Origin: Siphonobacter aquaeclarae
GTDB taxonomy: Bacteria; Bacteroidota; Bacteroidia; Cytophagales; Spirosomataceae
DNA: 64,000 bases
NCBI RefSeq assembly: GCF_900103285.1
Contig: NZ_FNGS01000001.1
Span: 861,515 to 925,514, forward strand
Direction: 5' to 3'
The number at the start of each line of letters is the position of its first letter. Within the stretch, counting starts at the first letter, position 1. The translations under genes were made by a program, and so were the position numbers. This document shows positions 1 to 64,000 of this stretch, piece after piece. The notes under the pieces are model-generated. The model was given only the letters and a program-made list of their open reading frames with translations, was not told the origin of the DNA and searched no databases.

Positions 1-297
1 AATCCGGACGAAATGCCGCATAACCTGGTCATTATCAAGGGCGGGTCGCTGGAGAAAGTCGGCAAGGCCGCCGATGCAATGGCAGCGCAGAAGGACGGTT
101 TCGAGAAGAACTTCGTCCCGGCCATTCCGGAAGTACTCTACGCTACGCCTCTGCTCAATCCGGGCGAAAGCCGCGAGCTTCGGTTCCGCGCGCCGGAGGA
201 GCCGGGCGAGTATATCTTCGTCTGCACCTTCCCGGGGCACTGGGGTATGATGAAAGGAACACTGAAAATTGTGAAACCGGAAACGTTGCTGAAATAG
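1..297 (+). CDS. C-terminal cupredoxin (azurin/auracyanin-like) domain, 5' end outside window
   Basis: The reading frame is open from base 1, so this is the end of a longer protein. The visible 98 residues form a type-1 copper domain. The expected ligands are present: His7 in a PHN motif, then Cys75, His80 and Met83/Met84 in the VCTFPGHWGMM stretch just before the C-terminus. Cupredoxins shuttle single electrons outside the cytoplasm. In Bacteroidota and Planctomycetes such domains often end large secreted dehydrogenase or haem-binding proteins; that the missing part is one of these is inference. A strong terminator follows directly. An ATG at base 13 could be an internal start, but it would remove part of the fold. 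Confidence 0.8.
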   Translation, partial: NPDEMPHNLVIIKGGSLEKVGKAADAMAAQKDGFEKNFVPAIPEVLYATPLLNPGESRELRFRAPEEPGEYIFVCTFPGHWGMMKGTLKIVKPETLLK

Positions 298-317
298 CGG
301 CGATCAGGAACTATCGT

Positions 318-350
318 AAAAAGACTGCCGTGTGCCGGCAGTCTTTTTTT
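318..350 (+). terminator. Rho-independent terminator after the cupredoxin gene
   Basis: An 8-bp stem (GACTGCCG / CGGCAGTC) with a short loop is preceded by five A and followed by seven T. It ends the upstream transcript and may work in both directions. Confidence 0.85.
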
Positions 351-443
351 GCTGCCTCCGGTTTCCCTGTTCCTTCGCCGGAAAACAAAAGCTGCAATCA
401 CTTTTCTTGTACCTTTACGCTCCTCAAAATTCCTTTACGCTCT

Positions 444-1394
444 ATGCATCACAAATCTGAACCTCTATCTCGTCGTTTCGGCCGGGTTTTCTCGGTACTG
501 GCCCTCACGCTCCTCTCTTTTTCCGGCATGGCCGCCCCCTCTCCTCTCGAAGGCCGCTGGGATATCACCATTGACGTAGACGGCAAACCCGCGCCGGGCT
601 GGCTCGAAGTCCGCCATTCCGGGCACCATACGCTCATCGGGCAGTTTGTCTGTGTCGTTGGCAGCGCCCGTCCCATTTCTGTTGTGCACACAAAAGACAA
701 TACCTTCCAGTTCGCGATTCCCCCGCAGTGGGAAAACGGTACCGCCGATCTGAAAGTAGAAGGCGCTATCAACGGGGAAAAACTCTCCGGCAAGCTCACT
801 ACCCCGGAAGGCAAGACGCACAACTGGACAGGCGTACGTGCGCCTGTTCTCCGCCGTACTGCCCAGCCGGTATGGGGTAAGCCCGTCAAACTGACCGACG
901 GAAACCAGATGACTGCCTGGCATGCCGAAGGTACCAACCAGTGGATCGCGGAAAATGGTATCCTCCGCAGCCCGAAGTCAGGCGCTAACCTCGTGACGCA
1001 CGAGAAATTCAACGATTTCAAACTGCACGTGGAATTCCGTATCCCGAAAGGCTCCAACAGCGGCGTATACCTCCGCGGCCGGTATGAAGTACAGGTGACC
1101 GACAGCAAAGGCATGGAACCCGCCCTCGACCAGATGGGCGCGATTTATGGTTTCCTGATGCCGAATGAAATGGCTGCTAAGGATGCCGGCGAGTGGAACT
1201 CCTACGATATCACGCTGATCGGACGGACGGTAACCATCGTCGCCAACGGCAAAACCGTTATCTGCAACCAGGAAATCCCCGGTATCACCGGTGGCGCAAT
1301 CGACGCCCACGAAGGCGAACCCGGACCGCTTCTGATTCAGGGCGACCACGGCCCGGTCGAATACCGGAACATCGTCATCACCCCGGCGAAGTAA
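444..1394 (+). CDS. Secreted DUF1080 (3-keto-disaccharide hydrolase-like) protein
   Basis: This 316-residue protein starts at the ATG at 444, because the residues before it do not look like a leader while those after it form a signal peptide (basic start, hydrophobic LALTLLSF, cleavage near AAP). Residues about 25-150 form a separate beta-rich domain (GRWDITIDVDG...). Residues about 155-316 match the DUF1080 concanavalin-like fold, with W-AEGTNQWIAENGIL, the SNSGVYLRGRYEVQV strand and the final GPVEYRNIVI strand. Characterised DUF1080 members cleave 3-keto-glycosides; the substrate here is unknown. The gene sits between two terminators, so it is probably monocistronic, with its promoter in the 350-443 spacer. 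Confidence 0.82.
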   Translation: MHHKSEPLSRRFGRVFSVLALTLLSFSGMAAPSPLEGRWDITIDVDGKPAPGWLEVRHSGHHTLIGQFVCVVGSARPISVVHTKDNTFQFAIPPQWENGTADLKVEGAINGEKLSGKLTTPEGKTHNWTGVRAPVLRRTAQPVWGKPVKLTDGNQMTAWHAEGTNQWIAENGILRSPKSGANLVTHEKFNDFKLHVEFRIPKGSNSGVYLRGRYEVQVTDSKGMEPALDQMGAIYGFLMPNEMAAKDAGEWNSYDITLIGRTVTIVANGKTVICNQEIPGITGGAIDAHEGEPGPLLIQGDHGPVEYRNIVITPAK

Positions 1395-1410
1395 GACCCG
1401 CCGCGGTAGA

Positions 1411-1448
1411 AAAAAAGCCCCTGCCGGTGATGGCAGGGGCTTTTTTTT
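1411..1448. terminator. Rho-independent terminator, probably bidirectional
   Basis: The stem AGCCCCTGCC / GGCAGGGGCT is preceded by an A run and followed by eight T, so it can serve the DUF1080 gene on the plus strand and the SusD gene arriving from the right. Confidence 0.85.
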
Positions 1449-1471
1449 GTGGGTTGGATAGAAGGGTTCGG

Positions 1472-1591
1472 TTTAGAGTTTAGAGTTTAGAGTTTAGAGT
1501 TTAGAGTTTAGAGTTTAGAGTTTAGAGTTTAGAGTTGGACTGCCGTGTTGGGTGCGTTACCCCTAACTCTAAACCCTAAACTCCCAAACTC
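1472..1591. repeat. Intergenic repeat element A: nine TTTAGAG heptamers plus an inverted degenerate arm
   Basis: Bases 1472-1534 are nine perfect tandem copies of TTTAGAG. After a spacer of about 30 bases the complementary sense returns at 1564-1591 in degraded form (CTCTAAA, CCTAAACTC, CCAAACTC), so the whole can fold into a long imperfect hairpin. It lies between the converging DUF1080 and SusD genes and reaches the last bases of the SusD stop region. It resembles elements at 21332, 36142 and 37731 in architecture but not in arm sequence. Confidence 0.85.
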
Positions 1592-3302
1592 AATTATACC
1601 CCGGATTCTGCTCCAGTTTCGCAGAGACGTTCCGGTTGATTTCACTAAAAGGTATAGGCCAGAGGTTATGGTAGGATTCGATGGAGAGGCCGGATTTTTC
1701 GTTGTACTTCTTCACCCGGTCGTACAGTTTGCCCATCCGTGTGAGCGTCACCATGCGGAATTCTTCGCCGTAGAGTTCACGCATGCGCTCGTCGAGCAGG
1801 AAATCAATGCTGACGTCCCCTGCCGTGACAGGGAATGTTTTGGCCCGGGCCCGGACAACGTTGAGGTCGGCGGCGGCACTGGCATTATCGCCTTTCAGGA
1901 TCGCCGCCTCCGCCCGGAGAAAATAGGTCTCCGGCAGGCGGATCAGGTAACCGTCCCGGAAAAGATCGGAGGCATTGATCAGCAGGCGACCGCCCAGCGG
2001 CGACGTAAGGACATTCCCCGAAGCATCTTTTTGAAAATAGGCATCCGGGAAATCTCCGGCAGAAATCGTATTCTTCTTCAGGATCGGAAACCAGTTCCGG
2101 ATGGTATCGGCGAAGTTGGTGACTTTGGCCTGGTACCCGTCTTTCACAAACCATTTTCCGAAATCCGGCGAGGTGGACGCTACCCCATCGATCTGAAAAT
2201 CCCGCAGAATATTGTATGGAGAGTTCCGGATATCGTTTTTGCCGCCCTGCCACATGGTGTATAGGACGAAGGTCGTCGGCCGCATCCAGCCTACGCCGCG
2301 GCCCGACCATTTTTCGTTCGGCCCTTTGATGGCGCTGACGCTTTTGCCGTCTACCGCCGACTTGATCGTCAGGCTCTGCATCGACGGCATAATGGCCCAC
2401 TGCATGGCATCGCGCTGGGTAGACGCGAGGTTAAGATAATCGCTCTGAATGACATACAGCCCTTCCCGGTTACCACTCGTCCGGTTCTGATTCCCGAGCT
2501 CAAAGAGATCGCGGTATACGTCTCCCGGCTGATCCTTGTGCGTACCGAAGCGCTCGGTCATCAGCCCCACCCCGGGGTAGCTGATTACCTGCGTTGCGGC
2601 GGCAATGGCCTCGTCATAGGCTTTCAGGGAGATCAGTACTTCGGCCAGAATATGCTGCGCGGCCTGTTTGTTGACGGCCCCGTCTTTTGCCTTGTCAATA
2701 TCCGGAAGCACGGCAATGGCCTCGATCAGATCGGCTTTGCACTGCGCGTATACGGCGTCGCGGGCAGCGCGGACAAAATCGCGGCGCGGCGTCGTGATCT
2801 CGTCCGTAATCAGCGGCACGCCGCCGTACAGATTCGCCAGCATGTTGTAACCCCAGGCGCGGAAAAACTGGGCCTGCGCGCGGAAGAGCTTCTTATCTGC
2901 ATCGGTCAGTTTCGTCGATTTTGGTGCCCGGGCGATGACAACATTGGCGTTGCTGATGATCTGATAGACGTTTTGCCAGATGACAAGCGGCACGTTGAAC
3001 GTCGGCACCATCGTGTTTTTGTAGTCGTTGAGCTTCACCGCGGGCTGATAGTCCGTCGCATTGACGGCAAAATCCGTGGCATACCGCAGCGCAAAAAACG
3101 AGTCCAGGTCAATACCGCCGTACACAATGTTCCGGAGCCGATTGTGCAGAAAGTTGATCGCCGCCTGAAATTGCGCATTGGTTTCCAGCGAGTTATCCGG
3201 CGTATAGAAATCGAGGGGCTTTTCTTCAAGGAAGGTCTTCTCGTTGCAGGAGAAAGCCGTTCCGAGCAGGGCCACGAGGAGGAATCGCGTGATTTTTTTC
3301 AT
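1590..3302 (-). CDS. SusD/RagB-family outer-membrane glycan-binding lipoprotein
   Basis: This 570-residue protein has a lipoprotein leader (MKKITRFLLVALLGTAFSC) with the lipidated Cys at residue 19. SusD proteins sit on the outer face of the outer membrane, bind an oligosaccharide and lid the SusC channel. Family features include the tetratricopeptide-like N-terminal half (AQAQFFRAWGYNMLANLYGGVP) and the C-terminal LPETYFLRAEA and LLDERMRELYGEEFR motifs. It starts 4 bases after the SusC stop codon, so the pair is co-transcribed. No glycosidase lies directly beside it, so the ligand cannot be read from context. Confidence 0.95.
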   Translation of the reverse strand: MKKITRFLLVALLGTAFSCNEKTFLEEKPLDFYTPDNSLETNAQFQAAINFLHNRLRNIVYGGIDLDSFFALRYATDFAVNATDYQPAVKLNDYKNTMVPTFNVPLVIWQNVYQIISNANVVIARAPKSTKLTDADKKLFRAQAQFFRAWGYNMLANLYGGVPLITDEITTPRRDFVRAARDAVYAQCKADLIEAIAVLPDIDKAKDGAVNKQAAQHILAEVLISLKAYDEAIAAATQVISYPGVGLMTERFGTHKDQPGDVYRDLFELGNQNRTSGNREGLYVIQSDYLNLASTQRDAMQWAIMPSMQSLTIKSAVDGKSVSAIKGPNEKWSGRGVGWMRPTTFVLYTMWQGGKNDIRNSPYNILRDFQIDGVASTSPDFGKWFVKDGYQAKVTNFADTIRNWFPILKKNTISAGDFPDAYFQKDASGNVLTSPLGGRLLINASDLFRDGYLIRLPETYFLRAEAAILKGDNASAAADLNVVRARAKTFPVTAGDVSIDFLLDERMRELYGEEFRMVTLTRMGKLYDRVKKYNEKSGLSIESYHNLWPIPFSEINRNVSAKLEQNPGYN

Positions 3303-3306
3303 GGAC

Positions 3307-6300
3307 TTAGAATTCGATGTTCAGACCAACCGTGTAGTTACGCAGGAGAGGATAGGCGGCGCGGTCAAGACCGGTTCCGGTTTCGGGATCCCAGCCGTCC
3401 CAGTCGGTCAGGGTAAGCAGGTTTTTACCATTGAGGAATACCTTCGCCCGGTTAAACCGGATCTTCTGGAGCAGCTGCTTCGGCAGCGAGTACGCCAGCG
3501 TGACATTTTGCAGGCGAATGAAGCTCCGCTGCACGTAGGGAGAAAACGTCTCTCCCAGCGCAACGGTGTAGTAGCCGATTTGCCGGTAGCGGGCGTCCGG
3601 GTTTTCCGGCGTCCAATAGTCAAATTTGAAGATATTCCCGTTGCTGATATTGTCGGGATTGGGCAAGGTACTTCCGGGTTGACCATAGTACCATTTCTTC
3701 CCTCCCTGAATCGAATTGACAAAGAAACTCAGCTCCCAGGATTTGTACCGGAAGGTATTCATGATGCTGAAGCGGTAGGAAGGGTCGTTGTAGCCCAGGA
3801 TTTTGCGGTCAGCCGCAGCGGTATAGGCTCCGTCCTTGTTGATGTCTTCCACCTTGTAGGTTCCGTAGGTAAAGCCGGCGGGGATGGTCTTCGCCTCGTA
3901 ATCAGCTACCTGCCACATCCCGGTAATATTGAAATCATACGCAACGCCGTAGGGATGGCCGATGAAGATCTTGGAAGAAACCAGGTCATCCTCTTTGCCG
4001 TTCTTATCCGCGTCAATACCGAGAATACTGATGACTTTGTTGCGGTTCCGGGAGAAGTTCAGCGTCACGTCCCAGCTGAACGCACCCCGTTGTATCGGAC
4101 GACCGGTCAGGTTCAGCTCCTGCCCGTTGTTGCGAAGCTTGCCGATGTTGGCGGGACTGCTGCCAAAACCGTTGAGTACCGGCAGGTCTACGTTAAACAA
4201 CAGGTTATACGTATTGGAGACGTAGGTGTTGAAACTACCCGACAGCCGGTTCCGGAAGAGGACAAAGTCTACCCCGAAGTTGAGCGACCGCGTCGATTCC
4301 CATTTCAGGTTGCTGTTTGCCAGCGCGCTCATGTATTGCCCCTGCTGGGCAGCAGCGCCGTCGCCATAGAGGTAGCCGTTGCCTACGGATGCCGCAATTT
4401 TCGCCAGGGTCTGGTAGCGGCCGACGGTCCGGTTGCCGTTCACACCATACGACGCCCGGATCTTCAGGTCATCCAGAAACGGGACCTTATCCTTCAGGAA
4501 CTTCTCTTCGCTGAGCCACCACGCCGCGGCGATGGACGGAAACACGCCGAATTTATTGGAGGTACTAAACCCGGAGAACCCATCCCGGCGCACCGTTCCG
4601 GTCAGAATATACTTGTCGCGGAAGGAATAAATCACGCGGGCCATGGAGTACAGACTGGCTTCTTTCCAGGCAGACGACGTCGTGGTTTGCTGCCCGGCCT
4701 GCCCGGCGTCGAGCTTGTCGTACCCCAGGATGTCGTTCGCGAAGAAGGTCGCTTTGGCTGTGGTATTTTCATAGCTCCGTTTTTCGGCGCCGTACAGCAG
4801 CGTGGCGTTGACGGAGTGATCGCCGAAGGTCTTCTGGTAGCTCAGGATGTTGTCAAGCGTGAGCAGGTACTGCGAGCCGTTGAGCTTCGAGGCTTCTCCG
4901 TTGAAGTTCTGCGCATAAGGACTGAAGTTGTAGTTCCGGTCGGTGATGGAATTCTGAGAAAAGTTGAGCCGGTAGTTCAGTCCTTTCACAAACGGTACCT
5001 GGATATCGGCATACACGAGGCCGAACAGGTTGTTGCGCTTTTCGAGGTTGCTCCGGGTGATCTGCAAGAGGGGGTTGACGCGGGAGTTGTCCGGCATCCG
5101 GATCAGGTTGCCGTTCGCATCCTGGTACCCGAGCTGGGGAATCATGAACTGTACGTCGTCCAGACTGGGCGCGGCGCCGGAGTAATCGCTCACGCCGAGA
5201 AACGACTGTACGCCGAGCTTCATCCACGGAAGTACCTGCGTATCCAGGTTGATCCGCGCATTATACCGCTTGTAGGTATCATTTTTGACGACGTTCTGCT
5301 GATTCGTATACCCGAGGGAAACAAAGTACGAGCTGAGTTCGCTCCGCCCGCTGATGCTCAGATCGTGGTTCTGAATAGCCGGCGCGGAGTTGGTCAGCAA
5401 CTTCCACCAGTCGGTATTGGTCCCTTTCTGCATGCCTGCGAGTACTTCGGCGCTGACGTACTTGGTCACGTCGAAATCCGGGTTGGGCTGTAGCAATCCC
5501 GGGCCGGTACGGCTGAGGGCGAGGTAGCGGTCGGCTTTCTTTTTGAGAAAACCGGCGGCATCGTCGGGCAGCATCGACCGGTTGGTAATTTCCTGAACCG
5601 AGTACGATGTGCTGTATTCGATTGTCGGTTTTTTGAGGGCTTTTCCGGTTTTTGTCGTAATGATGATAACGCCGTTCGAAGCCTGCGAACCGTATACAGC
5701 GGCCGCGCTGGCGTCTTTCAGTACGTCGATGGAGGCGACATCATTCGGGTTGATATCCACCAGGCTTCCCCGGTAAATAATGCCGTCGAGTACGATGAGC
5801 GGGGCCGTACTGCCGTTGACCGACGTCCGGCCGCGAATCGAAATATCCGGGTCCTGCCCCGCCTGGGATACCGCGCCCACATTCAGGCCCGGTACCGAAC
5901 CCTGCAGCGATTGCAGGATACTCACATTCGGCGATTCTTTGAAGGCATTGATATCCGCCCTCGAAACCGCCCCGGTGATATCCCGCTTGCGGGCAGTACC
6001 GTAGCCTACAACCACCACTTCCTCGAGTGCTTTGACATCCGGCTTCAGGGCGAAGTCGATGCGGGTACGGCTGCCTACCTCCGTTTCCTGGGTAATGTAT
6101 CCGACCGAAGAAACCACGATTACCGTCGTTTCACCGGGTACGGAAAGCGCATAGTCGCCGGTCGCGCCGGTCACGGTACCGGTAGTAGTTCCTTTCACGA
6201 CGACGCTGGCGCCGGGCAGCCCCTCCCCTTTTTCGTTGGAGACTTTCCCGGTCAGGCGTATTTCCGCCGGCGTCTTCGGAGGCTCTTCGTCAGCCGCCGC

Positions 6301-6717
6301 CGGGCGGGCCGGTTTCACCAGAAAAATCAGCACAGTCCGCGCATTGACCTGCCGGTAGGACAAACGGGTATTCCGGAGCACCAGGTCAAGAGTTTCCTTG
6401 ACGCTCCGCCGCTCGGTTTCGAGGGTTACGTTCGGGTATGCCTCGACCTCATCCACCGGAATCACAAACGAAAAGGAGGATTTTTCTTCGATCTTCTTGA
6501 GGACCGTTTTCAGGCTTTCGTTCCGGAAGCCGATACGGATCATCTGATCGGATAATTCCTGGGAAATACCCGGATTGGCCAGCAGCAACTGCGCACTGGC
6601 GAAGGCCGCGAAGAAGTACAGCAGCCCCGCACGAAGAAAAAGACGCTTTCGGGAACGCTTCGGCCGGGCAATAGGCAGCCCTCCGGAACCCGTCGGTTCG
6701 GTAGAAAAGTGAAGCAT
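3307..6717 (-). CDS. SusC/RagA-family TonB-dependent outer-membrane transporter with N-terminal STN domain
   Basis: This 1136-residue protein has, in order, a leader with a long basic start (to about residue 55), an STN domain (about 60-130), a carboxypeptidase-D-like beta-sandwich (about 150-230, LTGKVSNEKGEGLPGASVVVKG), a plug (about 235-360, EEVVVVGYGTARKRDITGAV) and a 22-strand barrel ending NIEF. It imports a glycan or similar ligand using TonB energy. The STN domain is the part that talks to a FecR anti-sigma factor, and a FecR and ECF sigma gene lie just upstream, which supports trans-envelope self-induction. A 749-codon open frame on the opposite strand (3244-5493) is taken as a shadow. 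Confidence 0.96.
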   Translation of the reverse strand: MLHFSTEPTGSGGLPIARPKRSRKRLFLRAGLLYFFAAFASAQLLLANPGISQELSDQMIRIGFRNESLKTVLKKIEEKSSFSFVIPVDEVEAYPNVTLETERRSVKETLDLVLRNTRLSYRQVNARTVLIFLVKPARPAAADEEPPKTPAEIRLTGKVSNEKGEGLPGASVVVKGTTTGTVTGATGDYALSVPGETTVIVVSSVGYITQETEVGSRTRIDFALKPDVKALEEVVVVGYGTARKRDITGAVSRADINAFKESPNVSILQSLQGSVPGLNVGAVSQAGQDPDISIRGRTSVNGSTAPLIVLDGIIYRGSLVDINPNDVASIDVLKDASAAAVYGSQASNGVIIITTKTGKALKKPTIEYSTSYSVQEITNRSMLPDDAAGFLKKKADRYLALSRTGPGLLQPNPDFDVTKYVSAEVLAGMQKGTNTDWWKLLTNSAPAIQNHDLSISGRSELSSYFVSLGYTNQQNVVKNDTYKRYNARINLDTQVLPWMKLGVQSFLGVSDYSGAAPSLDDVQFMIPQLGYQDANGNLIRMPDNSRVNPLLQITRSNLEKRNNLFGLVYADIQVPFVKGLNYRLNFSQNSITDRNYNFSPYAQNFNGEASKLNGSQYLLTLDNILSYQKTFGDHSVNATLLYGAEKRSYENTTAKATFFANDILGYDKLDAGQAGQQTTTSSAWKEASLYSMARVIYSFRDKYILTGTVRRDGFSGFSTSNKFGVFPSIAAAWWLSEEKFLKDKVPFLDDLKIRASYGVNGNRTVGRYQTLAKIAASVGNGYLYGDGAAAQQGQYMSALANSNLKWESTRSLNFGVDFVLFRNRLSGSFNTYVSNTYNLLFNVDLPVLNGFGSSPANIGKLRNNGQELNLTGRPIQRGAFSWDVTLNFSRNRNKVISILGIDADKNGKEDDLVSSKIFIGHPYGVAYDFNITGMWQVADYEAKTIPAGFTYGTYKVEDINKDGAYTAAADRKILGYNDPSYRFSIMNTFRYKSWELSFFVNSIQGGKKWYYGQPGSTLPNPDNISNGNIFKFDYWTPENPDARYRQIGYYTVALGETFSPYVQRSFIRLQNVTLAYSLPKQLLQKIRFNRAKVFLNGKNLLTLTDWDGWDPETGTGLDRAAYPLLRNYTVGLNIEF

Positions 6718-6795
6718 AAACGGATAAGTTAGCGAGTGAGAGATGGTGTGTCCGGAATGATCCGGAATGAAGCAGGTAGCATATGTATCAGGTTG

Positions 6796-7776
6796 TTACC
6801 GGCAGGAAATACCGCCACGGATCAGGACATTGTCCCGTTCGGTGGTATACGTCGACTGCCGCATTTCGCAAAGGGTACTCAGAATATCATCAAGCGATTC
6901 GTCGTGGTCAAAGCGCGCCGAGATGCGGCAGCGGCCCATCTGGGGATTTTCAAGGAAAATCTCGCGGTTAAATTTCTTCCCGATCCGGTTGAACGCCTCG
7001 GCGAGTGTTTCCTCTTCAAATACCAGCGGATCGGGCTCCATTGCGCGGCCGGACAGTTCCGGCGATACCGATATGTTGAATTCCCTGGCAGATACCACCC
7101 GGATTTGCTCTTTCGGATGCAGGCGGCCGAGTACTTTGCCGTCGTCGCGGACTTCAACCAGGCCGCGGGTGACGGCCACGTCGACTTTGCCGTCCACCGT
7201 CCGTATCTGGAAGGCCGTACCCAGTACCTCTGTCCGGACAGTACCTGTATGCACGACAAACCGCCGCCCGGCACGGTGCGCAATGTCGAAAAAGGCCTCG
7301 CCTTTCAGCATAACTTCCCGGGTAAACTGCCCGTTCCGGCTAATGACGGTCAGCGCGCTGTTATTCCGGAGCAGTACCGTACTGCCGTCCGGCAGGCGGA
7401 TCAGGTTTTTATTCCGGTATGTCAGCTGCGTTTCCGGGCGGTACGGCGCCCGGCCCGCCTGCTGTTTCGGAAAAAAGATCCAGATCAACCCGATGATCAC
7501 CAGCACCGCTGCTGCCCGGCTGCTGATACGCAGCAGCCGGCGGACGGTTGTCTCCTTTCGGATACCATGCTGCGCCAGCAGGCCGGCGTACAGGGTTTGG
7601 CCGAGTTCGTCGTCCGCTTCTTCTGCCGACGACCGGTTCAGCTCGCGGGTAATTTCCGCCCGGATCCAGGCGCGATTCTCCTCCCGGCCGGCCAGGCGGA
7701 GAAATTCGTCGGTTTCGGCCTGCGTCAGTTCACCGCGAAGGTGTCGGGGAAGCAGGTAGCGGAGGCGATCTTCCAT
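6796..7776 (-). CDS. FecR-family anti-sigma factor
   Basis: This 326-residue inner-membrane protein has a cytoplasmic N-terminal region (about 1-85), one membrane segment (about 88-105, AAAVLVIIGLIWIFF), a periplasmic FecR domain (about 115-215, RLPDGSTVLLRNNSALTV, GEAFFDIAH, GTAFQIRT) and a C-terminal DUF4974-type domain (about 255-320, FEEETLAEAFNRIGKKFNREIF). It should hold the ECF sigma factor encoded upstream inactive until the STN domain of the SusC protein signals ligand. It lies 118 bases after the sigma gene and 78 bases before susC in the same direction. Confidence 0.94.
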   Translation of the reverse strand: MEDRLRYLLPRHLRGELTQAETDEFLRLAGREENRAWIRAEITRELNRSSAEEADDELGQTLYAGLLAQHGIRKETTVRRLLRISSRAAAVLVIIGLIWIFFPKQQAGRAPYRPETQLTYRNKNLIRLPDGSTVLLRNNSALTVISRNGQFTREVMLKGEAFFDIAHRAGRRFVVHTGTVRTEVLGTAFQIRTVDGKVDVAVTRGLVEVRDDGKVLGRLHPKEQIRVVSAREFNISVSPELSGRAMEPDPLVFEEETLAEAFNRIGKKFNREIFLENPQMGRCRISARFDHDESLDDILSTLCEMRQSTYTTERDNVLIRGGISCR

Positions 7777-7894
7777 ATCGGCGAAAAACAGACCTGTTTC
7801 AGGAAAAAATTGAACTTTTTCAGGTCCTTATTGTCTAGACGCCAAAACCTCAGGGGAGGGACAGTGGAAAATGAAATTTTTTTTCGGGGGAAAA

Positions 7895-8491
7895 CTAAGG
7901 CAGGAAAACGCCCAGCAATGTATGCAGGTGCGGCGCCATTTGCTGGCGGATCGACTGAAGAGCACGCACCATGTGGTTTTTGACGGTACCTGCTGAAACA
8001 TTGAGCCGCTCGGCTATTTTTTCGTGCGAGAGACCCTCCTGCCGGGCGAGCAGAAAAACCTCCCGCTGTCTTGGCGGCAGCAATTCCAGTACCTCGGCGA
8101 GGCGCTGCTCGTTTTCGTCTTCAAGCAGGGCAAAGTCACCGTTGGCGACAGACACTTCGCTGCCGCCCAGATAGGCTTCCTGGTTTTTCCGCTCGCGAGA
8201 CCACTTTCTCAGCTCGGAGTAGATTTTGTTTTTGGCGACGGTTTTGAGGTAGGCTTCGAGATTGCCTATGGCCGCCGCTTCGGTCCGGTGTACCCAGATC
8301 GTCGAAAAAACCTCCTGCACGACGTCCTGGGCCAGTATATCCGACGCCAGAAATCGTTCCGCAGTCCGGTAAACCATCTTCCAGTACCGGTCATATACCT
8401 GCCGGAAGGCGGGCTCATGGCCGGCCGCCAGCCGCAGCAGCAGCGCCTGATCTCCGGCCTGGATTCCGTCGGGTTCGTTGCCTTCCTTCAT
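7895..8491 (-). CDS. ECF-type RNA polymerase sigma-70 factor (FecI-like)
   Basis: This 198-residue protein has sigma region 2 (about 20-95, FRQVYDRYWKMVYRTAERFL, AQDVVQEVFSTIW) and region 4 (about 130-185, LLPPRQREVFLLARQEGLSHEKIAERL followed by SAGTVKNHMVRAL). It is the first gene of the block sigma-FecR-SusC-SusD and should direct polymerase to the promoter of that block when released by FecR. Region 2 and the helix-turn-helix are complete, so nothing suggests decay. Confidence 0.95.
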   Translation of the reverse strand: MKEGNEPDGIQAGDQALLLRLAAGHEPAFRQVYDRYWKMVYRTAERFLASDILAQDVVQEVFSTIWVHRTEAAAIGNLEAYLKTVAKNKIYSELRKWSRERKNQEAYLGGSEVSVANGDFALLEDENEQRLAEVLELLPPRQREVFLLARQEGLSHEKIAERLNVSAGTVKNHMVRALQSIRQQMAPHLHTLLGVFLP

Positions 8492-8710
8492 CGTCGCATC
8501 AAACGGGTTTCTCCTGTCATAATCGGCGAAAGAGGGATAGATACTCGGTTGTCTCCTTCGCCGGCTTGCCGGGCTATGCTTTTGCGATAAGACGGGAGGT
8601 TGGCGGCGTTTCCCTCAACGGGGAAGGATTCCGGGATTCCGGCGTTTCTTCCGGGAAGGGGTATTTTCCCCGAAAATTGTGACACGTATGCCGGTATGTT
8701 ACCCGGCAGG

Positions 8711-8750
8711 TATAAAACAGTCGGCGCAGGTCTCCCCGCGCCGGCTGTCT
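8711..8750 (-). terminator. Rho-independent terminator of the LolA-like gene
   Basis: Read on the minus strand, the stem ACAGCCGGCGC / GCGCCGACTGT is followed by TTTTATA. It lies just past the stop of the 8764-9432 gene and isolates it from the sigma gene. Confidence 0.75.
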
Positions 8751-8763
8751 GGTTCCTCATTGC

Positions 8764-9432
8764 TTACGGCCGCATAAACAATGTATCCTGTACGTCCGGA
8801 TTTAGTTTGACAACGTGTACCGTTGCCTTTCCTTTCGGTTTTTCATTTTCCGTTTCGAAGGCAAAAGGAATACCTTCTATCTGGCGGTAATCCGAGAGTT
8901 CGGATTCGATGTAATCGTTTTTGATGGCTTTGATGAGATAGGTGCCGGCGTCGACAAATACGTCGGTCGCTTCGTTATCCTTGTCTGTTACTTTCAGGTG
9001 AAATACGTCGGTTTTATCCAGCGTTTCTTTCCCGATTAACTCCACTTTTTCTCCCTGCAAACGGGCGCCGTATAACGGCCCGAACGGATTCAGACCAGCC
9101 ACCAACTGCTTGTGTTCTTTTTCCTTTACTTTCTTCGGCGGATTGGAACCGATTACCTCCCAGGATTCTTCGGGGGTTACGGTAATGGTTGTCTTTATAC
9201 CCAAAAGACTGAATTCGGTAAAAGAAGCTTTTCCTACCCGGACGGTTACCGAAGCAGGAATTTTCAGCAGTTTGACTTTCGCTGTCCGTTCGAAATAAAC
9301 GGTTTTAACAGCAGCCAGTTTTCCGGCGCCGCCGAGGGCAGCGATATGCTTGTCGAGAATCTCGTCGGCCGTCTGTGAAAAGGCCGGAGCAGCCAGCAAC
9401 AGCAGGAAAAAGGTGGCGGGTTTGAGACGCAT
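8764..9432 (-). CDS. Secreted LolA-like (outer-membrane lipoprotein-sorting-like) protein
   Basis: This 222-residue protein has a Sec signal peptide (MRLKPATFFLLLLAAPAFSQ). After it comes ADEILDKHIAALGGAGKLAAVKT, the usual start of the LolA-like periplasmic beta-fold family in Bacteroidota, and then alternating beta-strands to about residue 210. True LolA carries lipoproteins; these relatives are uncharacterised and need not do so. It is monocistronic: a terminator follows it and a 600-base AT-rich spacer lies upstream. Its place next to the SusCD block is probably incidental. Confidence 0.65.
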   Translation of the reverse strand: MRLKPATFFLLLLAAPAFSQTADEILDKHIAALGGAGKLAAVKTVYFERTAKVKLLKIPASVTVRVGKASFTEFSLLGIKTTITVTPEESWEVIGSNPPKKVKEKEHKQLVAGLNPFGPLYGARLQGEKVELIGKETLDKTDVFHLKVTDKDNEATDVFVDAGTYLIKAIKNDYIESELSDYRQIEGIPFAFETENEKPKGKATVHVVKLNPDVQDTLFMRP

Positions 9433-9848
9433 GGCGGGTTATTTTGTTGACTGAGGTGAACGTCAAAGCTATACGTTAATCCGTCTTCTTCCAACCGAAA
9501 ACCGACTGATTTTCAGAAAATCAGCCTTACTTTTCTACCTCTTTCCGGCTGAAAAATTATCGTTCTATTCTTCGTTTTGAATCGCCCGGACAAACGTAAT
9601 ACTACTCATTCAGGCAACAACTGATGCCATCCATGTTAAGTAAAATACAGAATATACTTATTCGGGTTTTTCTGAAATAATTAAATAGATTATCGTAATA
9701 ACTCCGAATGTATTTGGTTATTTCAATACATAAATCCGATCAATTCACCTGGTTGATACTCCTTTCTTCTGTATTATTATCAAATAACAGTATTAGATTT
9801 TTTATCTATTTTATCTCCTGTCTTTATTTTACAAAGTCATAAAAATAC

Positions 9849-9856
9849 TACATTTG
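9849..9856 (+). promoter_or_regulatory. Bacteroidota -7 promoter box (TACATTTG)
   Basis: Exact match to TAnnTTTG at the edge of the AT-rich spacer. No good TTG box was found at the proper distance. If used, it gives the 10052 gene a leader of about 190 bases. Confidence 0.5.
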
Positions 9857-9979
9857 CAATACTCTTTATGAAGGAGTGTTTTTGACTCTTTCCGCCTGTC
9901 TGTATCGCTTTTCACCGGTTCGCCTCCGGTACGTTTCCCGCCTGATTTATCACCGCCCTTCCGCCAGGAACATGCTGAT

Positions 9980-9994
9980 CCGGACATTGTCCGG
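9980..9994. promoter_or_regulatory. 15-base perfect palindrome in the leader of the T9SS protein gene
   Basis: CCGGACA-T-TGTCCGG has perfect 7-base arms around one base, 57 bases before the start codon. It could be an operator or a tight RNA hairpin; the sequence alone does not decide. Confidence 0.35.
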
Positions 9995-10051
9995 ACCGGT
10001 CTTATATGCTTTTCCGCCTTTTCAACTGTATCCATTTTAATAGCACTATGC

Positions 10052-13000
10052 ATGAACAACCCGTGTACCTTTCGACAAAAACTCTGCCTGCTCTTTTTCT
10101 TCGCTTCTCTGTTTCCTGTGTTTCAGAGTCATGCGCAATGCCCTGCTCCGCAGTACGCCGGTAACGTTACCGTTACACAGGTCACCTGCCCGGGGAACGG
10201 CAAGATTGAGGTGAGCCTCGTCAGCCCGGCTGTAACCGCGCCGGACGTCTACCAATTTGCCCTGTTTACAGCCGATGGCCAGGAAGTTAAATCCTGGCAA
10301 AGCGATAGCACCCTGCGTAACCTGGATCCGGGCTCCTATTATGTGTATGTCCGTCGGGTATGCGCCTCGGGAGTCAGCGATACGCTTCGGCTCTATGCTT
10401 CCCTGGTATCCCTGTACCGGCCGGTCCAGTTGTATGGCGTCTATCCCAGCAACGCGATCAATTGCTGCAACGGGAACATTTACGTCGACGCGTTCGAACT
10501 GTCGGCCATTTCCCTGGTCAACAGCCTGAATGCGCCGGATATTCCGGCCAACTATGTCCGGCCGAAGCAAACGAATGATCCGCAGTTCCTCAATCTCTGC
10601 GCCGGAACGTACTATGTGCGGATTTACGATGCCTGCGACAACTACATCACCCGATCTGTTGATATCGGCCTGGAGACCCGGACGTATACGGCCTCCGATA
10701 TTTCCCGGCGACGTATTTCCTGCGATACGCTGCAGTTTGATTACCAGATCAGCAATACTGCTTTCCCCGGAACCACCTGGATCGAGTGGCCCGACGGTAC
10801 CGCCGATACCTCCCGGGCCATCTACAACAGCACGCAATACGGGCAGGTCAGCGCCCACCTCAGCAAACTGAGTACGGCATACAATCCGGCGCTTCCGTTT
10901 CCGTCGTCAGTACCGGCCTGGCCCGTTTCGGTCAAAATCGGCTTCCGGGACGATTGCGGTACTGTTACCCGATACGACCGCCAGATCGCTGAACCCGGTG
11001 TTCTTCAGGCACGTATCGAACAGTACGACGGAACCCGCTGCGACAGCGTCACGTACATGGTTTACCTGTCAAACGGCCCGTGGGGGCAGTTTACGTCCTG
11101 GGCCTATACCGGCAAAAACGTTACCTATTCCGTTGACGGAGGCGCCACCTGGGCTCCGCTTGAAAACGCCGCCGGCACCAATCGCTTTACGGTACAGCGC
11201 GGACAGACATACAACGTCCTTTTTGCTTTCTGCGGCGATACCCTGTCGCAGACGCTCACCGTTCCCGACGCACCGCCGTTCCTCGTCTCAGCGGCTCAAC
11301 TCCGCGGAACAGGCTGTGAAGCAGACATTTATGCCGGAGCGGCCAATCCGACAGGAACCCTGAAAGTCGAGATGATCCAGGCGCCTGCCGGGGTCAGCCC
11401 GTTCCCGACCGGTACGCCGACAACGCCCGGCAGCAGTACCTACGTCTTCAAAAACCTGCCGTTTGGCACCTATACTTTCCGGATTACCGACAGCAGCGCC
11501 AATTGTTTCCGCAGCGAAGAAGTCAGCGCAACCCTGCAGCAGGTTCCCCTCGGAATCAAGCTCCGGGCAGAAAACGTGCTGGCCTGCAAGGACCGCGCCC
11601 GCATCGGCTTTTATCCTACCGGAAACGGCGGTAATACGATTTCGGACGACCGGCCGATGATCGTCAAAGTACTGCAGCAACCGGCAGGCGCAGGCATTCC
11701 GGCAACGTTTACCGTTACCGACTGGCATGAAGGCGTCTATTTCCCCGGGCAGCTTCAGAATATCATTCCCGGCGATTATGCCTTTGAATTTCTGGATACA
11801 ACCGGCGCCTGCCCCCGCACTACTTCGGCTTCTATCACCATTCCTCCGGATCTGATGCTGAACACTGATTTTTCGGTTACCTATACCTGTGACGGCAAGG
11901 CCCGGGTTACGACGGCTTCCGGTTACCAGTACCTCTCCGAGTTCGGTCAGCGGTATGTACAACCTTTTCAGGGTTATCCGACGATCTCATTCGTGACGCC
12001 TTCCGGTACGGTATTGACGCCCATGCGGACCGGTATGAGTTACAATTTTCCGACTGGACAGACGACTTACGAGTTTTCAGGACTCACAGCACAAACCTAT
12101 ACCATACGCCTGCAACTGCCCGAGTCGGATACCCTCCAGCCGGGATGCTCGGCGACGGAAAAAGTCGTTACCCTTGGCGTGTCTCCCCTGACGCTCAACG
12201 GCGCCCGCTTCCTCGCCGGATGTGCCGGTTCTGCGCAGTCTGCCACGCTGACGGCCCCGGCTCAGGGCGGTTCCGGTGCCTATACCTACTCGCTCTACCA
12301 GGGCAGCGTCGCGGCGGGTAATCTCGTCGCCGGACCGCAGGCTTCCTCCATCTTCAACAACCTGAATGCCAATACAGTATATGTGGTGGAAGTAACGGAT
12401 GAATGCGGATCGGCAACGCGCCTGACGACGTCAACCGCCGAAGCCGGTATTCCGGTATTTGCCTCGTCCAGTCAGGTATGCCCGGGGGAAAACGTTACGC
12501 TTTCCGTAGATGCCATCCCCGGCGCTACTTATCAGTGGACGAAAAACGGTACAGTACTCGCCGGCCAGAATGCGAATCAGCTTTCACTGCCGGCAGTTCA
12601 GTATCCTGCGGACACCGGCAGCTACCAGGTGACGATTACCTTCGGCAGCTGTGTTCTGCTCAGCAATACCTCCCGCCTGACGATCAATTGTACCCCGACG
12701 CCCGTCGTTCTGATCGGTTTCACGGCGGTAAACGACGGAAATCAGGCCCGGCTCGACTGGAGTACATCCTCCGAAACCAAAAACCTCGGCTTTGATATTC
12801 AGCGGAGTATCGATGGAAAGATCTGGGAGCGGCTCGGCTTCGTTGCCAGTCAGGCTACCGGCGGGAGTACCAACCGGCCCCTTAAGTACACCTACCGCGA
12901 CGCGCAGGTAGTCGCACCAACCCAGTACTACCGGCTCAAGCAAATTGACCTGGACGGGAAGACGGAATTTTCTGCAGCGAGAAGCGTTGCCTTCAGCAGT

Positions 13001-13231
13001 CTGGCGTGGCAGGTGTATCCCAACCCGGCATCCCGCGTGATTGTGCTGCATCGTGTATCGGCGGGTGCGCGGGTAACCGTGACCGACGTCAACGGCCGGG
13101 AATTCCATTCAGGCGAGCAGGCTGCGGAAGGTACCTACCGGATCGAACGGGTACCGGTTGGTCTGTACCTGCTCACGGTGCGGGAAGTCACCGGCGGCAG
13201 CCGCTCTGAAAAAGTCTTCGTCACCCACTGA
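10052..13231 (+). CDS. Large secreted surface protein with T9SS C-terminal sorting domain
   Basis: This 1059-residue protein has a signal peptide (to about residue 28, FASLFPVFQSHAQ). A long series of Cys-containing beta-sandwich modules follows (about 30-790), then an Ig-like module (about 800-875, VCPGENVTLSVDAIPGATYQW), a fibronectin-like module (about 885-980, LIGFTAVNDGNQARLDWST) and a type-A sorting domain from about 983 (WQVYPNPASR...VTDVNGRE...GLYLLTV). The last domain sends proteins through the type IX secretion system to the cell surface. The role is probably adhesion or matrix; no catalytic motif was seen. A strong terminator follows the stop. Confidence 0.88.
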   Translation: MNNPCTFRQKLCLLFFFASLFPVFQSHAQCPAPQYAGNVTVTQVTCPGNGKIEVSLVSPAVTAPDVYQFALFTADGQEVKSWQSDSTLRNLDPGSYYVYVRRVCASGVSDTLRLYASLVSLYRPVQLYGVYPSNAINCCNGNIYVDAFELSAISLVNSLNAPDIPANYVRPKQTNDPQFLNLCAGTYYVRIYDACDNYITRSVDIGLETRTYTASDISRRRISCDTLQFDYQISNTAFPGTTWIEWPDGTADTSRAIYNSTQYGQVSAHLSKLSTAYNPALPFPSSVPAWPVSVKIGFRDDCGTVTRYDRQIAEPGVLQARIEQYDGTRCDSVTYMVYLSNGPWGQFTSWAYTGKNVTYSVDGGATWAPLENAAGTNRFTVQRGQTYNVLFAFCGDTLSQTLTVPDAPPFLVSAAQLRGTGCEADIYAGAANPTGTLKVEMIQAPAGVSPFPTGTPTTPGSSTYVFKNLPFGTYTFRITDSSANCFRSEEVSATLQQVPLGIKLRAENVLACKDRARIGFYPTGNGGNTISDDRPMIVKVLQQPAGAGIPATFTVTDWHEGVYFPGQLQNIIPGDYAFEFLDTTGACPRTTSASITIPPDLMLNTDFSVTYTCDGKARVTTASGYQYLSEFGQRYVQPFQGYPTISFVTPSGTVLTPMRTGMSYNFPTGQTTYEFSGLTAQTYTIRLQLPESDTLQPGCSATEKVVTLGVSPLTLNGARFLAGCAGSAQSATLTAPAQGGSGAYTYSLYQGSVAAGNLVAGPQASSIFNNLNANTVYVVEVTDECGSATRLTTSTAEAGIPVFASSSQVCPGENVTLSVDAIPGATYQWTKNGTVLAGQNANQLSLPAVQYPADTGSYQVTITFGSCVLLSNTSRLTINCTPTPVVLIGFTAVNDGNQARLDWSTSSETKNLGFDIQRSIDGKIWERLGFVASQATGGSTNRPLKYTYRDAQVVAPTQYYRLKQIDLDGKTEFSAARSVAFSSLAWQVYPNPASRVIVLHRVSAGARVTVTDVNGREFHSGEQAAEGTYRIERVPVGLYLLTVREVTGGSRSEKVFVTH

Positions 13232-13250
13232 TACGGTCTGTGCCGGAAGC

Positions 13251-13290
13251 AAAACGTCCCCGGAATGTATGTTCCGGGGACGTTTCTTTT
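13251..13290. terminator. Bidirectional Rho-independent terminator between convergent genes
   Basis: The stem AACGTCCCCGGAA / TTCCGGGGACGTT with a 6-base loop is flanked by A on the left and CTTTT on the right. It serves both the T9SS gene and the minus-strand gene that ends at 13298. Confidence 0.85.
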
Positions 13291-13297
13291 ATGAAGT

Positions 13298-13939
13298 CTA
13301 TTTTTTCCGCTCGATCGTCAGATTCGCGAATTTCCCACCCGATTGATTTCCGACCCAGAGGCCGATACCTCCCGATTTTTCGTGCAATAACCGCGGAACA
13401 GTCAGGCTCGGACTCGTTGCACGGTCGACAAAAACACGTACCTCCTTCTCCCCTACTTCGATCCGGGCATGAAACCAGGCGTTCGGGTCAGGCGCGGGAT
13501 TCGCTGCTTTTTCAAATTCTCCGGGACGATTCGTCCGCAGCACATCCCAATCATACTGTGGCAGGGCAATGTATTGTACCGCATGGATTTTCCGGACAGG
13601 GTCGGTCGCCCGGAAATTAAACGGCCGGAAATAGATCGCTTCGTAATGTGTCGAATCCTGTACATGAAATGCCACACCGACGAAGCTCCGTTGCAGACGG
13701 TCGTTTCCCTGAATATCCAGCTCGATCGTACCTTCGCCAAAGGTTTCGCCGGATAGCCAGATCGCTCCGGCGTTGGGTTGTTCGTTGAGTTGAAGACCCG
13801 TCCGGTCGTTTTCGGTGAATACGGCGGCCGTGCGGTTATACGCCTGGGTCGCTCCTTTTCGTTGAAGATCGGCCAGGGAATACGATTGCTGAGCAAGTAC
13901 GGGTGTCGAAAACAGAAGCAGGAACAGCAGGTTTCGCAT
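13298..13939 (-). CDS. Secreted concanavalin-fold (DUF1080/LamG-like) protein
   Basis: This 213-residue protein has a short signal peptide (MRNLLFLLLFSTPVLAQ). The rest is a single beta-sandwich with concanavalin-like signatures: an early LSGETFGEGTIELDIQG strand pair, FVGVAFHVQDSTHYEAIYFRPFNF, the late AWFHARIEVGEKEVRVFVD and the terminal GGIGLWVGNQSGGKFANLTI. This fold binds or cleaves carbohydrate; no confirmed catalytic residues can be named. It is divergent from the membrane regulator at 14053 across 113 bases, and that regulator's outer domain looks like the same fold. The pair may therefore be a sensor and its effector. Confidence 0.7.
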   Translation of the reverse strand: MRNLLFLLLFSTPVLAQQSYSLADLQRKGATQAYNRTAAVFTENDRTGLQLNEQPNAGAIWLSGETFGEGTIELDIQGNDRLQRSFVGVAFHVQDSTHYEAIYFRPFNFRATDPVRKIHAVQYIALPQYDWDVLRTNRPGEFEKAANPAPDPNAWFHARIEVGEKEVRVFVDRATSPSLTVPRLLHEKSGGIGLWVGNQSGGKFANLTIERKK

Positions 13940-14052
13940 GGTAGTTTCTTTGTTTTACTTTTACGTGGGACGAATATCGCCGACTATTCCGCATACCGTG
14001 CATACAAGGCTGTTCAAGTTCGTTCATAAATCTATTTACCTGACTATCAATC

Positions 14053-15315
14053 ATGTCTACGCCTCCAACCGACAAAGATCTGCTGCAAAAATGCCGGCTC
14101 GAAATCGAGGCGAAACTTGGCTGGGGTGATCCGCAGGCCTGGACAAGTCAGGACTTTGAACTGCTCAGCGAACGTATTTTAACCGATACCCGCATCCGGA
14201 TCAGCGTCAGCACGCTCAAACGTATCTGGGGCCGCGCCAGCTATACCAGCGAACCCAATACCGCCACGCTGAATGCCCTTGCCGGTTTTCTTTCCTACGA
14301 CAGCTGGCGAGCCTACCGGCAGGCGGCGGCGGGAGTTGTTTCACCTTCGCCGGAAGAACCGAAACCGGCGGTACGTTCCGCCCGTTTTCCTTTCTATGGC
14401 CTCGGACTGGCAGGCTTGCTGCTGGGTGTTTTCTATTTTGTCCGCCCGGCAGAAGCACCCGATCCGGATCAGTTTTCGTTTGACAGCCGGCCCGTTGTCA
14501 AAGGCATACCCAATTCCGTCATCTTCCGGTATGATGCTTCGAAATCCGACGCCGATTCGGTCTTTATTCAGCAGTCGTGGGACGACCGCCGGCGCGCCCG
14601 CGTCTCCAAAAACCAGCACGAACATACTTCCATCTACTATTCGCCGGGGTATTTCCGGGCGAAGCTCATCGTCGGAAACCGCGTCGTGAAAGAGCATGAT
14701 CTTCTCGTTCCGACAGACGGCTGGCTGCCACTCGTCATACAGGAACCTGTACCGGTGTATTTCCGGTCGGAGGAGGCCGTCAGCGATTCAGTCATGCGGC
14801 TGCCCGCTTCACTTATTGAGAAAAAGGGAATTCCTCTTCAGCCGCAGACACCGTGGACGAGCTACTATTATGTGAAAGATTTTCAGGGAGTTAAATCGGA
14901 TGCGTTCCGGTTTGAGACCGAACTGCGGCACGAGTTCGGGGAAGGTTCGGCTGCCTGCCGGAAGATGCAGGTGCTGTTGCTGACGACCGACGGCGTTTAC
15001 CTTGTGCCGCTGTCAGCGCCGGGCTGCATCGCCGATTTGTCGGTGATGCTCCGGAACGAATTGGTATCGGGAAGAGATACGGACCTGTCTGCGTTCGGAA
15101 TTGATTCAGCCGGATGGACGCGGCTGGTATTGGAGGGCAAAAACGGGCAGCTGCGCATCCTGGTCAACGGGCGTGAGGCCCTGCGCCGGCCCGCGGCGAA
15201 AGACCCGGCGCGGATCGTCGGGATGGTCTACCAGTTTCAGGGAACCGGCGCCATCCGGAATGTGGCACTCTACGCGGGCGATACGCCTGTTTTTACTTCT
15301 CTGAAAGGGCAATAA
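14053..15315 (+). CDS. Membrane-anchored HTH protein with extracytoplasmic beta-sandwich sensor domain
   Basis: This 420-residue protein joins a cytoplasmic DNA-binding-like segment (about 8-85; ISVSTLKRIWG followed by NTATLNALAGFLSYDSWRAY, a helix-turn-helix pattern seen in many Bacteroidota proteins of unknown role), one membrane helix (about 113-131), a PKD/Ig-like domain (about 140-225) and a concanavalin/LamG-like domain (about 240-415, WTRLVLEGKNGQLRILVNGRE). The order suggests a one-component regulator that senses a ligand outside and binds DNA inside, as in ToxR-like systems; this is inference. Its last 23 bases overlap the 3' end of the arsR-type gene on the other strand. The likely target is the divergent gene 13298-13939. 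Confidence 0.7.
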   Translation: MSTPPTDKDLLQKCRLEIEAKLGWGDPQAWTSQDFELLSERILTDTRIRISVSTLKRIWGRASYTSEPNTATLNALAGFLSYDSWRAYRQAAAGVVSPSPEEPKPAVRSARFPFYGLGLAGLLLGVFYFVRPAEAPDPDQFSFDSRPVVKGIPNSVIFRYDASKSDADSVFIQQSWDDRRRARVSKNQHEHTSIYYSPGYFRAKLIVGNRVVKEHDLLVPTDGWLPLVIQEPVPVYFRSEEAVSDSVMRLPASLIEKKGIPLQPQTPWTSYYYVKDFQGVKSDAFRFETELRHEFGEGSAACRKMQVLLLTTDGVYLVPLSAPGCIADLSVMLRNELVSGRDTDLSAFGIDSAGWTRLVLEGKNGQLRILVNGREALRRPAAKDPARIVGMVYQFQGTGAIRNVALYAGDTPVFTSLKGQ

Positions 15316-15631
15316 TCGCCTCGTCTTCCTTCGCCGCTTCGAGTACCGCTGCGAGCAGACCCGGAAACTTCGCCTCGATTTCATCCTTGCGGAGCGAGGT
15401 CAGGCTCTGCGTGCCTTCTGTACGCACGCGGATCAATCCCGACTCCCGCAAAACACGGATGTGGTGAGACATGGTCGACTTGGCGACGGGCGTCGGAATC
15501 GCGCCGCAACGCTGCTCACACAACTGTTCGGCCAGACAACGGACAAAATTCAGACGGACCGGATCACTCAACGCATGCAGGACGCACGTCAGGTTAATCT
15601 GATCCGCTGTCGGATGCGGATACTGTTTCAT
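15293..15631 (-). CDS. ArsR/SmtB-family winged-helix repressor
   Basis: This 112-residue protein is typical of the family: an N-terminal helix pair (LTCVLHALSDPVRLNFVRCLAEQL), a helix-turn-helix with recognition helix about 48-62 (VAKSTMSHHIRVLRESGLI) and a wing (RVRTEGTQSLTSL). It has four cysteines (16, 32, 38, 42) but not the classical ELCVCDL metal site, so a thiol, oxidant or other signal is possible. It is divergent from the RND efflux operon and probably represses it through dyads in the 190-base spacer. The 3' end overlaps the preceding convergent gene by 23 bases. Confidence 0.9.
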   Translation of the reverse strand: MKQYPHPTADQINLTCVLHALSDPVRLNFVRCLAEQLCEQRCGAIPTPVAKSTMSHHIRVLRESGLIRVRTEGTQSLTSLRKDEIEAKFPGLLAAVLEAAKEDEAIIALSEK

Positions 15632-15750
15632 ACGCTACTCACGCTCATTTTCAAGCGCTTACCTTCTGTATACAATCGGACTGACGAAGAATAACGTCCG
15701 GCCCTTCAAAAAAAATTCATCACAGGAGAAACCATTTGCAAATCGATATA

Positions 15751-15776
15751 GTTCGATAGTCATAGAACATTCGAAT
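15751..15776. promoter_or_regulatory. Candidate ArsR-type operator dyads
   Basis: Bases 15751-15768 read GTTCgATagtcATaGAAC, an 18-base imperfect dyad with arms GTTCnAT/ATnGAAC. The adjoining 15769-15776 is the perfect palindrome ATTCGAAT. They lie 45-70 bases before the adaptor gene, where a repressor would block polymerase. Confidence 0.5.
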
Positions 15777-15820
15777 ATTGTCATTTCCTCAACGTTCTAT
15801 TTTTCTAAAACAATAATACT

Positions 15821-16927
15821 ATGAATTCTTTTTCCGCACGAACGGTTTTGGCCGGGACCGGTATTTTACTGGCCGGGAGCCTCTTGTTCGCTCCCAAATT
15901 GTTCTCCTCAGGGCCGGAAAAGAAAACTCCGGGAGACGCACCGGGTGCCGGCGCACCGCGTGCCGCCGCACCGGGTGCCGCCGATAACCGCGTTGCCTCC
16001 GATCTGTATGTGATCCGGGCGACCATCATCGACGACGCCCTGCAAACCACCGGTACGCTTAACGCCAGCCAGGAAGTCGACCTGGTCAGCGAAGTACCCC
16101 GCAAACTGACCGGTATTCTCGTCCGCGAAGGCAGTACCGTCCGCCAGGGAGCGCTGCTTTTCAAACTTGACGACGCCGATCTGCTCGCCCGCAAGAAAAA
16201 ACTCCAGCTTCAGGAAAAACTGGCGGTGCTGGATGAAAAGCGCTTCCGGGAACTGCTCGCCACCGAGTCGGTCAACCAGCAGGAATACGACCAGGTACTG
16301 ACTCATTTACAGGTACTTCAGGCTGAAATCGAAGCCGTAAACGTAGACCTCGCGAAGACCGAAATCCGCGCGCCGTTTTCCGGCAAAGTAGGGTTGAAGA
16401 AGGTGGACATCGGCGCCTATGTGACGCCCAGTACGGTTCTGACCACGCTTCACGACGTCAGTCGCCTCGAAATCCGATTCACCGTACCCGAGCGGTATGC
16501 GTCGATCGTACAGGTCGGCCAGCCAATCCGGTTCCAGACCGAAACCAGTAACCTGCCTTTTGAAGCCCGCGTCACGGCCGTTGAGCCCAAAACCGATCTT
16601 CATACCCGCAGTCTTCTCGTCAAAGCCATGACATCGGGCGTATCCGGTAAACTCGTTGCCGGTACCTCCGCTAAAATCGAAGTACCCGTTCACCGCACCG
16701 GCGACGGCATTCTGATCCCGACCCAGGCCCTCGTTCCGACGCCTCAGGGCTATGCGGTGATCGTTCTCAAACAAGGCCTCGCGGCACAACGGGACGTCAA
16801 AACCGGAAACCGGACCAAGCGTCTGGTGCAAATTCTCGACGGTTTGTCCATCGGCGATACCGTCGTCACTACCAATCTCCTCCGGATTGCTCCCGGCGTG
16901 CCTGTTAAAGCCGCCACCATCGAATAA
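15821..16927 (+). CDS. RND efflux periplasmic adaptor (membrane fusion protein, HlyD/MexE type)
   Basis: This 368-residue protein has an N-terminal membrane anchor (about 8-28, no lipobox), an Ala/Gly/Pro-rich linker, a lipoyl-like half (DLVSEVPRKLTGILVREGSTVRQGALLFKLD), a coiled-coil hairpin (about 118-172), the second lipoyl half (TEIRAPFSGKVGLKKVDIGAYV) and beta-barrel and membrane-proximal domains. It links the inner-membrane pump to the TolC channel. It is the first gene of a three-gene operon, 15 bases before the pump gene, and probably under the control of the divergent ArsR-type repressor. Confidence 0.94.
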   Translation: MNSFSARTVLAGTGILLAGSLLFAPKLFSSGPEKKTPGDAPGAGAPRAAAPGAADNRVASDLYVIRATIIDDALQTTGTLNASQEVDLVSEVPRKLTGILVREGSTVRQGALLFKLDDADLLARKKKLQLQEKLAVLDEKRFRELLATESVNQQEYDQVLTHLQVLQAEIEAVNVDLAKTEIRAPFSGKVGLKKVDIGAYVTPSTVLTTLHDVSRLEIRFTVPERYASIVQVGQPIRFQTETSNLPFEARVTAVEPKTDLHTRSLLVKAMTSGVSGKLVAGTSAKIEVPVHRTGDGILIPTQALVPTPQGYAVIVLKQGLAAQRDVKTGNRTKRLVQILDGLSIGDTVVTTNLLRIAPGVPVKAATIE

Positions 16928-16942
16928 CAGACGTATATCCAC

Positions 16943-19900
16943 ATGAGTTTATCTGGTCTGAGTATCCAGCGGCCTGTTCTGGCCGGTGTACTCTCTGTAT
17001 TGATTGTACTTTTCGGGATGGTCGGACTGACGTACCTCGGGATCCGGGAATACCCGGTTACCGATTCGCCTATCGTCACCGTTACCACCTCCTACCCCGG
17101 CGCAAGCCCCGACGTCATCGCCTATCAGATTACCAAGCCGCTGGAAGAAGCCATCGGCGAAGCGAATGGTATCCGGACGATTTCGTCAGTATCCCGGGAG
17201 GCCGCCAGCGTGATTACCGTTGAGTTCAACCTCGACGCCGACCTGGAAGCCGCCGCCAATGACGTACGCGACAAGGTCACGAAGGCCCGGCGGTTGCTTC
17301 CCGCCGACGTCGACCCGCCTATCGTCGAAAAAGCCAATAGCGGTGACATTGTCATTTTCATGGCAGTAGAAAGCAAAACCCGCTCGATTCTGGAAGTCAG
17401 TAACCTGGCGTCGACCGTCATCAAGGAGCGCATGCAGACCATTCCCGGCGTGAAGCGCGTGGGTATCGCCGGCGAAAAGAAATACGCCATGCGCCTGCGG
17501 ATCGACCCCGCGAAGCTGGCCGCCTACCAACTCACGCCTGCCGATATCGAGCAGGCATTGCGCCGGGAAAACGTCGATCTGCCCTCCGGGCGCGTCGAAG
17601 GCGACCGGAACGAGCTGACCGTTCGTACCCTGGGGCGCCTGACGAAGGAGGACGACTTCAATAACATGATTATCAAGCAGGAAGGAGAAAGCATCATCCG
17701 GTTCCGTGACCTGGGCTATGCCGAACTTGGCGCTGAAAACGAGCGTACTGCAATCCTCAATAGTTTGAAAGGAAACTCTGCTACCATCGGTGTCTTTGTG
17801 GAGCCACAACGCGGCGCGAATGCCGTGGCCATAGCCGATGAATTCTACAAACGCCTGCAGGAACTCCGGAAGGAAATACCGAAAGAATATGAACTGACTA
17901 TTGGAAAAGACTTTACAGAACCAATCCGGGCATCTATTTCAGAAGTGGAAGAAACGCTGTTCATCGCGTTTGGCCTCGTGATCCTGATCCTGTTTATCTT
18001 TTTGCGGGACTGGCGGTCCACCATTATCCCCGTCGTCGCTATCCCCGTTTCGATTATCTCGGCGTTTTTCATCATGTATTTCGCGGGGTACTCGATCAAC
18101 ATCCTCACCCTGCTGGCGTTGGTACTGGCGATCGGGCTGGTCGTTGACGACGCCATCGTCGTCCTCGAAAACATCTACGCCAAAGTAGAAGAAGGAATGA
18201 GCCCGCTCGAAGCCGCCTTCAAAGGTTCTTCTGAAATTTATTTCGCGGTTATCTCGACGACGATTACCCTGGCGGCTGTATTCCTCCCGATTCTGTTTCT
18301 GCCGGGTATTACAGGGAAACTGTTCCAGGAATTCGCGGTGGTCGTCGCCGGATCGGTACTCGTCTCTGCTTTTGTGGCCCTCACGCTGTCGCCGATGATG
18401 AGCGCCTATCTCCTCAAACACCAGGATCAGCCAAACTGGCTGTACCGGAAAACGGAGCCTTTCTTCGTTCGCCTGAACAAGGGATATGAGCGGTCCCTGG
18501 CGTGGTTCCTGCGCTACCGGTGGCTGGCGTTTCCGGCACTGGCGGTCAACATCGGACTGATCTACGTGATTGGCAAACAGTTACCCTCGGAACTCGCGCC
18601 GCTGGAAGACCGCTCCCAGATTTCTCTGGCGGTACTCGCGCCGGAAGGTTCTTCGTACGAGTACACCGAAAAGTACATGAACGAGATCGCGAAGTTTACC
18701 GTCGATTCGACGCCGGGTCTCTTCCAGTCGTATTCCATCCTGGCGCTGACATTCGGCCCGCCGGCCCCTGTCAACCTGGCTATTCAGAACGTCTTTCTGA
18801 CCAAACCCGGTGAGCGGAAAACCACCCAGGCAGATGTCTTCAATATCTATTCCCGCAATACCCAGCAATTCCGGGGTGTGCTGGCATTTCCGGTTCAGCC
18901 GCCGACGATCGGTAGCCGGTTCGGGCAGGCGCAGCCGGTTCAGTTCGTCCTCCAGGCTACACAATTGGCGGAACTGACGAAGGTTCTCCCGAAATTCATC
19001 GAAGAAGCCCGGAAAAGCGAGGTACTCCGTTTCGTGGACTCTGACCTGAAAGTCAACAAGCCCGAGCTGGTACTTCAGATCAACCGGGATAAGGCGGCGG
19101 AATTGGGTATTTCCACCGCGGAAATCGCGCGAAGCCTGCAACTCGCCCTCAGTGGGCAGCGGTACGGGTATTTCATTTACAACGACCGGCAGTATGAAGT
19201 CATCGGACAGTTGCAGCGGGACGACCGCAGTACCCCGTATGACCTCAAGTCCATGTTTGTCCGTACCCGGACGGGCGAGATGGTATCGATTGATAACCTG
19301 GTTTCGTTCCGGGAAAGCATCAGTCCGGCGGCGATTTACCGGTATGATCAGGCGATTTCGGCAACCGTATCCGGTGGTCTTGCGCCCGGTAAAACCATTG
19401 GCGACGGCATCGCAGAGATGCAGCGGATAGCGGCGAAGGTCCTTCCTCCGGCCATCAAAACATCACTGGCGGGCGAGTCCCGGGATTTTGCTGAAAGTTC
19501 TTCGAGCCTCCTCTTCGCGTTTGTTTTCGCCCTGGTATTGATCTACCTGGTTCTGGCGGCGCAGTTTGAGAGCCTCATCGATCCACTCATCATCCTCCTG
19601 ACGGTTCCGATGGCCATGACGGGGGCGTTGCTCAGCCTCTGGTTGTTCGGCCAGACACTTAATATCTTCAGTCAGATCGGGATCATCACCCTGATCGGGC
19701 TTATCACCAAAAACGGGATTCTGATCGTCGAATTTGCCAACCAGAGCAAGGAAGAAGGCCTGAAACCGCTGGAAGCAGCGCGCGTCGCGGCGGCCTCCCG
19801 GTTCCGCCCCATTCTCATGACGAGTCTTGCGATGATCTTCGGCGCGATACCTATCGCCCTGACGGTCAACAGCCGGAGCTCCCTCGGTACGGTCATCGTA

Positions 19901-20017
19901 GGCGGTCTGACGTTCGCCGGCTTGCTTACCCTGTACGTCATCCCGGCGATCTACTCGTATTTCTCCCGCACTTCTTCCCATAAGAAAAAGCCGGAGCCAG
20001 AACTTGCAACTGTATGA
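16943..20017 (+). CDS. RND multidrug efflux pump, inner-membrane permease (AcrB/HAE1 family)
   Basis: This 1024-residue, twelve-helix proton antiporter starts SGLSIQRPVLAGVLSVLIVLFG, the standard first helix. It contains the TM4 proton-relay motif with adjacent acidic residues (LALVLAIGLVVDDAIVVLENI), two large periplasmic loops and the second repeat (LIYLVLAAQFESLIDPLIIL, GLITKNGILIVEFAN). Length and motifs match the hydrophobe/amphiphile efflux class rather than the CusA metal class; the exact substrates cannot be told. Its last codons overlap the start of the TolC gene by 4 bases (ATGA), so translation is coupled. Confidence 0.95.
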   Translation: MSLSGLSIQRPVLAGVLSVLIVLFGMVGLTYLGIREYPVTDSPIVTVTTSYPGASPDVIAYQITKPLEEAIGEANGIRTISSVSREAASVITVEFNLDADLEAAANDVRDKVTKARRLLPADVDPPIVEKANSGDIVIFMAVESKTRSILEVSNLASTVIKERMQTIPGVKRVGIAGEKKYAMRLRIDPAKLAAYQLTPADIEQALRRENVDLPSGRVEGDRNELTVRTLGRLTKEDDFNNMIIKQEGESIIRFRDLGYAELGAENERTAILNSLKGNSATIGVFVEPQRGANAVAIADEFYKRLQELRKEIPKEYELTIGKDFTEPIRASISEVEETLFIAFGLVILILFIFLRDWRSTIIPVVAIPVSIISAFFIMYFAGYSINILTLLALVLAIGLVVDDAIVVLENIYAKVEEGMSPLEAAFKGSSEIYFAVISTTITLAAVFLPILFLPGITGKLFQEFAVVVAGSVLVSAFVALTLSPMMSAYLLKHQDQPNWLYRKTEPFFVRLNKGYERSLAWFLRYRWLAFPALAVNIGLIYVIGKQLPSELAPLEDRSQISLAVLAPEGSSYEYTEKYMNEIAKFTVDSTPGLFQSYSILALTFGPPAPVNLAIQNVFLTKPGERKTTQADVFNIYSRNTQQFRGVLAFPVQPPTIGSRFGQAQPVQFVLQATQLAELTKVLPKFIEEARKSEVLRFVDSDLKVNKPELVLQINRDKAAELGISTAEIARSLQLALSGQRYGYFIYNDRQYEVIGQLQRDDRSTPYDLKSMFVRTRTGEMVSIDNLVSFRESISPAAIYRYDQAISATVSGGLAPGKTIGDGIAEMQRIAAKVLPPAIKTSLAGESRDFAESSSSLLFAFVFALVLIYLVLAAQFESLIDPLIILLTVPMAMTGALLSLWLFGQTLNIFSQIGIITLIGLITKNGILIVEFANQSKEEGLKPLEAARVAAASRFRPILMTSLAMIFGAIPIALTVNSRSSLGTVIVGGLTFAGLLTLYVIPAIYSYFSRTSSHKKKPEPELATV

Positions 20018-21327
20018 AAACCATCCTTTCCCTTTTAATCCTTTTCGTGGCTTTTTCCGAGGCTGGCGCCCAGCGCCGCCTCGCGCTGAGCGACGCGGAA
20101 TCCCTGGCGATAGACAAAAACCGGGATCTGCAGGTTGCCCGCCTGGAAGCAGCCAAAACCGATCAGCAGGTTCGGGAAGCCAAAGGCTATGCGCTCCCGC
20201 TCATCGCCGGATCGGCACAGTATCAGTATTATCCGTTACGACAGGTGTCTTTTCTTCCCGGAAGTTTTGTAGGACTTGGCGATGATCAGCTGGCAACGTT
20301 CCGCGTGGGCGGTTCCAGCGCCTTTCTGGGCGGTGTCACCATCAGCCAGCCGCTGCTCCAGCCCGGTATCAAAGCAGGGATACGTGCGGCCGGTCTGGCG
20401 CGGGATATCAGCGATCAGGCCATTTCCGAAACCCGCGCCCGGGTCGTAACCGACGTGCGCAAAGCCTACCTGCTTGTATTGATCACGCAGGAACAGCTTC
20501 GCCTGCAACAGCAGAGTATCCAGCGGAACGAACAGGCGCTGAAAGACGCCCGCGCGCTTCTGGCGCAGGGCCGCGCCTCCCGCGTGGATACCCTGCGGGC
20601 GTATGTGACGATTGAAAATCTCCGGCCGGCGGTCATCCGGCTGACCAATGAGGTGGATATCGCCGGAACGGTTCTGAAGCGCGTAATCGGTCTGGACGAC
20701 AGCGATGTACTCGATCTGACCGACTCCCTGCGTTATGAGGAAAATCCGATCGAGGAAGCCGATTTTTACAGCCAGGCTATCCAGTCCCGACCGGAAATTC
20801 ACAGGCTGGAACTAACCGAAAAGCTCAATCAGGCGCAGGTAAGTATCCGGGAGGCCGACCGGCGGCCCAAGCTCTCTGCCGTCGGACTGGTGCAGTCACA
20901 GGCACAAACCAACCGGTTTCAGTGGAATAGCTGGCCGGTGAGTTCCTTCGTCGGACTGCAACTGAATGTGCCTATTTTCTCTGGATTCCAACAGTTGGCG
21001 CGGATATCACAAGCGGAAATTACCCGTCAGCAGACCGCTACCCAACTCGCCAACCTGAAGGAAATTGTCCGGGCGGAAGTGAAGATTGCCCGGTCGAAAG
21101 CCGAAGAAGCACGCCTCCGCATCCGGACTCAGGCGCAGACCGTATCGGTGGCAGAGCTGGGCTACCGCATCACACGGGACCGGTTCCGGCAGGGTATTGC
21201 CTCCCGGCTGGACGTCACCGACGCTGAACTTTCCCTGACACAGGCCCGGGCCAACTACCTCCAGGCTGTGCATGATTTTCTGAACGCAACCTACGAACTG
21301 GACCGGGCAACCGGTCGGGTGAAGTAG
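20014..21327 (+). CDS. TolC-family outer-membrane efflux channel
   Basis: This 437-residue protein has a signal peptide (to about residue 20, LFVAFSEAGAQ) and two long alpha-helical repeats of the outer-membrane efflux protein family, the second ending in SRLDVTDAELSLTQARANYLQAVHDFLNATYELDRATG. Trimers form the channel that completes the adaptor-pump-channel system encoded just upstream. The start overlaps the pump stop by 4 bases. The stop codon lies 7 bases before repeat element B. Confidence 0.95.
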   Translation: MKTILSLLILFVAFSEAGAQRRLALSDAESLAIDKNRDLQVARLEAAKTDQQVREAKGYALPLIAGSAQYQYYPLRQVSFLPGSFVGLGDDQLATFRVGGSSAFLGGVTISQPLLQPGIKAGIRAAGLARDISDQAISETRARVVTDVRKAYLLVLITQEQLRLQQQSIQRNEQALKDARALLAQGRASRVDTLRAYVTIENLRPAVIRLTNEVDIAGTVLKRVIGLDDSDVLDLTDSLRYEENPIEEADFYSQAIQSRPEIHRLELTEKLNQAQVSIREADRRPKLSAVGLVQSQAQTNRFQWNSWPVSSFVGLQLNVPIFSGFQQLARISQAEITRQQTATQLANLKEIVRAEVKIARSKAEEARLRIRTQAQTVSVAELGYRITRDRFRQGIASRLDVTDAELSLTQARANYLQAVHDFLNATYELDRATGRVK

Positions 21328-21331
21328 CAGG

Positions 21332-21475
21332 GGGCATGGGGCAGAGGGCATGGGGTGGCGGAAGCGTCCTACTGTGCCCTCTGTCTATTCCGCATATGTA
21401 TCAGCCACATAGGCAGTAACCTCGCAGAGAGTACGGGTGGCGAAAGCGCCGCCCCATGCCCTCTGCCCCATGCCC
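21332..21475. repeat. Intergenic repeat element B: 29-base inverted arms of GGGCATGGGGCAGA-type repeats
   Basis: Left arm 21332-21360 and right arm 21447-21475 are reverse complements with one mismatch in 29 bases. Within each arm the unit GGGCATGGGG occurs twice. The central 86 bases are unique, but GGGTGGCGRAAGCG occurs in direct orientation at both inner edges (21354 and 21435 onwards). The element fills the gap between the converging tolC and fucosidase genes, and the last base of the right arm is the last base of the fucosidase stop codon. Confidence 0.9.
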
Positions 21476-22947
21476 TATTTCCCCTGCCCGAACACCCCTA
21501 CCCCCGCCAGCGTCGGCTGGAGGCGGGATGAAAGAATCCGAAGCCGGATTTTGCGCGCCGTAACGGCCGGGAAACGGAGCAGGCGCTTGTACCCTACTGT
21601 TGTGCCTTTCGTTACTTCTTTCCACTCCGTCCCTTCCTGAACTTCCAGGACAAACTCCTCTATGCGCTGACCGACCCGGATATTCTCCTGAAGCGACAGT
21701 ACATCAAACGTTTGCGGGGATTTCAGGTCAAATTCCAGGGTTGCAGTAGTATCACTGCCCATCCAGTAGGTATCGTATTTACCGTCCGTGAGTCTGGGGT
21801 AGGCGGATGCTTTTTTCAGGATATTGTCCTTGAAAATACCGTCGCGCATGGTTTTCCACCCCTGCAAACTGCGGACGTCTGCGTCGGCCAGCAGGCCCCG
21901 GCGATCCGGCGGGATATTCAGCAACAGCACGCCGTTTTTACCGACGGAGTGAAAGTAGATATCCGTCAGTTTTTCAGGCGTTTTGACTTTGTCGTCTTCC
22001 GTTGCGTGGTAAAACCACCCGGGACGGATGGAAACGTCCGTTTCGGCGGGATACCAGGCCAGGCCTCTGGCTTTCGCGATAGCTGCCCGGCCGCCGAGGT
22101 CGCCCTTGTTGACATACCCGGCAGGTTTGACGAGCAGGTCTTTCTGGGAATTGGCGGCGACGGCATCCTGATCGAGATTATTGGCCGGAACAACACTCCA
22201 TTCCGTTTCCCGGCCATACCCTGTTTCCGTACCCACCCAGCGTACATCGGGACCCATGATGGCGATCACCGCTTCCGGCTGGAGTTTCCGGATGAGTTTA
22301 TACCAGCGGGGAAAATCATATACCTGTTTTTTTCCGTTGGGACCTTCGCCGTTGGCTCCGTCAAACCAGACTTCATCTACTTTGCCGTAATGCGTCAATA
22401 ATTCGGTTAACTGATTGACGAAGAGATCGTTATACGCATCGGTACCATAAACCGGTGCATTGCGGTCCCACGGAGAAAGGTATACGCCGAAGCCGATGCC
22501 GTATTCGCGGCAGGCGTCAGCGACCTCTTTCACCACATCTCCCTTTCCGGCTTTCCAGGGACTGTTTTTGACCGAGTGACCGGTCGTGGCCGTTGGCCAG
22601 AGGCAAAAGCCGTCGTGGTGCTTCGCCGTGAGGATGACCTGGCGGATACCTGCCTCCTTGCAGGTGCGCACCCATTGGCGGGCGTCGAGTGCAGTCGGGT
22701 TGAAAATGGACGGACTTTCTGTACCGTCGCCCCACTCCCGATCGGTGAAGGTATTGACGCCGAAGTGAAAGAATGCCGTCAGTTCGAGCTGCTGCCAGCG
22801 GAACTGCCGGGGAGTCGGGGTAACCGTCGCTGCTTTGCGGATCAGGTCGGGGTCGTTGGGCAGCAGCGAGACAAAATGGTGTTGCGCTGCTATGGGAAGC
22901 AGACCACTTGCACAGAGAAGGGCTCCGGTCAGGAAGCGTCGATTCAT
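21475..22947 (-). CDS. Alpha-L-fucosidase, GH29 family, secreted
   Basis: This 490-residue protein has a signal peptide (to about residue 21, ASGLLPIAAQ) and the GH29 barrel: FHFGVNTFTDREWGDG, VILTAKHHDGFCLWPT, IGFGVYLSPWDRN, and VDEVWFDGANGEG, where Asp196 sits at the position of the family nucleophile. A C-terminal beta-sandwich (about 350-490, STTATLEFDLKSPQTFDVLSLQENI) is discoidin-like. It should remove terminal L-fucose from glycans in the periplasm or outside. It has no operon partner: a divergent gene lies upstream and element B lies at its 3' end. Confidence 0.92.
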   Translation of the reverse strand: MNRRFLTGALLCASGLLPIAAQHHFVSLLPNDPDLIRKAATVTPTPRQFRWQQLELTAFFHFGVNTFTDREWGDGTESPSIFNPTALDARQWVRTCKEAGIRQVILTAKHHDGFCLWPTATTGHSVKNSPWKAGKGDVVKEVADACREYGIGFGVYLSPWDRNAPVYGTDAYNDLFVNQLTELLTHYGKVDEVWFDGANGEGPNGKKQVYDFPRWYKLIRKLQPEAVIAIMGPDVRWVGTETGYGRETEWSVVPANNLDQDAVAANSQKDLLVKPAGYVNKGDLGGRAAIAKARGLAWYPAETDVSIRPGWFYHATEDDKVKTPEKLTDIYFHSVGKNGVLLLNIPPDRRGLLADADVRSLQGWKTMRDGIFKDNILKKASAYPRLTDGKYDTYWMGSDTTATLEFDLKSPQTFDVLSLQENIRVGQRIEEFVLEVQEGTEWKEVTKGTTVGYKRLLRFPAVTARKIRLRILSSRLQPTLAGVGVFGQGK

Positions 22948-23184
22948 GCCGTTTCTTTTTCTTCAGAATCGGAGAAAGGCAGGATCATACCCGTTCTTTG
23001 GTTGATTCCGCAGAAGAAAATACCGGTGAGCCGAAAGATGGCCACGTATATACAGATCGTTAGAAAACAAACGAGATCCGTGAAACGACGCAAAAACATA
23101 TTTATTTTATCACTTATCAGGGAATTTACTGTAAATCAATACATTTAAGCTTTCAATGATATTACCTCACATCAAAAGTTTACT

Positions 23185-24306
23185 ATGAAATACCGCCTTA
23201 CTTACCTTATGGTGTCGCTACTGGGCACCACAACGGCTTTTGCCCAACAAAATGTTGGTATAAACACCACTACTCCCGATGCATCCGCCGCGCTCGACGT
23301 CACCAGCACCAACAAAGGAGTACTCGTTCCCCGGATGAATCAGTCGCAACGAACCGGAATTTCCAACCCGGCCACGGGCCTGCTGATCTGGCAGACAGAT
23401 GGAACGTCCGGCTTTTATTATAATGCCGGAACGCCGGCTTCGCCAAGCTGGATTCAATTGGGCGCAACGGGACCCGTCGGGCCTGCGGGGCCGGTCGGAC
23501 CGGTCGGACCCGTAGGTCCGACGGGCGCTACCGGACCACAGGGGGCTACCGGGCCGACCGGCGCAACAGGTCCGCAAGGCGCCACCGGACCAGCAGGCGC
23601 CGGCTTCGCCAATGGTACGACCGGCGGGCAGGTGTACCTGACGGGCTCCGTTGCTCCCTATGCGCCGCAAGTCCCTCAGACGGTCACGGGCGACGTAACG
23701 CTCACCAGTTCAGCCGTGACGACCATCGCCACCAATGCAGTCACCACCGGTAAAATCGCCAATAATGCGGTGACGGTTGGAAAAATCTCGGCGACCGGAA
23801 CAGCCGACGGCTCCTCTTTTCTCCGCGGTGACGGTGTCTGGGCTTCAGCGGGCGGCGGATCATCCCTTTTTGCGAACCGGACGTCGGACGCGACCGTCTC
23901 CGTTTCCTCACCCACCTATGTGGATGTTGTCAGTATTTCGCTCGAAGCCAATAAGAAATACCTGATCCGCGGAAAGACGATTGCCGCCAAAACCGGTGCG
24001 ACCAATGCCAACGTCACCTTCCGGCTGACCTACACCGGCAGCGCGACATCGCTAACGGGCGGGGTTTTCTATTCAAGCAGCCTCCTTCCGGGCTCGGCGT
24101 TCAGCAGTTCCTCGTTTGACACGGAAACTGCCGGTTTCGGACTGACGGCTACGCTGACACCCGGGCCGAAGTATGAAATTGAAGCGGTCATATCCACTAC
24201 TTCTGCCGGAACCCTGACGGTCCAGACGGCACGTGCAACGACCAATACCACTAACGACTTTTCTATCAAATCAGGAAGTTATCTCGTCGCAAGCCCGATT
24301 CAGTAG
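23185..24306 (+). CDS. Secreted collagen-like (Gly-X-Y) surface protein, copy 1
   Basis: This 373-residue protein has a signal peptide (AFAQQ cleavage near residue 21) and a conserved Bacteroidota head (about 22-93, [50 protein letters not shown]). A collagen-like stretch of about 15 Gly-X-Y triplets follows (about 94-140, [11 protein letters not shown]...), then a tail-fibre-like segment ([31 protein letters not shown]) and a C-terminal beta-domain. Such proteins form trimeric surface fibres; the function here is unknown. The 24498 gene is a paralogue with an almost identical head. Each copy has its own terminator, so they are separate transcripts. Confidence 0.8.
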
Positions 24307-24329
24307 CCGGTCGATCGTGACTATCCTTC

Positions 24330-24366
24330 AAAGCCTCTTCAAGCGCATGCCTGAAGAGGCTTTTTG
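24330..24366 (+). terminator. Rho-independent terminator after collagen-like copy 1
   Basis: The stem AAGCCTCTTCA / TGAAGAGGCTT with a short loop is followed by TTTTTG. Confidence 0.8.
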
Positions 24367-24497
24367 TTTTGCGCGGTTGCGCCAAATGGTTAGTAACGTG
24401 TTTTATAAAACATAATAAATTTTATCATTTTACAATAATTTATTAGATAAATTATAATTTCGCCAACCAACAGCTTAACTCACATCAATAACATCGT

Positions 24498-25610
24498 ATG
24501 AAGAAGCGTTTACCCTACCTGCTGGCTGCCCTGTTGGGTGCCACTACTGCCTTTGCCCAACAAAACGTTGGCATCAATACCACTACCCCGGACGCCTCGG
24601 CCGCGCTCGATGTAACCAGTACCAACAAGGGGGTACTGGTTCCGCGCATGAATCAGTCGCAACGGGCCGGTATCTCCAATCCTGCAACCGGCCTGCTGAT
24701 CTGGCAAACAGACGGAACCTCAGGGTTTTACTACAACGCAGGCACACCGGCCTCTCCCAGCTGGATTCAGCTGGGCGCCCAGGGCCCGCAAGGGATTCAG
24801 GGTATTCAGGGGATAACCGGCGTCACCGGAGCCACCGGCCCGCAGGGACAAACCGGGCCAGCCGGTGCAACAGGTCCGGCAGGTCCGGGCTTTGCCAATG
24901 GTACGGCAGGCGGGCAGGTTTACCTTACATCTTCGACTTCTCCTTTTGCTCCGCAGGCTCCGCAGTCGGTCTCGGGTGATATTTCCATTACAAGTGCAGG
25001 CGTCGTCACTGTTGGCAGCAACGCGATTACCAGCGGGAAGATCGCCAACAACGCCGTATTACTCGGAAAAATCAACGCAACAGGTACGCCGGGCGCTTCG
25101 AACTTTCTGCGGGGAGACGGTACCTGGTCGGCAGTTACGGCCAGCTCCGGAACGACGAAGTACGTCACCCGGACAACAGACACAGACGTTACCATTCAGG
25201 CGCCGACCTATGTCGACGCCCTCGGTGTTTCGCTCGAGGCAAACAAGAGGTATCTTATTCGTGGTAAAATACTGACTACCAAAATCGGAACAGCATCGGG
25301 CTCTACCGGAGCGACCTATCGGCTCACCTATTCGGGTGCGGCAACTACGCCGGTCGGAGGTATTATCGTCAACGGCAGCTACATCCCGGGAAGTGCCTTC
25401 AACAGTACCGGAACGCACGATACGGAATCGGCAGGCTTCGGGATCAGCAATACAACTTCCATTTCTCCGCGCTATGACGTTGAAATGCTTGTCGTAACAA
25501 CATCCGCAGGTACCCTCATGATCCAAACCGGCCGGCAGACGACCAACAATGTCAACAACTATACCCTGAAAACGGGTAGTTACCTTGTTGCCACCGAAAT
25601 ACAGCAGTAG
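24498..25610 (+). CDS. Secreted collagen-like (Gly-X-Y) surface protein, copy 2
   Basis: This 370-residue tandem paralogue of the 23185 gene has the same signal peptide type, a head that is nearly residue-for-residue identical to about position 93, and the same order of modules. The collagen-like part is shorter and of different composition (about 94-131, with GPQGIQGIQGITGVTG triplets), and the C-terminal domain has diverged (CVVTTSAGTLMIQTGRQTTN-type ending, against a similar [15 protein letters not shown] in copy 1). The pattern suggests duplication followed by independent change of the repeat and tip, with selection or gene conversion keeping the head constant. Confidence 0.8.
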   Translation: MKKRLPYLLAALLGATTAFAQQNVGINTTTPDASAALDVTSTNKGVLVPRMNQSQRAGISNPATGLLIWQTDGTSGFYYNAGTPASPSWIQLGAQGPQGIQGIQGITGVTGATGPQGQTGPAGATGPAGPGFANGTAGGQVYLTSSTSPFAPQAPQSVSGDISITSAGVVTVGSNAITSGKIANNAVLLGKINATGTPGASNFLRGDGTWSAVTASSGTTKYVTRTTDTDVTIQAPTYVDALGVSLEANKRYLIRGKILTTKIGTASGSTGATYRLTYSGAATTPVGGIIVNGSYIPGSAFNSTGTHDTESAGFGISNTTSISPRYDVEMLVVTTSAGTLMIQTGRQTTNNVNNYTLKTGSYLVATEIQQ

Positions 25611-25625
25611 GTCGGCATGAAATGC

Positions 25626-25660
25626 AAAAGGGGTCGCTCCGTTATGGAGCGACCCCTTTT
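25626..25660. terminator. Bidirectional Rho-independent terminator
   Basis: The stem AAAAGGGGTCGCTCC / GGAGCGACCCCTTTT with a 5-base loop has an A run on one side and a T run on the other, between the convergent collagen-like and HEAT-DUF1080 genes. Confidence 0.88.
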
Positions 25661-25677
25661 CTTTTACTACCTGCTTC

Positions 25678-28600
25678 TTACAACCGCTTCACCCGGATGT
25701 TCCGGAATTTTACCACCGAGCCGTGGCCGAGGAAGGCCAGGTGACCCGTTTTGTTTTTCACGCCGGGGTGGCTTTTGTGATCGGCCGGGCCGTTTTTGGT
25801 CGCTTCCTCGAGGTCGCCATCCACAATGGTGGTACCGTTCAGAATGACTTTTACTTTCGAGCCTTTGACGATTACTTCTTCGTAGTTCCATTCGCCCAGA
25901 GGCTTCAGGTACCCGCGTTTCGCCGGAATAATCCCGTAAACGGAACCGTGGTACTGGTACGGCTGGAGGTTTTTGTAAATCTCCGCGTCGTTGTCCAGGA
26001 TCTGGAGCTCCATTCCTACATAAGCGGCGTCACCTTCGAGCGGGGTGCGGATACCAAGGCCGTTGTTGGCGCCGGGCGTCAGCTGGAACTCAAACCGGTA
26101 GTGGAAATCCGGGAATTCCTCCTTCGTGTAGAGGTTACCGTGACCGTGGTCGGTCGGGTAAATGACGAGGTTACCGTCTTCCACCACATAATCCTTCAGG
26201 TTACCGGTCCATTTGTCGAGGTTGGTTCCATCGAAAAGTACCTCAAAACCTTCCTTCTTTTCGTCAGCAGAAAGTTCAAACGCCTTCGGCTTCGGCAGTT
26301 CCTTGATAAAGATATCGCGGTATGCTACCGGCGATCCGTGTGCCTGAAGCTCAATTTGTTCTTCGGTGAAGAGCGGTAGCTTCCGGTCCCAGTAGTTTTC
26401 GAGCGGTACGTTGTTGACAACCAGCTCGCCGTTGAGGTATACCGTTACCCGGTCCCCGCGCATCACGATCCGGAAGTTGTTCCATTCGCCGAGCGGGTTA
26501 TCTGCTACTTTAGAGGGCTTGCTTTCGTTCTTCTGGTTGTTGTACAGCCCACCGGAGCCAACCTGCGCGCCTACGTCGCGGCGGGACGTGTCCCACATCT
26601 GAACCTGGGGAGTCCCGCGGAGGTAGATACCGGCGTCGCCGTTTTTCTTGCCGTCGTTGAAGATTTTCCAGTCGACGTACATTTCAAAATCGCCGTACTT
26701 CTTCTCGGTACAGATATTGTCACCGTGTGCCGTGAAGAGGAGAACTCCGTTTTCCACTTTCCAGCCGGTACGCATGATATCGTCCGCTTTCTTCTGCTCC
26801 GCCGCCAGTGTGGTAGCATCCATCTGCGCCCGTTTGATCGGGTTGGCGACGAGGCCTTTCCAGCCGGTCAGGTCTTTTCCGTTAAACAAAGACACGTATC
26901 CGGCGCCCTGCGGCAGTTCGGCAATATGCTTGCGCACCGCAGTTTTCAGGTATTCGCTGTCCGTACCGCTGATGCTGCCGAGGCTCTTGGTCAGAAGGGC
27001 TTTTACTTCTTCACCGTTCCATTCCTTGTTCGACATCGCAATGCTGGTGACGGCGTTGGCTGCATAAGGAGCAACAGCCGCGTCGTCCAGGAATTTCCCG
27101 GCAAACATCAGGGAAGGAAGCGTACGGGTACGCGATACTTCGTTCAGAATCAGTCGCTTCTGCTCGGTAGTCGCGGCCAGTTCCATGCCATTTTTCAGGA
27201 GGACAAGCTTCTGGGCGTCCGGATAGTTCGATTTGGCGACGAGGCGTACGAAGCCTTTCAGCGCCGGATCGAGCAATTCCGTACCTGCAACCGACTGGCC
27301 GATGCGGAAGAGTTCGGGAGCCGCTGATGCGTCGCTCCACTGGCTCAGCGCTTCGATAACCGCTGCTTTGTTGTTCTGGAATTCACCGACAACGGTCTTC
27401 AGGGCTTCCTTGCCGCCGATTTGTGCAAGGATACCGTAAAACAGAGGCTTCTTCTCCGCAGGTGCCGAAGACAACTGACCCAGGATCAGGGAAATACGTT
27501 GCGACGGATTTTCGGCAGAAGCCTGTACAATCGCCGACTGTACCGCCTTGATGTCTTCCTGACCGGAAACCGACTTCAGGAGCGAAAACAGCGCCGGTAA
27601 CTGAGCAGCGGTAGCTACACCCGAAAGGTTACGGATGGCGGCCGACTTCACCGCAGCATCGCTGCTGCCCGTCAGCGCGAGGACATTCGTCGCGTGGGCA
27701 GATGCCTTGCGCGCGCCGAGAATATCCAGGAGCGCAACCTGTGCACCGGACGAGGCCCCGCTCAGAGCAGAAGCTACCGGAGCGGATACGTCAGTACCTT
27801 TGAGAGACAGCAGCGCGGTTTTGGCAGCGGCGATCGTCTCTGCATCACCCGACGTCAGGGATGACAGCAGCGGGGTCAAGGACGATCCCTGGCCGATTTT
27901 GCCGAGCGCTTCGATAGCGGCAAGGCGAACACCGGCATTGCTGTTCTTCACCTCCGAAGTCAGCGCGGAAAGTACCGACGCGTCCCGCTGGTTACCCAGC
28001 ATCCGGATGATATCCGCCTGCGCCGCCGGAGCTGCAGTTTTAAGGGCCGCAACCCATGTTGCTCCCTTGCCTTTGAAAGACTGAGCGTTTTTGAGGGCTG
28101 CACCGCGGTATTGCCCGTTGGCGTCGCCGGCAGCGGCGACGAGCAGCGGCAGGCTCTTGTCTCCTTCAATCGAAGCGATCAGGCTGAGTGCGCCACTACG
28201 GGTATGCAGCTGGGTCGGCTTGGTTGCCGCTGCGAGAAGGGCCTTGGCTGCCTTGGAAGCAACAGCGGCCTGTCCGTTTTCAGCGGCACGCTTGATCCAG
28301 TAGAGGTAGGACGACGACGCGTTGGCTTCGTCGAACGTATAGCCGGCTTTGGCTGCCTGCGCCTGAATTACCGGGCCCGACGCCGCGTTACCGATATGCG
28401 CCAGGGCATACAGGGCTACCTTCCGCACTTTCACATCGCTGTTTGAAGCAAAAGGCGTGATCGCCGCCACCGCCGAAGCCGCACGGGTATCACCCAGGGC
28501 CTCGATGAGGGAAAGCTGACGGTTGCCGGTAGCGCCTTTCAACGCCGACAACAGTGCCTGCTGCGCAGCCGGTGTATTGATTTTGACGAGTGCACGGGCG

Positions 28601-29049
28601 GCGGGATCAGCGAGGCGATCGTCGGTAAGGAACTTCGCCAGCGTTGCCACTGCTTCATTTTTACCCACCATCTGCAACTGTGCGATGAGGAATGCCTTTG
28701 CGTCGGGGTCGCTGATTTTGGTCAGCGCTTTTTGATAGGCTTTGGACGCCAGGAGCCGGTCAGACTCCCGGTTTCCCTGTGCCGCGTAGTATGAAAACCC
28801 GCTGAGGGCGTATTGGATCTGGGTGTTATCGCCTTTTCCCTGGGGCGTCATCATCGACGCCAGCTCGGTCAGGCCGGCTTCGCCAAGGGTGGCAACTTCG
28901 GCCATGAGGCTGGTGAGCTGGACGCTGTTGCTGGCGGGAGCTTTCATCAGCAGGTCGGCGATGCGCGTCTGCTGCGTCCGGTTATCCTGAGCCCATCCGG
29001 CCTGCGCGAGCAGGGCTGCGAGGAGGATGGAGTAAACTACTTTTTTCAT
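25678..29049 (-). CDS. Secreted HEAT-repeat protein with two C-terminal DUF1080 domains
   Basis: This 1123-residue protein has a signal peptide (to about residue 20, LAQAGWAQ). Residues about 30-690 are a solenoid of HEAT-like repeats (for example VRLAAIEALGKIGQGSSLTPLLSSL). Two DUF1080 concanavalin-like domains follow: I (about 715-925, YVSLFNGKDLTGWKGL...GDAGIYLRGTPQVQMWD...GSPVAYRDIFI) and II (about 935-1123, FEVLFDGTNLDKWTG...NGLGIRTPLEGDAAY...GHGSVVKFRNIRV). DUF1080 members act on 3-keto-glycosides; the solenoid may be a scaffold or binding surface. It lies 38 bases after the Gfo/Idh/MocA oxidoreductase gene in the same direction, so oxidation and cleavage are probably coupled. Confidence 0.88.
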   Translation of the reverse strand: MKKVVYSILLAALLAQAGWAQDNRTQQTRIADLLMKAPASNSVQLTSLMAEVATLGEAGLTELASMMTPQGKGDNTQIQYALSGFSYYAAQGNRESDRLLASKAYQKALTKISDPDAKAFLIAQLQMVGKNEAVATLAKFLTDDRLADPAARALVKINTPAAQQALLSALKGATGNRQLSLIEALGDTRAASAVAAITPFASNSDVKVRKVALYALAHIGNAASGPVIQAQAAKAGYTFDEANASSSYLYWIKRAAENGQAAVASKAAKALLAAATKPTQLHTRSGALSLIASIEGDKSLPLLVAAAGDANGQYRGAALKNAQSFKGKGATWVAALKTAAPAAQADIIRMLGNQRDASVLSALTSEVKNSNAGVRLAAIEALGKIGQGSSLTPLLSSLTSGDAETIAAAKTALLSLKGTDVSAPVASALSGASSGAQVALLDILGARKASAHATNVLALTGSSDAAVKSAAIRNLSGVATAAQLPALFSLLKSVSGQEDIKAVQSAIVQASAENPSQRISLILGQLSSAPAEKKPLFYGILAQIGGKEALKTVVGEFQNNKAAVIEALSQWSDASAAPELFRIGQSVAGTELLDPALKGFVRLVAKSNYPDAQKLVLLKNGMELAATTEQKRLILNEVSRTRTLPSLMFAGKFLDDAAVAPYAANAVTSIAMSNKEWNGEEVKALLTKSLGSISGTDSEYLKTAVRKHIAELPQGAGYVSLFNGKDLTGWKGLVANPIKRAQMDATTLAAEQKKADDIMRTGWKVENGVLLFTAHGDNICTEKKYGDFEMYVDWKIFNDGKKNGDAGIYLRGTPQVQMWDTSRRDVGAQVGSGGLYNNQKNESKPSKVADNPLGEWNNFRIVMRGDRVTVYLNGELVVNNVPLENYWDRKLPLFTEEQIELQAHGSPVAYRDIFIKELPKPKAFELSADEKKEGFEVLFDGTNLDKWTGNLKDYVVEDGNLVIYPTDHGHGNLYTKEEFPDFHYRFEFQLTPGANNGLGIRTPLEGDAAYVGMELQILDNDAEIYKNLQPYQYHGSVYGIIPAKRGYLKPLGEWNYEEVIVKGSKVKVILNGTTIVDGDLEEATKNGPADHKSHPGVKNKTGHLAFLGHGSVVKFRNIRVKRL

Positions 29050-29087
29050 ATGTACGGGATGGTAACCCTTGTTGTGTAGAGGTGTGA

Positions 29088-30359
29088 TTAAATAGTCCAG
29101 GGAGCGCGCATCGGCTGATCGATCAGGCGGTTAGCCGCCTCGTCATCCACAAAAAGCTGCTTCACCGGATCGAACTTGAGGGAACGGCCGAGCTTGAGCG
29201 CCGCCAGCCCCATGTTGACGATGGTACAGGAGCGGAATCCGTTTTCTTCGTTCAAAGCAAACTGCTTGCGGTCTTTGCAGGCTTCTACGAAATCCGTTAC
29301 CTGCGGAACAGGATCCGGGAATGCCGCGAGCTTTTTCGCGAGGTCCGGAATATCCGAACGGAAGTTGGGATACAGCTTGCCTTTCGGTCCTTCGATGTAC
29401 GGAGCGTCGACATCGCGGCCTTCTCCATCGAGGATGATTTTGCAACCGTCGGCATAGGTATATTCAATGCGCCGCCAGGTACCAACCGCTTCCGGGTGCT
29501 GTTCCGGCGCGTCGATTTCTACTGAAACAGGGCTGGTATCGTCTTTTCCGAGGAAGTACTGGATCGGGTCGAGGTAGTGCTGACCCATGTCGCCGAGACC
29601 GCCGCCATCGTAATCCCAGTAGCCGCGGAACGTTCCGTGCGAGCGGTGGGCGTTATACGGTTTATAAGGAGCGGGGCCGAGCCACATGTCGTAGTCGAGT
29701 TCGGCCGGGACCGGCTGAGGTTCGAGGTTGGTCTTCCCTACCCAGTAGAATTTCCAGTCGAAACCGGTATGCTTGCTCACCGTTACTTTGAGCGGCCAGC
29801 CGAGCAGACCGCTGTCGACGAGCTTTTTAATCGGCTCGACGGTGGTATTCATTCCGTAAAAATTATCCTTGAAGCGGAACCAAGTATTGAGGCGGAAAAT
29901 CCGTCCGTGCTGTTTCACGGCTTCCTTTACCCGTTTTCCTTCGCCGATCGTCCGGGTCATAGGCTTCTCGCACCAGATGTCCTTGCCGGCGCGGGCAGCG
30001 TCTGCCGCCATGATACCGTGCCAGTGGGGCGGCGTCGCGATGTGCACGATGTCCACTTCGGGCAGCTGGATCAGCTCGCGGTAGTCCCCGAACGTCTTGA
30101 TGCCATTGCCACCGGCGAGTTCGACGGCCTGCTTGAGGTGATTGCGGTCGACGTCACACATAGCGACGACCCGGGTACCGGCGTACGGAATGTGGCCGCG
30201 GCCCATGGAGCCGACCCCGATGATGCCTTTGGTCAGCTGATCGCTGGGCGCCAGGTAACCTTTCCCGAGCACGTGGCGGGGAACGATGCTAAACGCGGCG
30301 AGGGCGGCCGCAGACGACTTCAGGAATTTCCGTCTAGACGAAGATGATTCGTTGGTCAT
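29088..30359 (-). CDS. Tat-exported Gfo/Idh/MocA-family sugar oxidoreductase
   Basis: The start at 30359 is chosen because it places a twin-arginine leader at the N-terminus (MTNESSSSRRKFLKSSAAAL), giving 423 residues; an upstream in-frame ATG would bury it. The Rossmann domain follows (KGIIGVGSMGRGHIPYAGTRVVAMCDVD) with the conserved EKPMTR catalytic-lysine motif and the C-terminal substrate domain (DYDGGGLGDMGQHYLDPIQYFLG). Tat export means it is folded with its NAD(P) before transport. Its role is probably C3 oxidation or reduction of a sugar, feeding the HEAT-DUF1080 protein encoded 38 bases downstream. Confidence 0.9.
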   Translation of the reverse strand: MTNESSSSRRKFLKSSAAALAAFSIVPRHVLGKGYLAPSDQLTKGIIGVGSMGRGHIPYAGTRVVAMCDVDRNHLKQAVELAGGNGIKTFGDYRELIQLPEVDIVHIATPPHWHGIMAADAARAGKDIWCEKPMTRTIGEGKRVKEAVKQHGRIFRLNTWFRFKDNFYGMNTTVEPIKKLVDSGLLGWPLKVTVSKHTGFDWKFYWVGKTNLEPQPVPAELDYDMWLGPAPYKPYNAHRSHGTFRGYWDYDGGGLGDMGQHYLDPIQYFLGKDDTSPVSVEIDAPEQHPEAVGTWRRIEYTYADGCKIILDGEGRDVDAPYIEGPKGKLYPNFRSDIPDLAKKLAAFPDPVPQVTDFVEACKDRKQFALNEENGFRSCTIVNMGLAALKLGRSLKFDPVKQLFVDDEAANRLIDQPMRAPWTI

Positions 30360-30441
30360 GGGTAAAGAGGAGGATGCTAAACAGTATGTTCGTGATGTTA
30401 ATAAGGAGTATACCCCGGTCAAACGAAGACAGACTACATTG

Positions 30442-30449
30442 CAAATATA
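30442..30449 (-). promoter_or_regulatory. Bacteroidota -7 promoter box for the oxidoreductase-DUF1080 operon
   Basis: On the minus strand the box reads TATATTTG, an exact TAnnTTTG match, 83 bases before the start at 30359. Confidence 0.55.
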
Positions 30450-30629
30450 TCAAAGGGATGTTCCCCGCCATGGGCTGGAAGGCCGGCCGGATGCGTTGCG
30501 GGCTGTTTTTCCAGCGTCTCGGGAGGGTAGCCCGCTATTGCTCCGACTTTCCTTTCGCAAGATTAATACTCTGTTAATCAATAAATTACAATATATTAAT
30601 TGCTGACAAAAGACCGTCGGACCAGAAAT

Positions 30630-30643
30630 CGGGTACGCACCCG
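30630..30643. promoter_or_regulatory. Candidate LacI-family operator, site 1
   Basis: CGGGTACGCACCCG is a 14-base palindrome with one mismatched pair and a central CG-type step, as favoured by LacI-family proteins. It lies 17 bases upstream of the plus-strand -7 box at 30661, over the expected -33 region. The perfect form occurs at 35115-35128. Confidence 0.5.
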
Positions 30644-30660
30644 TAATTAATAAAATTTTT

Positions 30661-30668
30661 TATATTTG
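30661..30668 (+). promoter_or_regulatory. Bacteroidota -7 promoter box, probably for the LacI-family gene
   Basis: TATATTTG matches TAnnTTTG exactly. The next plus-strand gene starts at 31066, which implies a leader of almost 400 bases in which only 13- and 14-codon open frames were seen (from 30758 and 30846). A small RNA is an alternative. Confidence 0.5.
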
Positions 30669-31065
30669 TGCCGGATATACACATTTCCGAACGCCGCCGC
30701 GCAGCCCCGAAAGGCCTCCTTCCCCGATCCTCAGACCCTGCTTTTCCTTTTTTGCAAATGAGGCTTTCCTTCAAAATCGATCGGGTTTTGAGGGAACAAT
30801 AGCAAAATTATCTTCTTTGTTGAACCAGGAAAGTAAGTAGTTTGTATGGTTTTTCGCGGCAAAATCAATAATGTTTACAAATACTAAACTTTTTTAGCGG
30901 CATTCCGGGATGAAATTGGACAGATGGCGCCGCATATCCGGTATTTCCGGAGTCCGGACTGTCTGTATATTGTCTCCGGAAAAGGTCGGTTTTTCCCAAA
31001 AAATTGCCATCTTTTCACACCCCAAAACTGAATTTCCGCCGTAACCTCCTTTAACTCAGTAGCGA

Positions 31066-32122
31066 ATGAAATCATCTCCCAAGGAATACAGCGGAGTGAA
31101 AGAAATTGCCAGACGTGCCAACGTTTCGATCGCGACCGTCGACCGCGTCATCCACAACCGCACGGGCGTCTCCGCCAAAACGCGTGACAAAATCAACAAA
31201 ATAATCGCTGAGCTGGCGTATCAGCCCAATTTGCTGGCCAGTCGGCTGGCTTCCCGCAAAATCCTCAACCTGGCGGTTCTGATACCGGATGTTTCGGAAG
31301 AAACCGACTTCTGGGAAGCGCCGCTGCGTGGAATTCAGCGCGCAGAAGCCGAAATCCGGCAGTATGGCGTTCAGGTCAATATCCACCTGTTTGACCTGAA
31401 CGATACGGCCTCCTTTGCCGCGCAGGCAAAGAAAATCCTGGCGTCCGGGCCGGATGCCATACTGTTGTCTCCCTCGTTTGTCGAAGAGTCCCGCCAGTTT
31501 GCCCGGGATTGCGAACAGAAAGAAATACCTTTTATCCTCATCGATTCGAACCTGCCGGAGGCAGCAAGCCTGAGCTACATTGGCCCCCCCCCTGGCTCAG
31601 TCGGGTACGGTTGCTGCGAAGCTGCTCATGTACCGGCAGAAAAAGGAAGGTACGATACTGGTTGTCAACCTTTCGCGGGAGGTTGATCCTTACAATTACC
31701 TGCAAATCGAGGAAGGTTTCCGGAGCTATTTTCGGGAAGAAGGCCTCTCCCACTCCATCATTCGCCTGGATATCCGGGATACGTCGTACCTGTCGGTCGC
31801 CAAAAGCCTGAAAAAGGTAGTGCACTCCCGGGAGGCAGTGGACGGTATCTTTGTGACCAATTCCCGTGTGTTTTCAGTAGCCCGCTTTCTGGAAGAAAAC
31901 GATCTGGCCGGCATTCCACTGATCGGGTATGATTTTCTGAAGCAAAACATCGACCACCTGAAAAACGGAACGATCGACTTTCTCATCTGCCACAAACCGG
32001 AGGAGCAGGGCTACCGGAGCGTGATGGCGCTGTACCAGTCGCTGGTACTGGGTACGGCCGTCGGCAAGGTACATTTCATGCCGATTGACATTGTCACGAA
32101 AGAAAACTGCGACTACTATTAA
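31066..32122 (+). pseudogene. LacI-family transcriptional regulator, interrupted by a frameshift at a C9 tract
   Basis: The first frame (31066-31686) encodes a complete LacI helix-turn-helix (VKEIARRANVSIATVDRVIH, residues about 10-30), the hinge and the first half of the sugar-binding domain up to SYIG. The second half continues in another frame to DYY at 32122 (QSGTVAAKLLMYR, GTILVVNLSREVDPYNYLQ, DGIFVTNSRVF, CHKPEEQGYRSVMALYQS). The frames join exactly at a run of nine C (31584-31592): with eight C the text reads IGPPLAQSGTVAAKLL, a normal LacI segment, and the protein would be about 352 residues. It may be a real mutation, a phase-variable tract or a base-calling error. The 3' end overlaps the MBL gene by 4 bases. 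Confidence 0.85.
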
Positions 32123-32844
32123 GGAAGGGTTTTGAGCGGAAGGCGGCGGTCGTGGTAAAACAGGAACGTCCAGCCTTCCGCCTGTTCTTTCCATTCCCGG
32201 CGGTTATCGCGGGCTTTCTTTCCGTCGAAATCATTGCGGTATGCGGAGTGCTGGTCGAGGTATACGGCCATCGGAATTTCATCGGCTCCGTAAAAAATCA
32301 CTTCTCCGTCTTCCTCCAGCCGGATGGTCTGGTGAAACGGCGTGTGCCCGCCGCTGACGGCATAGGTGATTCCATCGGCGATTTCGCCTGTGTCGTCGTC
32401 CAGCCATACCCGGTTTGGCAGCGACGCGAGCGCCAGCAATGTCGGTTCGTGGTAGGAAGGATTTCCGGTCTGCGCCTGCGCGTAAAGCCACTCCCGACGC
32501 TGGAGGTAGTGTTTGGCGCGGGGAAAGAGCGGGTGGAAGTGGCCGTCGTCCCACATGCCGAGGCCGCCGGTATGGTCCTTGTGCAGGTGTGAAAGAATAA
32601 CCCGGGTCACATCTTCCGGACGGATACCCGCTTCTTCAAGCAGGCCGAGAATAGCCGGCATGCCGTTGGATGCGGTTCCCAGTCCTGTATCCAGCAATAC
32701 ACAATCATTGCGCATCCGGATCAGAAACGGACGTATGGCGAGCAGGGTAGTTCCCGGTATCCTCGGCATCCCGGAGATAAACGGTACAAAACGTTTGACA
32801 GAATCGACAACAAAAAGGCCCTCGGTTAGGGGAAGAATAGTCAT
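32119..32844 (-). CDS. MBL-fold metallo-hydrolase (lactonase-like)
   Basis: This 241-residue protein carries the metallo-beta-lactamase metal motif HLHKDH (His86, His88, Asp90, His91) inside VILSHLHKDHTGGLG, with SGGHTPFHQTIRL and GADEIP supplying the later ligands. No signal peptide is visible, so it is cytoplasmic. Relatives hydrolyse lactones, thioesters or similar esters; the substrate is unknown. Its start overlaps the stop of the upstream MFS gene by 4 bases, so the two are co-translated, and the divergent LysR gene likely controls both. A transporter plus hydrolase pair suggests uptake or export of a small ester or lactone. Confidence 0.87.
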   Translation of the reverse strand: MTILPLTEGLFVVDSVKRFVPFISGMPRIPGTTLLAIRPFLIRMRNDCVLLDTGLGTASNGMPAILGLLEEAGIRPEDVTRVILSHLHKDHTGGLGMWDDGHFHPLFPRAKHYLQRREWLYAQAQTGNPSYHEPTLLALASLPNRVWLDDDTGEIADGITYAVSGGHTPFHQTIRLEEDGEVIFYGADEIPMAVYLDQHSAYRNDFDGKKARDNRREWKEQAEGWTFLFYHDRRLPLKTLP

Positions 32845-34028
32845 ATAGCTGCGACCGGTTCGGGGTGCCGCATGCGCAGGCGAACACCGATAGTAGTTCC
32901 AATGTTGAGCAGCGCGAGGGCCGTCAGGGTACCCAACAGGCCGGTGGCCCCAAAATGTTCCATCAGGTATCCTCCGGCAAGCGGCGTTGCCGCCTGCGCG
33001 ATGAGCGCCGGCCGGGCCAACCGGCCTAATACCATCGGATAGTTCTCAGGACCAAACAGTTCGAGCGGCAGCGTTCCTTTCAGCACGGACCGCATGCCGT
33101 TTCCGAGGGCGTATAAAATAACGGCGAGGGAGGCTACAGATGGCCCCATTTCCAGTAAAAGCAGTCCCAGAAAAGTGAGGATAACCGAGACGAAGGTTGT
33201 CCAGATCGGGTGTTTTTTCGGTGCGAGGACATCGAGAAACCGCACGCCTACCTGACACGGACCGATCAGCGCGCCGATGCCGATGGCGGTATGCAGCGAC
33301 ATGCCTTTTGATTGCAGGATTTGCAGGAGCTGCACGGTCACTGCCGTCAGAATAATAGCCGCAAGGGTAAAATTGACGGCGAGCAGGTTCAGAAGCGAGT
33401 CGCTTATCGGAAGTGATGAAGCGGCAGAACGCATTGTGGCTGCCGGTACAGGCGTCTCTTCCTCCGGCAAACCGAAGCGATACAGTAGCCAGATACTTGT
33501 AAAGAGAATCACGGCATATCCCAGGCAGGCCCCGCGCCAGCCCCAGGCGGTAAGCATAGCGCCGAGAAGGGGCCATACAATCGTCGTACAAAATCCGGAA
33601 ATCAGGGTGACCGTCGTGATCGATTTGCGGGCCTGCGCTCCCTGAAATTTACCCAATACGGCAAACAGGGCATCATACAACCCCATTGCCATACCCACGC
33701 CGATGACGCACCAGCCGAACAGGAAAACGGGCAGCGAGGGAGAGATCGCCAGGATCACAAGCCCTGCGCCGAGTACAAAACCGGCATACAGAAGCGGCTT
33801 CCGGGCGTCGTGCCCGCCGATGTACCGGCCTACTGCCGGAGCGAGGCAACCCGAGATCAGCAATCCGGGAGACAGCGCGCCGAGTACCCATTGCCTCGGC
33901 CAGCCGGTATCCTGCACAATGGGATCGGCGAGGACTGCCAGCAGGAAGAAAGAACCGCCCCAGCTCAGTAGTTGTGCCAGGCCCAAAAAGCTGCTGATTC
34001 GCAGGGAAGAAAGCATTTTCGTCATCAT
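32841..34028 (-). CDS. Major facilitator superfamily transporter
   Basis: This 395-residue protein has about twelve hydrophobic segments in two halves (SFLGLAQLLSWGGSFFLLAVLADPI at the start, LLGTLTALALLNIGTTIGV at the end). The loop after helix 2 has the GRYIGGHDARKPLL pattern of MFS proteins. It resembles the small-molecule or drug MFS group rather than sugar symporters. Two adjacent starts (34028 and 34025) are possible. The gene overlaps the MBL hydrolase by 4 bases and is divergent from the LysR regulator across 95 bases. Confidence 0.88.
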   Translation of the reverse strand: MMTKMLSSLRISSFLGLAQLLSWGGSFFLLAVLADPIVQDTGWPRQWVLGALSPGLLISGCLAPAVGRYIGGHDARKPLLYAGFVLGAGLVILAISPSLPVFLFGWCVIGVGMAMGLYDALFAVLGKFQGAQARKSITTVTLISGFCTTIVWPLLGAMLTAWGWRGACLGYAVILFTSIWLLYRFGLPEEETPVPAATMRSAASSLPISDSLLNLLAVNFTLAAIILTAVTVQLLQILQSKGMSLHTAIGIGALIGPCQVGVRFLDVLAPKKHPIWTTFVSVILTFLGLLLLEMGPSVASLAVILYALGNGMRSVLKGTLPLELFGPENYPMVLGRLARPALIAQAATPLAGGYLMEHFGATGLLGTLTALALLNIGTTIGVRLRMRHPEPVAAI

Positions 34029-34106
34029 TGCAAACTTTTCCGCTTTGCCGATGCAAAAGTAGAGTGGCCTTCTAAATTTGTAAAAAGGTATTTTTCTATC
34101 AGAATG

Positions 34107-34121
34107 ATCGATATTACCGAT
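34107..34121. promoter_or_regulatory. Candidate LysR-type binding site (T-N11-A dyad)
   Basis: ATCGATATTACCGAT has near-symmetrical arms and the T-N11-A spacing typical of LysR sites. It ends 2 bases before the lysR start and lies in the divergent promoter region of the MFS-MBL operon. Confidence 0.45.
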
Positions 34122-34123
34122 TA

Positions 34124-35002
34124 ATGGAACTCCGACAACTTCGCTATTTTCTGAAAGCGGGTGAACTGCTGCACTTCACCCGGGCAGCGGAAGCCGTCAA
34201 TATCAGCCAGAGTACCCTCTCGCAGCAGATCCGGCAACTGGAAGACGAGCTGGGGACTCCTCTCTTCGACCGAATTGGCAAACGCGTATTGCTGACGGAA
34301 GCAGGAACGCGGTTTCTGGTATATGCCCGGCAGACCGTCGCCAGCGCCGACAGTGGCCTGGAGATTCTCCGGGATCTCGCCGGTCTGGAGACGGGCGATC
34401 TCCGCATCGGCGTTACGTATACCCTGCGCACGCTGCTGACGCCGGCGCTGGTCGCCTTCTCGACTGCCTTTCCCGGTGTGTATATCCATATCTTGTTTGC
34501 GACGTCGGAGGAGCTGGCGGAAAAACTGCTGGCGGCGGAGATCGACCTGGCACTGAGTTTCCGGGAAGGAGGCATCCGGGACGACTCGTTCGACAGCGAG
34601 CCGCTTTTCGAGTCCCGCATGGCGCTGATCGCCGCCGAAAGTACGGAGTGGACCGACCGGCAGCAGGTAACGCTGCCAGAGATCGGCCGACTGCCGCTGG
34701 TACTGCCCGTTCGCGGCTACAGTACCCGGCAGTTTCTGGACCAGGCATTTGCCGAAGCGGACGTTCGCCCGAATATCCGGATGGAACTGAATGATATTCC
34801 CACTTTGCTCGACCTTGTCCGGACGGGGCACTGGCATACCATTCTGTCGATGGCGACGGTCACCGGGCAGTCAGGATTAACCGCTATTCCGATTGAAGGA
34901 GCAGGTATGAACCGGCAGGCGTCGCTGGTGTGGCTCCGTTCGGCCTACCGGAAAAAAGCGGCGCTGCGGTTGTCTGAACTACTGACCGGGCCGCATGTCT
35001 GA
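34124..35002 (+). CDS. LysR-family transcriptional regulator
   Basis: This 292-residue protein has the LysR winged helix at residues 1-60 (LRQLRYFLKAGELLHFTRAAEAVNISQ, STLSQQIRQLEDELGTPLFDR) and a periplasmic-binding-protein-like effector domain (about 88-290, GDLRIGVTYTLRTLLTPALVAF). It is of the CynR/CbbR type. It is divergent from the MFS-MBL operon, the classical arrangement for control by a small effector. A dyad directly before its start suggests autoregulation. Confidence 0.93.
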   Translation: MELRQLRYFLKAGELLHFTRAAEAVNISQSTLSQQIRQLEDELGTPLFDRIGKRVLLTEAGTRFLVYARQTVASADSGLEILRDLAGLETGDLRIGVTYTLRTLLTPALVAFSTAFPGVYIHILFATSEELAEKLLAAEIDLALSFREGGIRDDSFDSEPLFESRMALIAAESTEWTDRQQVTLPEIGRLPLVLPVRGYSTRQFLDQAFAEADVRPNIRMELNDIPTLLDLVRTGHWHTILSMATVTGQSGLTAIPIEGAGMNRQASLVWLRSAYRKKAALRLSELLTGPHV

Positions 35003-35085
35003 AAGAGATATATTCTTGTTCTGCCACAAAAGCTCTCCACCTCTCTCCCATCCCGTAAAATTTTCCTTAAATAGGGTAAATAAAA

Positions 35086-35128
35086 TTGCGAATATAAAAT
35101 TGGCGCTATATTTACGGGTACGTACCCG
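35086..35128 (+). promoter_or_regulatory. Promoter with perfect LacI-family operator, site 2
   Basis: TTG (35086-35088), an 18-base spacer and TATATTTA (35107-35114) form a Bacteroidota promoter. The next 14 bases (35115-35128) are the perfect palindrome CGGGTACGTACCCG, placed on the expected transcription start. A bound repressor would block the downstream oxidoreductase gene at 35184. Confidence 0.6.
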
Positions 35129-35183
35129 GTGATCGTAATACCATGACAATCAAAGCCGGAGCTAACCTGCCTCTTTACCAAAA

Positions 35184-36149
35184 ATGAACCTTTCCAGCGA
35201 CCGCCGCTCCTTCCTCAAAAAAGCCACGATGGGTGGCCTTGCCCTGACGTTCTTCCCGGCCTTCGAAGGCAAGCGGGTAGGCATCATCGGGCTGGATACC
35301 TCTCACAGCCTGGCCTTTACCAAGGTACTCAACGCGCCGGATGCCCCGGCCGTCTATGCAGGGTATAAGGTTACTGCGGCCTATCCGTATGGAAGCCGGG
35401 ACATCGAAAGCAGTGCGAAGCGCATTCCCGGATACACGGAAGACGTGAAAAAGCTGGGTGTTGAAATCGTCGATTCGATTGCGGACCTGCTCCGGAAGGT
35501 AGATGTTGTATTGCTGGAAACGAACGACGGCCGCCTGCACCTGGAGCAGGCCCTTCAGGTACTGAAAGCCGGTAAGCGGGTGTTTATCGACAAGCCGGTT
35601 GCGGCTTCGCTGAAAGACGCCATCGCTATCTACCAGGCTTCGGAAAAGTACCGTATTCCGGTGTTCTCGGCGTCGTCGCTCCGGTACATCAAAGGCATCG
35701 AAAATATCGACAAAGCCAGTGTCACGGGAGCGGATACCTTCAGTCCGGCTGTCTATGAAAAAACACACCCGGATCTGTTCTGGTATGGCGTTCATGGAGT
35801 TGAAACGCTGTTTGCGGTGATGGGAACCGGTTGCCGGGAAGTCGTACGCGTGCATACGGAAACGACGGACATCGTCATCGGTACCTGGGAAGACGGCCGC
35901 ATCGGTACGTTTCGCGGTACGCGCACCGGCCTACACGACTACGGCGGTACGGTGTATATGAAGCAAAAAAACCAGGTTCTCGGCCCCTATGCCGGCTACG
36001 AACCGCTTCTGAAAGATATCATCCGGTACTTCGAAACCGGCGAGGTGCCGGTAACCCCGAAGGAAACACTCGAAATTTTCGCCTTTATGGAAGCCGCCGA
36101 CGAAAGCAAACGGCAGGGCGGTAAGGCGGTAGCTTTGAAAAAGCTATAG
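35184..36149 (+). CDS. Tat-exported Gfo/Idh/MocA-like oxidoreductase (short form)
   Basis: This 321-residue protein has a twin-arginine leader (DRRSFLKKATMGGLALTFF) and a Rossmann fold in which the usual GxGxxG is altered (VGIIGLDTSHSLAFTKVL). It has the VFIDKPVAASL lysine motif and a shortened C-terminal domain (WYGVHGVETLFAVMGTGCREV). The GLDTSHS variant defines a subgroup common in Bacteroidota and Planctomycetes whose reaction is not established. It lies directly behind the palindromic operator at 35115. Its stop codon falls in the first bases of repeat element C. Confidence 0.85.
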   Translation: MNLSSDRRSFLKKATMGGLALTFFPAFEGKRVGIIGLDTSHSLAFTKVLNAPDAPAVYAGYKVTAAYPYGSRDIESSAKRIPGYTEDVKKLGVEIVDSIADLLRKVDVVLLETNDGRLHLEQALQVLKAGKRVFIDKPVAASLKDAIAIYQASEKYRIPVFSASSLRYIKGIENIDKASVTGADTFSPAVYEKTHPDLFWYGVHGVETLFAVMGTGCREVVRVHTETTDIVIGTWEDGRIGTFRGTRTGLHDYGGTVYMKQKNQVLGPYAGYEPLLKDIIRYFETGEVPVTPKETLEIFAFMEAADESKRQGGKAVALKKL

Positions 36150-36333
36150 GCTGTAGGCTTTATGCTGTAGGCTGTTACCTTGCCAGTTTGTCGTAAGCTA
36201 TTTTGGATACATGTCGCCAAAGCATATTATAATGCCTTAAGCTATAGGCTTTATGCTGTAGGCTACTGGTGTTAACCTTGTAACATGTCATAAACAATAT
36301 ACGGATACCTCTCGCCAGAGCTTATTGCTTAAA
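36142..36333. repeat. Intergenic repeat element C: two diverged copies of a stem-core-stem unit
   Basis: Copy 1 (about 36142-36238) and copy 2 (about 36239-36333) both open with an arm built on CTATAGGC...TTTATGCTGTAGGCT. Each continues with a GTTA(A)CCTTG segment, a core with GGATAC-N3-TCGCC, and an end rich in AGCATA/GCTTAAGC that partly complements the arm. The copies are clearly related yet much diverged, so the duplication is old or the unit changes fast. The element lies between two co-directional oxidoreductase genes and includes the stop codon of the first. Confidence 0.8.
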
Positions 36334-36365
36334 GCTTGCCGCCTGAGCTCAAATCCCCTCCCCTC

Positions 36366-37712
36366 ATGAACCCAAACACCCGCAGAGATTTTCTCCGCAA
36401 AACCCTGACAGGCGCGACTGCGTTGTCGGTCGGCGGGATCCTTCCCGGATTTTCCCCGAAAAGCTATGCCCGCATTTCGGGCGCAAATGAACGGATCGCC
36501 GTGGGCGTGATGGGCGTCAACAGCCGCGGACTGGCCCTGGCGTCGAACTTTGCCCTGCAGCCCAACTGCGAGGTACGGGCGATCTCCGACGTGGATTCCC
36601 GGTCGCAGGAAAAATGCATAGCCGCCGTCGAAAAAATACAGAACCGGAAACCAGCCGGTCAGCCGGATTTCCGGAAAGTACTGGAAGACAAGGACATCGA
36701 CGCGATGGTAATCGCCACGCCCGACCACTGGCATGCCCCGGCGGCTATTCTTGCCTCCAAAGCCGGCAAACACGTCTACCTGGAAAAACCCTGCAGCCAT
36801 AATCCGCATGAAGGCGAATTGCTGGTGGCCATCCAGAGGAAGTACAAAAACGTGATTCAGATGGGCAATCAGCGGCGCTCCTGGCCGAACGTTGCCGCCG
36901 GGATCAAAGAACTGAAAGACGGGATCATCGGCCGGGCCTATTTCGCCAAAGGCTGGTATACGAATAACCGGGAATCAATTGGAAAAGGAAAAGTCATTTC
37001 CGTCCCTTCCTGGCTCGACTATGAACTCTGGCAGGGACCGGCGCCGCGGCGGCCCCTCAAGGATAACCTCATCCACTACAACTGGCACTGGTTCTGGCAC
37101 TGGGGCACAGGCGAAGCGCTCAACAACGGCACCCATATGCTGGATCTCATGCGCTGGGGACTGGGCGTGGACTATCCGACACGCGTCACTTCCACCGGTG
37201 GGCGCTACCGCTATCAGGACGACTGGGAAACGCCTGATACCCAGGTAATATCCCTTGAATTTGCCAACAATACCGGCATGACCTGGGAAGGCCGCAGCTG
37301 CAACGGCCGGACCGTTGAGGGGTCGAGCGTAGGAGTGATTTTCTATGGAGAAAACGGCTCCCTCCTGCTCGACGGCGGCAACTCCTACAAGGTTTTCGAC
37401 CTCAATAACAAAGTCGTCAAAGACGTCAAAAATGACCTCGTCATCGACCCCCGGAACAAAATGAACCCGTCGCAAGCCCTGGATGCCATACACATCCAAA
37501 ACCTTTTCGACGGGATCAAAAAGGGTACAACTCTGAGTTCCGATATCCTCAGCGGGCACCAGAGTACGCTGCTTTGCCAGTTGGGCAACATTGCCCTGCG
37601 CTCCGGTGGCGTCCTCGACATCGACCCCAAAAACGGCCACATCAAAAACAACCCCCAGGCTCAGAAACTGTGGAAACGGGAGTATGAGAGGGGGTGGGAG
37701 CCGACGATCTAG
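36366..37712 (+). CDS. Tat-exported Gfo/Idh/MocA-family sugar oxidoreductase
   Basis: The start at 36366 (448 residues) is preferred over 36336 because it puts the twin-arginine motif (NPNTRRDFLRKTLTGATAL) at the N-terminus. The Rossmann domain reads IAVGVMGVNSRGLALASNF. The catalytic region has TPDHWHAPAAILASKAGKHVYLEKPCSHN. The substrate domain shows WHWFWHWGTGEALNNGTHMLDLMRW, a Trp/His-rich stretch typical of the periplasmic subgroup. It shares domain order with the 29088 protein. Repeat elements flank it on both sides (C before, D after), so it is probably its own transcription unit. Confidence 0.9.
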   Translation: MNPNTRRDFLRKTLTGATALSVGGILPGFSPKSYARISGANERIAVGVMGVNSRGLALASNFALQPNCEVRAISDVDSRSQEKCIAAVEKIQNRKPAGQPDFRKVLEDKDIDAMVIATPDHWHAPAAILASKAGKHVYLEKPCSHNPHEGELLVAIQRKYKNVIQMGNQRRSWPNVAAGIKELKDGIIGRAYFAKGWYTNNRESIGKGKVISVPSWLDYELWQGPAPRRPLKDNLIHYNWHWFWHWGTGEALNNGTHMLDLMRWGLGVDYPTRVTSTGGRYRYQDDWETPDTQVISLEFANNTGMTWEGRSCNGRTVEGSSVGVIFYGENGSLLLDGGNSYKVFDLNNKVVKDVKNDLVIDPRNKMNPSQALDAIHIQNLFDGIKKGTTLSSDILSGHQSTLLCQLGNIALRSGGVLDIDPKNGHIKNNPQAQKLWKREYERGWEPTI

Positions 37713-37730
37713 TCCGCCCATCTGTCGGCT

Positions 37731-37878
37731 GTTTTCAGTTTTCAGTTTTTGGTTTTCAGTTTGATGGTAAGCGTATTTGGCGATGACAAGGCACGTTCGA
37801 AGTCACGCTCCGGTGCATCGGATATCGCCCGGTTGTCAAACTGAAAACCAAAAACTGTAAACCGAAAACTGTAAACCA
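37731..37878. repeat. Intergenic repeat element D: inverted arms of TTTTCAG-type repeats
   Basis: Left arm 37731-37764 is made of degenerate GTTTTCAG/GTTTTTGG units and right arm 37836-37878 is its complement. The inner 22 bases (37743-37764 against 37836-37857) match perfectly, and the outer parts match in register with substitutions. The central 71 bases contain GGATATCGCC near the right arm and TTTGGCGATGAC near the left, motifs close to those in the core of element C. Confidence 0.88.
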
Positions 37879-37896
37879 CCACAACCATCCCCTCCC

Positions 37897-39204
37897 ATGC
37901 CCATCCACGCCCACCTCCTCACCAAACGTGAAACCAACCTGTCGGTGTTCCTGATCGGAGTGATGTTCTTTCTGTTCGGGTTTGTGTCGTGGGTGAACGC
38001 GATACTGATTCCGTATTTCAAGATCGCCTGCGAGCTGACGTCGTTTCAGTCGTACCTCGTGGCGTTCGCTTTTTACATTGCCTATTTTGTGATGTCGGTG
38101 CCGGCTTCCTACCTGCTCAAAACGGTCGGGTTCAAGAAGGGCATGATGTTCGGTTTCTGGGCGATGGCCACAGGCGCTTTTATTTTCATCCCTGCGGCCC
38201 TCACCCGAACGTACGCGATTTTCCTGATCGGGTTATTTACCATCGGCGCAGGCCTGGCTATTCTGCAAACGGCTGCCAATCCCTACATTACTATTCTCGG
38301 CGAAAAAGAACGGGCTGCGCAGCGCATCAGCCTCATGGGGATCTGCAACAAGGGCGCCGGTATTCTCGCTCCGATTCTGTTTGCGGCGGTGATTCTTCGC
38401 CCAACGGACACCGACCTCTTCAAACAACTCGCACACATGACGGATGCGGAGCGTGCCGGAGCCCTCGACGAGCTCATCCGCCGGGTAATCAGGCCGTATG
38501 CAGCGCTCGGAACATTTCTGTTTGCCCTCGGTATTCTGGTATACCGCTCGCCGCTTCCGGAAATCGATACCGAGCACGAAACCGATCAGGTAGCCGCCGC
38601 CAATGCGGATAAAACGAGCATCTTCGACTTTCCCTACCTGATTCTCGGGGCGCTGGCCATTTTTCTGCACGTAGGAACCCAGGTCATCGCCATTGACACG
38701 GTGATCGGGTATGCGGGGTCGATGGGTATCAGTTTGCTGGAAGCCAAGACGTTCCCTTCCTATACCCTGTTTTGCACCATATGCGGATACCTCACAGGCA
38801 TTGTGCTGATACCCAGGTACATTAGTCAGCTGAACGCCCTGCGGTTCTGTACCCTGCTGGGCGGTGTGCTGACGCTGCTCATTGTCTTTGCGGGAGGTAC
38901 TGTTCATTTTCTGGGCCATACTGCCGACCTATCCATCTGGTTTGTGGTATTGCTCGGCCTGGCAAATTCCCTCGTCTGGGCGGGTATCTGGCCGCTGGCG
39001 CTCGACGGGCTCGGGCGGTTTACCAAACTCGGCGCTTCCCTCCTTATCATGGGCCTTTGCGGCAATGCGCTGCTACCGCTGGTATACGGATACCTGGCCG
39101 ACCGCTGGTCGCTGCGGGAAGCCTACTGGGTACTGTTGCCCTGCTATTTCTACCTGATATTTTACGCGTTCCGGGGTTACCGTGTCAAACGCTGGAAGCC
39201 CTGA
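37897..39204 (+). CDS. FucP/NagP-type MFS sugar permease
   Basis: This 435-residue protein with about twelve membrane segments follows the fucose/glucose/N-acetylglucosamine symporter pattern: FLFGFVSWVNAILIPYFKIACELTSFQSYLVAFAFYIAYF in the first helices, LAILQTAANPYITILG in helix 4 and GICNKGAGILAPILF in helix 5. The following genes encode NagA (6 bases away) and NagB, so the transported sugar is probably N-acetylglucosamine. This is inference from context. It begins 18 bases after element D. Confidence 0.9.
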   Translation: MPIHAHLLTKRETNLSVFLIGVMFFLFGFVSWVNAILIPYFKIACELTSFQSYLVAFAFYIAYFVMSVPASYLLKTVGFKKGMMFGFWAMATGAFIFIPAALTRTYAIFLIGLFTIGAGLAILQTAANPYITILGEKERAAQRISLMGICNKGAGILAPILFAAVILRPTDTDLFKQLAHMTDAERAGALDELIRRVIRPYAALGTFLFALGILVYRSPLPEIDTEHETDQVAAANADKTSIFDFPYLILGALAIFLHVGTQVIAIDTVIGYAGSMGISLLEAKTFPSYTLFCTICGYLTGIVLIPRYISQLNALRFCTLLGGVLTLLIVFAGGTVHFLGHTADLSIWFVVLLGLANSLVWAGIWPLALDGLGRFTKLGASLLIMGLCGNALLPLVYGYLADRWSLREAYWVLLPCYFYLIFYAFRGYRVKRWKP

Positions 39205-39210
39205 TCCACC

Positions 39211-40404
39211 ATGTTGTTCAAGATCACAAACGGAACGATAATACTGCCAACGCGGTGCCTGGCGAACGGGACGGTCCTCGTGCGCGACGGCCGGATAGCC
39301 GGTGTCTTCGACAGCCGCGAAGAAGTACCCGACTGCCCTTCTTATGACGCCGGCAGCAGGTATATATCGCCGGGCTTCATTGACCTGCACGTACACGGTG
39401 GCGGTGGCGCCGATTTTATGGATGCGACGGAAGAAGCTTTCGTCACCGCAGCTGAACTCCATGCCCGCTATGGCACAACCGCCCTGGTACCCACTACGCT
39501 GACCGCCGAAAAAGAGGACCTTCTCCGGACACTGGACGCCTTCGAAGCAGCCAGACGACGCAATACCCGGGGGAGTCAGTTGCTGGGTATGCACCTCGAA
39601 GGACCCTATTTCGCAGTCAGTCAGCGCGGCGCGCAGGACCCCAAGTACATCCGCAATCCCGATCCGGCCGAATACGAAGAAATTCTGGCCTATTCTTCTT
39701 CCATTTTGCGGTGGAGCGCCGCACCGGAACTACCGGGAGCGCTGGCTTTCGGCAGACGGTTACGGGAGAAAAATATCCTCGCAGCCATTGCCCATACCGA
39801 CGCGATTTACGAGGAAGTCGAAAAAGCATACGAGGCCGGTTATTCGCTGGCGACGCACCTCTACTCGGCCATGTCGGGCGTGACGCGCCGCAATGCTTTC
39901 CGCTATGCCGGCGTGATCGAAAGCGCCTACCTGCTGGATATGGATGTGGAAATCATCGCCGACGGCGTTCACCTCCCTCATCCCCTGCTGCAACTTGTTT
40001 ACAAAATCAAGGGTGCCGACCGTACTGCCCTCATCACCGACGCCATGCGTGCCGCCGGCCTGCCGGAAGGCGACAGTATCCTTGGGTCCCTCAAAAACGG
40101 CTTACCCGTACTCGTGGAAGACGGCGTGGCGAAACTGCCCGACCGAACGGCTTTTGCCGGAAGCGTAGCCACCTTCAACCGCCTGATCCGGACAATGGTG
40201 CAAGTCGGCATACCGCTGCCCGAAGTCATCCGGATGGCCAGCCTCACGCCGGCGCGCATACTGGGTCTGGACCGGAGCAAAGGTTCCCTCGCTATAGGTA
40301 AAGACGCTGATATCGTGGTGTTTGACCGGCAGTTCGACGTACACGCTACGTTCATCTCCGGCCGCGCCGTTTATTCCTCCCTGTCTGAAATACATACTTC
40401 ATAA
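39211..40404 (+). CDS. nagA: N-acetylglucosamine-6-phosphate deacetylase
   Basis: This 397-residue cytoplasmic amidohydrolase has the metal-site motif DLHVHGGGG, the glutamate loop GMHLEGPYF, AIAHTDA, THLYSAMSG, DGVHLPHPLL and the catalytic Asp in LITDAMRAAGLPEG. All of these match NagA and the length is normal. It removes acetate from GlcNAc-6-phosphate, giving glucosamine-6-phosphate for NagB. It is the second gene of the permease-nagA-nagB operon. No kinase for GlcNAc is present in the window, so phosphorylation must be supplied from elsewhere. Confidence 0.95.
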   Translation: MLFKITNGTIILPTRCLANGTVLVRDGRIAGVFDSREEVPDCPSYDAGSRYISPGFIDLHVHGGGGADFMDATEEAFVTAAELHARYGTTALVPTTLTAEKEDLLRTLDAFEAARRRNTRGSQLLGMHLEGPYFAVSQRGAQDPKYIRNPDPAEYEEILAYSSSILRWSAAPELPGALAFGRRLREKNILAAIAHTDAIYEEVEKAYEAGYSLATHLYSAMSGVTRRNAFRYAGVIESAYLLDMDVEIIADGVHLPHPLLQLVYKIKGADRTALITDAMRAAGLPEGDSILGSLKNGLPVLVEDGVAKLPDRTAFAGSVATFNRLIRTMVQVGIPLPEVIRMASLTPARILGLDRSKGSLAIGKDADIVVFDRQFDVHATFISGRAVYSSLSEIHTS

Positions 40405-40414
40405 CCCCGTTTGC

Positions 40415-41212
40415 ATGAATCTCAGCGATCCCCGTCCGGAACAGTTGCAGGTAGACGCCCTGGCAATCCGGCTTTTTGACGACCGCCGGCAACTTGGCCG
40501 GGAAGCCGCCGCCGCCGTTGCCGCACACATACGCGACCTTCAGACCCGCAAAGAAGAAATCAACATCATTTTCGCTTCCGCGCCCTCGCAAAATGAACTG
40601 CTGGTAGCGTTGAGTGGCGATCCGGGAATCCAATGGTCGCGTATCAATGCTTTTCACATGGACGAATACGTGGGTCTTCCGGCGGACGCACCGCAGAATT
40701 TCGGCTATTTTCTGAAGACCCGGCTGTTTGACATAGCGAAACCCAAAGCGGTCTTTTACCTCGACGGCAACGCAACGGATCCCGAAGAGGAGTGCACGCG
40801 CTATGCCGCGCTGCTCCGGAAATACCCGGCAGACCTGGTCTGCATGGGCATCGGGGAGAACTGCCATATTGCTTTCAACGATCCGTACAAAGCTGATTTT
40901 GAAGATGCAGCACTGGTCCGCCGCGTGGAGCTCGATCTGGAAAGCCGGGAGCAGCAGGTGAATGACGGCTGCTTCACGCAACTGGCCGAGGTGCCGGTCT
41001 ATGCGCTCACGCTGACGGTACCGGCGCTGCTGGCGGCGCCGGCGTTATTCGTCGTCGTCCCCGGAAAAACCAAAGCGACAGCCATCCGGCAAACATTGCT
41101 GGAACCAATATCAAATGCGCATCCGTCGACCATCCTCCGGCGCCATCCGGAGGCCACGCTGTTTATTGACCGCGACAGCGCTGCCGGCTTTCTGGAAAAA
41201 ACTGCGGAGTAA
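40415..41212 (+). CDS. nagB: Glucosamine-6-phosphate deaminase
   Basis: The start at 40415 gives 265 residues, the usual NagB length, and lies 10 bases after the nagA stop; an earlier in-frame ATG inside nagA is less likely. The family motifs are present: FHMDEYVGLP, the GIGENCHIAFNDP loop with the catalytic His, and LTVPALLAAPALFVVVPGKTKA. It converts glucosamine-6-phosphate to fructose-6-phosphate and ammonia, completing amino-sugar entry into glycolysis. Confidence 0.94.
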   Translation: MNLSDPRPEQLQVDALAIRLFDDRRQLGREAAAAVAAHIRDLQTRKEEINIIFASAPSQNELLVALSGDPGIQWSRINAFHMDEYVGLPADAPQNFGYFLKTRLFDIAKPKAVFYLDGNATDPEEECTRYAALLRKYPADLVCMGIGENCHIAFNDPYKADFEDAALVRRVELDLESREQQVNDGCFTQLAEVPVYALTLTVPALLAAPALFVVVPGKTKATAIRQTLLEPISNAHPSTILRRHPEATLFIDRDSAAGFLEKTAE

Positions 41213-41298
41213 AAAATGAGTGGACGGCCGCCGGGAAATCGTCTTATGGAAAACAGGCACCCTTTTCACCCGTCCGTTCGCGGACTAACCTCTATCAC

Positions 41299-42672
41299 AT
41301 GCGTAAAAAAGCACTGACTGTGGCTGCATTTCTGGCGTTGGGAGCAATGATCACTTCGTGTCATCAACCCGAAACGACCACAGGAAAATCGCTCCGTCTG
41401 ATTGTACTGGAACCGGGGCACTTCCACGCCGCCCTCGTTCAGAAATTCCGGCACGATGAGCTCGATTCCGTCGTCCACGTCTATGCGACGGAAGGCCCTG
41501 AAGTCAAGGATTACCTGGCGAAAATCGAGAAATTCAATGCCCGCGCTGAGAATCCGACCCACTGGGAGGAAAAGGTCTATACCGGCCCCGACTTCCTCGA
41601 AAAGATGCTGAGCGAGAAGCAGGGAAACGTGGTCGTCCTCGCCGGAAACAACCAGAAAAAGACAGATTTCATCAAAAAATCGGTAGATGCGGGCCTGAAC
41701 GTCCTGTCTGACAAGCCGATGGCGATCGATGAGGCAGGTTTCGGCGTGCTGCAATCTGCTTTTGAGTCAGCCGAAAAAAACAGGGTACTGCTGTATGACA
41801 TCATGACGGAGCGGTATGAAATCACCAATACGCTCCAGCGTGAACTCGCCCTGTTGCCCGAGCTGTTCGGCACACTGCAGAAAGGCACGCCGGAAGATCC
41901 CGCGGTGATGAAAGAAAGTGTGCACCACTTCTTCAAGTATGTAGCCGGCGAGCCGCTGATCCGGCCGGCCTGGTTTTTTGACACCCGCCAGCAGGGCGAA
42001 GGTATTGTGGATGTCACCACGCACCTGGTTGACCTGATCCAGTGGAGTTGTTTCCCCGATCAGGTTCTTGACTATAAGAAGGATATTCAGATTACGAAAG
42101 CGGCTCACTCCGCGACACAGATCCGTCCGTCTCAGTTCAAACTCGTGACGAAGAAGGATTCCTATCCTGATTTCCTGCATAAAGATGTGAAAGACAGCGT
42201 GTTGTCGGTCTACGCCAACGGTACCATCGACTATGCGCTGAAGGGCGTCCATGCCCGGGTGTCGGTTATCTGGAACTTCCAGGCGCCGGAAGGAACCGGC
42301 GACACGCATTACTCTGTCATGAAGGGGACAAAAGCGCGCCTTGTCATCCGTCAGGGCAAGGAGCAAAAGTTCAAGCCGGTGCTGTACATCGAGGCGGTCG
42401 AAAAATCGCCGGCGTACGGTCAGGCCGTGGCCGAAGCATTCAAAAAGGTACAGGCCCGCTATCCGGGTATCGACCTGAAAGCGGACGCGAACGGCTGGCA
42501 GGTGGTCATCGATCCAAAGTACGACACCGGTCATGAATCGCACTTCTCGCAGGTGGCCGACAAGTACATGGGCTTCCTCAAGGAAGGCAAACTACCCGCC
42601 TGGGAAGTACCGAACATGATCGCGAAGTACTATACGACAACGCAGGCGCTGAAGCTGGCGCGGAAAGAATAG
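41299..42672 (+). CDS. Gfo/Idh/MocA-like oxidoreductase anchored as a lipoprotein
   Basis: This 457-residue protein has a lipobox (ALGAMITSC, lipidated Cys at residue 21). The Rossmann part is unusual: LIVLEPGHFHAALVQ replaces the glycine motif, while NVLSDKPMAID keeps the lysine motif. A specific C-terminal domain (about 290-457, APEGTGDTHYSVMKGTKARLVIRQGKEQKFKPVLYIE) matches the putative oxidoreductase C-terminal family. A lipid anchor in place of a Tat leader separates it from the other oxidoreductases here. It is 86 bases after nagB in the same direction and ends at a terminator, so it may be the last gene of that operon. Confidence 0.85.
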   Translation: MRKKALTVAAFLALGAMITSCHQPETTTGKSLRLIVLEPGHFHAALVQKFRHDELDSVVHVYATEGPEVKDYLAKIEKFNARAENPTHWEEKVYTGPDFLEKMLSEKQGNVVVLAGNNQKKTDFIKKSVDAGLNVLSDKPMAIDEAGFGVLQSAFESAEKNRVLLYDIMTERYEITNTLQRELALLPELFGTLQKGTPEDPAVMKESVHHFFKYVAGEPLIRPAWFFDTRQQGEGIVDVTTHLVDLIQWSCFPDQVLDYKKDIQITKAAHSATQIRPSQFKLVTKKDSYPDFLHKDVKDSVLSVYANGTIDYALKGVHARVSVIWNFQAPEGTGDTHYSVMKGTKARLVIRQGKEQKFKPVLYIEAVEKSPAYGQAVAEAFKKVQARYPGIDLKADANGWQVVIDPKYDTGHESHFSQVADKYMGFLKEGKLPAWEVPNMIAKYYTTTQALKLARKE

Positions 42673-42677
42673 TCGTT

Positions 42678-42713
42678 CAAAAAAGCCGGAGGAGCGAATC
42701 TTCCGGCTTTTTT
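42678..42713 (+). terminator. Rho-independent terminator after the lipoprotein oxidoreductase
   Basis: The stem AAAAAAGCCGGA / TCCGGCTTTTTT has a loop of about 10 bases and is followed by CTT. Confidence 0.85.
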
Positions 42714-43067
42714 CTTACAATCCGGTATTTCGGTTTACGGTTACCAATGAAACCGGGGTATTTCCCGCGGGCCTTCGCTTCCCCTTCCCGCTGATGGCCC
42801 GCATGCTGTGGGTTATGTATCTTTCCGCCTGCGGTTCCGCTTCTGTTTTAGGCAAAACACCTCAGCGTTCGGGCTCATTCTCCCGGCCTCCCCGTACTCT
42901 TTTCCTGATCCTGCGGCAGAAAGCGCCTGCTTTTGCTGTCATTTGCAAGATTCTATACCGTTCGCTCAGTTTTTGATCTGTTTTTTGCGTGAAAACACGA
43001 ATCAAAGCGGCTGGACTACCAACATCCGTATATTTACTTACTTGTTAGACGTAATCCTATCCACCCC

Positions 43068-43376
43068 ATGAATACCTTGTCTGAAAAGCTACGGGCCATC
43101 CGCACTGCCAAAGGCTACTCCCAACAATACATGGCCGAACAACTGGCCGTCAGCCGGTCGACGTACATCAGGCTCGAAACAAAACCCGAACTACTGAATA
43201 TCAGCCAATTACTTCATCTTTCTCAGGTATTTGGTATTTCGCCCTCCTACCTGCTCCCGGATGCCGACGCCGGCGAGGCCCTGTACGCCCGCATGATACG
43301 CCTCGAATCGAAACTGGAGGAAATGATGCTGAAGATGGTGCTCGTTCAGGCAGAAAACCATCCGAGGTACTCCTGA
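43068..43376 (+). CDS. Small XRE-family helix-turn-helix regulator
   Basis: This 102-residue protein has a full XRE/Cro helix-turn-helix (about 5-65: LSEKLRAIRTAKGYSQQYMAEQL, AVSRSTYIRLETKPELLNISQLLHLSQVFGISPSYLL). A short C-terminal helix rich in Leu, Met and Glu (about 75-96, MIRLESKLEEMMLKMVLVQ) looks like a dimerising coil. A box TATATTTA lies at 43029-43036, 32 bases before the start. No toxin or phage partner is adjacent, so its target is unknown; the AT-rich region and the giant surface protein gene downstream are candidates. Confidence 0.88.
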   Translation: MNTLSEKLRAIRTAKGYSQQYMAEQLAVSRSTYIRLETKPELLNISQLLHLSQVFGISPSYLLPDADAGEALYARMIRLESKLEEMMLKMVLVQAENHPRYS

Positions 43377-44672
43377 AACTGCGTGTCGCTCCCCTGCCGG
43401 GGGTGCTGCGTAGTGTCTTGATCGTTATTTCTTTGTTCCGGCCGTAAACGCTCCGTTGCGGCCTTTATACGTTTGCGCGCGCTGCCGACGACCCATCTTT
43501 CGCTTGCTTTCCTTCCATTGCCGCGTCTGACACCGACAGCCGGTAGTTTCGGTCACACGGCGAAAAGAGCATTTCCTTCCGCTCAAAATCCATTTCTGGC
43601 ATACCTGCGGCAAACGGGCAGCAGGTATGCTGCGTCCCGTAATACTTATCCTTCTATATCCTCAAAACAATTCGTTTATCTCTATTTTAATTTGAAAAAA
43701 AGGTAAAATAAAATCAAATAACGGCGATTTATCTGGCAATTTTTTTGTGAATTTTTCGGAATATTTATTAGCCAATTATTTCATACATATTTTTCAAATT
43801 AGTATCAGTTATTATCCATTAATATAAGATATTTAGTCAAAATTTTGATCTTTATTTTTTCAGTACTAGAACTATTTATTCGATTAATAGTAAATCTACT
43901 AGTATGTTTTTATTGTTAATCTATCTATAGCTAATTCAATTTTTTATTCTGATGACAAATGTGTTAAAAGAAGGCAGCGAGTAGTCTCTATTTTCGGCGG
44001 AGGTATTCCATCTTTTTGGTGTTTTTCTCCCCTTCTGCTGTTTTTTTTGCTTTTTAAAGCCATTCTGCTTGGATCAGGTTTCTTCTGTTTTGTCAGATTT
44101 ATTTGGAAATCTGTTCGTCGTAATACGAAGCAACGTCACACAAAATAAGGATAAACACGCCCTTAAATACCCGATAAATAATACGATTTCAATAAAAGTA
44201 TTTCACTGAATTGCTTTTTTGCTGTCTATACATAGATACGTTTGCTTATTTCAACACGACGTACTAATTTTGTCACGAATTAAGGCTATCGTTATGTCGA
44301 TTATCATATAAAACTGACTATCTGTTGTTTGAAGGAACGTTTGGTGTAGTACAAAGCAGTTTTTCTCCCTTTGATTGACTACCGAAGGCCGCTGCCTTCC
44401 ATTTAATATAGAAAAACAGGACCTGTTGCTCCGGGCAGACGATGCAGATTCGTCCGTCTGAAAGGAGGCTTTGTCCTGTCGGCGAACGAAGGGCAAAACA
44501 GTTCCGTCAACCTGGTTGGCATCGGAACGGCCTCGTTCTCCCTTTGTATCCGAATCAGCCGGGCGTGCCCGGACCCCGCACCCCGAGGGATGGATTCCAT
44601 CCGCCGCTACGAAAGAGTTCGCCCAGGCTATATCCGCCAGCGTGATTTATTCTCATTTCAATTTCATGCATT
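43377..44672. other. 1.3-kb region without a credible gene, strongly AT-rich in the middle
   Basis: Bases 43380-43680 have normal composition but no open frame with family-like features. Bases 43680-44300 are extremely AT-rich. Bases 44400-44672 are the probable leader of the large surface protein gene and contain the palindrome AACAGG-A-CCTGTT (44415-44427) and a hairpin with CAGACG/CGTCTG arms (44436-44460). No RNA gene, repeat array or origin could be recognised. Confidence 0.6.
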
Positions 44673-47600
44673 ATGGAAAGAATACACCCAACTCCTTTAA
44701 CGAGGGAACGTACAGGCTCTTTTTCCACTCGAAAGAGGAAGCACTTCCTTCTGTCACAACTACGTATATTTTTATACGTAATCCTGCTCCTGTCGTCGGG
44801 AGCGCTGTCAGCCCAGCAAATACAATCGGGCAGCGGCGCTCCTGCAGCCAATTTCGAGGTGGCAAACGGCCCCCAGACATTTACGGTAACGGTGCTCGGC
44901 GGCCCTGCATCGTCCGGAGCACTGACGGTAACGCTGCCCACCGGCTATGTGTTTGATTCGGGCTCGGCGATCGGTTCCGGCGGCCTGACCGTCAGCCAGA
45001 CCAGCGCTTCGGGAAATACTGCGTCCCTGAATCTGTCCGGCATTCCGGGTACAGGCAGCTCGGCCAGCTTTACGTTTACGGCCCGTGCTACGTGCGCGGC
45101 GATCGGGGTTTCGGGCAATCAGGCCTCGTATGTTTTCACGCCGGCCGGCGGGTCTGCGCAGCCCGAAAAGCTCAGCAATGCGTTCAACCTGGTCAATGCC
45201 AAAATCAACATCACCCAATTGGCCAATGCACCGGCTACAGCGGGGGTTGTGGGCGATTCCTACGTCCGGACGTACCGGATCAACAACAACGGGTTCGGGA
45301 GCATCGATACCCTATATGTCACCGACATCAGCGGAACCGGTGTAGAACATGTCAGTCATTCTGTATCTGCGACGAACAACGGCGCGACTGTTACCGTTGA
45401 CCTGCTTTCCACGACTACATCCGGAACCAATACTACCTACCTGTACCGCTTTATTGTCAGCAACACCGCTCAGGACAACCACCTTGGGCAAAATGAGTAT
45501 TTCACGTTCACCCAAAACCTGAAAATTGCCAGTTGTAACAACCTGAATACCAGCCTCAACGCCTGGTATGGAAGCAGCCCCAACCCGACGCCCTGCGTGC
45601 CTCAGAACGACACGCAGACGACAGCGCTTGCCATCAACAATGCGAAACAACCGAATGTGCAGATTTCCGCAGTTCTCTCTGCACCGGCGACCTGCCGCGG
45701 AGTGCCGGTAACACAAACGATCAAAGTTGTCAATAACGGCACCGCGACGGCCACCGACGTTCTCGTCCGGCTTTATCACACCACAGACAGCCCGGCGACG
45801 GATGCCCGTTCCCAGATCGGGTATGTTCCCGGGTCGTTCCAGTACAAGATCGGGGCATCGGGTACGTATGCGGCTGTTCCGAGCGGAGCGGCGTCCGGCG
45901 TTACCCTGACCAATCCGGTCAACTACCTTACGCCCAGCTGCCTGGGTTCTGCGGCGCCCAACGGCCTGGACGTCGTCATCCCCGCGCTTGCCCCCGGTCA
46001 GGAAATCTATTTCCAATACGATGAGCTCAACTGCTGCTACACGGAATGCGCAGGATCCACGATTACCGGTAGTTTTGCAAAGCTGAAGTATTCCAATCCC
46101 TGCGGTACCGAGGTCGTCAATAATATAAGCTCCGGCGGTTTCGTCGCGCTGAGAAACTCGGTATTCGTTTCTGCTACGCTGGCAACGGATTTCCCGACGG
46201 ACATGATCCAGGGAACATCCTATACCCTGAAATGGCAAACAGTCGGCGCTGATTATCCTACATCGGTATATACAAACGGAAGTACAGTCCGGTATGAAAT
46301 CACGCTGGCGCCGGGCATGGTGTACAACGGCGGAGCCATCACCATGCTGGCCAGAGACGGCAGCACCGCAACCCCTGCGTCTGTCACGCAGACCGGTAAT
46401 ACCCTGTCTATTTCGTTTGTAACGGGTACGGGCGGTTTCACAACGACGAACGCACACCTGAAAGCGGTTCTGAGCATTCCCGGCATCACGCTGGACTGTT
46501 CACTACGGACTGCCGGAGCCGGTAACAACGTGACCACCAAGCTGTTTTACAAAGGCGTTTCCTGTAGCTGCGAGGAGCAGGTTGCCTGTCTGGATCAGCC
46601 GATTGCCCTGCATTGTCCGTCGCCCTGTGACGCCGGAATGGTCAATGACAATTTCACCGTTGTCCGGCGAAACTACGGCGCTCCCGACAACGCCAACAAC
46701 GGGACTGCAAACGGCGCCAGCCTGAGCACAAATGTGCACAGAAACTGGGTTTCGCGCGGCGATACGCTTGATTTCACCTTCTACGGAACGGTGGCCGACG
46801 CCGGATCAGCCGTCCACCATTTCAAATACGGCTATGCAAAATTCACCATTCCGAATAGTACCGCTACCCAATTTACCGCGCTTTCGGCAACGGTGAAGAT
46901 CACCGACGCGACAGGTACCGTCACCAAAGTCAACCTAACCAACTTCCCGGTCTCCTATACCAGCTCGGGCAGCAGCGGCACCGCGGTGGTGGATTACAGC
47001 ATCGACAAGCTCATCACCGCCGGTGTAAGCGGTTACACGGAGTTTGTGAATACCGACAAAGTGACCATTACGCTTTCGCTGAAGGTGAGCAACGGCATCG
47101 GCGCCCAGCTGACGAGCACCGTTGTCAGCACGGACTTTTACCTGAGCGATGCCGCCAACCCTACCGGAAGTGTTACAGCGGATAAATGGGCCTGTGACAA
47201 TTTCTCAGGTGTCTACACCCTGGTGGGTTTGACGACGTACTACAGCTCGCGGTTATTCACCGGAAATGAATGCAATACTGTCACAGCGACCGGGCGCGCG
47301 GGCTCCATTGTAGGAGATAATGTCAACACCGGAGGTCCCGGAGGGGATTTCTATACCGATGAATACCGTCAGCTGGGTGTTCCGGGAAATTACAACATCA
47401 CCGTCCCGGCCGGATACACGCTGGAGTCAATCACGTTTACTTACTACCGAGGAACGACCAACTACGGCCAGACCTCTGCCTTTATCACGAACCCGTCTCC
47501 GGATGCCGTCTCCGGTCAAACCTACACCTACAACATGCGTAAGCAGTTCGTAGATCAGGGAGGACCGTGGGCGTTGCCGGACGAAGGATTCTATGTGGAT

Positions 47601-49982
47601 TTTTCAGCTGTGCTGCGACCCAGCTGTGAATCGGTCAACAATGCGCCCGTCACCTTCACTATGCAGATCTTGCCGGGTACAGCGCTGAACGAAACGCTGC
47701 CAGCGGCGAATTTTACGCCGACTTCTACCAGCAATTTTATCTCACTGACGAAATCCAACCTGGTTGTTAACGCCAATTCACCCATTCAGACGGTTAACGG
47801 GAATACGGTTACCTGGGAAATTCAGGTAGCCAATACCCAACCAGGTACCTCTCCGAAGGTATGGATGGCAGAAAACAGCGGCAGCACCAATGGGGTTACG
47901 ATCCAGTCGATCGAACCGATCAACGCTTTTGGCGGGACGGTCTCGGGCGCGGCGCTTTCTGCGGTCGGCGGTATCTATCAGCTGGGTACGTACGGGCAGG
48001 AAAGCCGGTATTACCGGGTAACAGCGACGTTCACCAACTGCGGTCAGGATGTTCTGCCGCTGGCGGTTGGTTATGTCTGCGGTAATTATCCGGCTTCGAT
48101 AGATGCGGCGGCGTGCAGAAATGTCACCAACCTGACCGTGATTCCGACCGACGCGAACCTGCAGGTAAGTCTGATCGGGCAGCCGGTTCCCACCTATCCG
48201 GACGGAACGAACGATCTCTGCGGCGAGCTGGAATACACGGCTGAGGTGAAAAACCCCGCACAAGGAACTGCCTACGATCTGACTTTTACCGTGAAAAAGC
48301 CGGCCGGCGTAGCGTATATCGCCAACAGCTACCAGCTTTCTCCGACGATTCAGCCGGCTACGGCGACGTTTACCGCTGTCGGAAATGATGCGACCTATGT
48401 TTCGGAAACGGCAACGGATCTTACGTTTACCATTCCGGCGTCCGTTGTGGCAAATCTGCCCTACAACGCGGGATACACCATTCGTTACCGCGTCCGGACG
48501 GTTGCCTGTGATTTCATCAGCGGCACCAAGATGACGTTGCAGGCGCTGGGTGAAAACGGTTGCGGTTCTGCCATTAACGGAACGGCTCAGCAAACCCAGA
48601 CGATCCGCATCAAGGGAGAAAACCCCAATCCGAACGTTTATACGATTACGTCGTCGGTGTCGGGTCCGGTAACCTGCTCGTCTTCTCCGGTAACTTATAC
48701 CTTCTCGGCGAAAAACGAAGGTCCGGTCGCTACCTATGCCGGAGAGACGGTCCGTGTCACCCTCGAGAAACCCTTTACACTCGGGGCGGTTACGGGTATT
48801 TCCAACTTCACTTCGGGAGCTGCGCCGACGGTTACTTCTGACGCGACCTCGACGACATACGTCTGGACGCTTCCGTCAGGTGTCGCCGCAGGCGAAATCA
48901 TTTCGTTCTCCGCGCCGCTGACCACTGCCGGTACTCCCGCCTGCGGACAGTTCCCCGTGAAAGAGCTGATCGCTTACACGTTTACCAGTACCTGCGCGCC
49001 GTCGGGCCCGACCTGTACCGGATCGCTTCAGGCCGAAGGGGAAAACGAGGCGACGGTCATCGACGTCACGAAGCCGGCATATGCCATCAGTGCCTTTACC
49101 GGCGCGGCGAGCGCAACGGGCAGCAACGTGGTCGGAACGCTCACGCTGACGCACACGAATACCGCGTATGTCTCGCAGAATGCGGTTGTTTCGCTCTTCA
49201 AGGATGCTGACGGTAACGGGCAGTACTCTTCCGGAGACGTGCTGCTGGGTTCTCAGACGTTTGCCGTCGCCAATACGGCCAGTCAGACGTTCAACTATGA
49301 CATTGCTTCGTCATACAAAGGCAATGTCTGCCCGATCGTGGCAGTAGTGGATCTCACCTGCGCCTGTGCTGACTCGCTTCAGTATGCGTATGCCTGTAAC
49401 ATTCCGCTGCCGGTTTCCCTGGCCTCCTTCACGGCTGCGGCGGAAGGCCGCTCGTCTGCCCGCCTGAACTGGGTAACGGCCTCCGAACTGAACAATGCCT
49501 TCTTTGAAATCCAGCATTCGCTGAATGCCCGGGATTTTGAAACGGTGGGTCAGGTGGCAGGCCACGGTACGACGCAGCAAAAGCAGTCATATACCTTCCT
49601 CAATGAAGGTTTGGATGCCTCGCACATTCATTACTACCGCCTGAAGCAGGTAGATGCCGACGGGAAGTTCCAGTATACCAAAACCGTGTCGGTTGTACTA
49701 CCCGGCTACGGCGGGTTGAGCCTCCGGGTGACCCCCAACCCGGCGACGGGCCATACCATCCGCGCGTTGGTCGGTTACGACGACGATCAGCTGGCTACGG
49801 CAGCTGAACTGGAGTTATTCACCGTCAGCGGGCGCTCACTCCTTGTCCGCCGGCTTAACCTGACACCGGGCGGGAACGAAGTGCTTTTGCCAGCCGATTC
49901 GTATCCGGCAGGCACATACCTGATATCGCTGCGGCACGAGTCGCTGAGTCAGCCGATTACGGTACGTGTTGTGATACGGTAA
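44673..49982 (+). CDS. Giant secreted surface protein with repeated beta-sandwich domains and T9SS sorting domain
   Basis: This 1769-residue protein has a long basic n-region and signal peptide (to about residue 48, ILLLSSGALSAQQ), as often seen in T9SS cargo. Residues about 50-1570 are a chain of DUF11-like/SdrD-like beta-sandwich modules that alternate NNG-type strands with Cys pairs, for example ISAVLSAPATCRGVPVTQTI and VWMAENSGSTNGVTI. A fibronectin-like module (about 1578-1675, LPVSLASFTAAAEGRSSARL) and a sorting domain (from about 1682, LRVTPNPATGHT...GTYLISLRH) follow. It is probably an adhesin or surface-layer component exported by type IX secretion. It has its own terminator. Confidence 0.87.
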   Translation: MERIHPTPLTRERTGSFSTRKRKHFLLSQLRIFLYVILLLSSGALSAQQIQSGSGAPAANFEVANGPQTFTVTVLGGPASSGALTVTLPTGYVFDSGSAIGSGGLTVSQTSASGNTASLNLSGIPGTGSSASFTFTARATCAAIGVSGNQASYVFTPAGGSAQPEKLSNAFNLVNAKINITQLANAPATAGVVGDSYVRTYRINNNGFGSIDTLYVTDISGTGVEHVSHSVSATNNGATVTVDLLSTTTSGTNTTYLYRFIVSNTAQDNHLGQNEYFTFTQNLKIASCNNLNTSLNAWYGSSPNPTPCVPQNDTQTTALAINNAKQPNVQISAVLSAPATCRGVPVTQTIKVVNNGTATATDVLVRLYHTTDSPATDARSQIGYVPGSFQYKIGASGTYAAVPSGAASGVTLTNPVNYLTPSCLGSAAPNGLDVVIPALAPGQEIYFQYDELNCCYTECAGSTITGSFAKLKYSNPCGTEVVNNISSGGFVALRNSVFVSATLATDFPTDMIQGTSYTLKWQTVGADYPTSVYTNGSTVRYEITLAPGMVYNGGAITMLARDGSTATPASVTQTGNTLSISFVTGTGGFTTTNAHLKAVLSIPGITLDCSLRTAGAGNNVTTKLFYKGVSCSCEEQVACLDQPIALHCPSPCDAGMVNDNFTVVRRNYGAPDNANNGTANGASLSTNVHRNWVSRGDTLDFTFYGTVADAGSAVHHFKYGYAKFTIPNSTATQFTALSATVKITDATGTVTKVNLTNFPVSYTSSGSSGTAVVDYSIDKLITAGVSGYTEFVNTDKVTITLSLKVSNGIGAQLTSTVVSTDFYLSDAANPTGSVTADKWACDNFSGVYTLVGLTTYYSSRLFTGNECNTVTATGRAGSIVGDNVNTGGPGGDFYTDEYRQLGVPGNYNITVPAGYTLESITFTYYRGTTNYGQTSAFITNPSPDAVSGQTYTYNMRKQFVDQGGPWALPDEGFYVDFSAVLRPSCESVNNAPVTFTMQILPGTALNETLPAANFTPTSTSNFISLTKSNLVVNANSPIQTVNGNTVTWEIQVANTQPGTSPKVWMAENSGSTNGVTIQSIEPINAFGGTVSGAALSAVGGIYQLGTYGQESRYYRVTATFTNCGQDVLPLAVGYVCGNYPASIDAAACRNVTNLTVIPTDANLQVSLIGQPVPTYPDGTNDLCGELEYTAEVKNPAQGTAYDLTFTVKKPAGVAYIANSYQLSPTIQPATATFTAVGNDATYVSETATDLTFTIPASVVANLPYNAGYTIRYRVRTVACDFISGTKMTLQALGENGCGSAINGTAQQTQTIRIKGENPNPNVYTITSSVSGPVTCSSSPVTYTFSAKNEGPVATYAGETVRVTLEKPFTLGAVTGISNFTSGAAPTVTSDATSTTYVWTLPSGVAAGEIISFSAPLTTAGTPACGQFPVKELIAYTFTSTCAPSGPTCTGSLQAEGENEATVIDVTKPAYAISAFTGAASATGSNVVGTLTLTHTNTAYVSQNAVVSLFKDADGNGQYSSGDVLLGSQTFAVANTASQTFNYDIASSYKGNVCPIVAVVDLTCACADSLQYAYACNIPLPVSLASFTAAAEGRSSARLNWVTASELNNAFFEIQHSLNARDFETVGQVAGHGTTQQKQSYTFLNEGLDASHIHYYRLKQVDADGKFQYTKTVSVVLPGYGGLSLRVTPNPATGHTIRALVGYDDDQLATAAELELFTVSGRSLLVRRLNLTPGGNEVLLPADSYPAGTYLISLRHESLSQPITVRVVIR

Positions 49983-50013
49983 GCTAGTTTTTGGTTGAAA
50001 GGTCGATTACAGT

Positions 50014-50050
50014 AAACGTGGAGGCATGATGCCTCCACGTTTCTTTTTTG
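50014..50050 (+). terminator. Rho-independent terminator after the giant surface protein
   Basis: The stem AAACGTGGAGGCA / TGCCTCCACGTTT with a very short loop is followed by CTTTTTT. Confidence 0.87.
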
Positions 50051-50158
50051 GGTACCCGCTCCTCTTTTTTTCAAAACTGGTGACCTTTATTCCCGGTCCT
50101 GCTAAAGTCGGCAGGTTAAGTCAGGTCATATACAACAGAATAGCGAAATACCTTCGAC

Positions 50159-50914
50159 TTAAATGCGGTCGGGAGCGCTATACTTTCCTGCCAAACCGAC
50201 CAGGCAATACGTTACTATCCCAAGAAGGATGAAAATATACTGCCAGTTATGAACGTCAATTGAACTATTGAAAAACGAAACCGCCCATAGATAGGGCGAC
50301 GCCTGACTGACCGGCCAGGACCGGGAAATCGCTCCTGTCATGGTAATAAGCAAGCCCATACCAGCCGGAATGAGAAAGGAACTATACCGAAAGCCGAGGA
50401 AAAACTGAATAGCGACAACGCCAAGTCCGGCCAGAAAACATCCGGAGCAACCTTCGAGTAACACGCGGTGAAGAGAGTAGAACTGAAAATCCAGAGACGG
50501 GCGTGCGATCCCAAGTAACCAGCCGCCGCTTTCCGCCATTCCCCACAACAGTATATGGCTGAAAAAAACAATCGCGGTGAAAAGGAGAAACTTGACGAAA
50601 TAAACTACTGCACGGGGTATCGGAAGACTATATACCATCTTCCACATATCCGCGCGGTGTTCGATGGAATGAAACAATGCCGAGAGCAGGCTGACGTAAA
50701 TCGGGAAGACGAATAATGTCCAACCGATGAGTACATGACCGGTGAAGTCAATCCAGGGATTTACACCCCTGACGTACATACGGTCGCCGTTGAGAAACGC
50801 CGCCAGCCAGGCCGTGATCACAACGAAAAACGGAGCAATGGCAGCCAGCCAAATCACACGGGTACCTTTCAGTTTTCGTATTTCCGCCGTGAAATGAGTA
50901 AGAAAGGAAACCAT
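50159..50914 (-). CDS. ABC-2-type transporter permease
   Basis: The start at 50914 (MVSFLTHFTAEIRKLKGTR) is preferred: it lies 5 bases after the ATPase stop and gives a 251-residue protein. It has about six membrane segments, the first being VIWLAAIAPFFVVITAWLAAFL. The short soluble N-terminus and small loops fit the ABC-2 family of bacteriocin-immunity or lantibiotic-type exporters. It works with the ATPase encoded just upstream; the substrate cannot be told. Confidence 0.85.
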   Translation of the reverse strand: MVSFLTHFTAEIRKLKGTRVIWLAAIAPFFVVITAWLAAFLNGDRMYVRGVNPWIDFTGHVLIGWTLFVFPIYVSLLSALFHSIEHRADMWKMVYSLPIPRAVVYFVKFLLFTAIVFFSHILLWGMAESGGWLLGIARPSLDFQFYSLHRVLLEGCSGCFLAGLGVVAIQFFLGFRYSSFLIPAGMGLLITMTGAISRSWPVSQASPYLWAVSFFNSSIDVHNWQYIFILLGIVTYCLVGLAGKYSAPDRI

Positions 50915-50919
50915 CGTTT

Positions 50920-51840
50920 TTAAAGATTGATACGTGAGGGATCTGCTGTCATTGAAAAAAAAACCTCTTCCAGGGTTCTTTGCTTTCTGTTTAGTTCGTA
51001 GACGCAAAGACCTTCCTCCAGGAGCAGGCGATTGATACGATCAATCTGATGTTTTTCAGCGACTGCGACGAAAAGCCGATCCTGGGTAATTTCCGGGATT
51101 CTGAAATTCGCGTTTCGGAGTATTTCGGCGGCATGCAGGTTGTTGTCTGTTTCGATCGCCAGCTGCAAGGGTTGCTGTTCGTGCAGTTGGGCAAGCGAAC
51201 CCTGAAAAAGCAGACGACCATCGTGAAGAATTGCCAGGTGAGAGACCGTTTTTTCTATTTCATCCAGCAAATGACTGGATACAAAAACCGTCTTGCCATG
51301 ATGTTGGCAAAGTGCCAGGAGCAGCTCCCGGATTTGTCGTATTCCGGCCGGATCCAGCCCATTGGTCGGTTCATCCAGAATTAACAGCTCCGGATTACCG
51401 ATCATGGCCATGGCAATACCAAGCCGCTGCCGCATTCCCAGCGAATATTCTCCTGTTTTTTGACGGGCCTGTCCCGATAATCCAACAATCTCCAGTACTT
51501 CTGCCAGTTGCCGTTTGTCCGATTGGCGGGCTGATCGGATAATTTCCAGGTTATCATGCGCCGAGAGATGCAGGTACAATGCCGGTGATTCGATCAGCGC
51601 TCCGGTTCGGCGCAGAATGGATTCGCGACAGGAGCGTATGTCCTGTCCAAATATTCGAATAGCGTTGTTTTGACTTTTCAGCAGTCCGAGGAGCAGCCGG
51701 ATAGTTGTCGTTTTACCGGAGCCATTAGGTCCCAGAAAGCCAAAGAGCGATCCGGAGGGAATTTCAAGTGACAGGTCGTGCAATACCTGCTGTTTCCCGA
51801 AACAATGGCTGAGCTGACTAATTTGAATGATCGGAGTCAT
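50920..51840 (-). CDS. ABC transporter ATP-binding protein
   Basis: This protein of about 306 residues has Walker A (FLGPNGSGKTTTIRLLLGL), the signature YSLGMRQRLG, Walker B with the following D-loop (LLILDEPTNGLDPAG) and a switch His (VFVSSHLLDE). The start at 51840 (MTPIIQISQLSHCFGKQQVL) fits the family better than the ATG seven codons upstream. The C-terminal 90 residues are the extra domain found in bacitracin/lantibiotic-type exporters. It forms a two-gene exporter with the permease and is divergent from a LytS/LytTR system, which probably controls it. Confidence 0.93.
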   Translation of the reverse strand: MTPIIQISQLSHCFGKQQVLHDLSLEIPSGSLFGFLGPNGSGKTTTIRLLLGLLKSQNNAIRIFGQDIRSCRESILRRTGALIESPALYLHLSAHDNLEIIRSARQSDKRQLAEVLEIVGLSGQARQKTGEYSLGMRQRLGIAMAMIGNPELLILDEPTNGLDPAGIRQIRELLLALCQHHGKTVFVSSHLLDEIEKTVSHLAILHDGRLLFQGSLAQLHEQQPLQLAIETDNNLHAAEILRNANFRIPEITQDRLFVAVAEKHQIDRINRLLLEEGLCVYELNRKQRTLEEVFFSMTADPSRINL

Positions 51841-52036
51841 GTGAATGGTTTTCCGAAACAAGCGGGAAGTAAACCCGCAGAAGACAAAAAATAGACCGGA
51901 GTCTGCTGATCCGATGTGGAAGAGCCGGGCGGGCGGACGACGGCTTTCGTCGGTAACAATGGGCTATTCAAGGCGCGTCAGGAGCGTTCTACCCTATTTC
52001 GGACAAAAGTGTACCCGTCATTTGTACCTTACTGCG

Positions 52037-53056
52037 ATGAAGGCTCTTCGGGAACTGATCAGGCCGGCAAACCGCCTTGTCCTCTGTCTGCATTTTGCCG
52101 GGTGGACGCTGTACGGGATCGTGATTTTTTACATGGCTGCCTACCATGGCATACCGGTATTGCTGGCACACCCGGGCGTGCACCTTCTGGGGCAGGTCGC
52201 GATTTTTTACGCCAACTATAGCTATTTTATTCCGAGGTTGCTCGGTCGCGCGCAGACAGGCCGTTTTCTTTGGACAAACCTGGGTTGTGTGCTGCTTCTT
52301 GAAAGCCTTACCATCGAAGGATACCATGTAATCAGCAGATTATACCCATCCGAACTCCGGCCTGAACGGACGTTGCCCTACCACGAGCAATTTGTCCTAC
52401 GTTTTTTTGAGCTGGTATTCTTCGTTATACTGGCAGCTATTGTCCGATTTACGAAAGATTGGTTTGTTCATCAGCAGGAAGCGCGGGAATCGGAGAACAA
52501 CCGGCTTCGGTCAGAACTCGCCATGCTGAAAGCACAGATACAGCCGCATTTTCTATTCAATAGCCTGAATTCACTCTATGCGCTGTCGCTCCGCCAGGCA
52601 CCGGAAACACCTCAGTCTATTCTGCATCTCGCCGGATTAATGCGCTATATGCTGTACGAATCTGCCGACGGTCAAATCTCCCTGGAAAAGGAAATAGAAG
52701 TCATCGGCAGGTACCTCGACCTGCAAAAGCTAAGGCTTCCGCCCGGATATGAAATGCAATTCTATGTGGAAGGAGATCCATCTTCGGTTCGATTGGAGCC
52801 TTTGCTTTTGCTGCCTGTCATCGAGAATATATTCAAACATGGAGAGAATCCGATATCGATCGGGCTCCGGGTATCCGAAAGACAGCTCTCCCTGCATACG
52901 TGCAACCGTATCAACGGACGAAAAACAGACCTGCCGGGAGGAATCGGGCTTGCCAATCTCCTGAAACGCCTGAACTACCTGTATCCGGACCGGCATAAAT
53001 TGCTGCTGAAAGAGCAGGATGGCCGTTTCCTTGTTACTTTGATTATCGATCTGTAA
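52037..53056 (+). CDS. LytS-type sensor histidine kinase
   Basis: The start at 52037 (MKALRELIRPANRLVLCLHFAGW) is chosen because the preceding 64 codons look like leader and not protein; it gives 339 residues. Four membrane helices (about 14-33, 48-66, 80-98, 122-142) are followed by a coiled stretch and the His-kinase family motif LKAQIQPHFLFNSLNSLYAL with phospho-acceptor His171. The ATPase part has the N-box LPVIENIFKHG and the glycine box GGIGLANLLKRL. A possible GTACC-N8-GTACC direct repeat lies at 52011-52028. The cognate regulator follows 34 bases downstream. Confidence 0.9.
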   Translation: MKALRELIRPANRLVLCLHFAGWTLYGIVIFYMAAYHGIPVLLAHPGVHLLGQVAIFYANYSYFIPRLLGRAQTGRFLWTNLGCVLLLESLTIEGYHVISRLYPSELRPERTLPYHEQFVLRFFELVFFVILAAIVRFTKDWFVHQQEARESENNRLRSELAMLKAQIQPHFLFNSLNSLYALSLRQAPETPQSILHLAGLMRYMLYESADGQISLEKEIEVIGRYLDLQKLRLPPGYEMQFYVEGDPSSVRLEPLLLLPVIENIFKHGENPISIGLRVSERQLSLHTCNRINGRKTDLPGGIGLANLLKRLNYLYPDRHKLLLKEQDGRFLVTLIIDL

Positions 53057-53090
53057 GAAGCTTTGCTCTCAAACGTTACACATCTATCAA

Positions 53091-53798
53091 ATGATCCGAT
53101 GTCTCGCTGTAGACGATGAACCACTGGCACTGGAAGTTATTGAAGCATATTGTGCAAAAGTTCCCAATATCCGGTTAATAGACCTGTGTCGCGGACCTAT
53201 GCAGGCGCTTCAGGTACTGGCACACACGCAGGTGGATCTGTTGCTGCTGGATATAGAAATGCCCGATCTTTCGGGGCTGCAGTTGCTTCGTATGCTGAAA
53301 AACCCGCCGTTGGTAATCCTGACAACGGCTTATCAGGAGTTTGCGCTGGAAAGCTATGAAGTCAACGCGCTGGATTACCTGTTGAAGCCTGTTCTCTTCG
53401 AGCGATTTGTCCAGGCCATTCACAAGGCACAGGAGAGGTTGGCTCCTGTGGCCGGGGCGGAATCTCCCGTACTTCCCACAGTGTTTCCGGCTAAAAGCCT
53501 GTTTATCAAGAGTGAAGGCAGGACTATCCGCCTTGATATTTCGGACATCCTGTATGTTGAAGGCCGAAAAGACTATGTGATGATTTACACGTCAGAGAAG
53601 AAGTGGATCACGCAACTTACCCTGGCCTGGATTGAAGAGCGGTTGATTTTGGAGGGTTTTGTCCGCGTCCATCGCTCTTATATTGTCGCTATTCACAAGA
53701 TAGATCTGCTCGACCGGAACAGTATTCAAATCAATGGGAAACTCATTCCAATCGGCGATTTTTACAGGGAGAACTTGTGGAAGCTGATTCGCGGGTAA
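53091..53798 (+). CDS. LytTR-family response regulator
   Basis: This 235-residue protein has a receiver domain (1-120) with phospho-acceptor Asp54 in LLLLDIEMPDLSG, the Thr of LTTAY and the Lys of LLKPV. A LytTR DNA-binding domain follows (about 135-233, IKSEGRTIRLDISDILYVEGRKDYVMI, FVRVHRSYIVAIHKI). It is the partner of the LytS-type kinase in the same operon. The likely target is the divergent ABC exporter, as in many antimicrobial-response systems; this is inference from position. Confidence 0.94.
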   Translation: MIRCLAVDDEPLALEVIEAYCAKVPNIRLIDLCRGPMQALQVLAHTQVDLLLLDIEMPDLSGLQLLRMLKNPPLVILTTAYQEFALESYEVNALDYLLKPVLFERFVQAIHKAQERLAPVAGAESPVLPTVFPAKSLFIKSEGRTIRLDISDILYVEGRKDYVMIYTSEKKWITQLTLAWIEERLILEGFVRVHRSYIVAIHKIDLLDRNSIQINGKLIPIGDFYRENLWKLIRG

Positions 53799-53944
53799 CT
53801 TACCAGTACTTCCGGGTTAGCTGGATGAAAGAGACGTGAATAACTTCCTCATCGCAGATCCTTTCCTCCTCCGAAAACACAGGCCAATTCAGACGGAGAA
53901 AACCGTCCAAATCCATCTATTTTCGTTAGAAACGCACTTTTTCG

Positions 53945-54586
53945 TTAAATCAACCGCTCCTTCATCGCCTTCAACACCGCTTCAGTTTTCGAATTAACCT
54001 GTAGCTTATCGTATATATGGCGGATGTGCGAACGGACGGTATCGATGCTGATGAAGAGTTCGTCGGCAATGAGTTTGTAGCTATACCCGGCAACCAGGCC
54101 TTTGAGTATATCCTGCTCGCGCGCGGAGAGGTTGTATACATCGGCGCGACTGACGCGCTGCTGCTGAAAATACTGCAGTACTTTCCGGGCGATGTTGGCG
54201 GTCATTGGCGATCCGCCCTGGTGAATATCGAAGATCGCGGCGATGATTTCAGAAGGCGGCGTATGCTTGAGCAGGTATCCGCTCGCGCCGTTCCGCAAGG
54301 CTTCAAAGATCTTTTCTTCATCGTCAAAGACGGTTAGCATCAACACCTGAGCATCTGGTTTCCAGGATTTTACCTGCAAAACTGCTTCGATACCGCTGAT
54401 TCCCGGCAGGTCAATGTCCATCAGGACGACGTCCGGCTTTAGCGTCCGGATTTCTTCCTCCAGGTTGAGGCAGTCGGCAAACGCTCCCAACAGCTCCAGC
54501 CCGGACGTTGCCTGCAGCAAAAAGGAAATACCCTCCCGCAGGTTCCGGTTATCTTCGTAGTAAATGACGCCGACTGATGTTTCCAT
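53945..54586 (-). CDS. NarL/LuxR-family response regulator
   Basis: This 213-residue protein has a receiver domain (1-125) with phospho-acceptor Asp57 in DVVLMDIDLPGISG, and a LuxR-type helix-turn-helix (about 146-208, LSAREQDILKGLVAGYSYKLIADELFISIDTVRSHIRHIY). It lies 43 bases downstream of the propeller-type histidine kinase in the same direction and is its natural partner. Confidence 0.94.
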   Translation of the reverse strand: METSVGVIYYEDNRNLREGISFLLQATSGLELLGAFADCLNLEEEIRTLKPDVVLMDIDLPGISGIEAVLQVKSWKPDAQVLMLTVFDDEEKIFEALRNGASGYLLKHTPPSEIIAAIFDIHQGGSPMTANIARKVLQYFQQQRVSRADVYNLSAREQDILKGLVAGYSYKLIADELFISIDTVRSHIRHIYDKLQVNSKTEAVLKAMKERLI

Positions 54587-54629
54587 GCGACAAAGGTAAA
54601 AGGCTTGCCTTCAGAAATAAATAGCATAA

Positions 54630-57600
54630 TCATGTGAACGGCATGCGGAGCTCAATGCGGGTGCCTTCGCCCGGCGCAGAAGTAACCGTCAGCGTACCTT
54701 TGATCTCCTTTGCCCGCTTTTCCAGGTTCGGCAGACCGTTGCCTGTCCGGATCGTTGACCGGTCGAAGCCCTTTCCGTCGTCGCGGATCGTCAGCGCCAG
54801 CCGGCGGTACGATGCCGAAAGACTGACTGTCACCTCCTTACACTCCGAGTATTTGACGGCATTATTCAGGGATTCCTTGAAAATCAGGTAGATATTTCGT
54901 CGCTGTTCGACGTTCAAGCGGGTTTCGCTGAATTTCTCCGAAACGTCCATCCGGAACGCGATACCACGTGCTTCGGTCATCCGCAACCCGAACTCACGCA
55001 TACGCGTCACGACGTCCTCCAGGCTGTTGTGGCGTGTCTGAATGGTCCAGATAATATCCTGCATGGATTCCGACAGAGCCGTCGCGCTGTGACTGATCCG
55101 TTGCAGCAGCGGCAAGGCTTCGGGTACTTTCCCGTTGATCTGCGCCTGGGCAACGTCGGAGAAAATCCGGATACTGCTGAGGGTGGAGCCCATGTCATCA
55201 TGCAGGTCGGTCGCGATCCGTTCACGCACGGCTTCCAGCCGCCTGCGTTGTCCTTCCCGGTAACGATATACCCCATACGCGAGGCCGGCAAGCAACAGGA
55301 TACCCAGGGTACGGAACCACGTCGTTTTGTAATACGGGGGAATGATCCGGATTTCAAGCTGTGCCATCTGGTCGTTCCAGCGTCCGTCGTTATTGGCTGT
55401 ACGCAGGCGGAAGGTATAAGTCCCGGGTTCGAGATTGGTATAAGTCGCCGTCCGGGCAGACGTCGTCGTCCAGTCCGTGTCGAAGCCGTCGAGGCGGTAG
55501 GCGTATGTGTTTTTTTCGGGTTGACTGTAGTTCAGTCCGACGAAAGACAGGGTAAAGGCGTTTTCCTCGGGCCGGATCGTTACCGCCTCGCCGGCTACAA
55601 TATCCTGATGACGGTTGCCGATGCGGACGTCCGTCACCACCGGTACCGGCGCTACGGGATTCGGCCGCACCTGCTCCGGCAGGAAGTAGTTGATGGCTTC
55701 CGTAAACCCGACAAAAAGCTCGCCGGTCGACGCCCGCGTGATCACATTACTCGACGCATTACCGAATAATCCGTTGTCTTTCCGGAAATAGCGGAACGTC
55801 TGCGTCGCCGGATCCAGGCGATGGAGGAAGTTGTCGGTCGTCATCCACAACCGTCCTTCCCTGTCTTCTTCGATACCGTGGACATAGTCAGACTGAAGAC
55901 CTTCCTTGGCCGTATACACCCGTGTCACCCGGCCGTCCAGATCTGCCCGAAGTACCCGGCCGGCATCGCTTACCCAGAGATTCTCCTCCGAATCGATCTT
56001 GAGGGCTGTCTGCATGAGATCCGACGGCATAAATGCCTCTGAGATCCCCGTCAGACGTATTTCGCGGGAATAGGTACGGGCGGCATCGAGGCGAAAAAGC
56101 CCGCCCGACGTCAATACCCAGAGCCGCCGGTAGCGGTCTTCCGTCATCCGGTATACCTGAAACCGCTTGCCGATGCCATACGCCTGGCCCGGAAAAGTCC
56201 AGGCCCGGATACTGCCTGTTTTCGGATCGAGAACAAACAGGCCATCGTAGGAGGAGCCGAGCCAGATCATGCCGGCTTCATCCTCCAGAATCGCAACAAT
56301 CCGGTGCTGAATACCGGGGGTATGGTAAAAATCCTTCCAATGCCGCCAGTGTTGCGATGCCGGATCCCACTCGTCCAACGCGCCCTTGGCGGCTACATAC
56401 AGCTGCCCGCTGCGGCTTTGCAGCACGTCAATGATTTCATTGTCCGAAAGACCTTCGTTGAACCAGGAAAAAGACTGCTTCGCCCGGTTCCAGATCAGCA
56501 ATCCCTTTCCCCATAAACCGATAAAAAACCGGGCAGGGTCGGTGCGATCCTGCCGGATGGCGGTTACGATACTGAACTGGCCGTAGAACGACAGGGAAGC
56601 TTCCTCCTTTTTCGGAGGGATCAGAATACGTTTGAAGAAGATCGTCATCGGATCGACCTTTTCGATACCCTGCTCGGTTCCAACCCAGATCATGCCTGTC
56701 TGCCGGTCGGCATAGAGGCAAGTTACCTGGCTGTTATTATGGCTGAAATCATCGCGGGAACGCTGGACAAACTGCTCGGTACGCCCGCTCCCCGGCAGGT
56801 AGAGAAAGAGTCCGTTGGTACCGCCGCCGCCAAGCAGGAGCCTGTCGCCACCGGGCGCTTCATATTCCAGCACGCAACTGGCAAACGGAAAGGTACCGGG
56901 TACAGGCTCAAAATGATCCTTTTCGAAGGTCAGCAGACCCGCTTCCCAGGTAGACAGCCAGAGCTTCCCCTTGCGGTCTTCGTACAGGGATTGAGCCAGT
57001 ACATTTGTCTGAAGATGGGTAATATCGCGACCAAGGTGGTAGGTGTATGTTCCCGTCGCGGGATCGAGGCGGTAGAGGGCGCCGTACTGCATAGCCCAGA
57101 TACGTCCGGCCCGGTCGGGAAAGATCCGCTGTACTTCGTGGCGGGAAACGGGGTCACCCAGACAGGGAAAAAGCCGAACGCGGAGTGTCGGCAGGTGAAT
57201 CCGGTATACATGCTCCAGCGTTGAAAACCAGGCATATTCCCTCCCTTGAAGCATGAGCTGGGAAACGACCGGCGCGTGGTTTTTATCCGGTAGCGCAACG
57301 GACTGAAAGCGCTCGGAACCGGGGTGAAAGCGGCAGAGACCACTTTGAGTCGACACCCATATCCATCCATCCGCATCCTCCGTGAGTCCGAGAATCTTGT
57401 TTCCGGCGAGGCCGTTGCGACCGTCTTTTTTGAACACCTTGCACGAAATACCGTCGAACCGGTTGAGCCCGCTCGCGGTACCGAACCACATGAACCCGCG
57501 CCGGTCTTTCAGCATGCAGGTGATGTGATCGTTTGACAGTCCGTTTTCGGATGTCAGGTGTTGAAAGGAGAAGTCGGATGCCTGCTGCGCATAGCCCGCA

Positions 57601-57644
57601 AGGGCGGTGATCAGCCAGAGTCCGAGGACAGATAAAAGGCGCAT
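54630..57644 (-). CDS. Two-component sensor kinase with periplasmic beta-propeller, Y_Y_Y and HisKA_3 domains
   Basis: The start at 57644 (MRLLSVLGLWLITALAGYAQQ) is chosen because it gives a clean signal peptide and lies just downstream of a promoter box; two earlier ATGs fall on or before that box. The 1004-residue protein has two seven-bladed propellers of Reg_prop repeats (about 25-690, GFMWFGTASGLNRFDG), a Y_Y_Y domain (about 705-770, NTYAYRLDGFDTDW), one membrane helix (about 776-795), a HisKA_3 domain with His815 in ATDLHDDMGS and a HATPase domain (NNAVKYS, DDGKGFD, GNGLPNLEKRA). It has no receiver, unlike the Bacteroides hybrid sensors, and signals to the NarL-type regulator. Confidence 0.92.
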   Translation of the reverse strand: MRLLSVLGLWLITALAGYAQQASDFSFQHLTSENGLSNDHITCMLKDRRGFMWFGTASGLNRFDGISCKVFKKDGRNGLAGNKILGLTEDADGWIWVSTQSGLCRFHPGSERFQSVALPDKNHAPVVSQLMLQGREYAWFSTLEHVYRIHLPTLRVRLFPCLGDPVSRHEVQRIFPDRAGRIWAMQYGALYRLDPATGTYTYHLGRDITHLQTNVLAQSLYEDRKGKLWLSTWEAGLLTFEKDHFEPVPGTFPFASCVLEYEAPGGDRLLLGGGGTNGLFLYLPGSGRTEQFVQRSRDDFSHNNSQVTCLYADRQTGMIWVGTEQGIEKVDPMTIFFKRILIPPKKEEASLSFYGQFSIVTAIRQDRTDPARFFIGLWGKGLLIWNRAKQSFSWFNEGLSDNEIIDVLQSRSGQLYVAAKGALDEWDPASQHWRHWKDFYHTPGIQHRIVAILEDEAGMIWLGSSYDGLFVLDPKTGSIRAWTFPGQAYGIGKRFQVYRMTEDRYRRLWVLTSGGLFRLDAARTYSREIRLTGISEAFMPSDLMQTALKIDSEENLWVSDAGRVLRADLDGRVTRVYTAKEGLQSDYVHGIEEDREGRLWMTTDNFLHRLDPATQTFRYFRKDNGLFGNASSNVITRASTGELFVGFTEAINYFLPEQVRPNPVAPVPVVTDVRIGNRHQDIVAGEAVTIRPEENAFTLSFVGLNYSQPEKNTYAYRLDGFDTDWTTTSARTATYTNLEPGTYTFRLRTANNDGRWNDQMAQLEIRIIPPYYKTTWFRTLGILLLAGLAYGVYRYREGQRRRLEAVRERIATDLHDDMGSTLSSIRIFSDVAQAQINGKVPEALPLLQRISHSATALSESMQDIIWTIQTRHNSLEDVVTRMREFGLRMTEARGIAFRMDVSEKFSETRLNVEQRRNIYLIFKESLNNAVKYSECKEVTVSLSASYRRLALTIRDDGKGFDRSTIRTGNGLPNLEKRAKEIKGTLTVTSAPGEGTRIELRMPFT

Positions 57645-57666
57645 CCCGGGGTTCAGATTCTGCATA

Positions 57667-57674
57667 TAAAGGTA
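57667..57674 (-). promoter_or_regulatory. -7 promoter box of the propeller kinase operon
   Basis: On the minus strand the box reads TACCTTTA (7 of 8 to TAnnTTTG), with a weak TTTCG about 20 bases upstream. Start of transcription would fall near 57662, about 18 bases before the chosen start codon. Confidence 0.4.
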
Positions 57675-57995
57675 CAGCGGAAGGTTATTTTGTCGAAATC
57701 CCGGTTGCAACCACTTCCTAAATTCACATAAACATGCGATGAAAAACGCATAAAAAAGCATTCGGAGGCTTCCAACCTTACCGCTTATCCGGTGTCTGCG
57801 CCGGTCATTGAGGTACTTGGCGGGCACATTACCGTTCGCTCAATGCGCTTTCCGATGACAGGATTCACACGCTTATGCGATTGAACGGTAGGCCTTTCCC
57901 ACCCCAATTTTGCAACGTCAACCGGCAAACGAAATCAGGTCGCCACCCGCTTTCACTCCGGATTACGGTCGCCCCCCGGCCATTACACACACGCC

Positions 57996-58784
57996 ATGAA
58001 ACACGTATTTATTTGCCTCATTGCCCTGGTTATGGGCGCCTGCCATTCCGACCCGGTTCGTCCGCAGGAACCCGAAGAACCTCAGAAACCGGCGAAACCC
58101 CTTAAGCAGCTTCGCCTGGATTATGCCGACACAGACTTCCAGGAAGTGGAGTATGACACCGCCGGCCTGCCGCAGCATTACGTTTCCCAGTACCTGTATA
58201 TTCAGGGAACGGGCGAAGTAAAACGACTGGAATTTACCTTTAAATACGGACCGGACAAACGATTGTATCGCCTCAACGGCAGCGACGGCAGCTATACGCA
58301 ATACATGTATGAAGGAGGGCTCGTCGCCCATGCCGAACGCTACGACCAGGCCGGTAAGCCCCGCTCTCTTGTGACGCTCCGGTACAACACAGCCAATCAG
58401 CTGACAGAAATGGAAGAGGCTTTTTATGCCGACCACCGCAACGTCAGAAGCGAGTACCAGTATGATGCCAACGGCAACCTCTCTCAACTCAAACTAACTG
58501 AACGAACGGGAGAAACCGCACCCTGGCAACCGACGTTCACCTTCTTCTATTCCGGGTACGACGACAAGAAAAACCCCGAAAACCTCTGGGCCTGTGATCC
58601 GCTGATTCCCCAGATAAAGCTGCGGCAGAATAATCCGGGACTGGAAGTAGTACACGACCGGGTCGGTGAGACTTCCCGCAAGCAGCATACCTATACCTAT
58701 TCAGCGGAAGGCTATCCCTTAACCCGGACGACTACTGCTCCCGGCGGTACGTTGACCACCCGATACAACTACGTGAAGCACTGA
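57996..58784 (+). CDS. Lipoprotein with YD/RHS-like repeats
   Basis: This 262-residue protein has a lipobox (LIALVMGAC, Cys16) and a Pro/Glu/Lys-rich linker (about 17-36). It then has several short beta-strand repeats of the YD type (YDTAGLPQHY, YDQAGKPRSL, YDANGNLSQL, YSAEGYPLTR), as in RHS proteins but without a toxin tip. It is anchored in a membrane facing outward, function unknown. It lies 5 bases before the next small gene and starts a row of five secreted genes. Confidence 0.72.
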   Translation: MKHVFICLIALVMGACHSDPVRPQEPEEPQKPAKPLKQLRLDYADTDFQEVEYDTAGLPQHYVSQYLYIQGTGEVKRLEFTFKYGPDKRLYRLNGSDGSYTQYMYEGGLVAHAERYDQAGKPRSLVTLRYNTANQLTEMEEAFYADHRNVRSEYQYDANGNLSQLKLTERTGETAPWQPTFTFFYSGYDDKKNPENLWACDPLIPQIKLRQNNPGLEVVHDRVGETSRKQHTYTYSAEGYPLTRTTTAPGGTLTTRYNYVKH

Positions 58785-58789
58785 CCGAT

Positions 58790-59068
58790 ATGAAAGGCAT
58801 CCTCCTACCCTTCCTGCTTCTGTCCGGCGTAGCGTCGGCTCATACCTGCCAGCCGGTGTACTGGGTTGTGGAATCGGTCAGGCAACCGGATCCCGTTTCC
58901 ATCGTCCGGTTCTATTCCGCCTCAGATCGGGTTATTTACGAAGAAATCATTCCCGGAACCCTGCTCGACGTCTCCTCTCCCCGGGTACAACGTCACCTTT
59001 CCCGGACAGCCAAACGACTGTCACGCTACCCGCAGGGAACGGGCAACTTACTGGCGTGCCTTCGCTGA
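58790..59068 (+). CDS. Small secreted protein of unknown function
   Basis: This 92-residue protein has a signal peptide (MKGILLPFLLLSGVASAHT). The mature part of about 74 residues starts CQPVYWVVESV and includes IVRFYSASDRVIYEEIIPGTLLD and a basic C-terminal tail with a second Cys. No family is recognised. The tight spacing to the lipoprotein before it (5 bases) supports it as real and co-transcribed. Confidence 0.6.
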   Translation: MKGILLPFLLLSGVASAHTCQPVYWVVESVRQPDPVSIVRFYSASDRVIYEEIIPGTLLDVSSPRVQRHLSRTAKRLSRYPQGTGNLLACLR

Positions 59069-59107
59069 CAAGCTCTCAACTTTCAACGTATAATATTATC
59101 CGTAATC

Positions 59108-59863
59108 ATGAAAAACCGCCTGTTTAGCCGCCTGGTACTTGCCGTCACAGCCTGCGCTGTGGCGGGAGCCGCGGTGCTTACCATGAGTTTCCGGCCGGCC
59201 GGATTGATTGAAGATCTGGGAATTAGCGAATCTCAGGCCCGCAGTCAAATCTGGGACAATTTCAACCGGCAGTCCTTTTATGTTACCGCTTTCCGGTCGC
59301 TGAAAGGTATTGCCGGAGGCAGCCGGGCGTCAGTCGCCAAAGCCTACTGCGCGTACATCCGGACCTATGTAGAATCCGATGACTTCCGGCAGCGATATGA
59401 AAAATACCGGCTCAGCATGCGTCCTACCGGTACACCTCAAACCATGCCGGAAGAAACAAAAAAAGAGCTGCGCAAAATCTATACCGAGACCATTCAGCAG
59501 TACAGGGAATCATTGAAAACCGCCCCGGCAAACCTGAAAGGAGTATACCAGAAGGGACTGTCCGATACGCAGAAGCTTCTCACCGAACTCGATGATCCCA
59601 ACCCCGATCTGACGCGCTGGAAGAAGGAATATCCCGAGTCAGCGAATGCGCCACTGAAAGCCTATCTTGAGAAATTCCTCTCCGAAACAAAAGACATAGA
59701 CTTCAAGGCAGCGCTCAAATCCGCACCGGGGGGAAAAATGAAGTTCGTCAACCCGACCTATGAAACGCGGCCTTCTTACTGGAAAATGTGTTTTCGCGCC
59801 GGCCCGGAGGCTACTGCTGCGGTCCGCCAGTATGTAACGGAATGGCACGCCACGCTTCGATGA
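59108..59863 (+). CDS. Secreted helical protein of unknown function
   Basis: This 251-residue protein has a hydrophobic N-terminal segment (about 8-30) that can be a signal peptide or anchor. The rest is rich in helix-forming, charged residues (PEETKKELRKIYTETIQQYRESL, GLSDTQKLLTELDDPNPDLTRWKKEYP). It ends in a moderately conserved-looking stretch with one Cys pair region (YWKMCFRAGPEATAAVRQYV). No family can be named. It is 39 bases downstream of the small secreted gene. Confidence 0.65.
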   Translation: MKNRLFSRLVLAVTACAVAGAAVLTMSFRPAGLIEDLGISESQARSQIWDNFNRQSFYVTAFRSLKGIAGGSRASVAKAYCAYIRTYVESDDFRQRYEKYRLSMRPTGTPQTMPEETKKELRKIYTETIQQYRESLKTAPANLKGVYQKGLSDTQKLLTELDDPNPDLTRWKKEYPESANAPLKAYLEKFLSETKDIDFKAALKSAPGGKMKFVNPTYETRPSYWKMCFRAGPEATAAVRQYVTEWHATLR

Positions 59864-60032
59864 GCCTTCAACCTAATAAATAGTGAGTACCGTTTCACCC
59901 TTCGGGGCGGGACGAAAACGGTCCGGGTCGGCGGCAACGCCGCGCTGCGGTTCATGGCAGAAACCGGCTTTCACCGGTGGATACGTTCAACCTTCCTTTT
60001 ATCTGTTTCATTTTTTTACCCTTCAAACACGT

Positions 60033-60509
60033 ATGAAAACCCGATTCCTTATCCTCGGCCTTCTGATCGCCCTCGTCGCCTCCTGCAAAAAGGATTCTGA
60101 AAACTCTCCCTCGGGAGGCGGCCCTGCCTTCGTCGGAAAACGCCTGCAACTGACCTCGCTCGTGATGGATCCTCCTATTGACATCAACGGCGACGGAAAA
60201 CCTGATCCGGAAATGATCAGCCTGCTCGATGATTGCGTAAGAGACAATGTCCTGATTTTCAAATCAGGAGGCACTTTTTCCGGTGAAGAAGGCCCGAAAG
60301 CCTGCTCCGGAACCGAAGATCCCGTCGTCGAAGAAGGCGCAACCTGGAGCTATGACGATGCGACGAAGACCATCCGTCTGACCAACCCGGACAAAACCTA
60401 CGAAGACTGGAAAGTCGTTGAGTCGAACAACCAGCGTCTCAAAATCCAGTACAAAGAAGTGGACAACGGCCAAACTACGACGTTGACCATGACCTGGACC
60501 GTTCTTTGA
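60033..60509 (+). CDS. Lipocalin-like lipoprotein
   Basis: The start at 60033 gives a clear lipoprotein leader (MKTRFLILGLLIALVASC, Cys18) in a 158-residue protein; an earlier in-frame ATG at 59883 would hide it. The mature part has a DINGDGKPDPE loop, which resembles a calcium-binding EF-like or dockerin loop, then beta-strands of lipocalin-like character (GATWSYDDATKTIRLTNPDKTYEDWKVVESNNQRLKIQY). The function is unknown. A GC-rich hairpin separates it from the next lipoprotein gene. Confidence 0.72.
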   Translation: MKTRFLILGLLIALVASCKKDSENSPSGGGPAFVGKRLQLTSLVMDPPIDINGDGKPDPEMISLLDDCVRDNVLIFKSGGTFSGEEGPKACSGTEDPVVEEGATWSYDDATKTIRLTNPDKTYEDWKVVESNNQRLKIQYKEVDNGQTTTLTMTWTVL

Positions 60510-60518
60510 TTCCGAATT

Positions 60519-60548
60519 GCCGGAGGCGTTTGCCTCCGGCCCTTTTCC
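60519..60548 (+). terminator. Hairpin between two lipoprotein genes, weak terminator or attenuator
   Basis: The perfect stem GCCGGAGGC / GCCTCCGGC with a 4-base loop is followed only by CCTTTTCC, so termination is likely partial. Confidence 0.5.
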
Positions 60549-60555
60549 TACTGCC

Positions 60556-61824
60556 ATGCTGAAAAAAACCGGACTTCCGGCTCTTCTTATCTGCTGCCTG
60601 ATCACCTGTTTTTCCTGCAAAAAAGGAGATCCGGAAAGCCTCGAAAATCCCCCCGCCGAAACAGGACTGGTATGTGAAACAGGCGTCACCAGCGGAACTC
60701 TCACGACTCAATCCATCGGTCCGGCCGGCGGAACCGTCAAATCCGATGACAACCGCCTTCAGCTTACCATACCTGCGGGCGCTTTCGCTTCCGAGCAATC
60801 CATTCAGATTCAACCCATTACGAATACCAATCCGGGCGGCGTCGGCGAGGCCTATCGCATCCTGCCGCACGGCGTAACCTTTTCCAAACCCGTTACGCTA
60901 ACCTTTCAGTACAAAAACGAAGAGCTCGCCGGCAGTTCTTACCGTGCACTATGTATCGCCACCCAGAATGAAAAGGGAATTTGGGTGGCGCCGGCCGGAG
61001 CGCAGACCGACACCAGCGCACATACGGTGAGTATTCAGACGACGCATTTCAGCGACTGGAGTTTCATGGAGTCGTTCCGCCTGGTTCCTGAGCTTGCTAT
61101 TGTCGAGCCGGGCGCTTCCCAGGACCTTGAAGTTCAGCAGTTTTTTGCCGAAGATCTGCTGGCGCCGCTGACAAAAGACGCTGAAGTCATCGCCCCGAAA
61201 AGTGCCGGAAATTACCTCAAAAAGTGGAACCTGGGCGGAGAAGGCGATCTGCTGCCGCTCGGTAATAAAGCGTCCTACAAAGCGCCTGCCGCCATCCCGG
61301 CACGAAATCCGGTGGCCGTAAGTGTCAACATGGAATACCAGGGAAAGGCCTTTCTGCTCGTTTCGAATATCTATATCGGCCGGGATGGGGTCAACATCCG
61401 GATCAATAATGGCGCCTGGCTATGGGGGCCGGCAGAAATGGGCGTCATGAAAGGCCCTGAATTTTTCCTCGTGCAGGGGACCATCTTCACCAACGGAACG
61501 AATTTCTACGGCCTCGCGACCATCCAGTGGCCATTGTCCAGCTACTCAGGGGCGTCATACGGCTGGAACTATAAAACGCCGGGATTTCTTTTCTCAACTC
61601 CCACTGCATCAGAGCAGTATAATCATTTCCACGTCGTTCCTCCTGGTGTGCAACAGCTCAGTCCGGGAGAAATCCGCATCCTCAAATTCGGTAAAATCGG
61701 TGAGCCGGTCATCGGTATTTTCCACATGAGCCGGGCCGGAAAAGTACTGCCGAATAACGGTGGAAATCCATACGTCGGCGTCGTGCCGATCGAAGGTTTT
61801 TTCAAAGTCAGACGATCCAGCTAG
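60556..61824 (+). CDS. Lipoprotein with ZU5-like domain
   Basis: The start at 60556 (MLKKTGLPALLICCLITCFSC) gives a lipoprotein of 422 residues; an ATG 13 codons earlier lies in the hairpin. Residues about 55-185 match a ZU5-like beta-domain (IGPAGGTVKSDDNRLQLTIPAGAF, ILPHGVTFSKPVTLTFQYKN, HFSDWSFM). The remaining 240 residues are beta-rich with no recognised family. ZU5 domains occur in surface and cell-cell contact proteins. Expression probably reads through the hairpin from the previous gene. Confidence 0.75.
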   Translation: MLKKTGLPALLICCLITCFSCKKGDPESLENPPAETGLVCETGVTSGTLTTQSIGPAGGTVKSDDNRLQLTIPAGAFASEQSIQIQPITNTNPGGVGEAYRILPHGVTFSKPVTLTFQYKNEELAGSSYRALCIATQNEKGIWVAPAGAQTDTSAHTVSIQTTHFSDWSFMESFRLVPELAIVEPGASQDLEVQQFFAEDLLAPLTKDAEVIAPKSAGNYLKKWNLGGEGDLLPLGNKASYKAPAAIPARNPVAVSVNMEYQGKAFLLVSNIYIGRDGVNIRINNGAWLWGPAEMGVMKGPEFFLVQGTIFTNGTNFYGLATIQWPLSSYSGASYGWNYKTPGFLFSTPTASEQYNHFHVVPPGVQQLSPGEIRILKFGKIGEPVIGIFHMSRAGKVLPNNGGNPYVGVVPIEGFFKVRRSS

Positions 61825-61904
61825 CGAGGGGTTCGGCCCCTCCCCTACTCCCTTCCGTCAGGCACGCGACGGAATGGATAAGTGAAAGTTCGTGTTTTAC
61901 TTGG

Positions 61905-61938
61905 GAAAAGGCCGCCGGTTATCTGGCGGCTTTTTTTA
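61905..61938 (+). terminator. Rho-independent terminator closing the lipoprotein cluster
   Basis: The stem AAAGCCGCC-type (GGCCGCC / GGCGGC with flanking A and T) has a loop of about 8 bases and is followed by seven T. Confidence 0.8.
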
Positions 61939-62023
61939 TATTATTCAACTAAAAATATAGTTTGATCTATGCCAGTACTATTAGATGATTTTTTTATCTA
62001 TTTTGTAGAAAATCTGATGTTCT

Positions 62024-62497
62024 ATGGAACCCATCTCCTGGCCGAACGCATTGAAATCCATCCTGCTGGCCACGCTTATCGCGGGTACGCTTGATGCCGT
62101 CGCAGCGGTTGCCATACTCGGCAAATTCAACTACATCCGGGTTTTTCAGTTCATTGCGAGCGGAGCATTCGGACCGGCGGCATTTACAGGAGGTTCTGAA
62201 ATGGTGTGGGCCGGGGTTGGCTTTCACTATTTTATAACAGCCTGTTTTTCAGGTTTTTATATCTTACTATATCAGTCCTTTCCGGTCCTGCGGCGTCTTC
62301 ACCTGGCGGGCGGCGCACTTTATGGCGTATTTGTCTGGCTGATTATGAATTTACTATTGCTTCCCCGCACGCATGTGGCGCAGGCGCCCGTAACAGCAAA
62401 AAGCGCATTTCTCAACATAGGTATCCTGATATTGATGATCGGAGTGCCGATTGCTTACATTACCCATCTTTTCTTTTCTACGGAGGAAAATGAATAA
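62024..62497 (+). CDS. Four-helix integral membrane protein of unknown function
   Basis: This 157-residue protein has four membrane segments (about 9-31, 64-84, 91-113, 128-150). The opening SILLATLIAGTLDAVAAVAI and the central FGPAAFTGGSEMVWAGVGFHYFI resemble the YagU/DUF1440 type of small inner-membrane proteins, but the match is by pattern only. It is monocistronic: a terminator lies before it and a convergent gene after it. The preceding 80 bases are AT-rich and probably carry its promoter. Confidence 0.7.
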   Translation: MEPISWPNALKSILLATLIAGTLDAVAAVAILGKFNYIRVFQFIASGAFGPAAFTGGSEMVWAGVGFHYFITACFSGFYILLYQSFPVLRRLHLAGGALYGVFVWLIMNLLLLPRTHVAQAPVTAKSAFLNIGILILMIGVPIAYITHLFFSTEENE

Positions 62498-62521
62498 GGG
62501 AAGGTCGCCCTTCCCTTATTA

Positions 62522-63115
62522 CTACATGCTTTTCCATTTTATGCCACATCCGACAGCCCTTGCGCTGGGTGTTGTCACCGGTTTGCCATCGAGCAGTTCG
62601 GAAACGGCGTCGTCGACGTAGTGTTTCGTTACAGCGCCCGGATCTTTGGCGTTATCTATCGCGCCGATATAGGCAACCTGCAGGTCCTCCCCTACCCTTT
62701 TCAGCACAAATAAGTGTGGCGTATTCGTTGCTCCGAAGGTCTTGGCTATGGCCTGGGACTCGTCATACAAATACGGAAACGGATAGTTTTTTTCCTTTGC
62801 GCGGGCCTTCATCTGGTCAAATGAATCGCCCGGCGACAAACTTGCGTCGTTCGACTGAATCGCGACGACCGGATACCCCTTTGCAGCAAACGACTGGTGC
62901 AGCCCGATCAACCGCTCTTCGTATGCCTTGGCCACCGGGCAGGTATTACAGGTGAATGCCACGATTACGCCCTTTGTTGTCTTGTTCCCGTTGAGGGAAA
63001 CGGTCGAGCCGTCCACGTTCTTCAGCGAAAAATCCCGGACCGTATCTCCAATCTGATACCCACCCTGAGCAAAGCCCATGAGGGAGAACACCGCAATCCA
63101 GAGGTACTTTTTCAT
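62522..63115 (-). CDS. Secreted thioredoxin-fold (redoxin/AhpC-TSA-like) protein
   Basis: The start at 63115 gives 197 residues with a short signal peptide (MKKYLWIAVFSLMGFAQG). The redoxin domain opens with GDTVRDFSLKNVDGSTVSL and carries the active-site pair C56-N-T-C59 in VAFTCNTCPVAKAYEERL, followed by ATNTPHLFVL with the cis-proline. The CNTC motif instead of WCxxC marks a subgroup of thioredoxin-like proteins in Bacteroidota, probably acting on periplasmic thiols. It lies 13 bases after the TlpA-like gene and forms a two-gene operon. Confidence 0.85.
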   Translation of the reverse strand: MKKYLWIAVFSLMGFAQGGYQIGDTVRDFSLKNVDGSTVSLNGNKTTKGVIVAFTCNTCPVAKAYEERLIGLHQSFAAKGYPVVAIQSNDASLSPGDSFDQMKARAKEKNYPFPYLYDESQAIAKTFGATNTPHLFVLKRVGEDLQVAYIGAIDNAKDPGAVTKHYVDDAVSELLDGKPVTTPSARAVGCGIKWKSM

Positions 63116-63128
63116 ACGCGCGTTTCGT

Positions 63129-63608
63129 TTAGAATTGTTGTACAAGTGTTTGCAGCTCAGCTTCTTCGACGGCCTTGATGAGTACTTTCCGTTTGGCTCC
63201 CCGAAGAAGAATGGTCATCGGCAAAGCGCCGGACCATTCCGGTGCCAGACGATCCACCCATTTTTCCAGATCAGGCTCGTCCAGCAGATACACACGTGAT
63301 TTCAATTTTCTCTTTCGGACGAACGGCTCGACTTTGGTCGCGAGGTCCGTCCTTTCATCCATACTGACCAATACCACCTGTAGCTTCTGTTTCTCAAATG
63401 CAATCCGAAGCCGCTCAAAATAAGGAAGCTCCCGGATACAGGGAGCACACCAGGTGGCCCAGAAGTTCACGACATACAGAGTATCGGATTGTCGGTTCAG
63501 TAATTTTTCTAATGCGTCGTACTTCACAACACGGACTTCCTGCGCGCGTACGGGCAACCGCAGGGATACGAGCAGGCAGATTCCCACCAGGCAGACGATT
63601 CTATTCAT
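63129..63608 (-). CDS. TlpA-like periplasmic thioredoxin
   Basis: This 159-residue protein has a signal peptide (to about residue 22, LLVSLRLPVRAQ) and the classical active site WCAPC (Cys54, Cys57) in VVNFWATWCAPCIRELPYFE, with the cis-proline in GALPMTILL. Such proteins reduce disulfides outside the cytoplasm, for example during cytochrome maturation. It is the first gene of the pair with the CNTC redoxin. Confidence 0.9.
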   Translation of the reverse strand: MNRIVCLVGICLLVSLRLPVRAQEVRVVKYDALEKLLNRQSDTLYVVNFWATWCAPCIRELPYFERLRIAFEKQKLQVVLVSMDERTDLATKVEPFVRKRKLKSRVYLLDEPDLEKWVDRLAPEWSGALPMTILLRGAKRKVLIKAVEEAELQTLVQQF

Positions 63609-64000
63609 AGACAGCGATGTTCGGAATCCTGTTCACCAAAAAAGTCATACCCGGCTGCTTTTCAACGTGCTGAGATTTGGACAAACCGGTCTACTGTACG
63701 AACTGCTTGCATTCACACGATTCTCGCGCGGTTGGAATTGGCAAAGAAGCAAAACCAGTCAATTGACGTTCAATGAGTTAAAGGTAAAAAAAGCGGATTT
63801 AAAAAACACTCGCCTGAAACGAACAAAAATGGCCGTCGGGCAGCAATTGGCTCTTTTTTTCACTTTTCCCTCCCATTTTCCCCGTATTTTCCACTGAAAC
63901 ACACGCATTTTTCTCTCTTCTTTTCCTTGGGATAAAATTAGTTCTTTATACATTTGTTAAAAGATAAAAATTTATCCTCGATCCTCATGATCTCGCCTGA
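63609..64000. other. AT-rich intergenic region at the right edge
   Basis: No credible gene is complete here. The region becomes very AT-rich towards 64000 and holds a strong plus-strand promoter at 63927-63956. An ATG at 63987 followed by ATCTCGCCT may begin a gene that continues beyond the window, but only four codons are visible. Confidence 0.6.
63927..63956 (+). promoter_or_regulatory. Bacteroidota promoter reading out of the window
   Basis: TTG (63927-63929), a 19-base spacer and TACATTTG (63949-63956) match the TTG-N19-TAnnTTTG pattern. It is the best promoter match found in this window and points to a gene just beyond base 64000. Confidence 0.65.

Follow-up and report, generated by a model that had tools for sequence, protein, structure and literature searches.

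Opposed tandem-repeat arrays form fold-back elements after stop codons in Siphonobacter aquaeclarae and may be kept complementary by template switching

Results

The region analyzed here, referred to as the window, is a 64,000-nucleotide stretch of the Siphonobacter aquaeclarae genome (contig NZ_FNGS01000001.1, positions 861,515 to 925,514). It contains four intergenic elements, A to D, whose arrays, loops, and neighboring genes are listed in Table 1. Element B starts 5 nt beyond the end of ORF 20014-21327, and the left arm of element D lies 19 nt downstream of an ORF end at 37712. The first-pass annotation gave the sequence and coordinates of the four spacers correctly and described all of them as fold-backs on one plan. 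The plan was borne out for element A (1471-1591), element B (21332-21475), and element D (37731-37876), with fold z values of -4.45, -8.54, and -5.99, respectively, none of 200 shuffles folding equally well in any of the three, but not for element C (36142-36336), for which the z value was -1.14 and 32 of 200 shuffles were equal or better. A repeat scan of 36130-36340 in element C indicated a 42-nt direct repeat with a spacing of 98 nt and an identity of 74%, and no inverted pair. Thus, element C appears to be an RGCnnTA-type array that was duplicated in tandem and has since decayed, and the doubled center results from the 98-nt duplication, the two centers being copies of each other. A known Rfam family was ruled out as the identity of the elements, as there were no matches at the gathering score in the window and 6 further 20-kb stretches.

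Table 1. Features of the four elements in the window
Feature	Position	Strand	Remarks
Terminator-like palindrome (A-run/hairpin/T-run)	1410..1448		Between ORF 330-1394 and element A; by eye
Element A, left arm	1471..1536	+	GTTTAGA x9.4, perfect array; TRF
Element A, loop	1537..1564		
Element A, right arm	1565..1591	+	AACTCTAAACCCTAAAC and imperfect units; ends at convergent ORF
Convergent ORF	1590-3302	-	Its end is reached by element A right arm
Element B, left arm	21332..21355	+	GGGCATG GGGCAGA GGGCATG GGG
Element B, loop	21356..21451		Fold; terminal bases TGGCG...CGCC extend stem
Element B, right arm	21452..21475	+	Complements left arm over full length
Convergent ORF	21475-22947	-	Its end is reached by element B right arm
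Element C, array copy 1	36142..36182	+	RGCnnTA-type; of degenerate 98-nt tandem duplication
Element C, array copy 2	36239..36280	+	74% identical to copy 1
Element C, right-hand short array	36320..36336	+	GCTTATTGCTTAAAGCT; weak partner arm
Element D, left arm	37731..37761	+	GTTTTCA GTTTTCA GTTTTTG GTTTTCA GTT
Element D, loop	37762..37838		Contains motif GGGCGATATCC on minus strand
Element D, right arm	37839..37876	+	AACTGAAAACCAAAAACTGTAAACCGAAAACTGTAAAC

Further spacers of this kind, for which the first-pass annotation had proposed a search, were found over the genome. Periodic fold-backs were detected in 73 of 1129 spacers in 2.064 Mb and in none after one shuffle per spacer, a density that should not be scaled up because the stretches were partly picked for holding repeats (C6, C11, C12:200001-220000, C7:800001-820000, and parts of C8 and C13). 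The detector took the single best fold-back per spacer and excluded spacers with N-runs, the thresholds for score and periodicity were set by eye, and the shuffling of spacers and loops preserved single-base composition only. A 7-nt period was present in both arms of 44 of the 73. The unit families recurring over the genome were GTTTAGR, GTTTnnn, RGCnnTA, GGGCAnn, and the 9-mer TCTGTGnnn, and the loops of the family pairs were between 7 and 234 nt long, with the search limited to 250 nt. Arm units are wholly different among the four elements of the window, as had been noted, but the family of each unit recurs elsewhere in the genome. The architecture is that of two opposed arrays around a loop, with semi-degenerate units that are 7 or 9 nt long.

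The elements sit after stop codons, mainly between convergent genes, and almost fill those spacers. Convergent spacers accounted for 40/73 of those with a periodic fold-back and 206/1056 of the others (p 1.6e-10), whereas the corresponding values for divergent spacers were 2/73 and 261/1056 (p 1e-6). The median distance from an arm was 6 nt to a stop codon (n 111) and 42 nt to a start codon (n 35), and the sequence remaining in convergent spacers after subtraction of the element had a median of 21 nt, compared with 93 nt in element-free ones (p 6e-12). Some gene ends, spacers, and orientations in these comparisons will be wrong because genes were called with a crude ORF script. The left arm was the one richer in G+T in 67/73 periodic fold-backs, compared with 9/38 other fold-backs; this polarity is not general, being reversed at some other Bacteroidota loci (L244, L250, and L255). 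The ratio of >< to <> pairs was 27:5 for the 9-mer, 37:0 for GTTT, 22:1 for RGCnnTA, and 9:0 for GGGCAnn, and, of 8 <> pairs, three (104009, 189066, and 148703) were junctions of neighboring elements.

The loops were examined for the partly shared center that had been proposed, on the basis of the motif [TG]GGCGA-N0..10-TATCC, which occurs in the window at 36219, 36317, and 37830 (minus strand). Among the 73 periodic fold-backs, with which element C is not counted, only the loop of element D contained it. Its 41 sites in 2.064 Mb included 37 touching called genes and 4 that were intergenic by the ORF-script calls, 3 of these in the window, whereas the reversed control pattern had 14 sites, 1 of them intergenic. 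In addition, among the 44 heptad elements, no 7-mer was commoner in the loops than after shuffling of these loops (top count, 4; 3-4 in 20 shuffles), and the TGGCG of element B, which had been taken for a core beside the arm, is base-paired within the stem by the fold. A shared core was, accordingly, ruled out. The elements have unit families in common but not loops, except for the 9-mer family, the short AT-rich loops of which resemble one another.

We then compared the variable bases of the two arms in elements picked by unit pattern, not by pairing, in 1.664 Mb, with partners shuffled within each family. The variable parts matched in register in 44/52 units of TCTGTGnnn (null 0.26; 0/5000 shuffles reaching this value), 34/95 of GTTTnnn alone (null 0.22; 1/5000), 13/65 of RGCnnTA (null 0.10; 27/5000), and 8/15 of GGGCAnn (null 0.24; 29/5000). 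In GTTTAGR, the family of element A, the match was 12/25 (null 0.40; 837/5000), which is no excess beyond the consensus, and the value for GTTTAGR and GTTTnnn pooled (46/120, null 0.16) is inflated by mixing two consensus types. Thus, variable unit parts match in register above within-family shuffles in four of five families, and the earlier statement that the arms vary yet stay self-complementary holds for those four and not for GTTTAGR. The in-register identity is not a count of events because copying of a whole element passes on paired arms.

The 27 elements of the 9-mer family had 14 left-arm unit combinations, 10 of which are found together with a right arm that matches exactly. In 28 unit comparisons between copies with similar loops, 10 units had changed on both arms while being paired in each of the copies, 5 had changed on one arm, 1 had changed on both arms but was unpaired in one copy, and 12 were unchanged; the 10 double changes derive from overlapping pairs of copies, and short AT-rich loops may resemble one another by chance. 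The firmer cases are 606632/359994 and 367533, and 345559/16474, while in 349649/350067 both arms were changed and one copy is imperfect. Some of the 9-mer loops match one another in reverse-complement orientation, but whole copies can lie either way. Perfect one-sided arrays were found in five cases, each with 9-11 units and with 2-5 units in the opposite arm.

The TCTGTGnnn pattern had 206 matches in this genome and 0 in 5 sampled congeners. No target duplication was seen, but congener genes are only about 70% identical in DNA, and the spacers are not alignable to the base, being too diverged for such duplications to show. The congener stretches provided 6 GTTT pairs only, with 7/15 units matching, compared with 0.27 (shuffles reaching this value, 0.54). 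By eye, the two members of the near pair G001/G004 share an orthologous element with mostly retained arms and a mostly different loop, with one paired change from C-G to T-A. The detector indicated no element on either side in G003 versus G002 (43 syntenic spacers) or in G005 versus both (17), although the pairing script misses cases, as other views show some elements in the stretches of these three. For five elements of this genome with comparable spacers, no same-family element was present there in the congeners read. At the 9-mer locus 272476, a terminator-like hairpin was seen by eye in three congeners and not in this genome. Unit families other than those of this genome occur in relatives.

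Discussion

These results suggest, with a probability of roughly 0.47 in our estimation, that elements A, B, and D, and C as a decayed member, are part of a class of small fold-back repeats dispersed over the genome in 3' spacers, with arms grown by slippage and kept complementary by template switching during replication. Replication slippage would lengthen and shorten the arrays, which would fit the perfect arrays found in one arm only, as in element A (9 units). While single-stranded during replication, the DNA of the two arms may fold into a hairpin, and the polymerase could then switch template between them, as in quasipalindrome correction, rewriting units of one arm to match the other, so that arms would covary while loops drift. 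Copies would persist where they do little harm or where they serve as 3'-end stem-loops. Arm-to-arm copying is to be preferred, as a guess, over a conserved core because, in most families, the arms match letter by letter and the middles are unshared. Slippage and template switching between hairpin arms could produce the covariation with no new synthetic system being required, and the published passages on template switching state that it homogenizes the arms of inverted repeats and makes multibase compensatory changes (PMC8604942, PMC8794818). Template switching leaves unexplained the spread of the units to scores of places and their closeness to stop codons.

It is conceivable, if unlikely, that pairing is instead kept by selection for RNA 3'-end stems, in which both strands of a convergent spacer would fold into a hairpin, in many cases with 20-30 or more pairs, immediately past the stop codon, halting exonucleases or aiding termination. 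The closeness to stop codons, the convergent bias, spacers consisting almost wholly of element, and the hairpin at 272476 that congeners have and this genome does not have are consistent with such a role. Canonical terminators were also fewer in element-bearing convergent spacers of ≤400 nt (11/39) than in element-free ones (83/201), but the difference was not significant (p 0.15). A T-run directly follows the stem at only 5/146 arm ends, ruling out a standard intrinsic terminator; an intact terminator-like hairpin is found next to, or enclosed by, some of the elements (A; 228106; 818589), and the congeners' counterparts of the five spacers mentioned above have no same-family element. The first-pass suggestion that arms are maintained as RNA stems is possible but was not supported by the sole test of selection at the RNA level, as G.U and A.C mismatches were not strand-specific (35:23 in tandem spacers on the transcribed strand and 34:22 in convergent ones; p 0.15 for the test).

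Non-autonomous mobile repeats of the MITE or REPIN type, moved by a transposase in trans that recognizes the arms, are a rather doubtful explanation. The confinement of the 9-mer to this genome among those sampled, the scattered copies with similar loops, the orthologous spacers without the element, and the fixed polarity all point to mobility, but loops and outer units differ greatly within the heptad families, and the sole Y1_Tnp match adjoins another palindrome family, GACCCCGAAGGGGTC/CCCGGG. That gene, flanked by these palindromes, was ruled out as the agent of the heptad and 9-mer arms, no heptad arms being seen by eye in the 3.3-kb stretch around it (L186); the earlier judgment that ordinary REP insertion fits poorly agrees with the position of this one RAYT-like gene next to a different repeat. 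Paired binding sites of a DNA-binding protein recognizing the unit cores, as the Geobacter arrays have been read (PMC2700814), seem improbable. The division of each unit into a constant core and variable bases, the paired and opposed arrays, and the published precedent argue for such sites, which would fit GTTTAGR, whose arms have no more than the consensus in common, equally well. Binding, however, needs no arm-to-arm match of variable bases, yet four families have one; four or five cores would require several proteins; and the elements avoid divergent, promoter-bearing spacers. RNA-templated repeat synthesis by a retron-, DRT-, or telomerase-like system, which the first-pass annotation had raised, is very improbable. 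Tandem units in opposed arms are telomere-like, but many unit families would require many templates, and the claim is left with no candidate enzyme: no RVT_1 match was found at E ≤ 0.001 in the 98.74% complete genome, whereas 3/14 control genomes have one, ruling out synthesis by a reverse transcriptase as far as Pfam reaches.

Template switching may also be part of a broader picture, which we offer as speculation, of a self-homogenizing fold-back class with unit-by-unit, hairpin-templated rewriting of the arms, serving convergent genes as a compact two-way 3' end in place of ordinary spacers with terminators. Lineages would then differ in unit alphabet within one architecture because what is copied and maintained is the architecture rather than the sequence. 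These elements bear on the old question of how paired changes in stems arise, by selection acting on RNA structure or through the mutation process as such. Scores of natural stems with a known register are available in this genome, and in most of them the variable bases match between the arms; the 9-mer family has been seen in a single species of the genus so far. They are also a warning that covariation by itself is not proof of a functional RNA.

STRR repeats are known from cyanobacteria, and no paper with the exact unit strings of the present families was found in the open-licence literature. Quasipalindrome template-switch mutation is similar in that reverse-complement copying creates and homogenizes inverted-repeat arms with multibase paired changes, but the studies concern RNA genes and yeast coding DNA, whereas dispersed heptad arrays are concerned here (PMC8794818, PMC8604942). 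REPINs are likewise inverted doublets outside genes, with a spacer between the two parts, and are hairpin-forming and present in many copies, as in the 73 spacers found here; their REP units are conserved palindromes linked to a RAYT gene, which is flanked by its own repeat, whereas degenerate tandem arrays occur here and the RAYT-like gene adjoins another family (PMC3116915). The TAACTGA repeats of Beggiatoaceae, cyanobacteria, and five Bacteroidetes are intergenic heptamers, some Bacteroidetes arrays being missing from close relatives, but they are direct arrays, located in the main genome mostly just upstream of start codons, and a single indirect repeat is reported among them (PMC4679880).

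Paired hepta- or octamer arrays are already in print for Geobacter and Xanthomonas. Geobacter metallireducens has three classes of "predicted global regulator binding sites" (GTTGCTYN, TCTCCGTS[Y], and MTYCTGA, with 24 pairs, 21 places, and 8 pairs, respectively), in opposite-strand pairs at variable distance (PMC2700814). Tandem units of 7-8 nt in such pairs are also found here, but the units and the phylum are other, regulator binding was hypothesized there, the present elements are tied to stop codons and convergent genes, unlike those of Geobacter, and arm covariation is not discussed in the passages on the latter (PMC2700814). The GGGAATC heptamers of Xanthomonas are mostly intergenic, closer to the 5' neighboring ORF (average, 28 nt), and form 70 and 75 convergent array pairs, potential stem-loops, in two genomes (PMC4692102). 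Tandem heptamers in two convergent arrays are common to both systems, but that of Xanthomonas has one G-rich, quadruplex-forming unit, which is not among the units listed above, whereas several families, mostly not G-rich and commonly paired, are present here, and the variable bases of four of five families match in register, unlike the GGGAATC repeats as described (PMC4692102).

Periodic fold-back elements in the genome

A census of 2.064 Mb of the 6.19-Mb, 19-contig draft genome, comprising 1129 spacers of at least 30 nt, identified fold-backs with periodic units in both arms in 73 spacers (period 7 in 44, period 9 in 29), and none after the same spacers were shuffled. Further spacers of the kind anticipated by the first-pass annotation are therefore present in this genome, and by rough classing they comprise 29 TCTGTGnnn, 18 GTTTnnn, 13 RGCnnTA, 8 GTTTAGR, 4 GGGCAnn and 1 other. 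The same two-arm plan was repeated many times in the stretches examined directly, and GTTTAGA arrays were found at approximately 10 further places with one mismatch allowed.

As for the four window spacers that had been assigned a common plan of two complementary arms around a centre, their sequences were as described and elements A, B and D folded well beyond shuffled sequence, whereas the fold of element C was equalled by 32 of 200 shuffles. Element C contains two array copies spaced 98 nt apart and a short partner array, and its two "centres" are alike because they are duplicates of each other. The arm units, which had been regarded as unrelated, each belong to a family that recurs elsewhere in the genome. 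The protein encoded between elements C and D has its best named matches in Rhabdobacter, Spirosoma, Larkinella, Telluribacter and others (78-80% identity), and only 41-43% identity to the five congener genomes (G001-G005). The genera named point to the Spirosomataceae as the probable family of the organism on the basis of this one protein.

Elements and associated features (C, contig; window, C14:861515-925514; own genome unless stated)
Feature	Location	Family or sequence	Fold z
Element A	window 1471-1591	GTTTAGR, by units	-4.45
Element B	window 21332-21475	GGGCAnn, by units	-8.54
Element C	window 36142-36336	RGCnnTA, by units; outside the set of 73	-1.14
Element D	window 37731-37876	GTTTnnn, by units	-5.99
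Repeats (TRF rows) inside ORF 23185-24306	window 23491-23601	GGCGCCACCGGACCAGCA-like	
Y1_Tnp match (L186)	C18, ~329412-329756		
Further palindrome copies	C7:780007, C8:185720, C8:394631	GACCCCGAAGGGGTC ... CCCGGG	
Palindrome (or near) and complement in loops	C8:388976, C13:25061, C13:28606, C8:107550	CCGGTGGTTGAGCTACGTCGAAACC	
Two diverged <> arranged copies flanking an assembly N run	C7:349637-350155	9-mer	
Congener element, G001	C1:763360-763498	GTTTAGG type	
Congener element, G003	C5 near 316799	GGTTnTT type	
Degraded congener element, G002	C28 near 140300		

The repeats inside the ORF suggest, from their sequence, a candidate collagen-like Gly-X-Y tract.

Base-by-base matching of the arms

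Array pairs were picked in 1.664 Mb with only the constant bases of the unit as the criterion, and the variable parts were then compared, counting outward from the loop, with partners shuffled within the family as the null. The variable parts were identical in register in 44/52 comparisons for TCTGTGnnn (null 0.26; reached by 0/5000 shuffles), 34/95 for GTTTnnn alone (0.22; 1/5000), 13/65 for RGCnnTA (0.10; 27/5000) and 8/15 for GGGCAnn (0.24; 29/5000), but GTTTAGR alone showed no excess (12/25, null 0.40; equalled by 837/5000). The earlier judgement that the arms vary and yet stay complementary was thus right, except for GTTTAGR. The figure for pooled GTTTnnn and GTTTAGR units (46/120 vs 0.16) is inflated because two consensus types are mixed; in this pooled set, the matches from the loop outward were 21/37, 13/37, 7/27, 5/17 and 0/2.

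When 9-mer array pairs had two units each, 27/38 matched throughout, and three of the 11 non-matching pairs were junctions between adjacent elements. Copies of the 9-mer element that resemble each other in the loop but differ in the arms gave 28 unit comparisons, drawn from overlapping pairs of copies and including some short, AT-rich loops. In these, 10 units had changed on both arms and were paired in both copies, 5 had changed on one side, 12 were unchanged, and 1 had changed on both sides with one copy unpaired. Compensatory changes between orthologous elements had been suggested as a test; the 57 spacers common to G001 and G004 contained a single orthologous heptad element, with arms mostly kept, loop little kept and one paired change, seen by eye.

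Position relative to genes, and loops

Convergent gene pairs flanked 40/73 element spacers vs 206/1056 others, and divergent pairs 2/73 vs 261/1056; the rarity in divergent spacers may reflect selection against promoter disturbance. The median distance from arm start was 6 nt to a stop codon and 42 nt to a start codon, and both arms lay within 15 nt of both stop codons in 20/40 convergent element spacers. With the element subtracted, the convergent spacer had a median of 21 nt, compared with 93 nt for element-free ones, and the elements thus tend to constitute the spacer rather than lengthen it. Ordinary terminators were ruled out as their identity, since a T-run followed just 5/146 arm ends.

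The claim of a shared core ([TG]GGCGA-N0..10-TATCC) was not borne out: the motif occurred in 1/73 loops, its sites lay mostly within called genes, and no 7-mer was enriched in the loops of 44 heptad elements. The TGGCG of element B is part of its stem. Loop lengths ranged from 7 to 234 nt, and loops resembled one another among copies of the 9-mer family only. Some loops contain a terminator or a palindrome of another family; the long palindrome CCGGTGGTTGAGCTACGTCGAAACC lies in heptad loops of three families, as if nested within them.

Turnover and distribution in relatives

Ten elements of C12 (~220-341 kb) were compared with the congeners, and for five (224404, 228119, one near 248 kb, 272476 by DNA matches, and 318605) both neighbours were together in at least one congener; a same-family element was present at the corresponding spacer in 0/5 among the congeners examined. 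Opposite 224404, G003 has an element of another family; the 228119 element separates the stop codon from a terminator-like hairpin, and two congeners have this hairpin but no element; and at 272476 three congeners have a terminator-like hairpin absent from the own genome. One orthologous spacer, element-free in the own genome, carries different types in G001 and G003 and a degraded element in G002.

The TCTGTGnnn pattern occurs 206 times in the own genome, in 0/5 congeners, 1/33 other relatives and 13/395 sampled genomes of the phylum (own genome included); in this last set, some loci form fold-backs that have different bases and the reverse polarity. The GTTTnnn pattern was found in 5/5 congeners and 10/39 genomes overall, and a heptad fold-back in 2/80 named loci (Spirosoma luteum and a Dyadobacter). 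Fold-backs of 9-nt units with cores CACAGAGnn, CGCAAAGnn and CACGAAG/CACAAAG were observed in other Bacteroidota (L244, L250, L254, L255, L260, L192); several have opposite polarity, and the architecture thus extends beyond this family.

Possible mechanism and known systems

Templated repeat synthesis, proposed earlier as the origin of the arms, found no support, as no RVT_1 domain was found in the own genome. Its single Y1_Tnp match is flanked by non-heptad palindromes of the GACCCCGAAGGGGTC ... CCCGGG family, and likely forms with them a REPIN/RAYT pair apart from the heptad elements. As for maintenance as RNA stems, a strand test for RNA-level selection comparing G.U with A.C mismatches gave no support (35:23 for tandem spacers on the transcribed strand vs 34:22 for convergent ones), although 3' stems may be useful in addition.

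Two processes, both established, are relevant here: slippage within short tandem arrays, and template switching from one hairpin arm to the other. We propose that the arrays would grow by replication slippage and that the arms would be rewritten by such switching, which is described as homogenising inverted-repeat arms and yielding multibase compensatory changes (PMC8604942, PMC8794818). Slippage and template switching could together produce perfect one-sided arrays, of which five were found, a register match decaying outward, loops that drift, and double changes the size of a unit. They leave the dispersal and the stop-codon preference unexplained, and the GTTTAGR family lends them no support.

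The openly licensed literature searched yielded no description of the exact unit strings and no account of several unit families per genome with arms matching base by base. Xanthomonas heptamer arrays are reported in convergent pairing in 70 and 75 cases (PMC4692102), paired hepta- and octanucleotide arrays of Geobacter metallireducens were taken for regulator sites (PMC2700814), and TAACTGA arrays are reported in a few Bacteroidetes (PMC4679880); the paired-array class is therefore known in outline. Taken together, the fold-back repeats form a genuine class that is present in many copies and has been little described, and represent one variant of a type already known.
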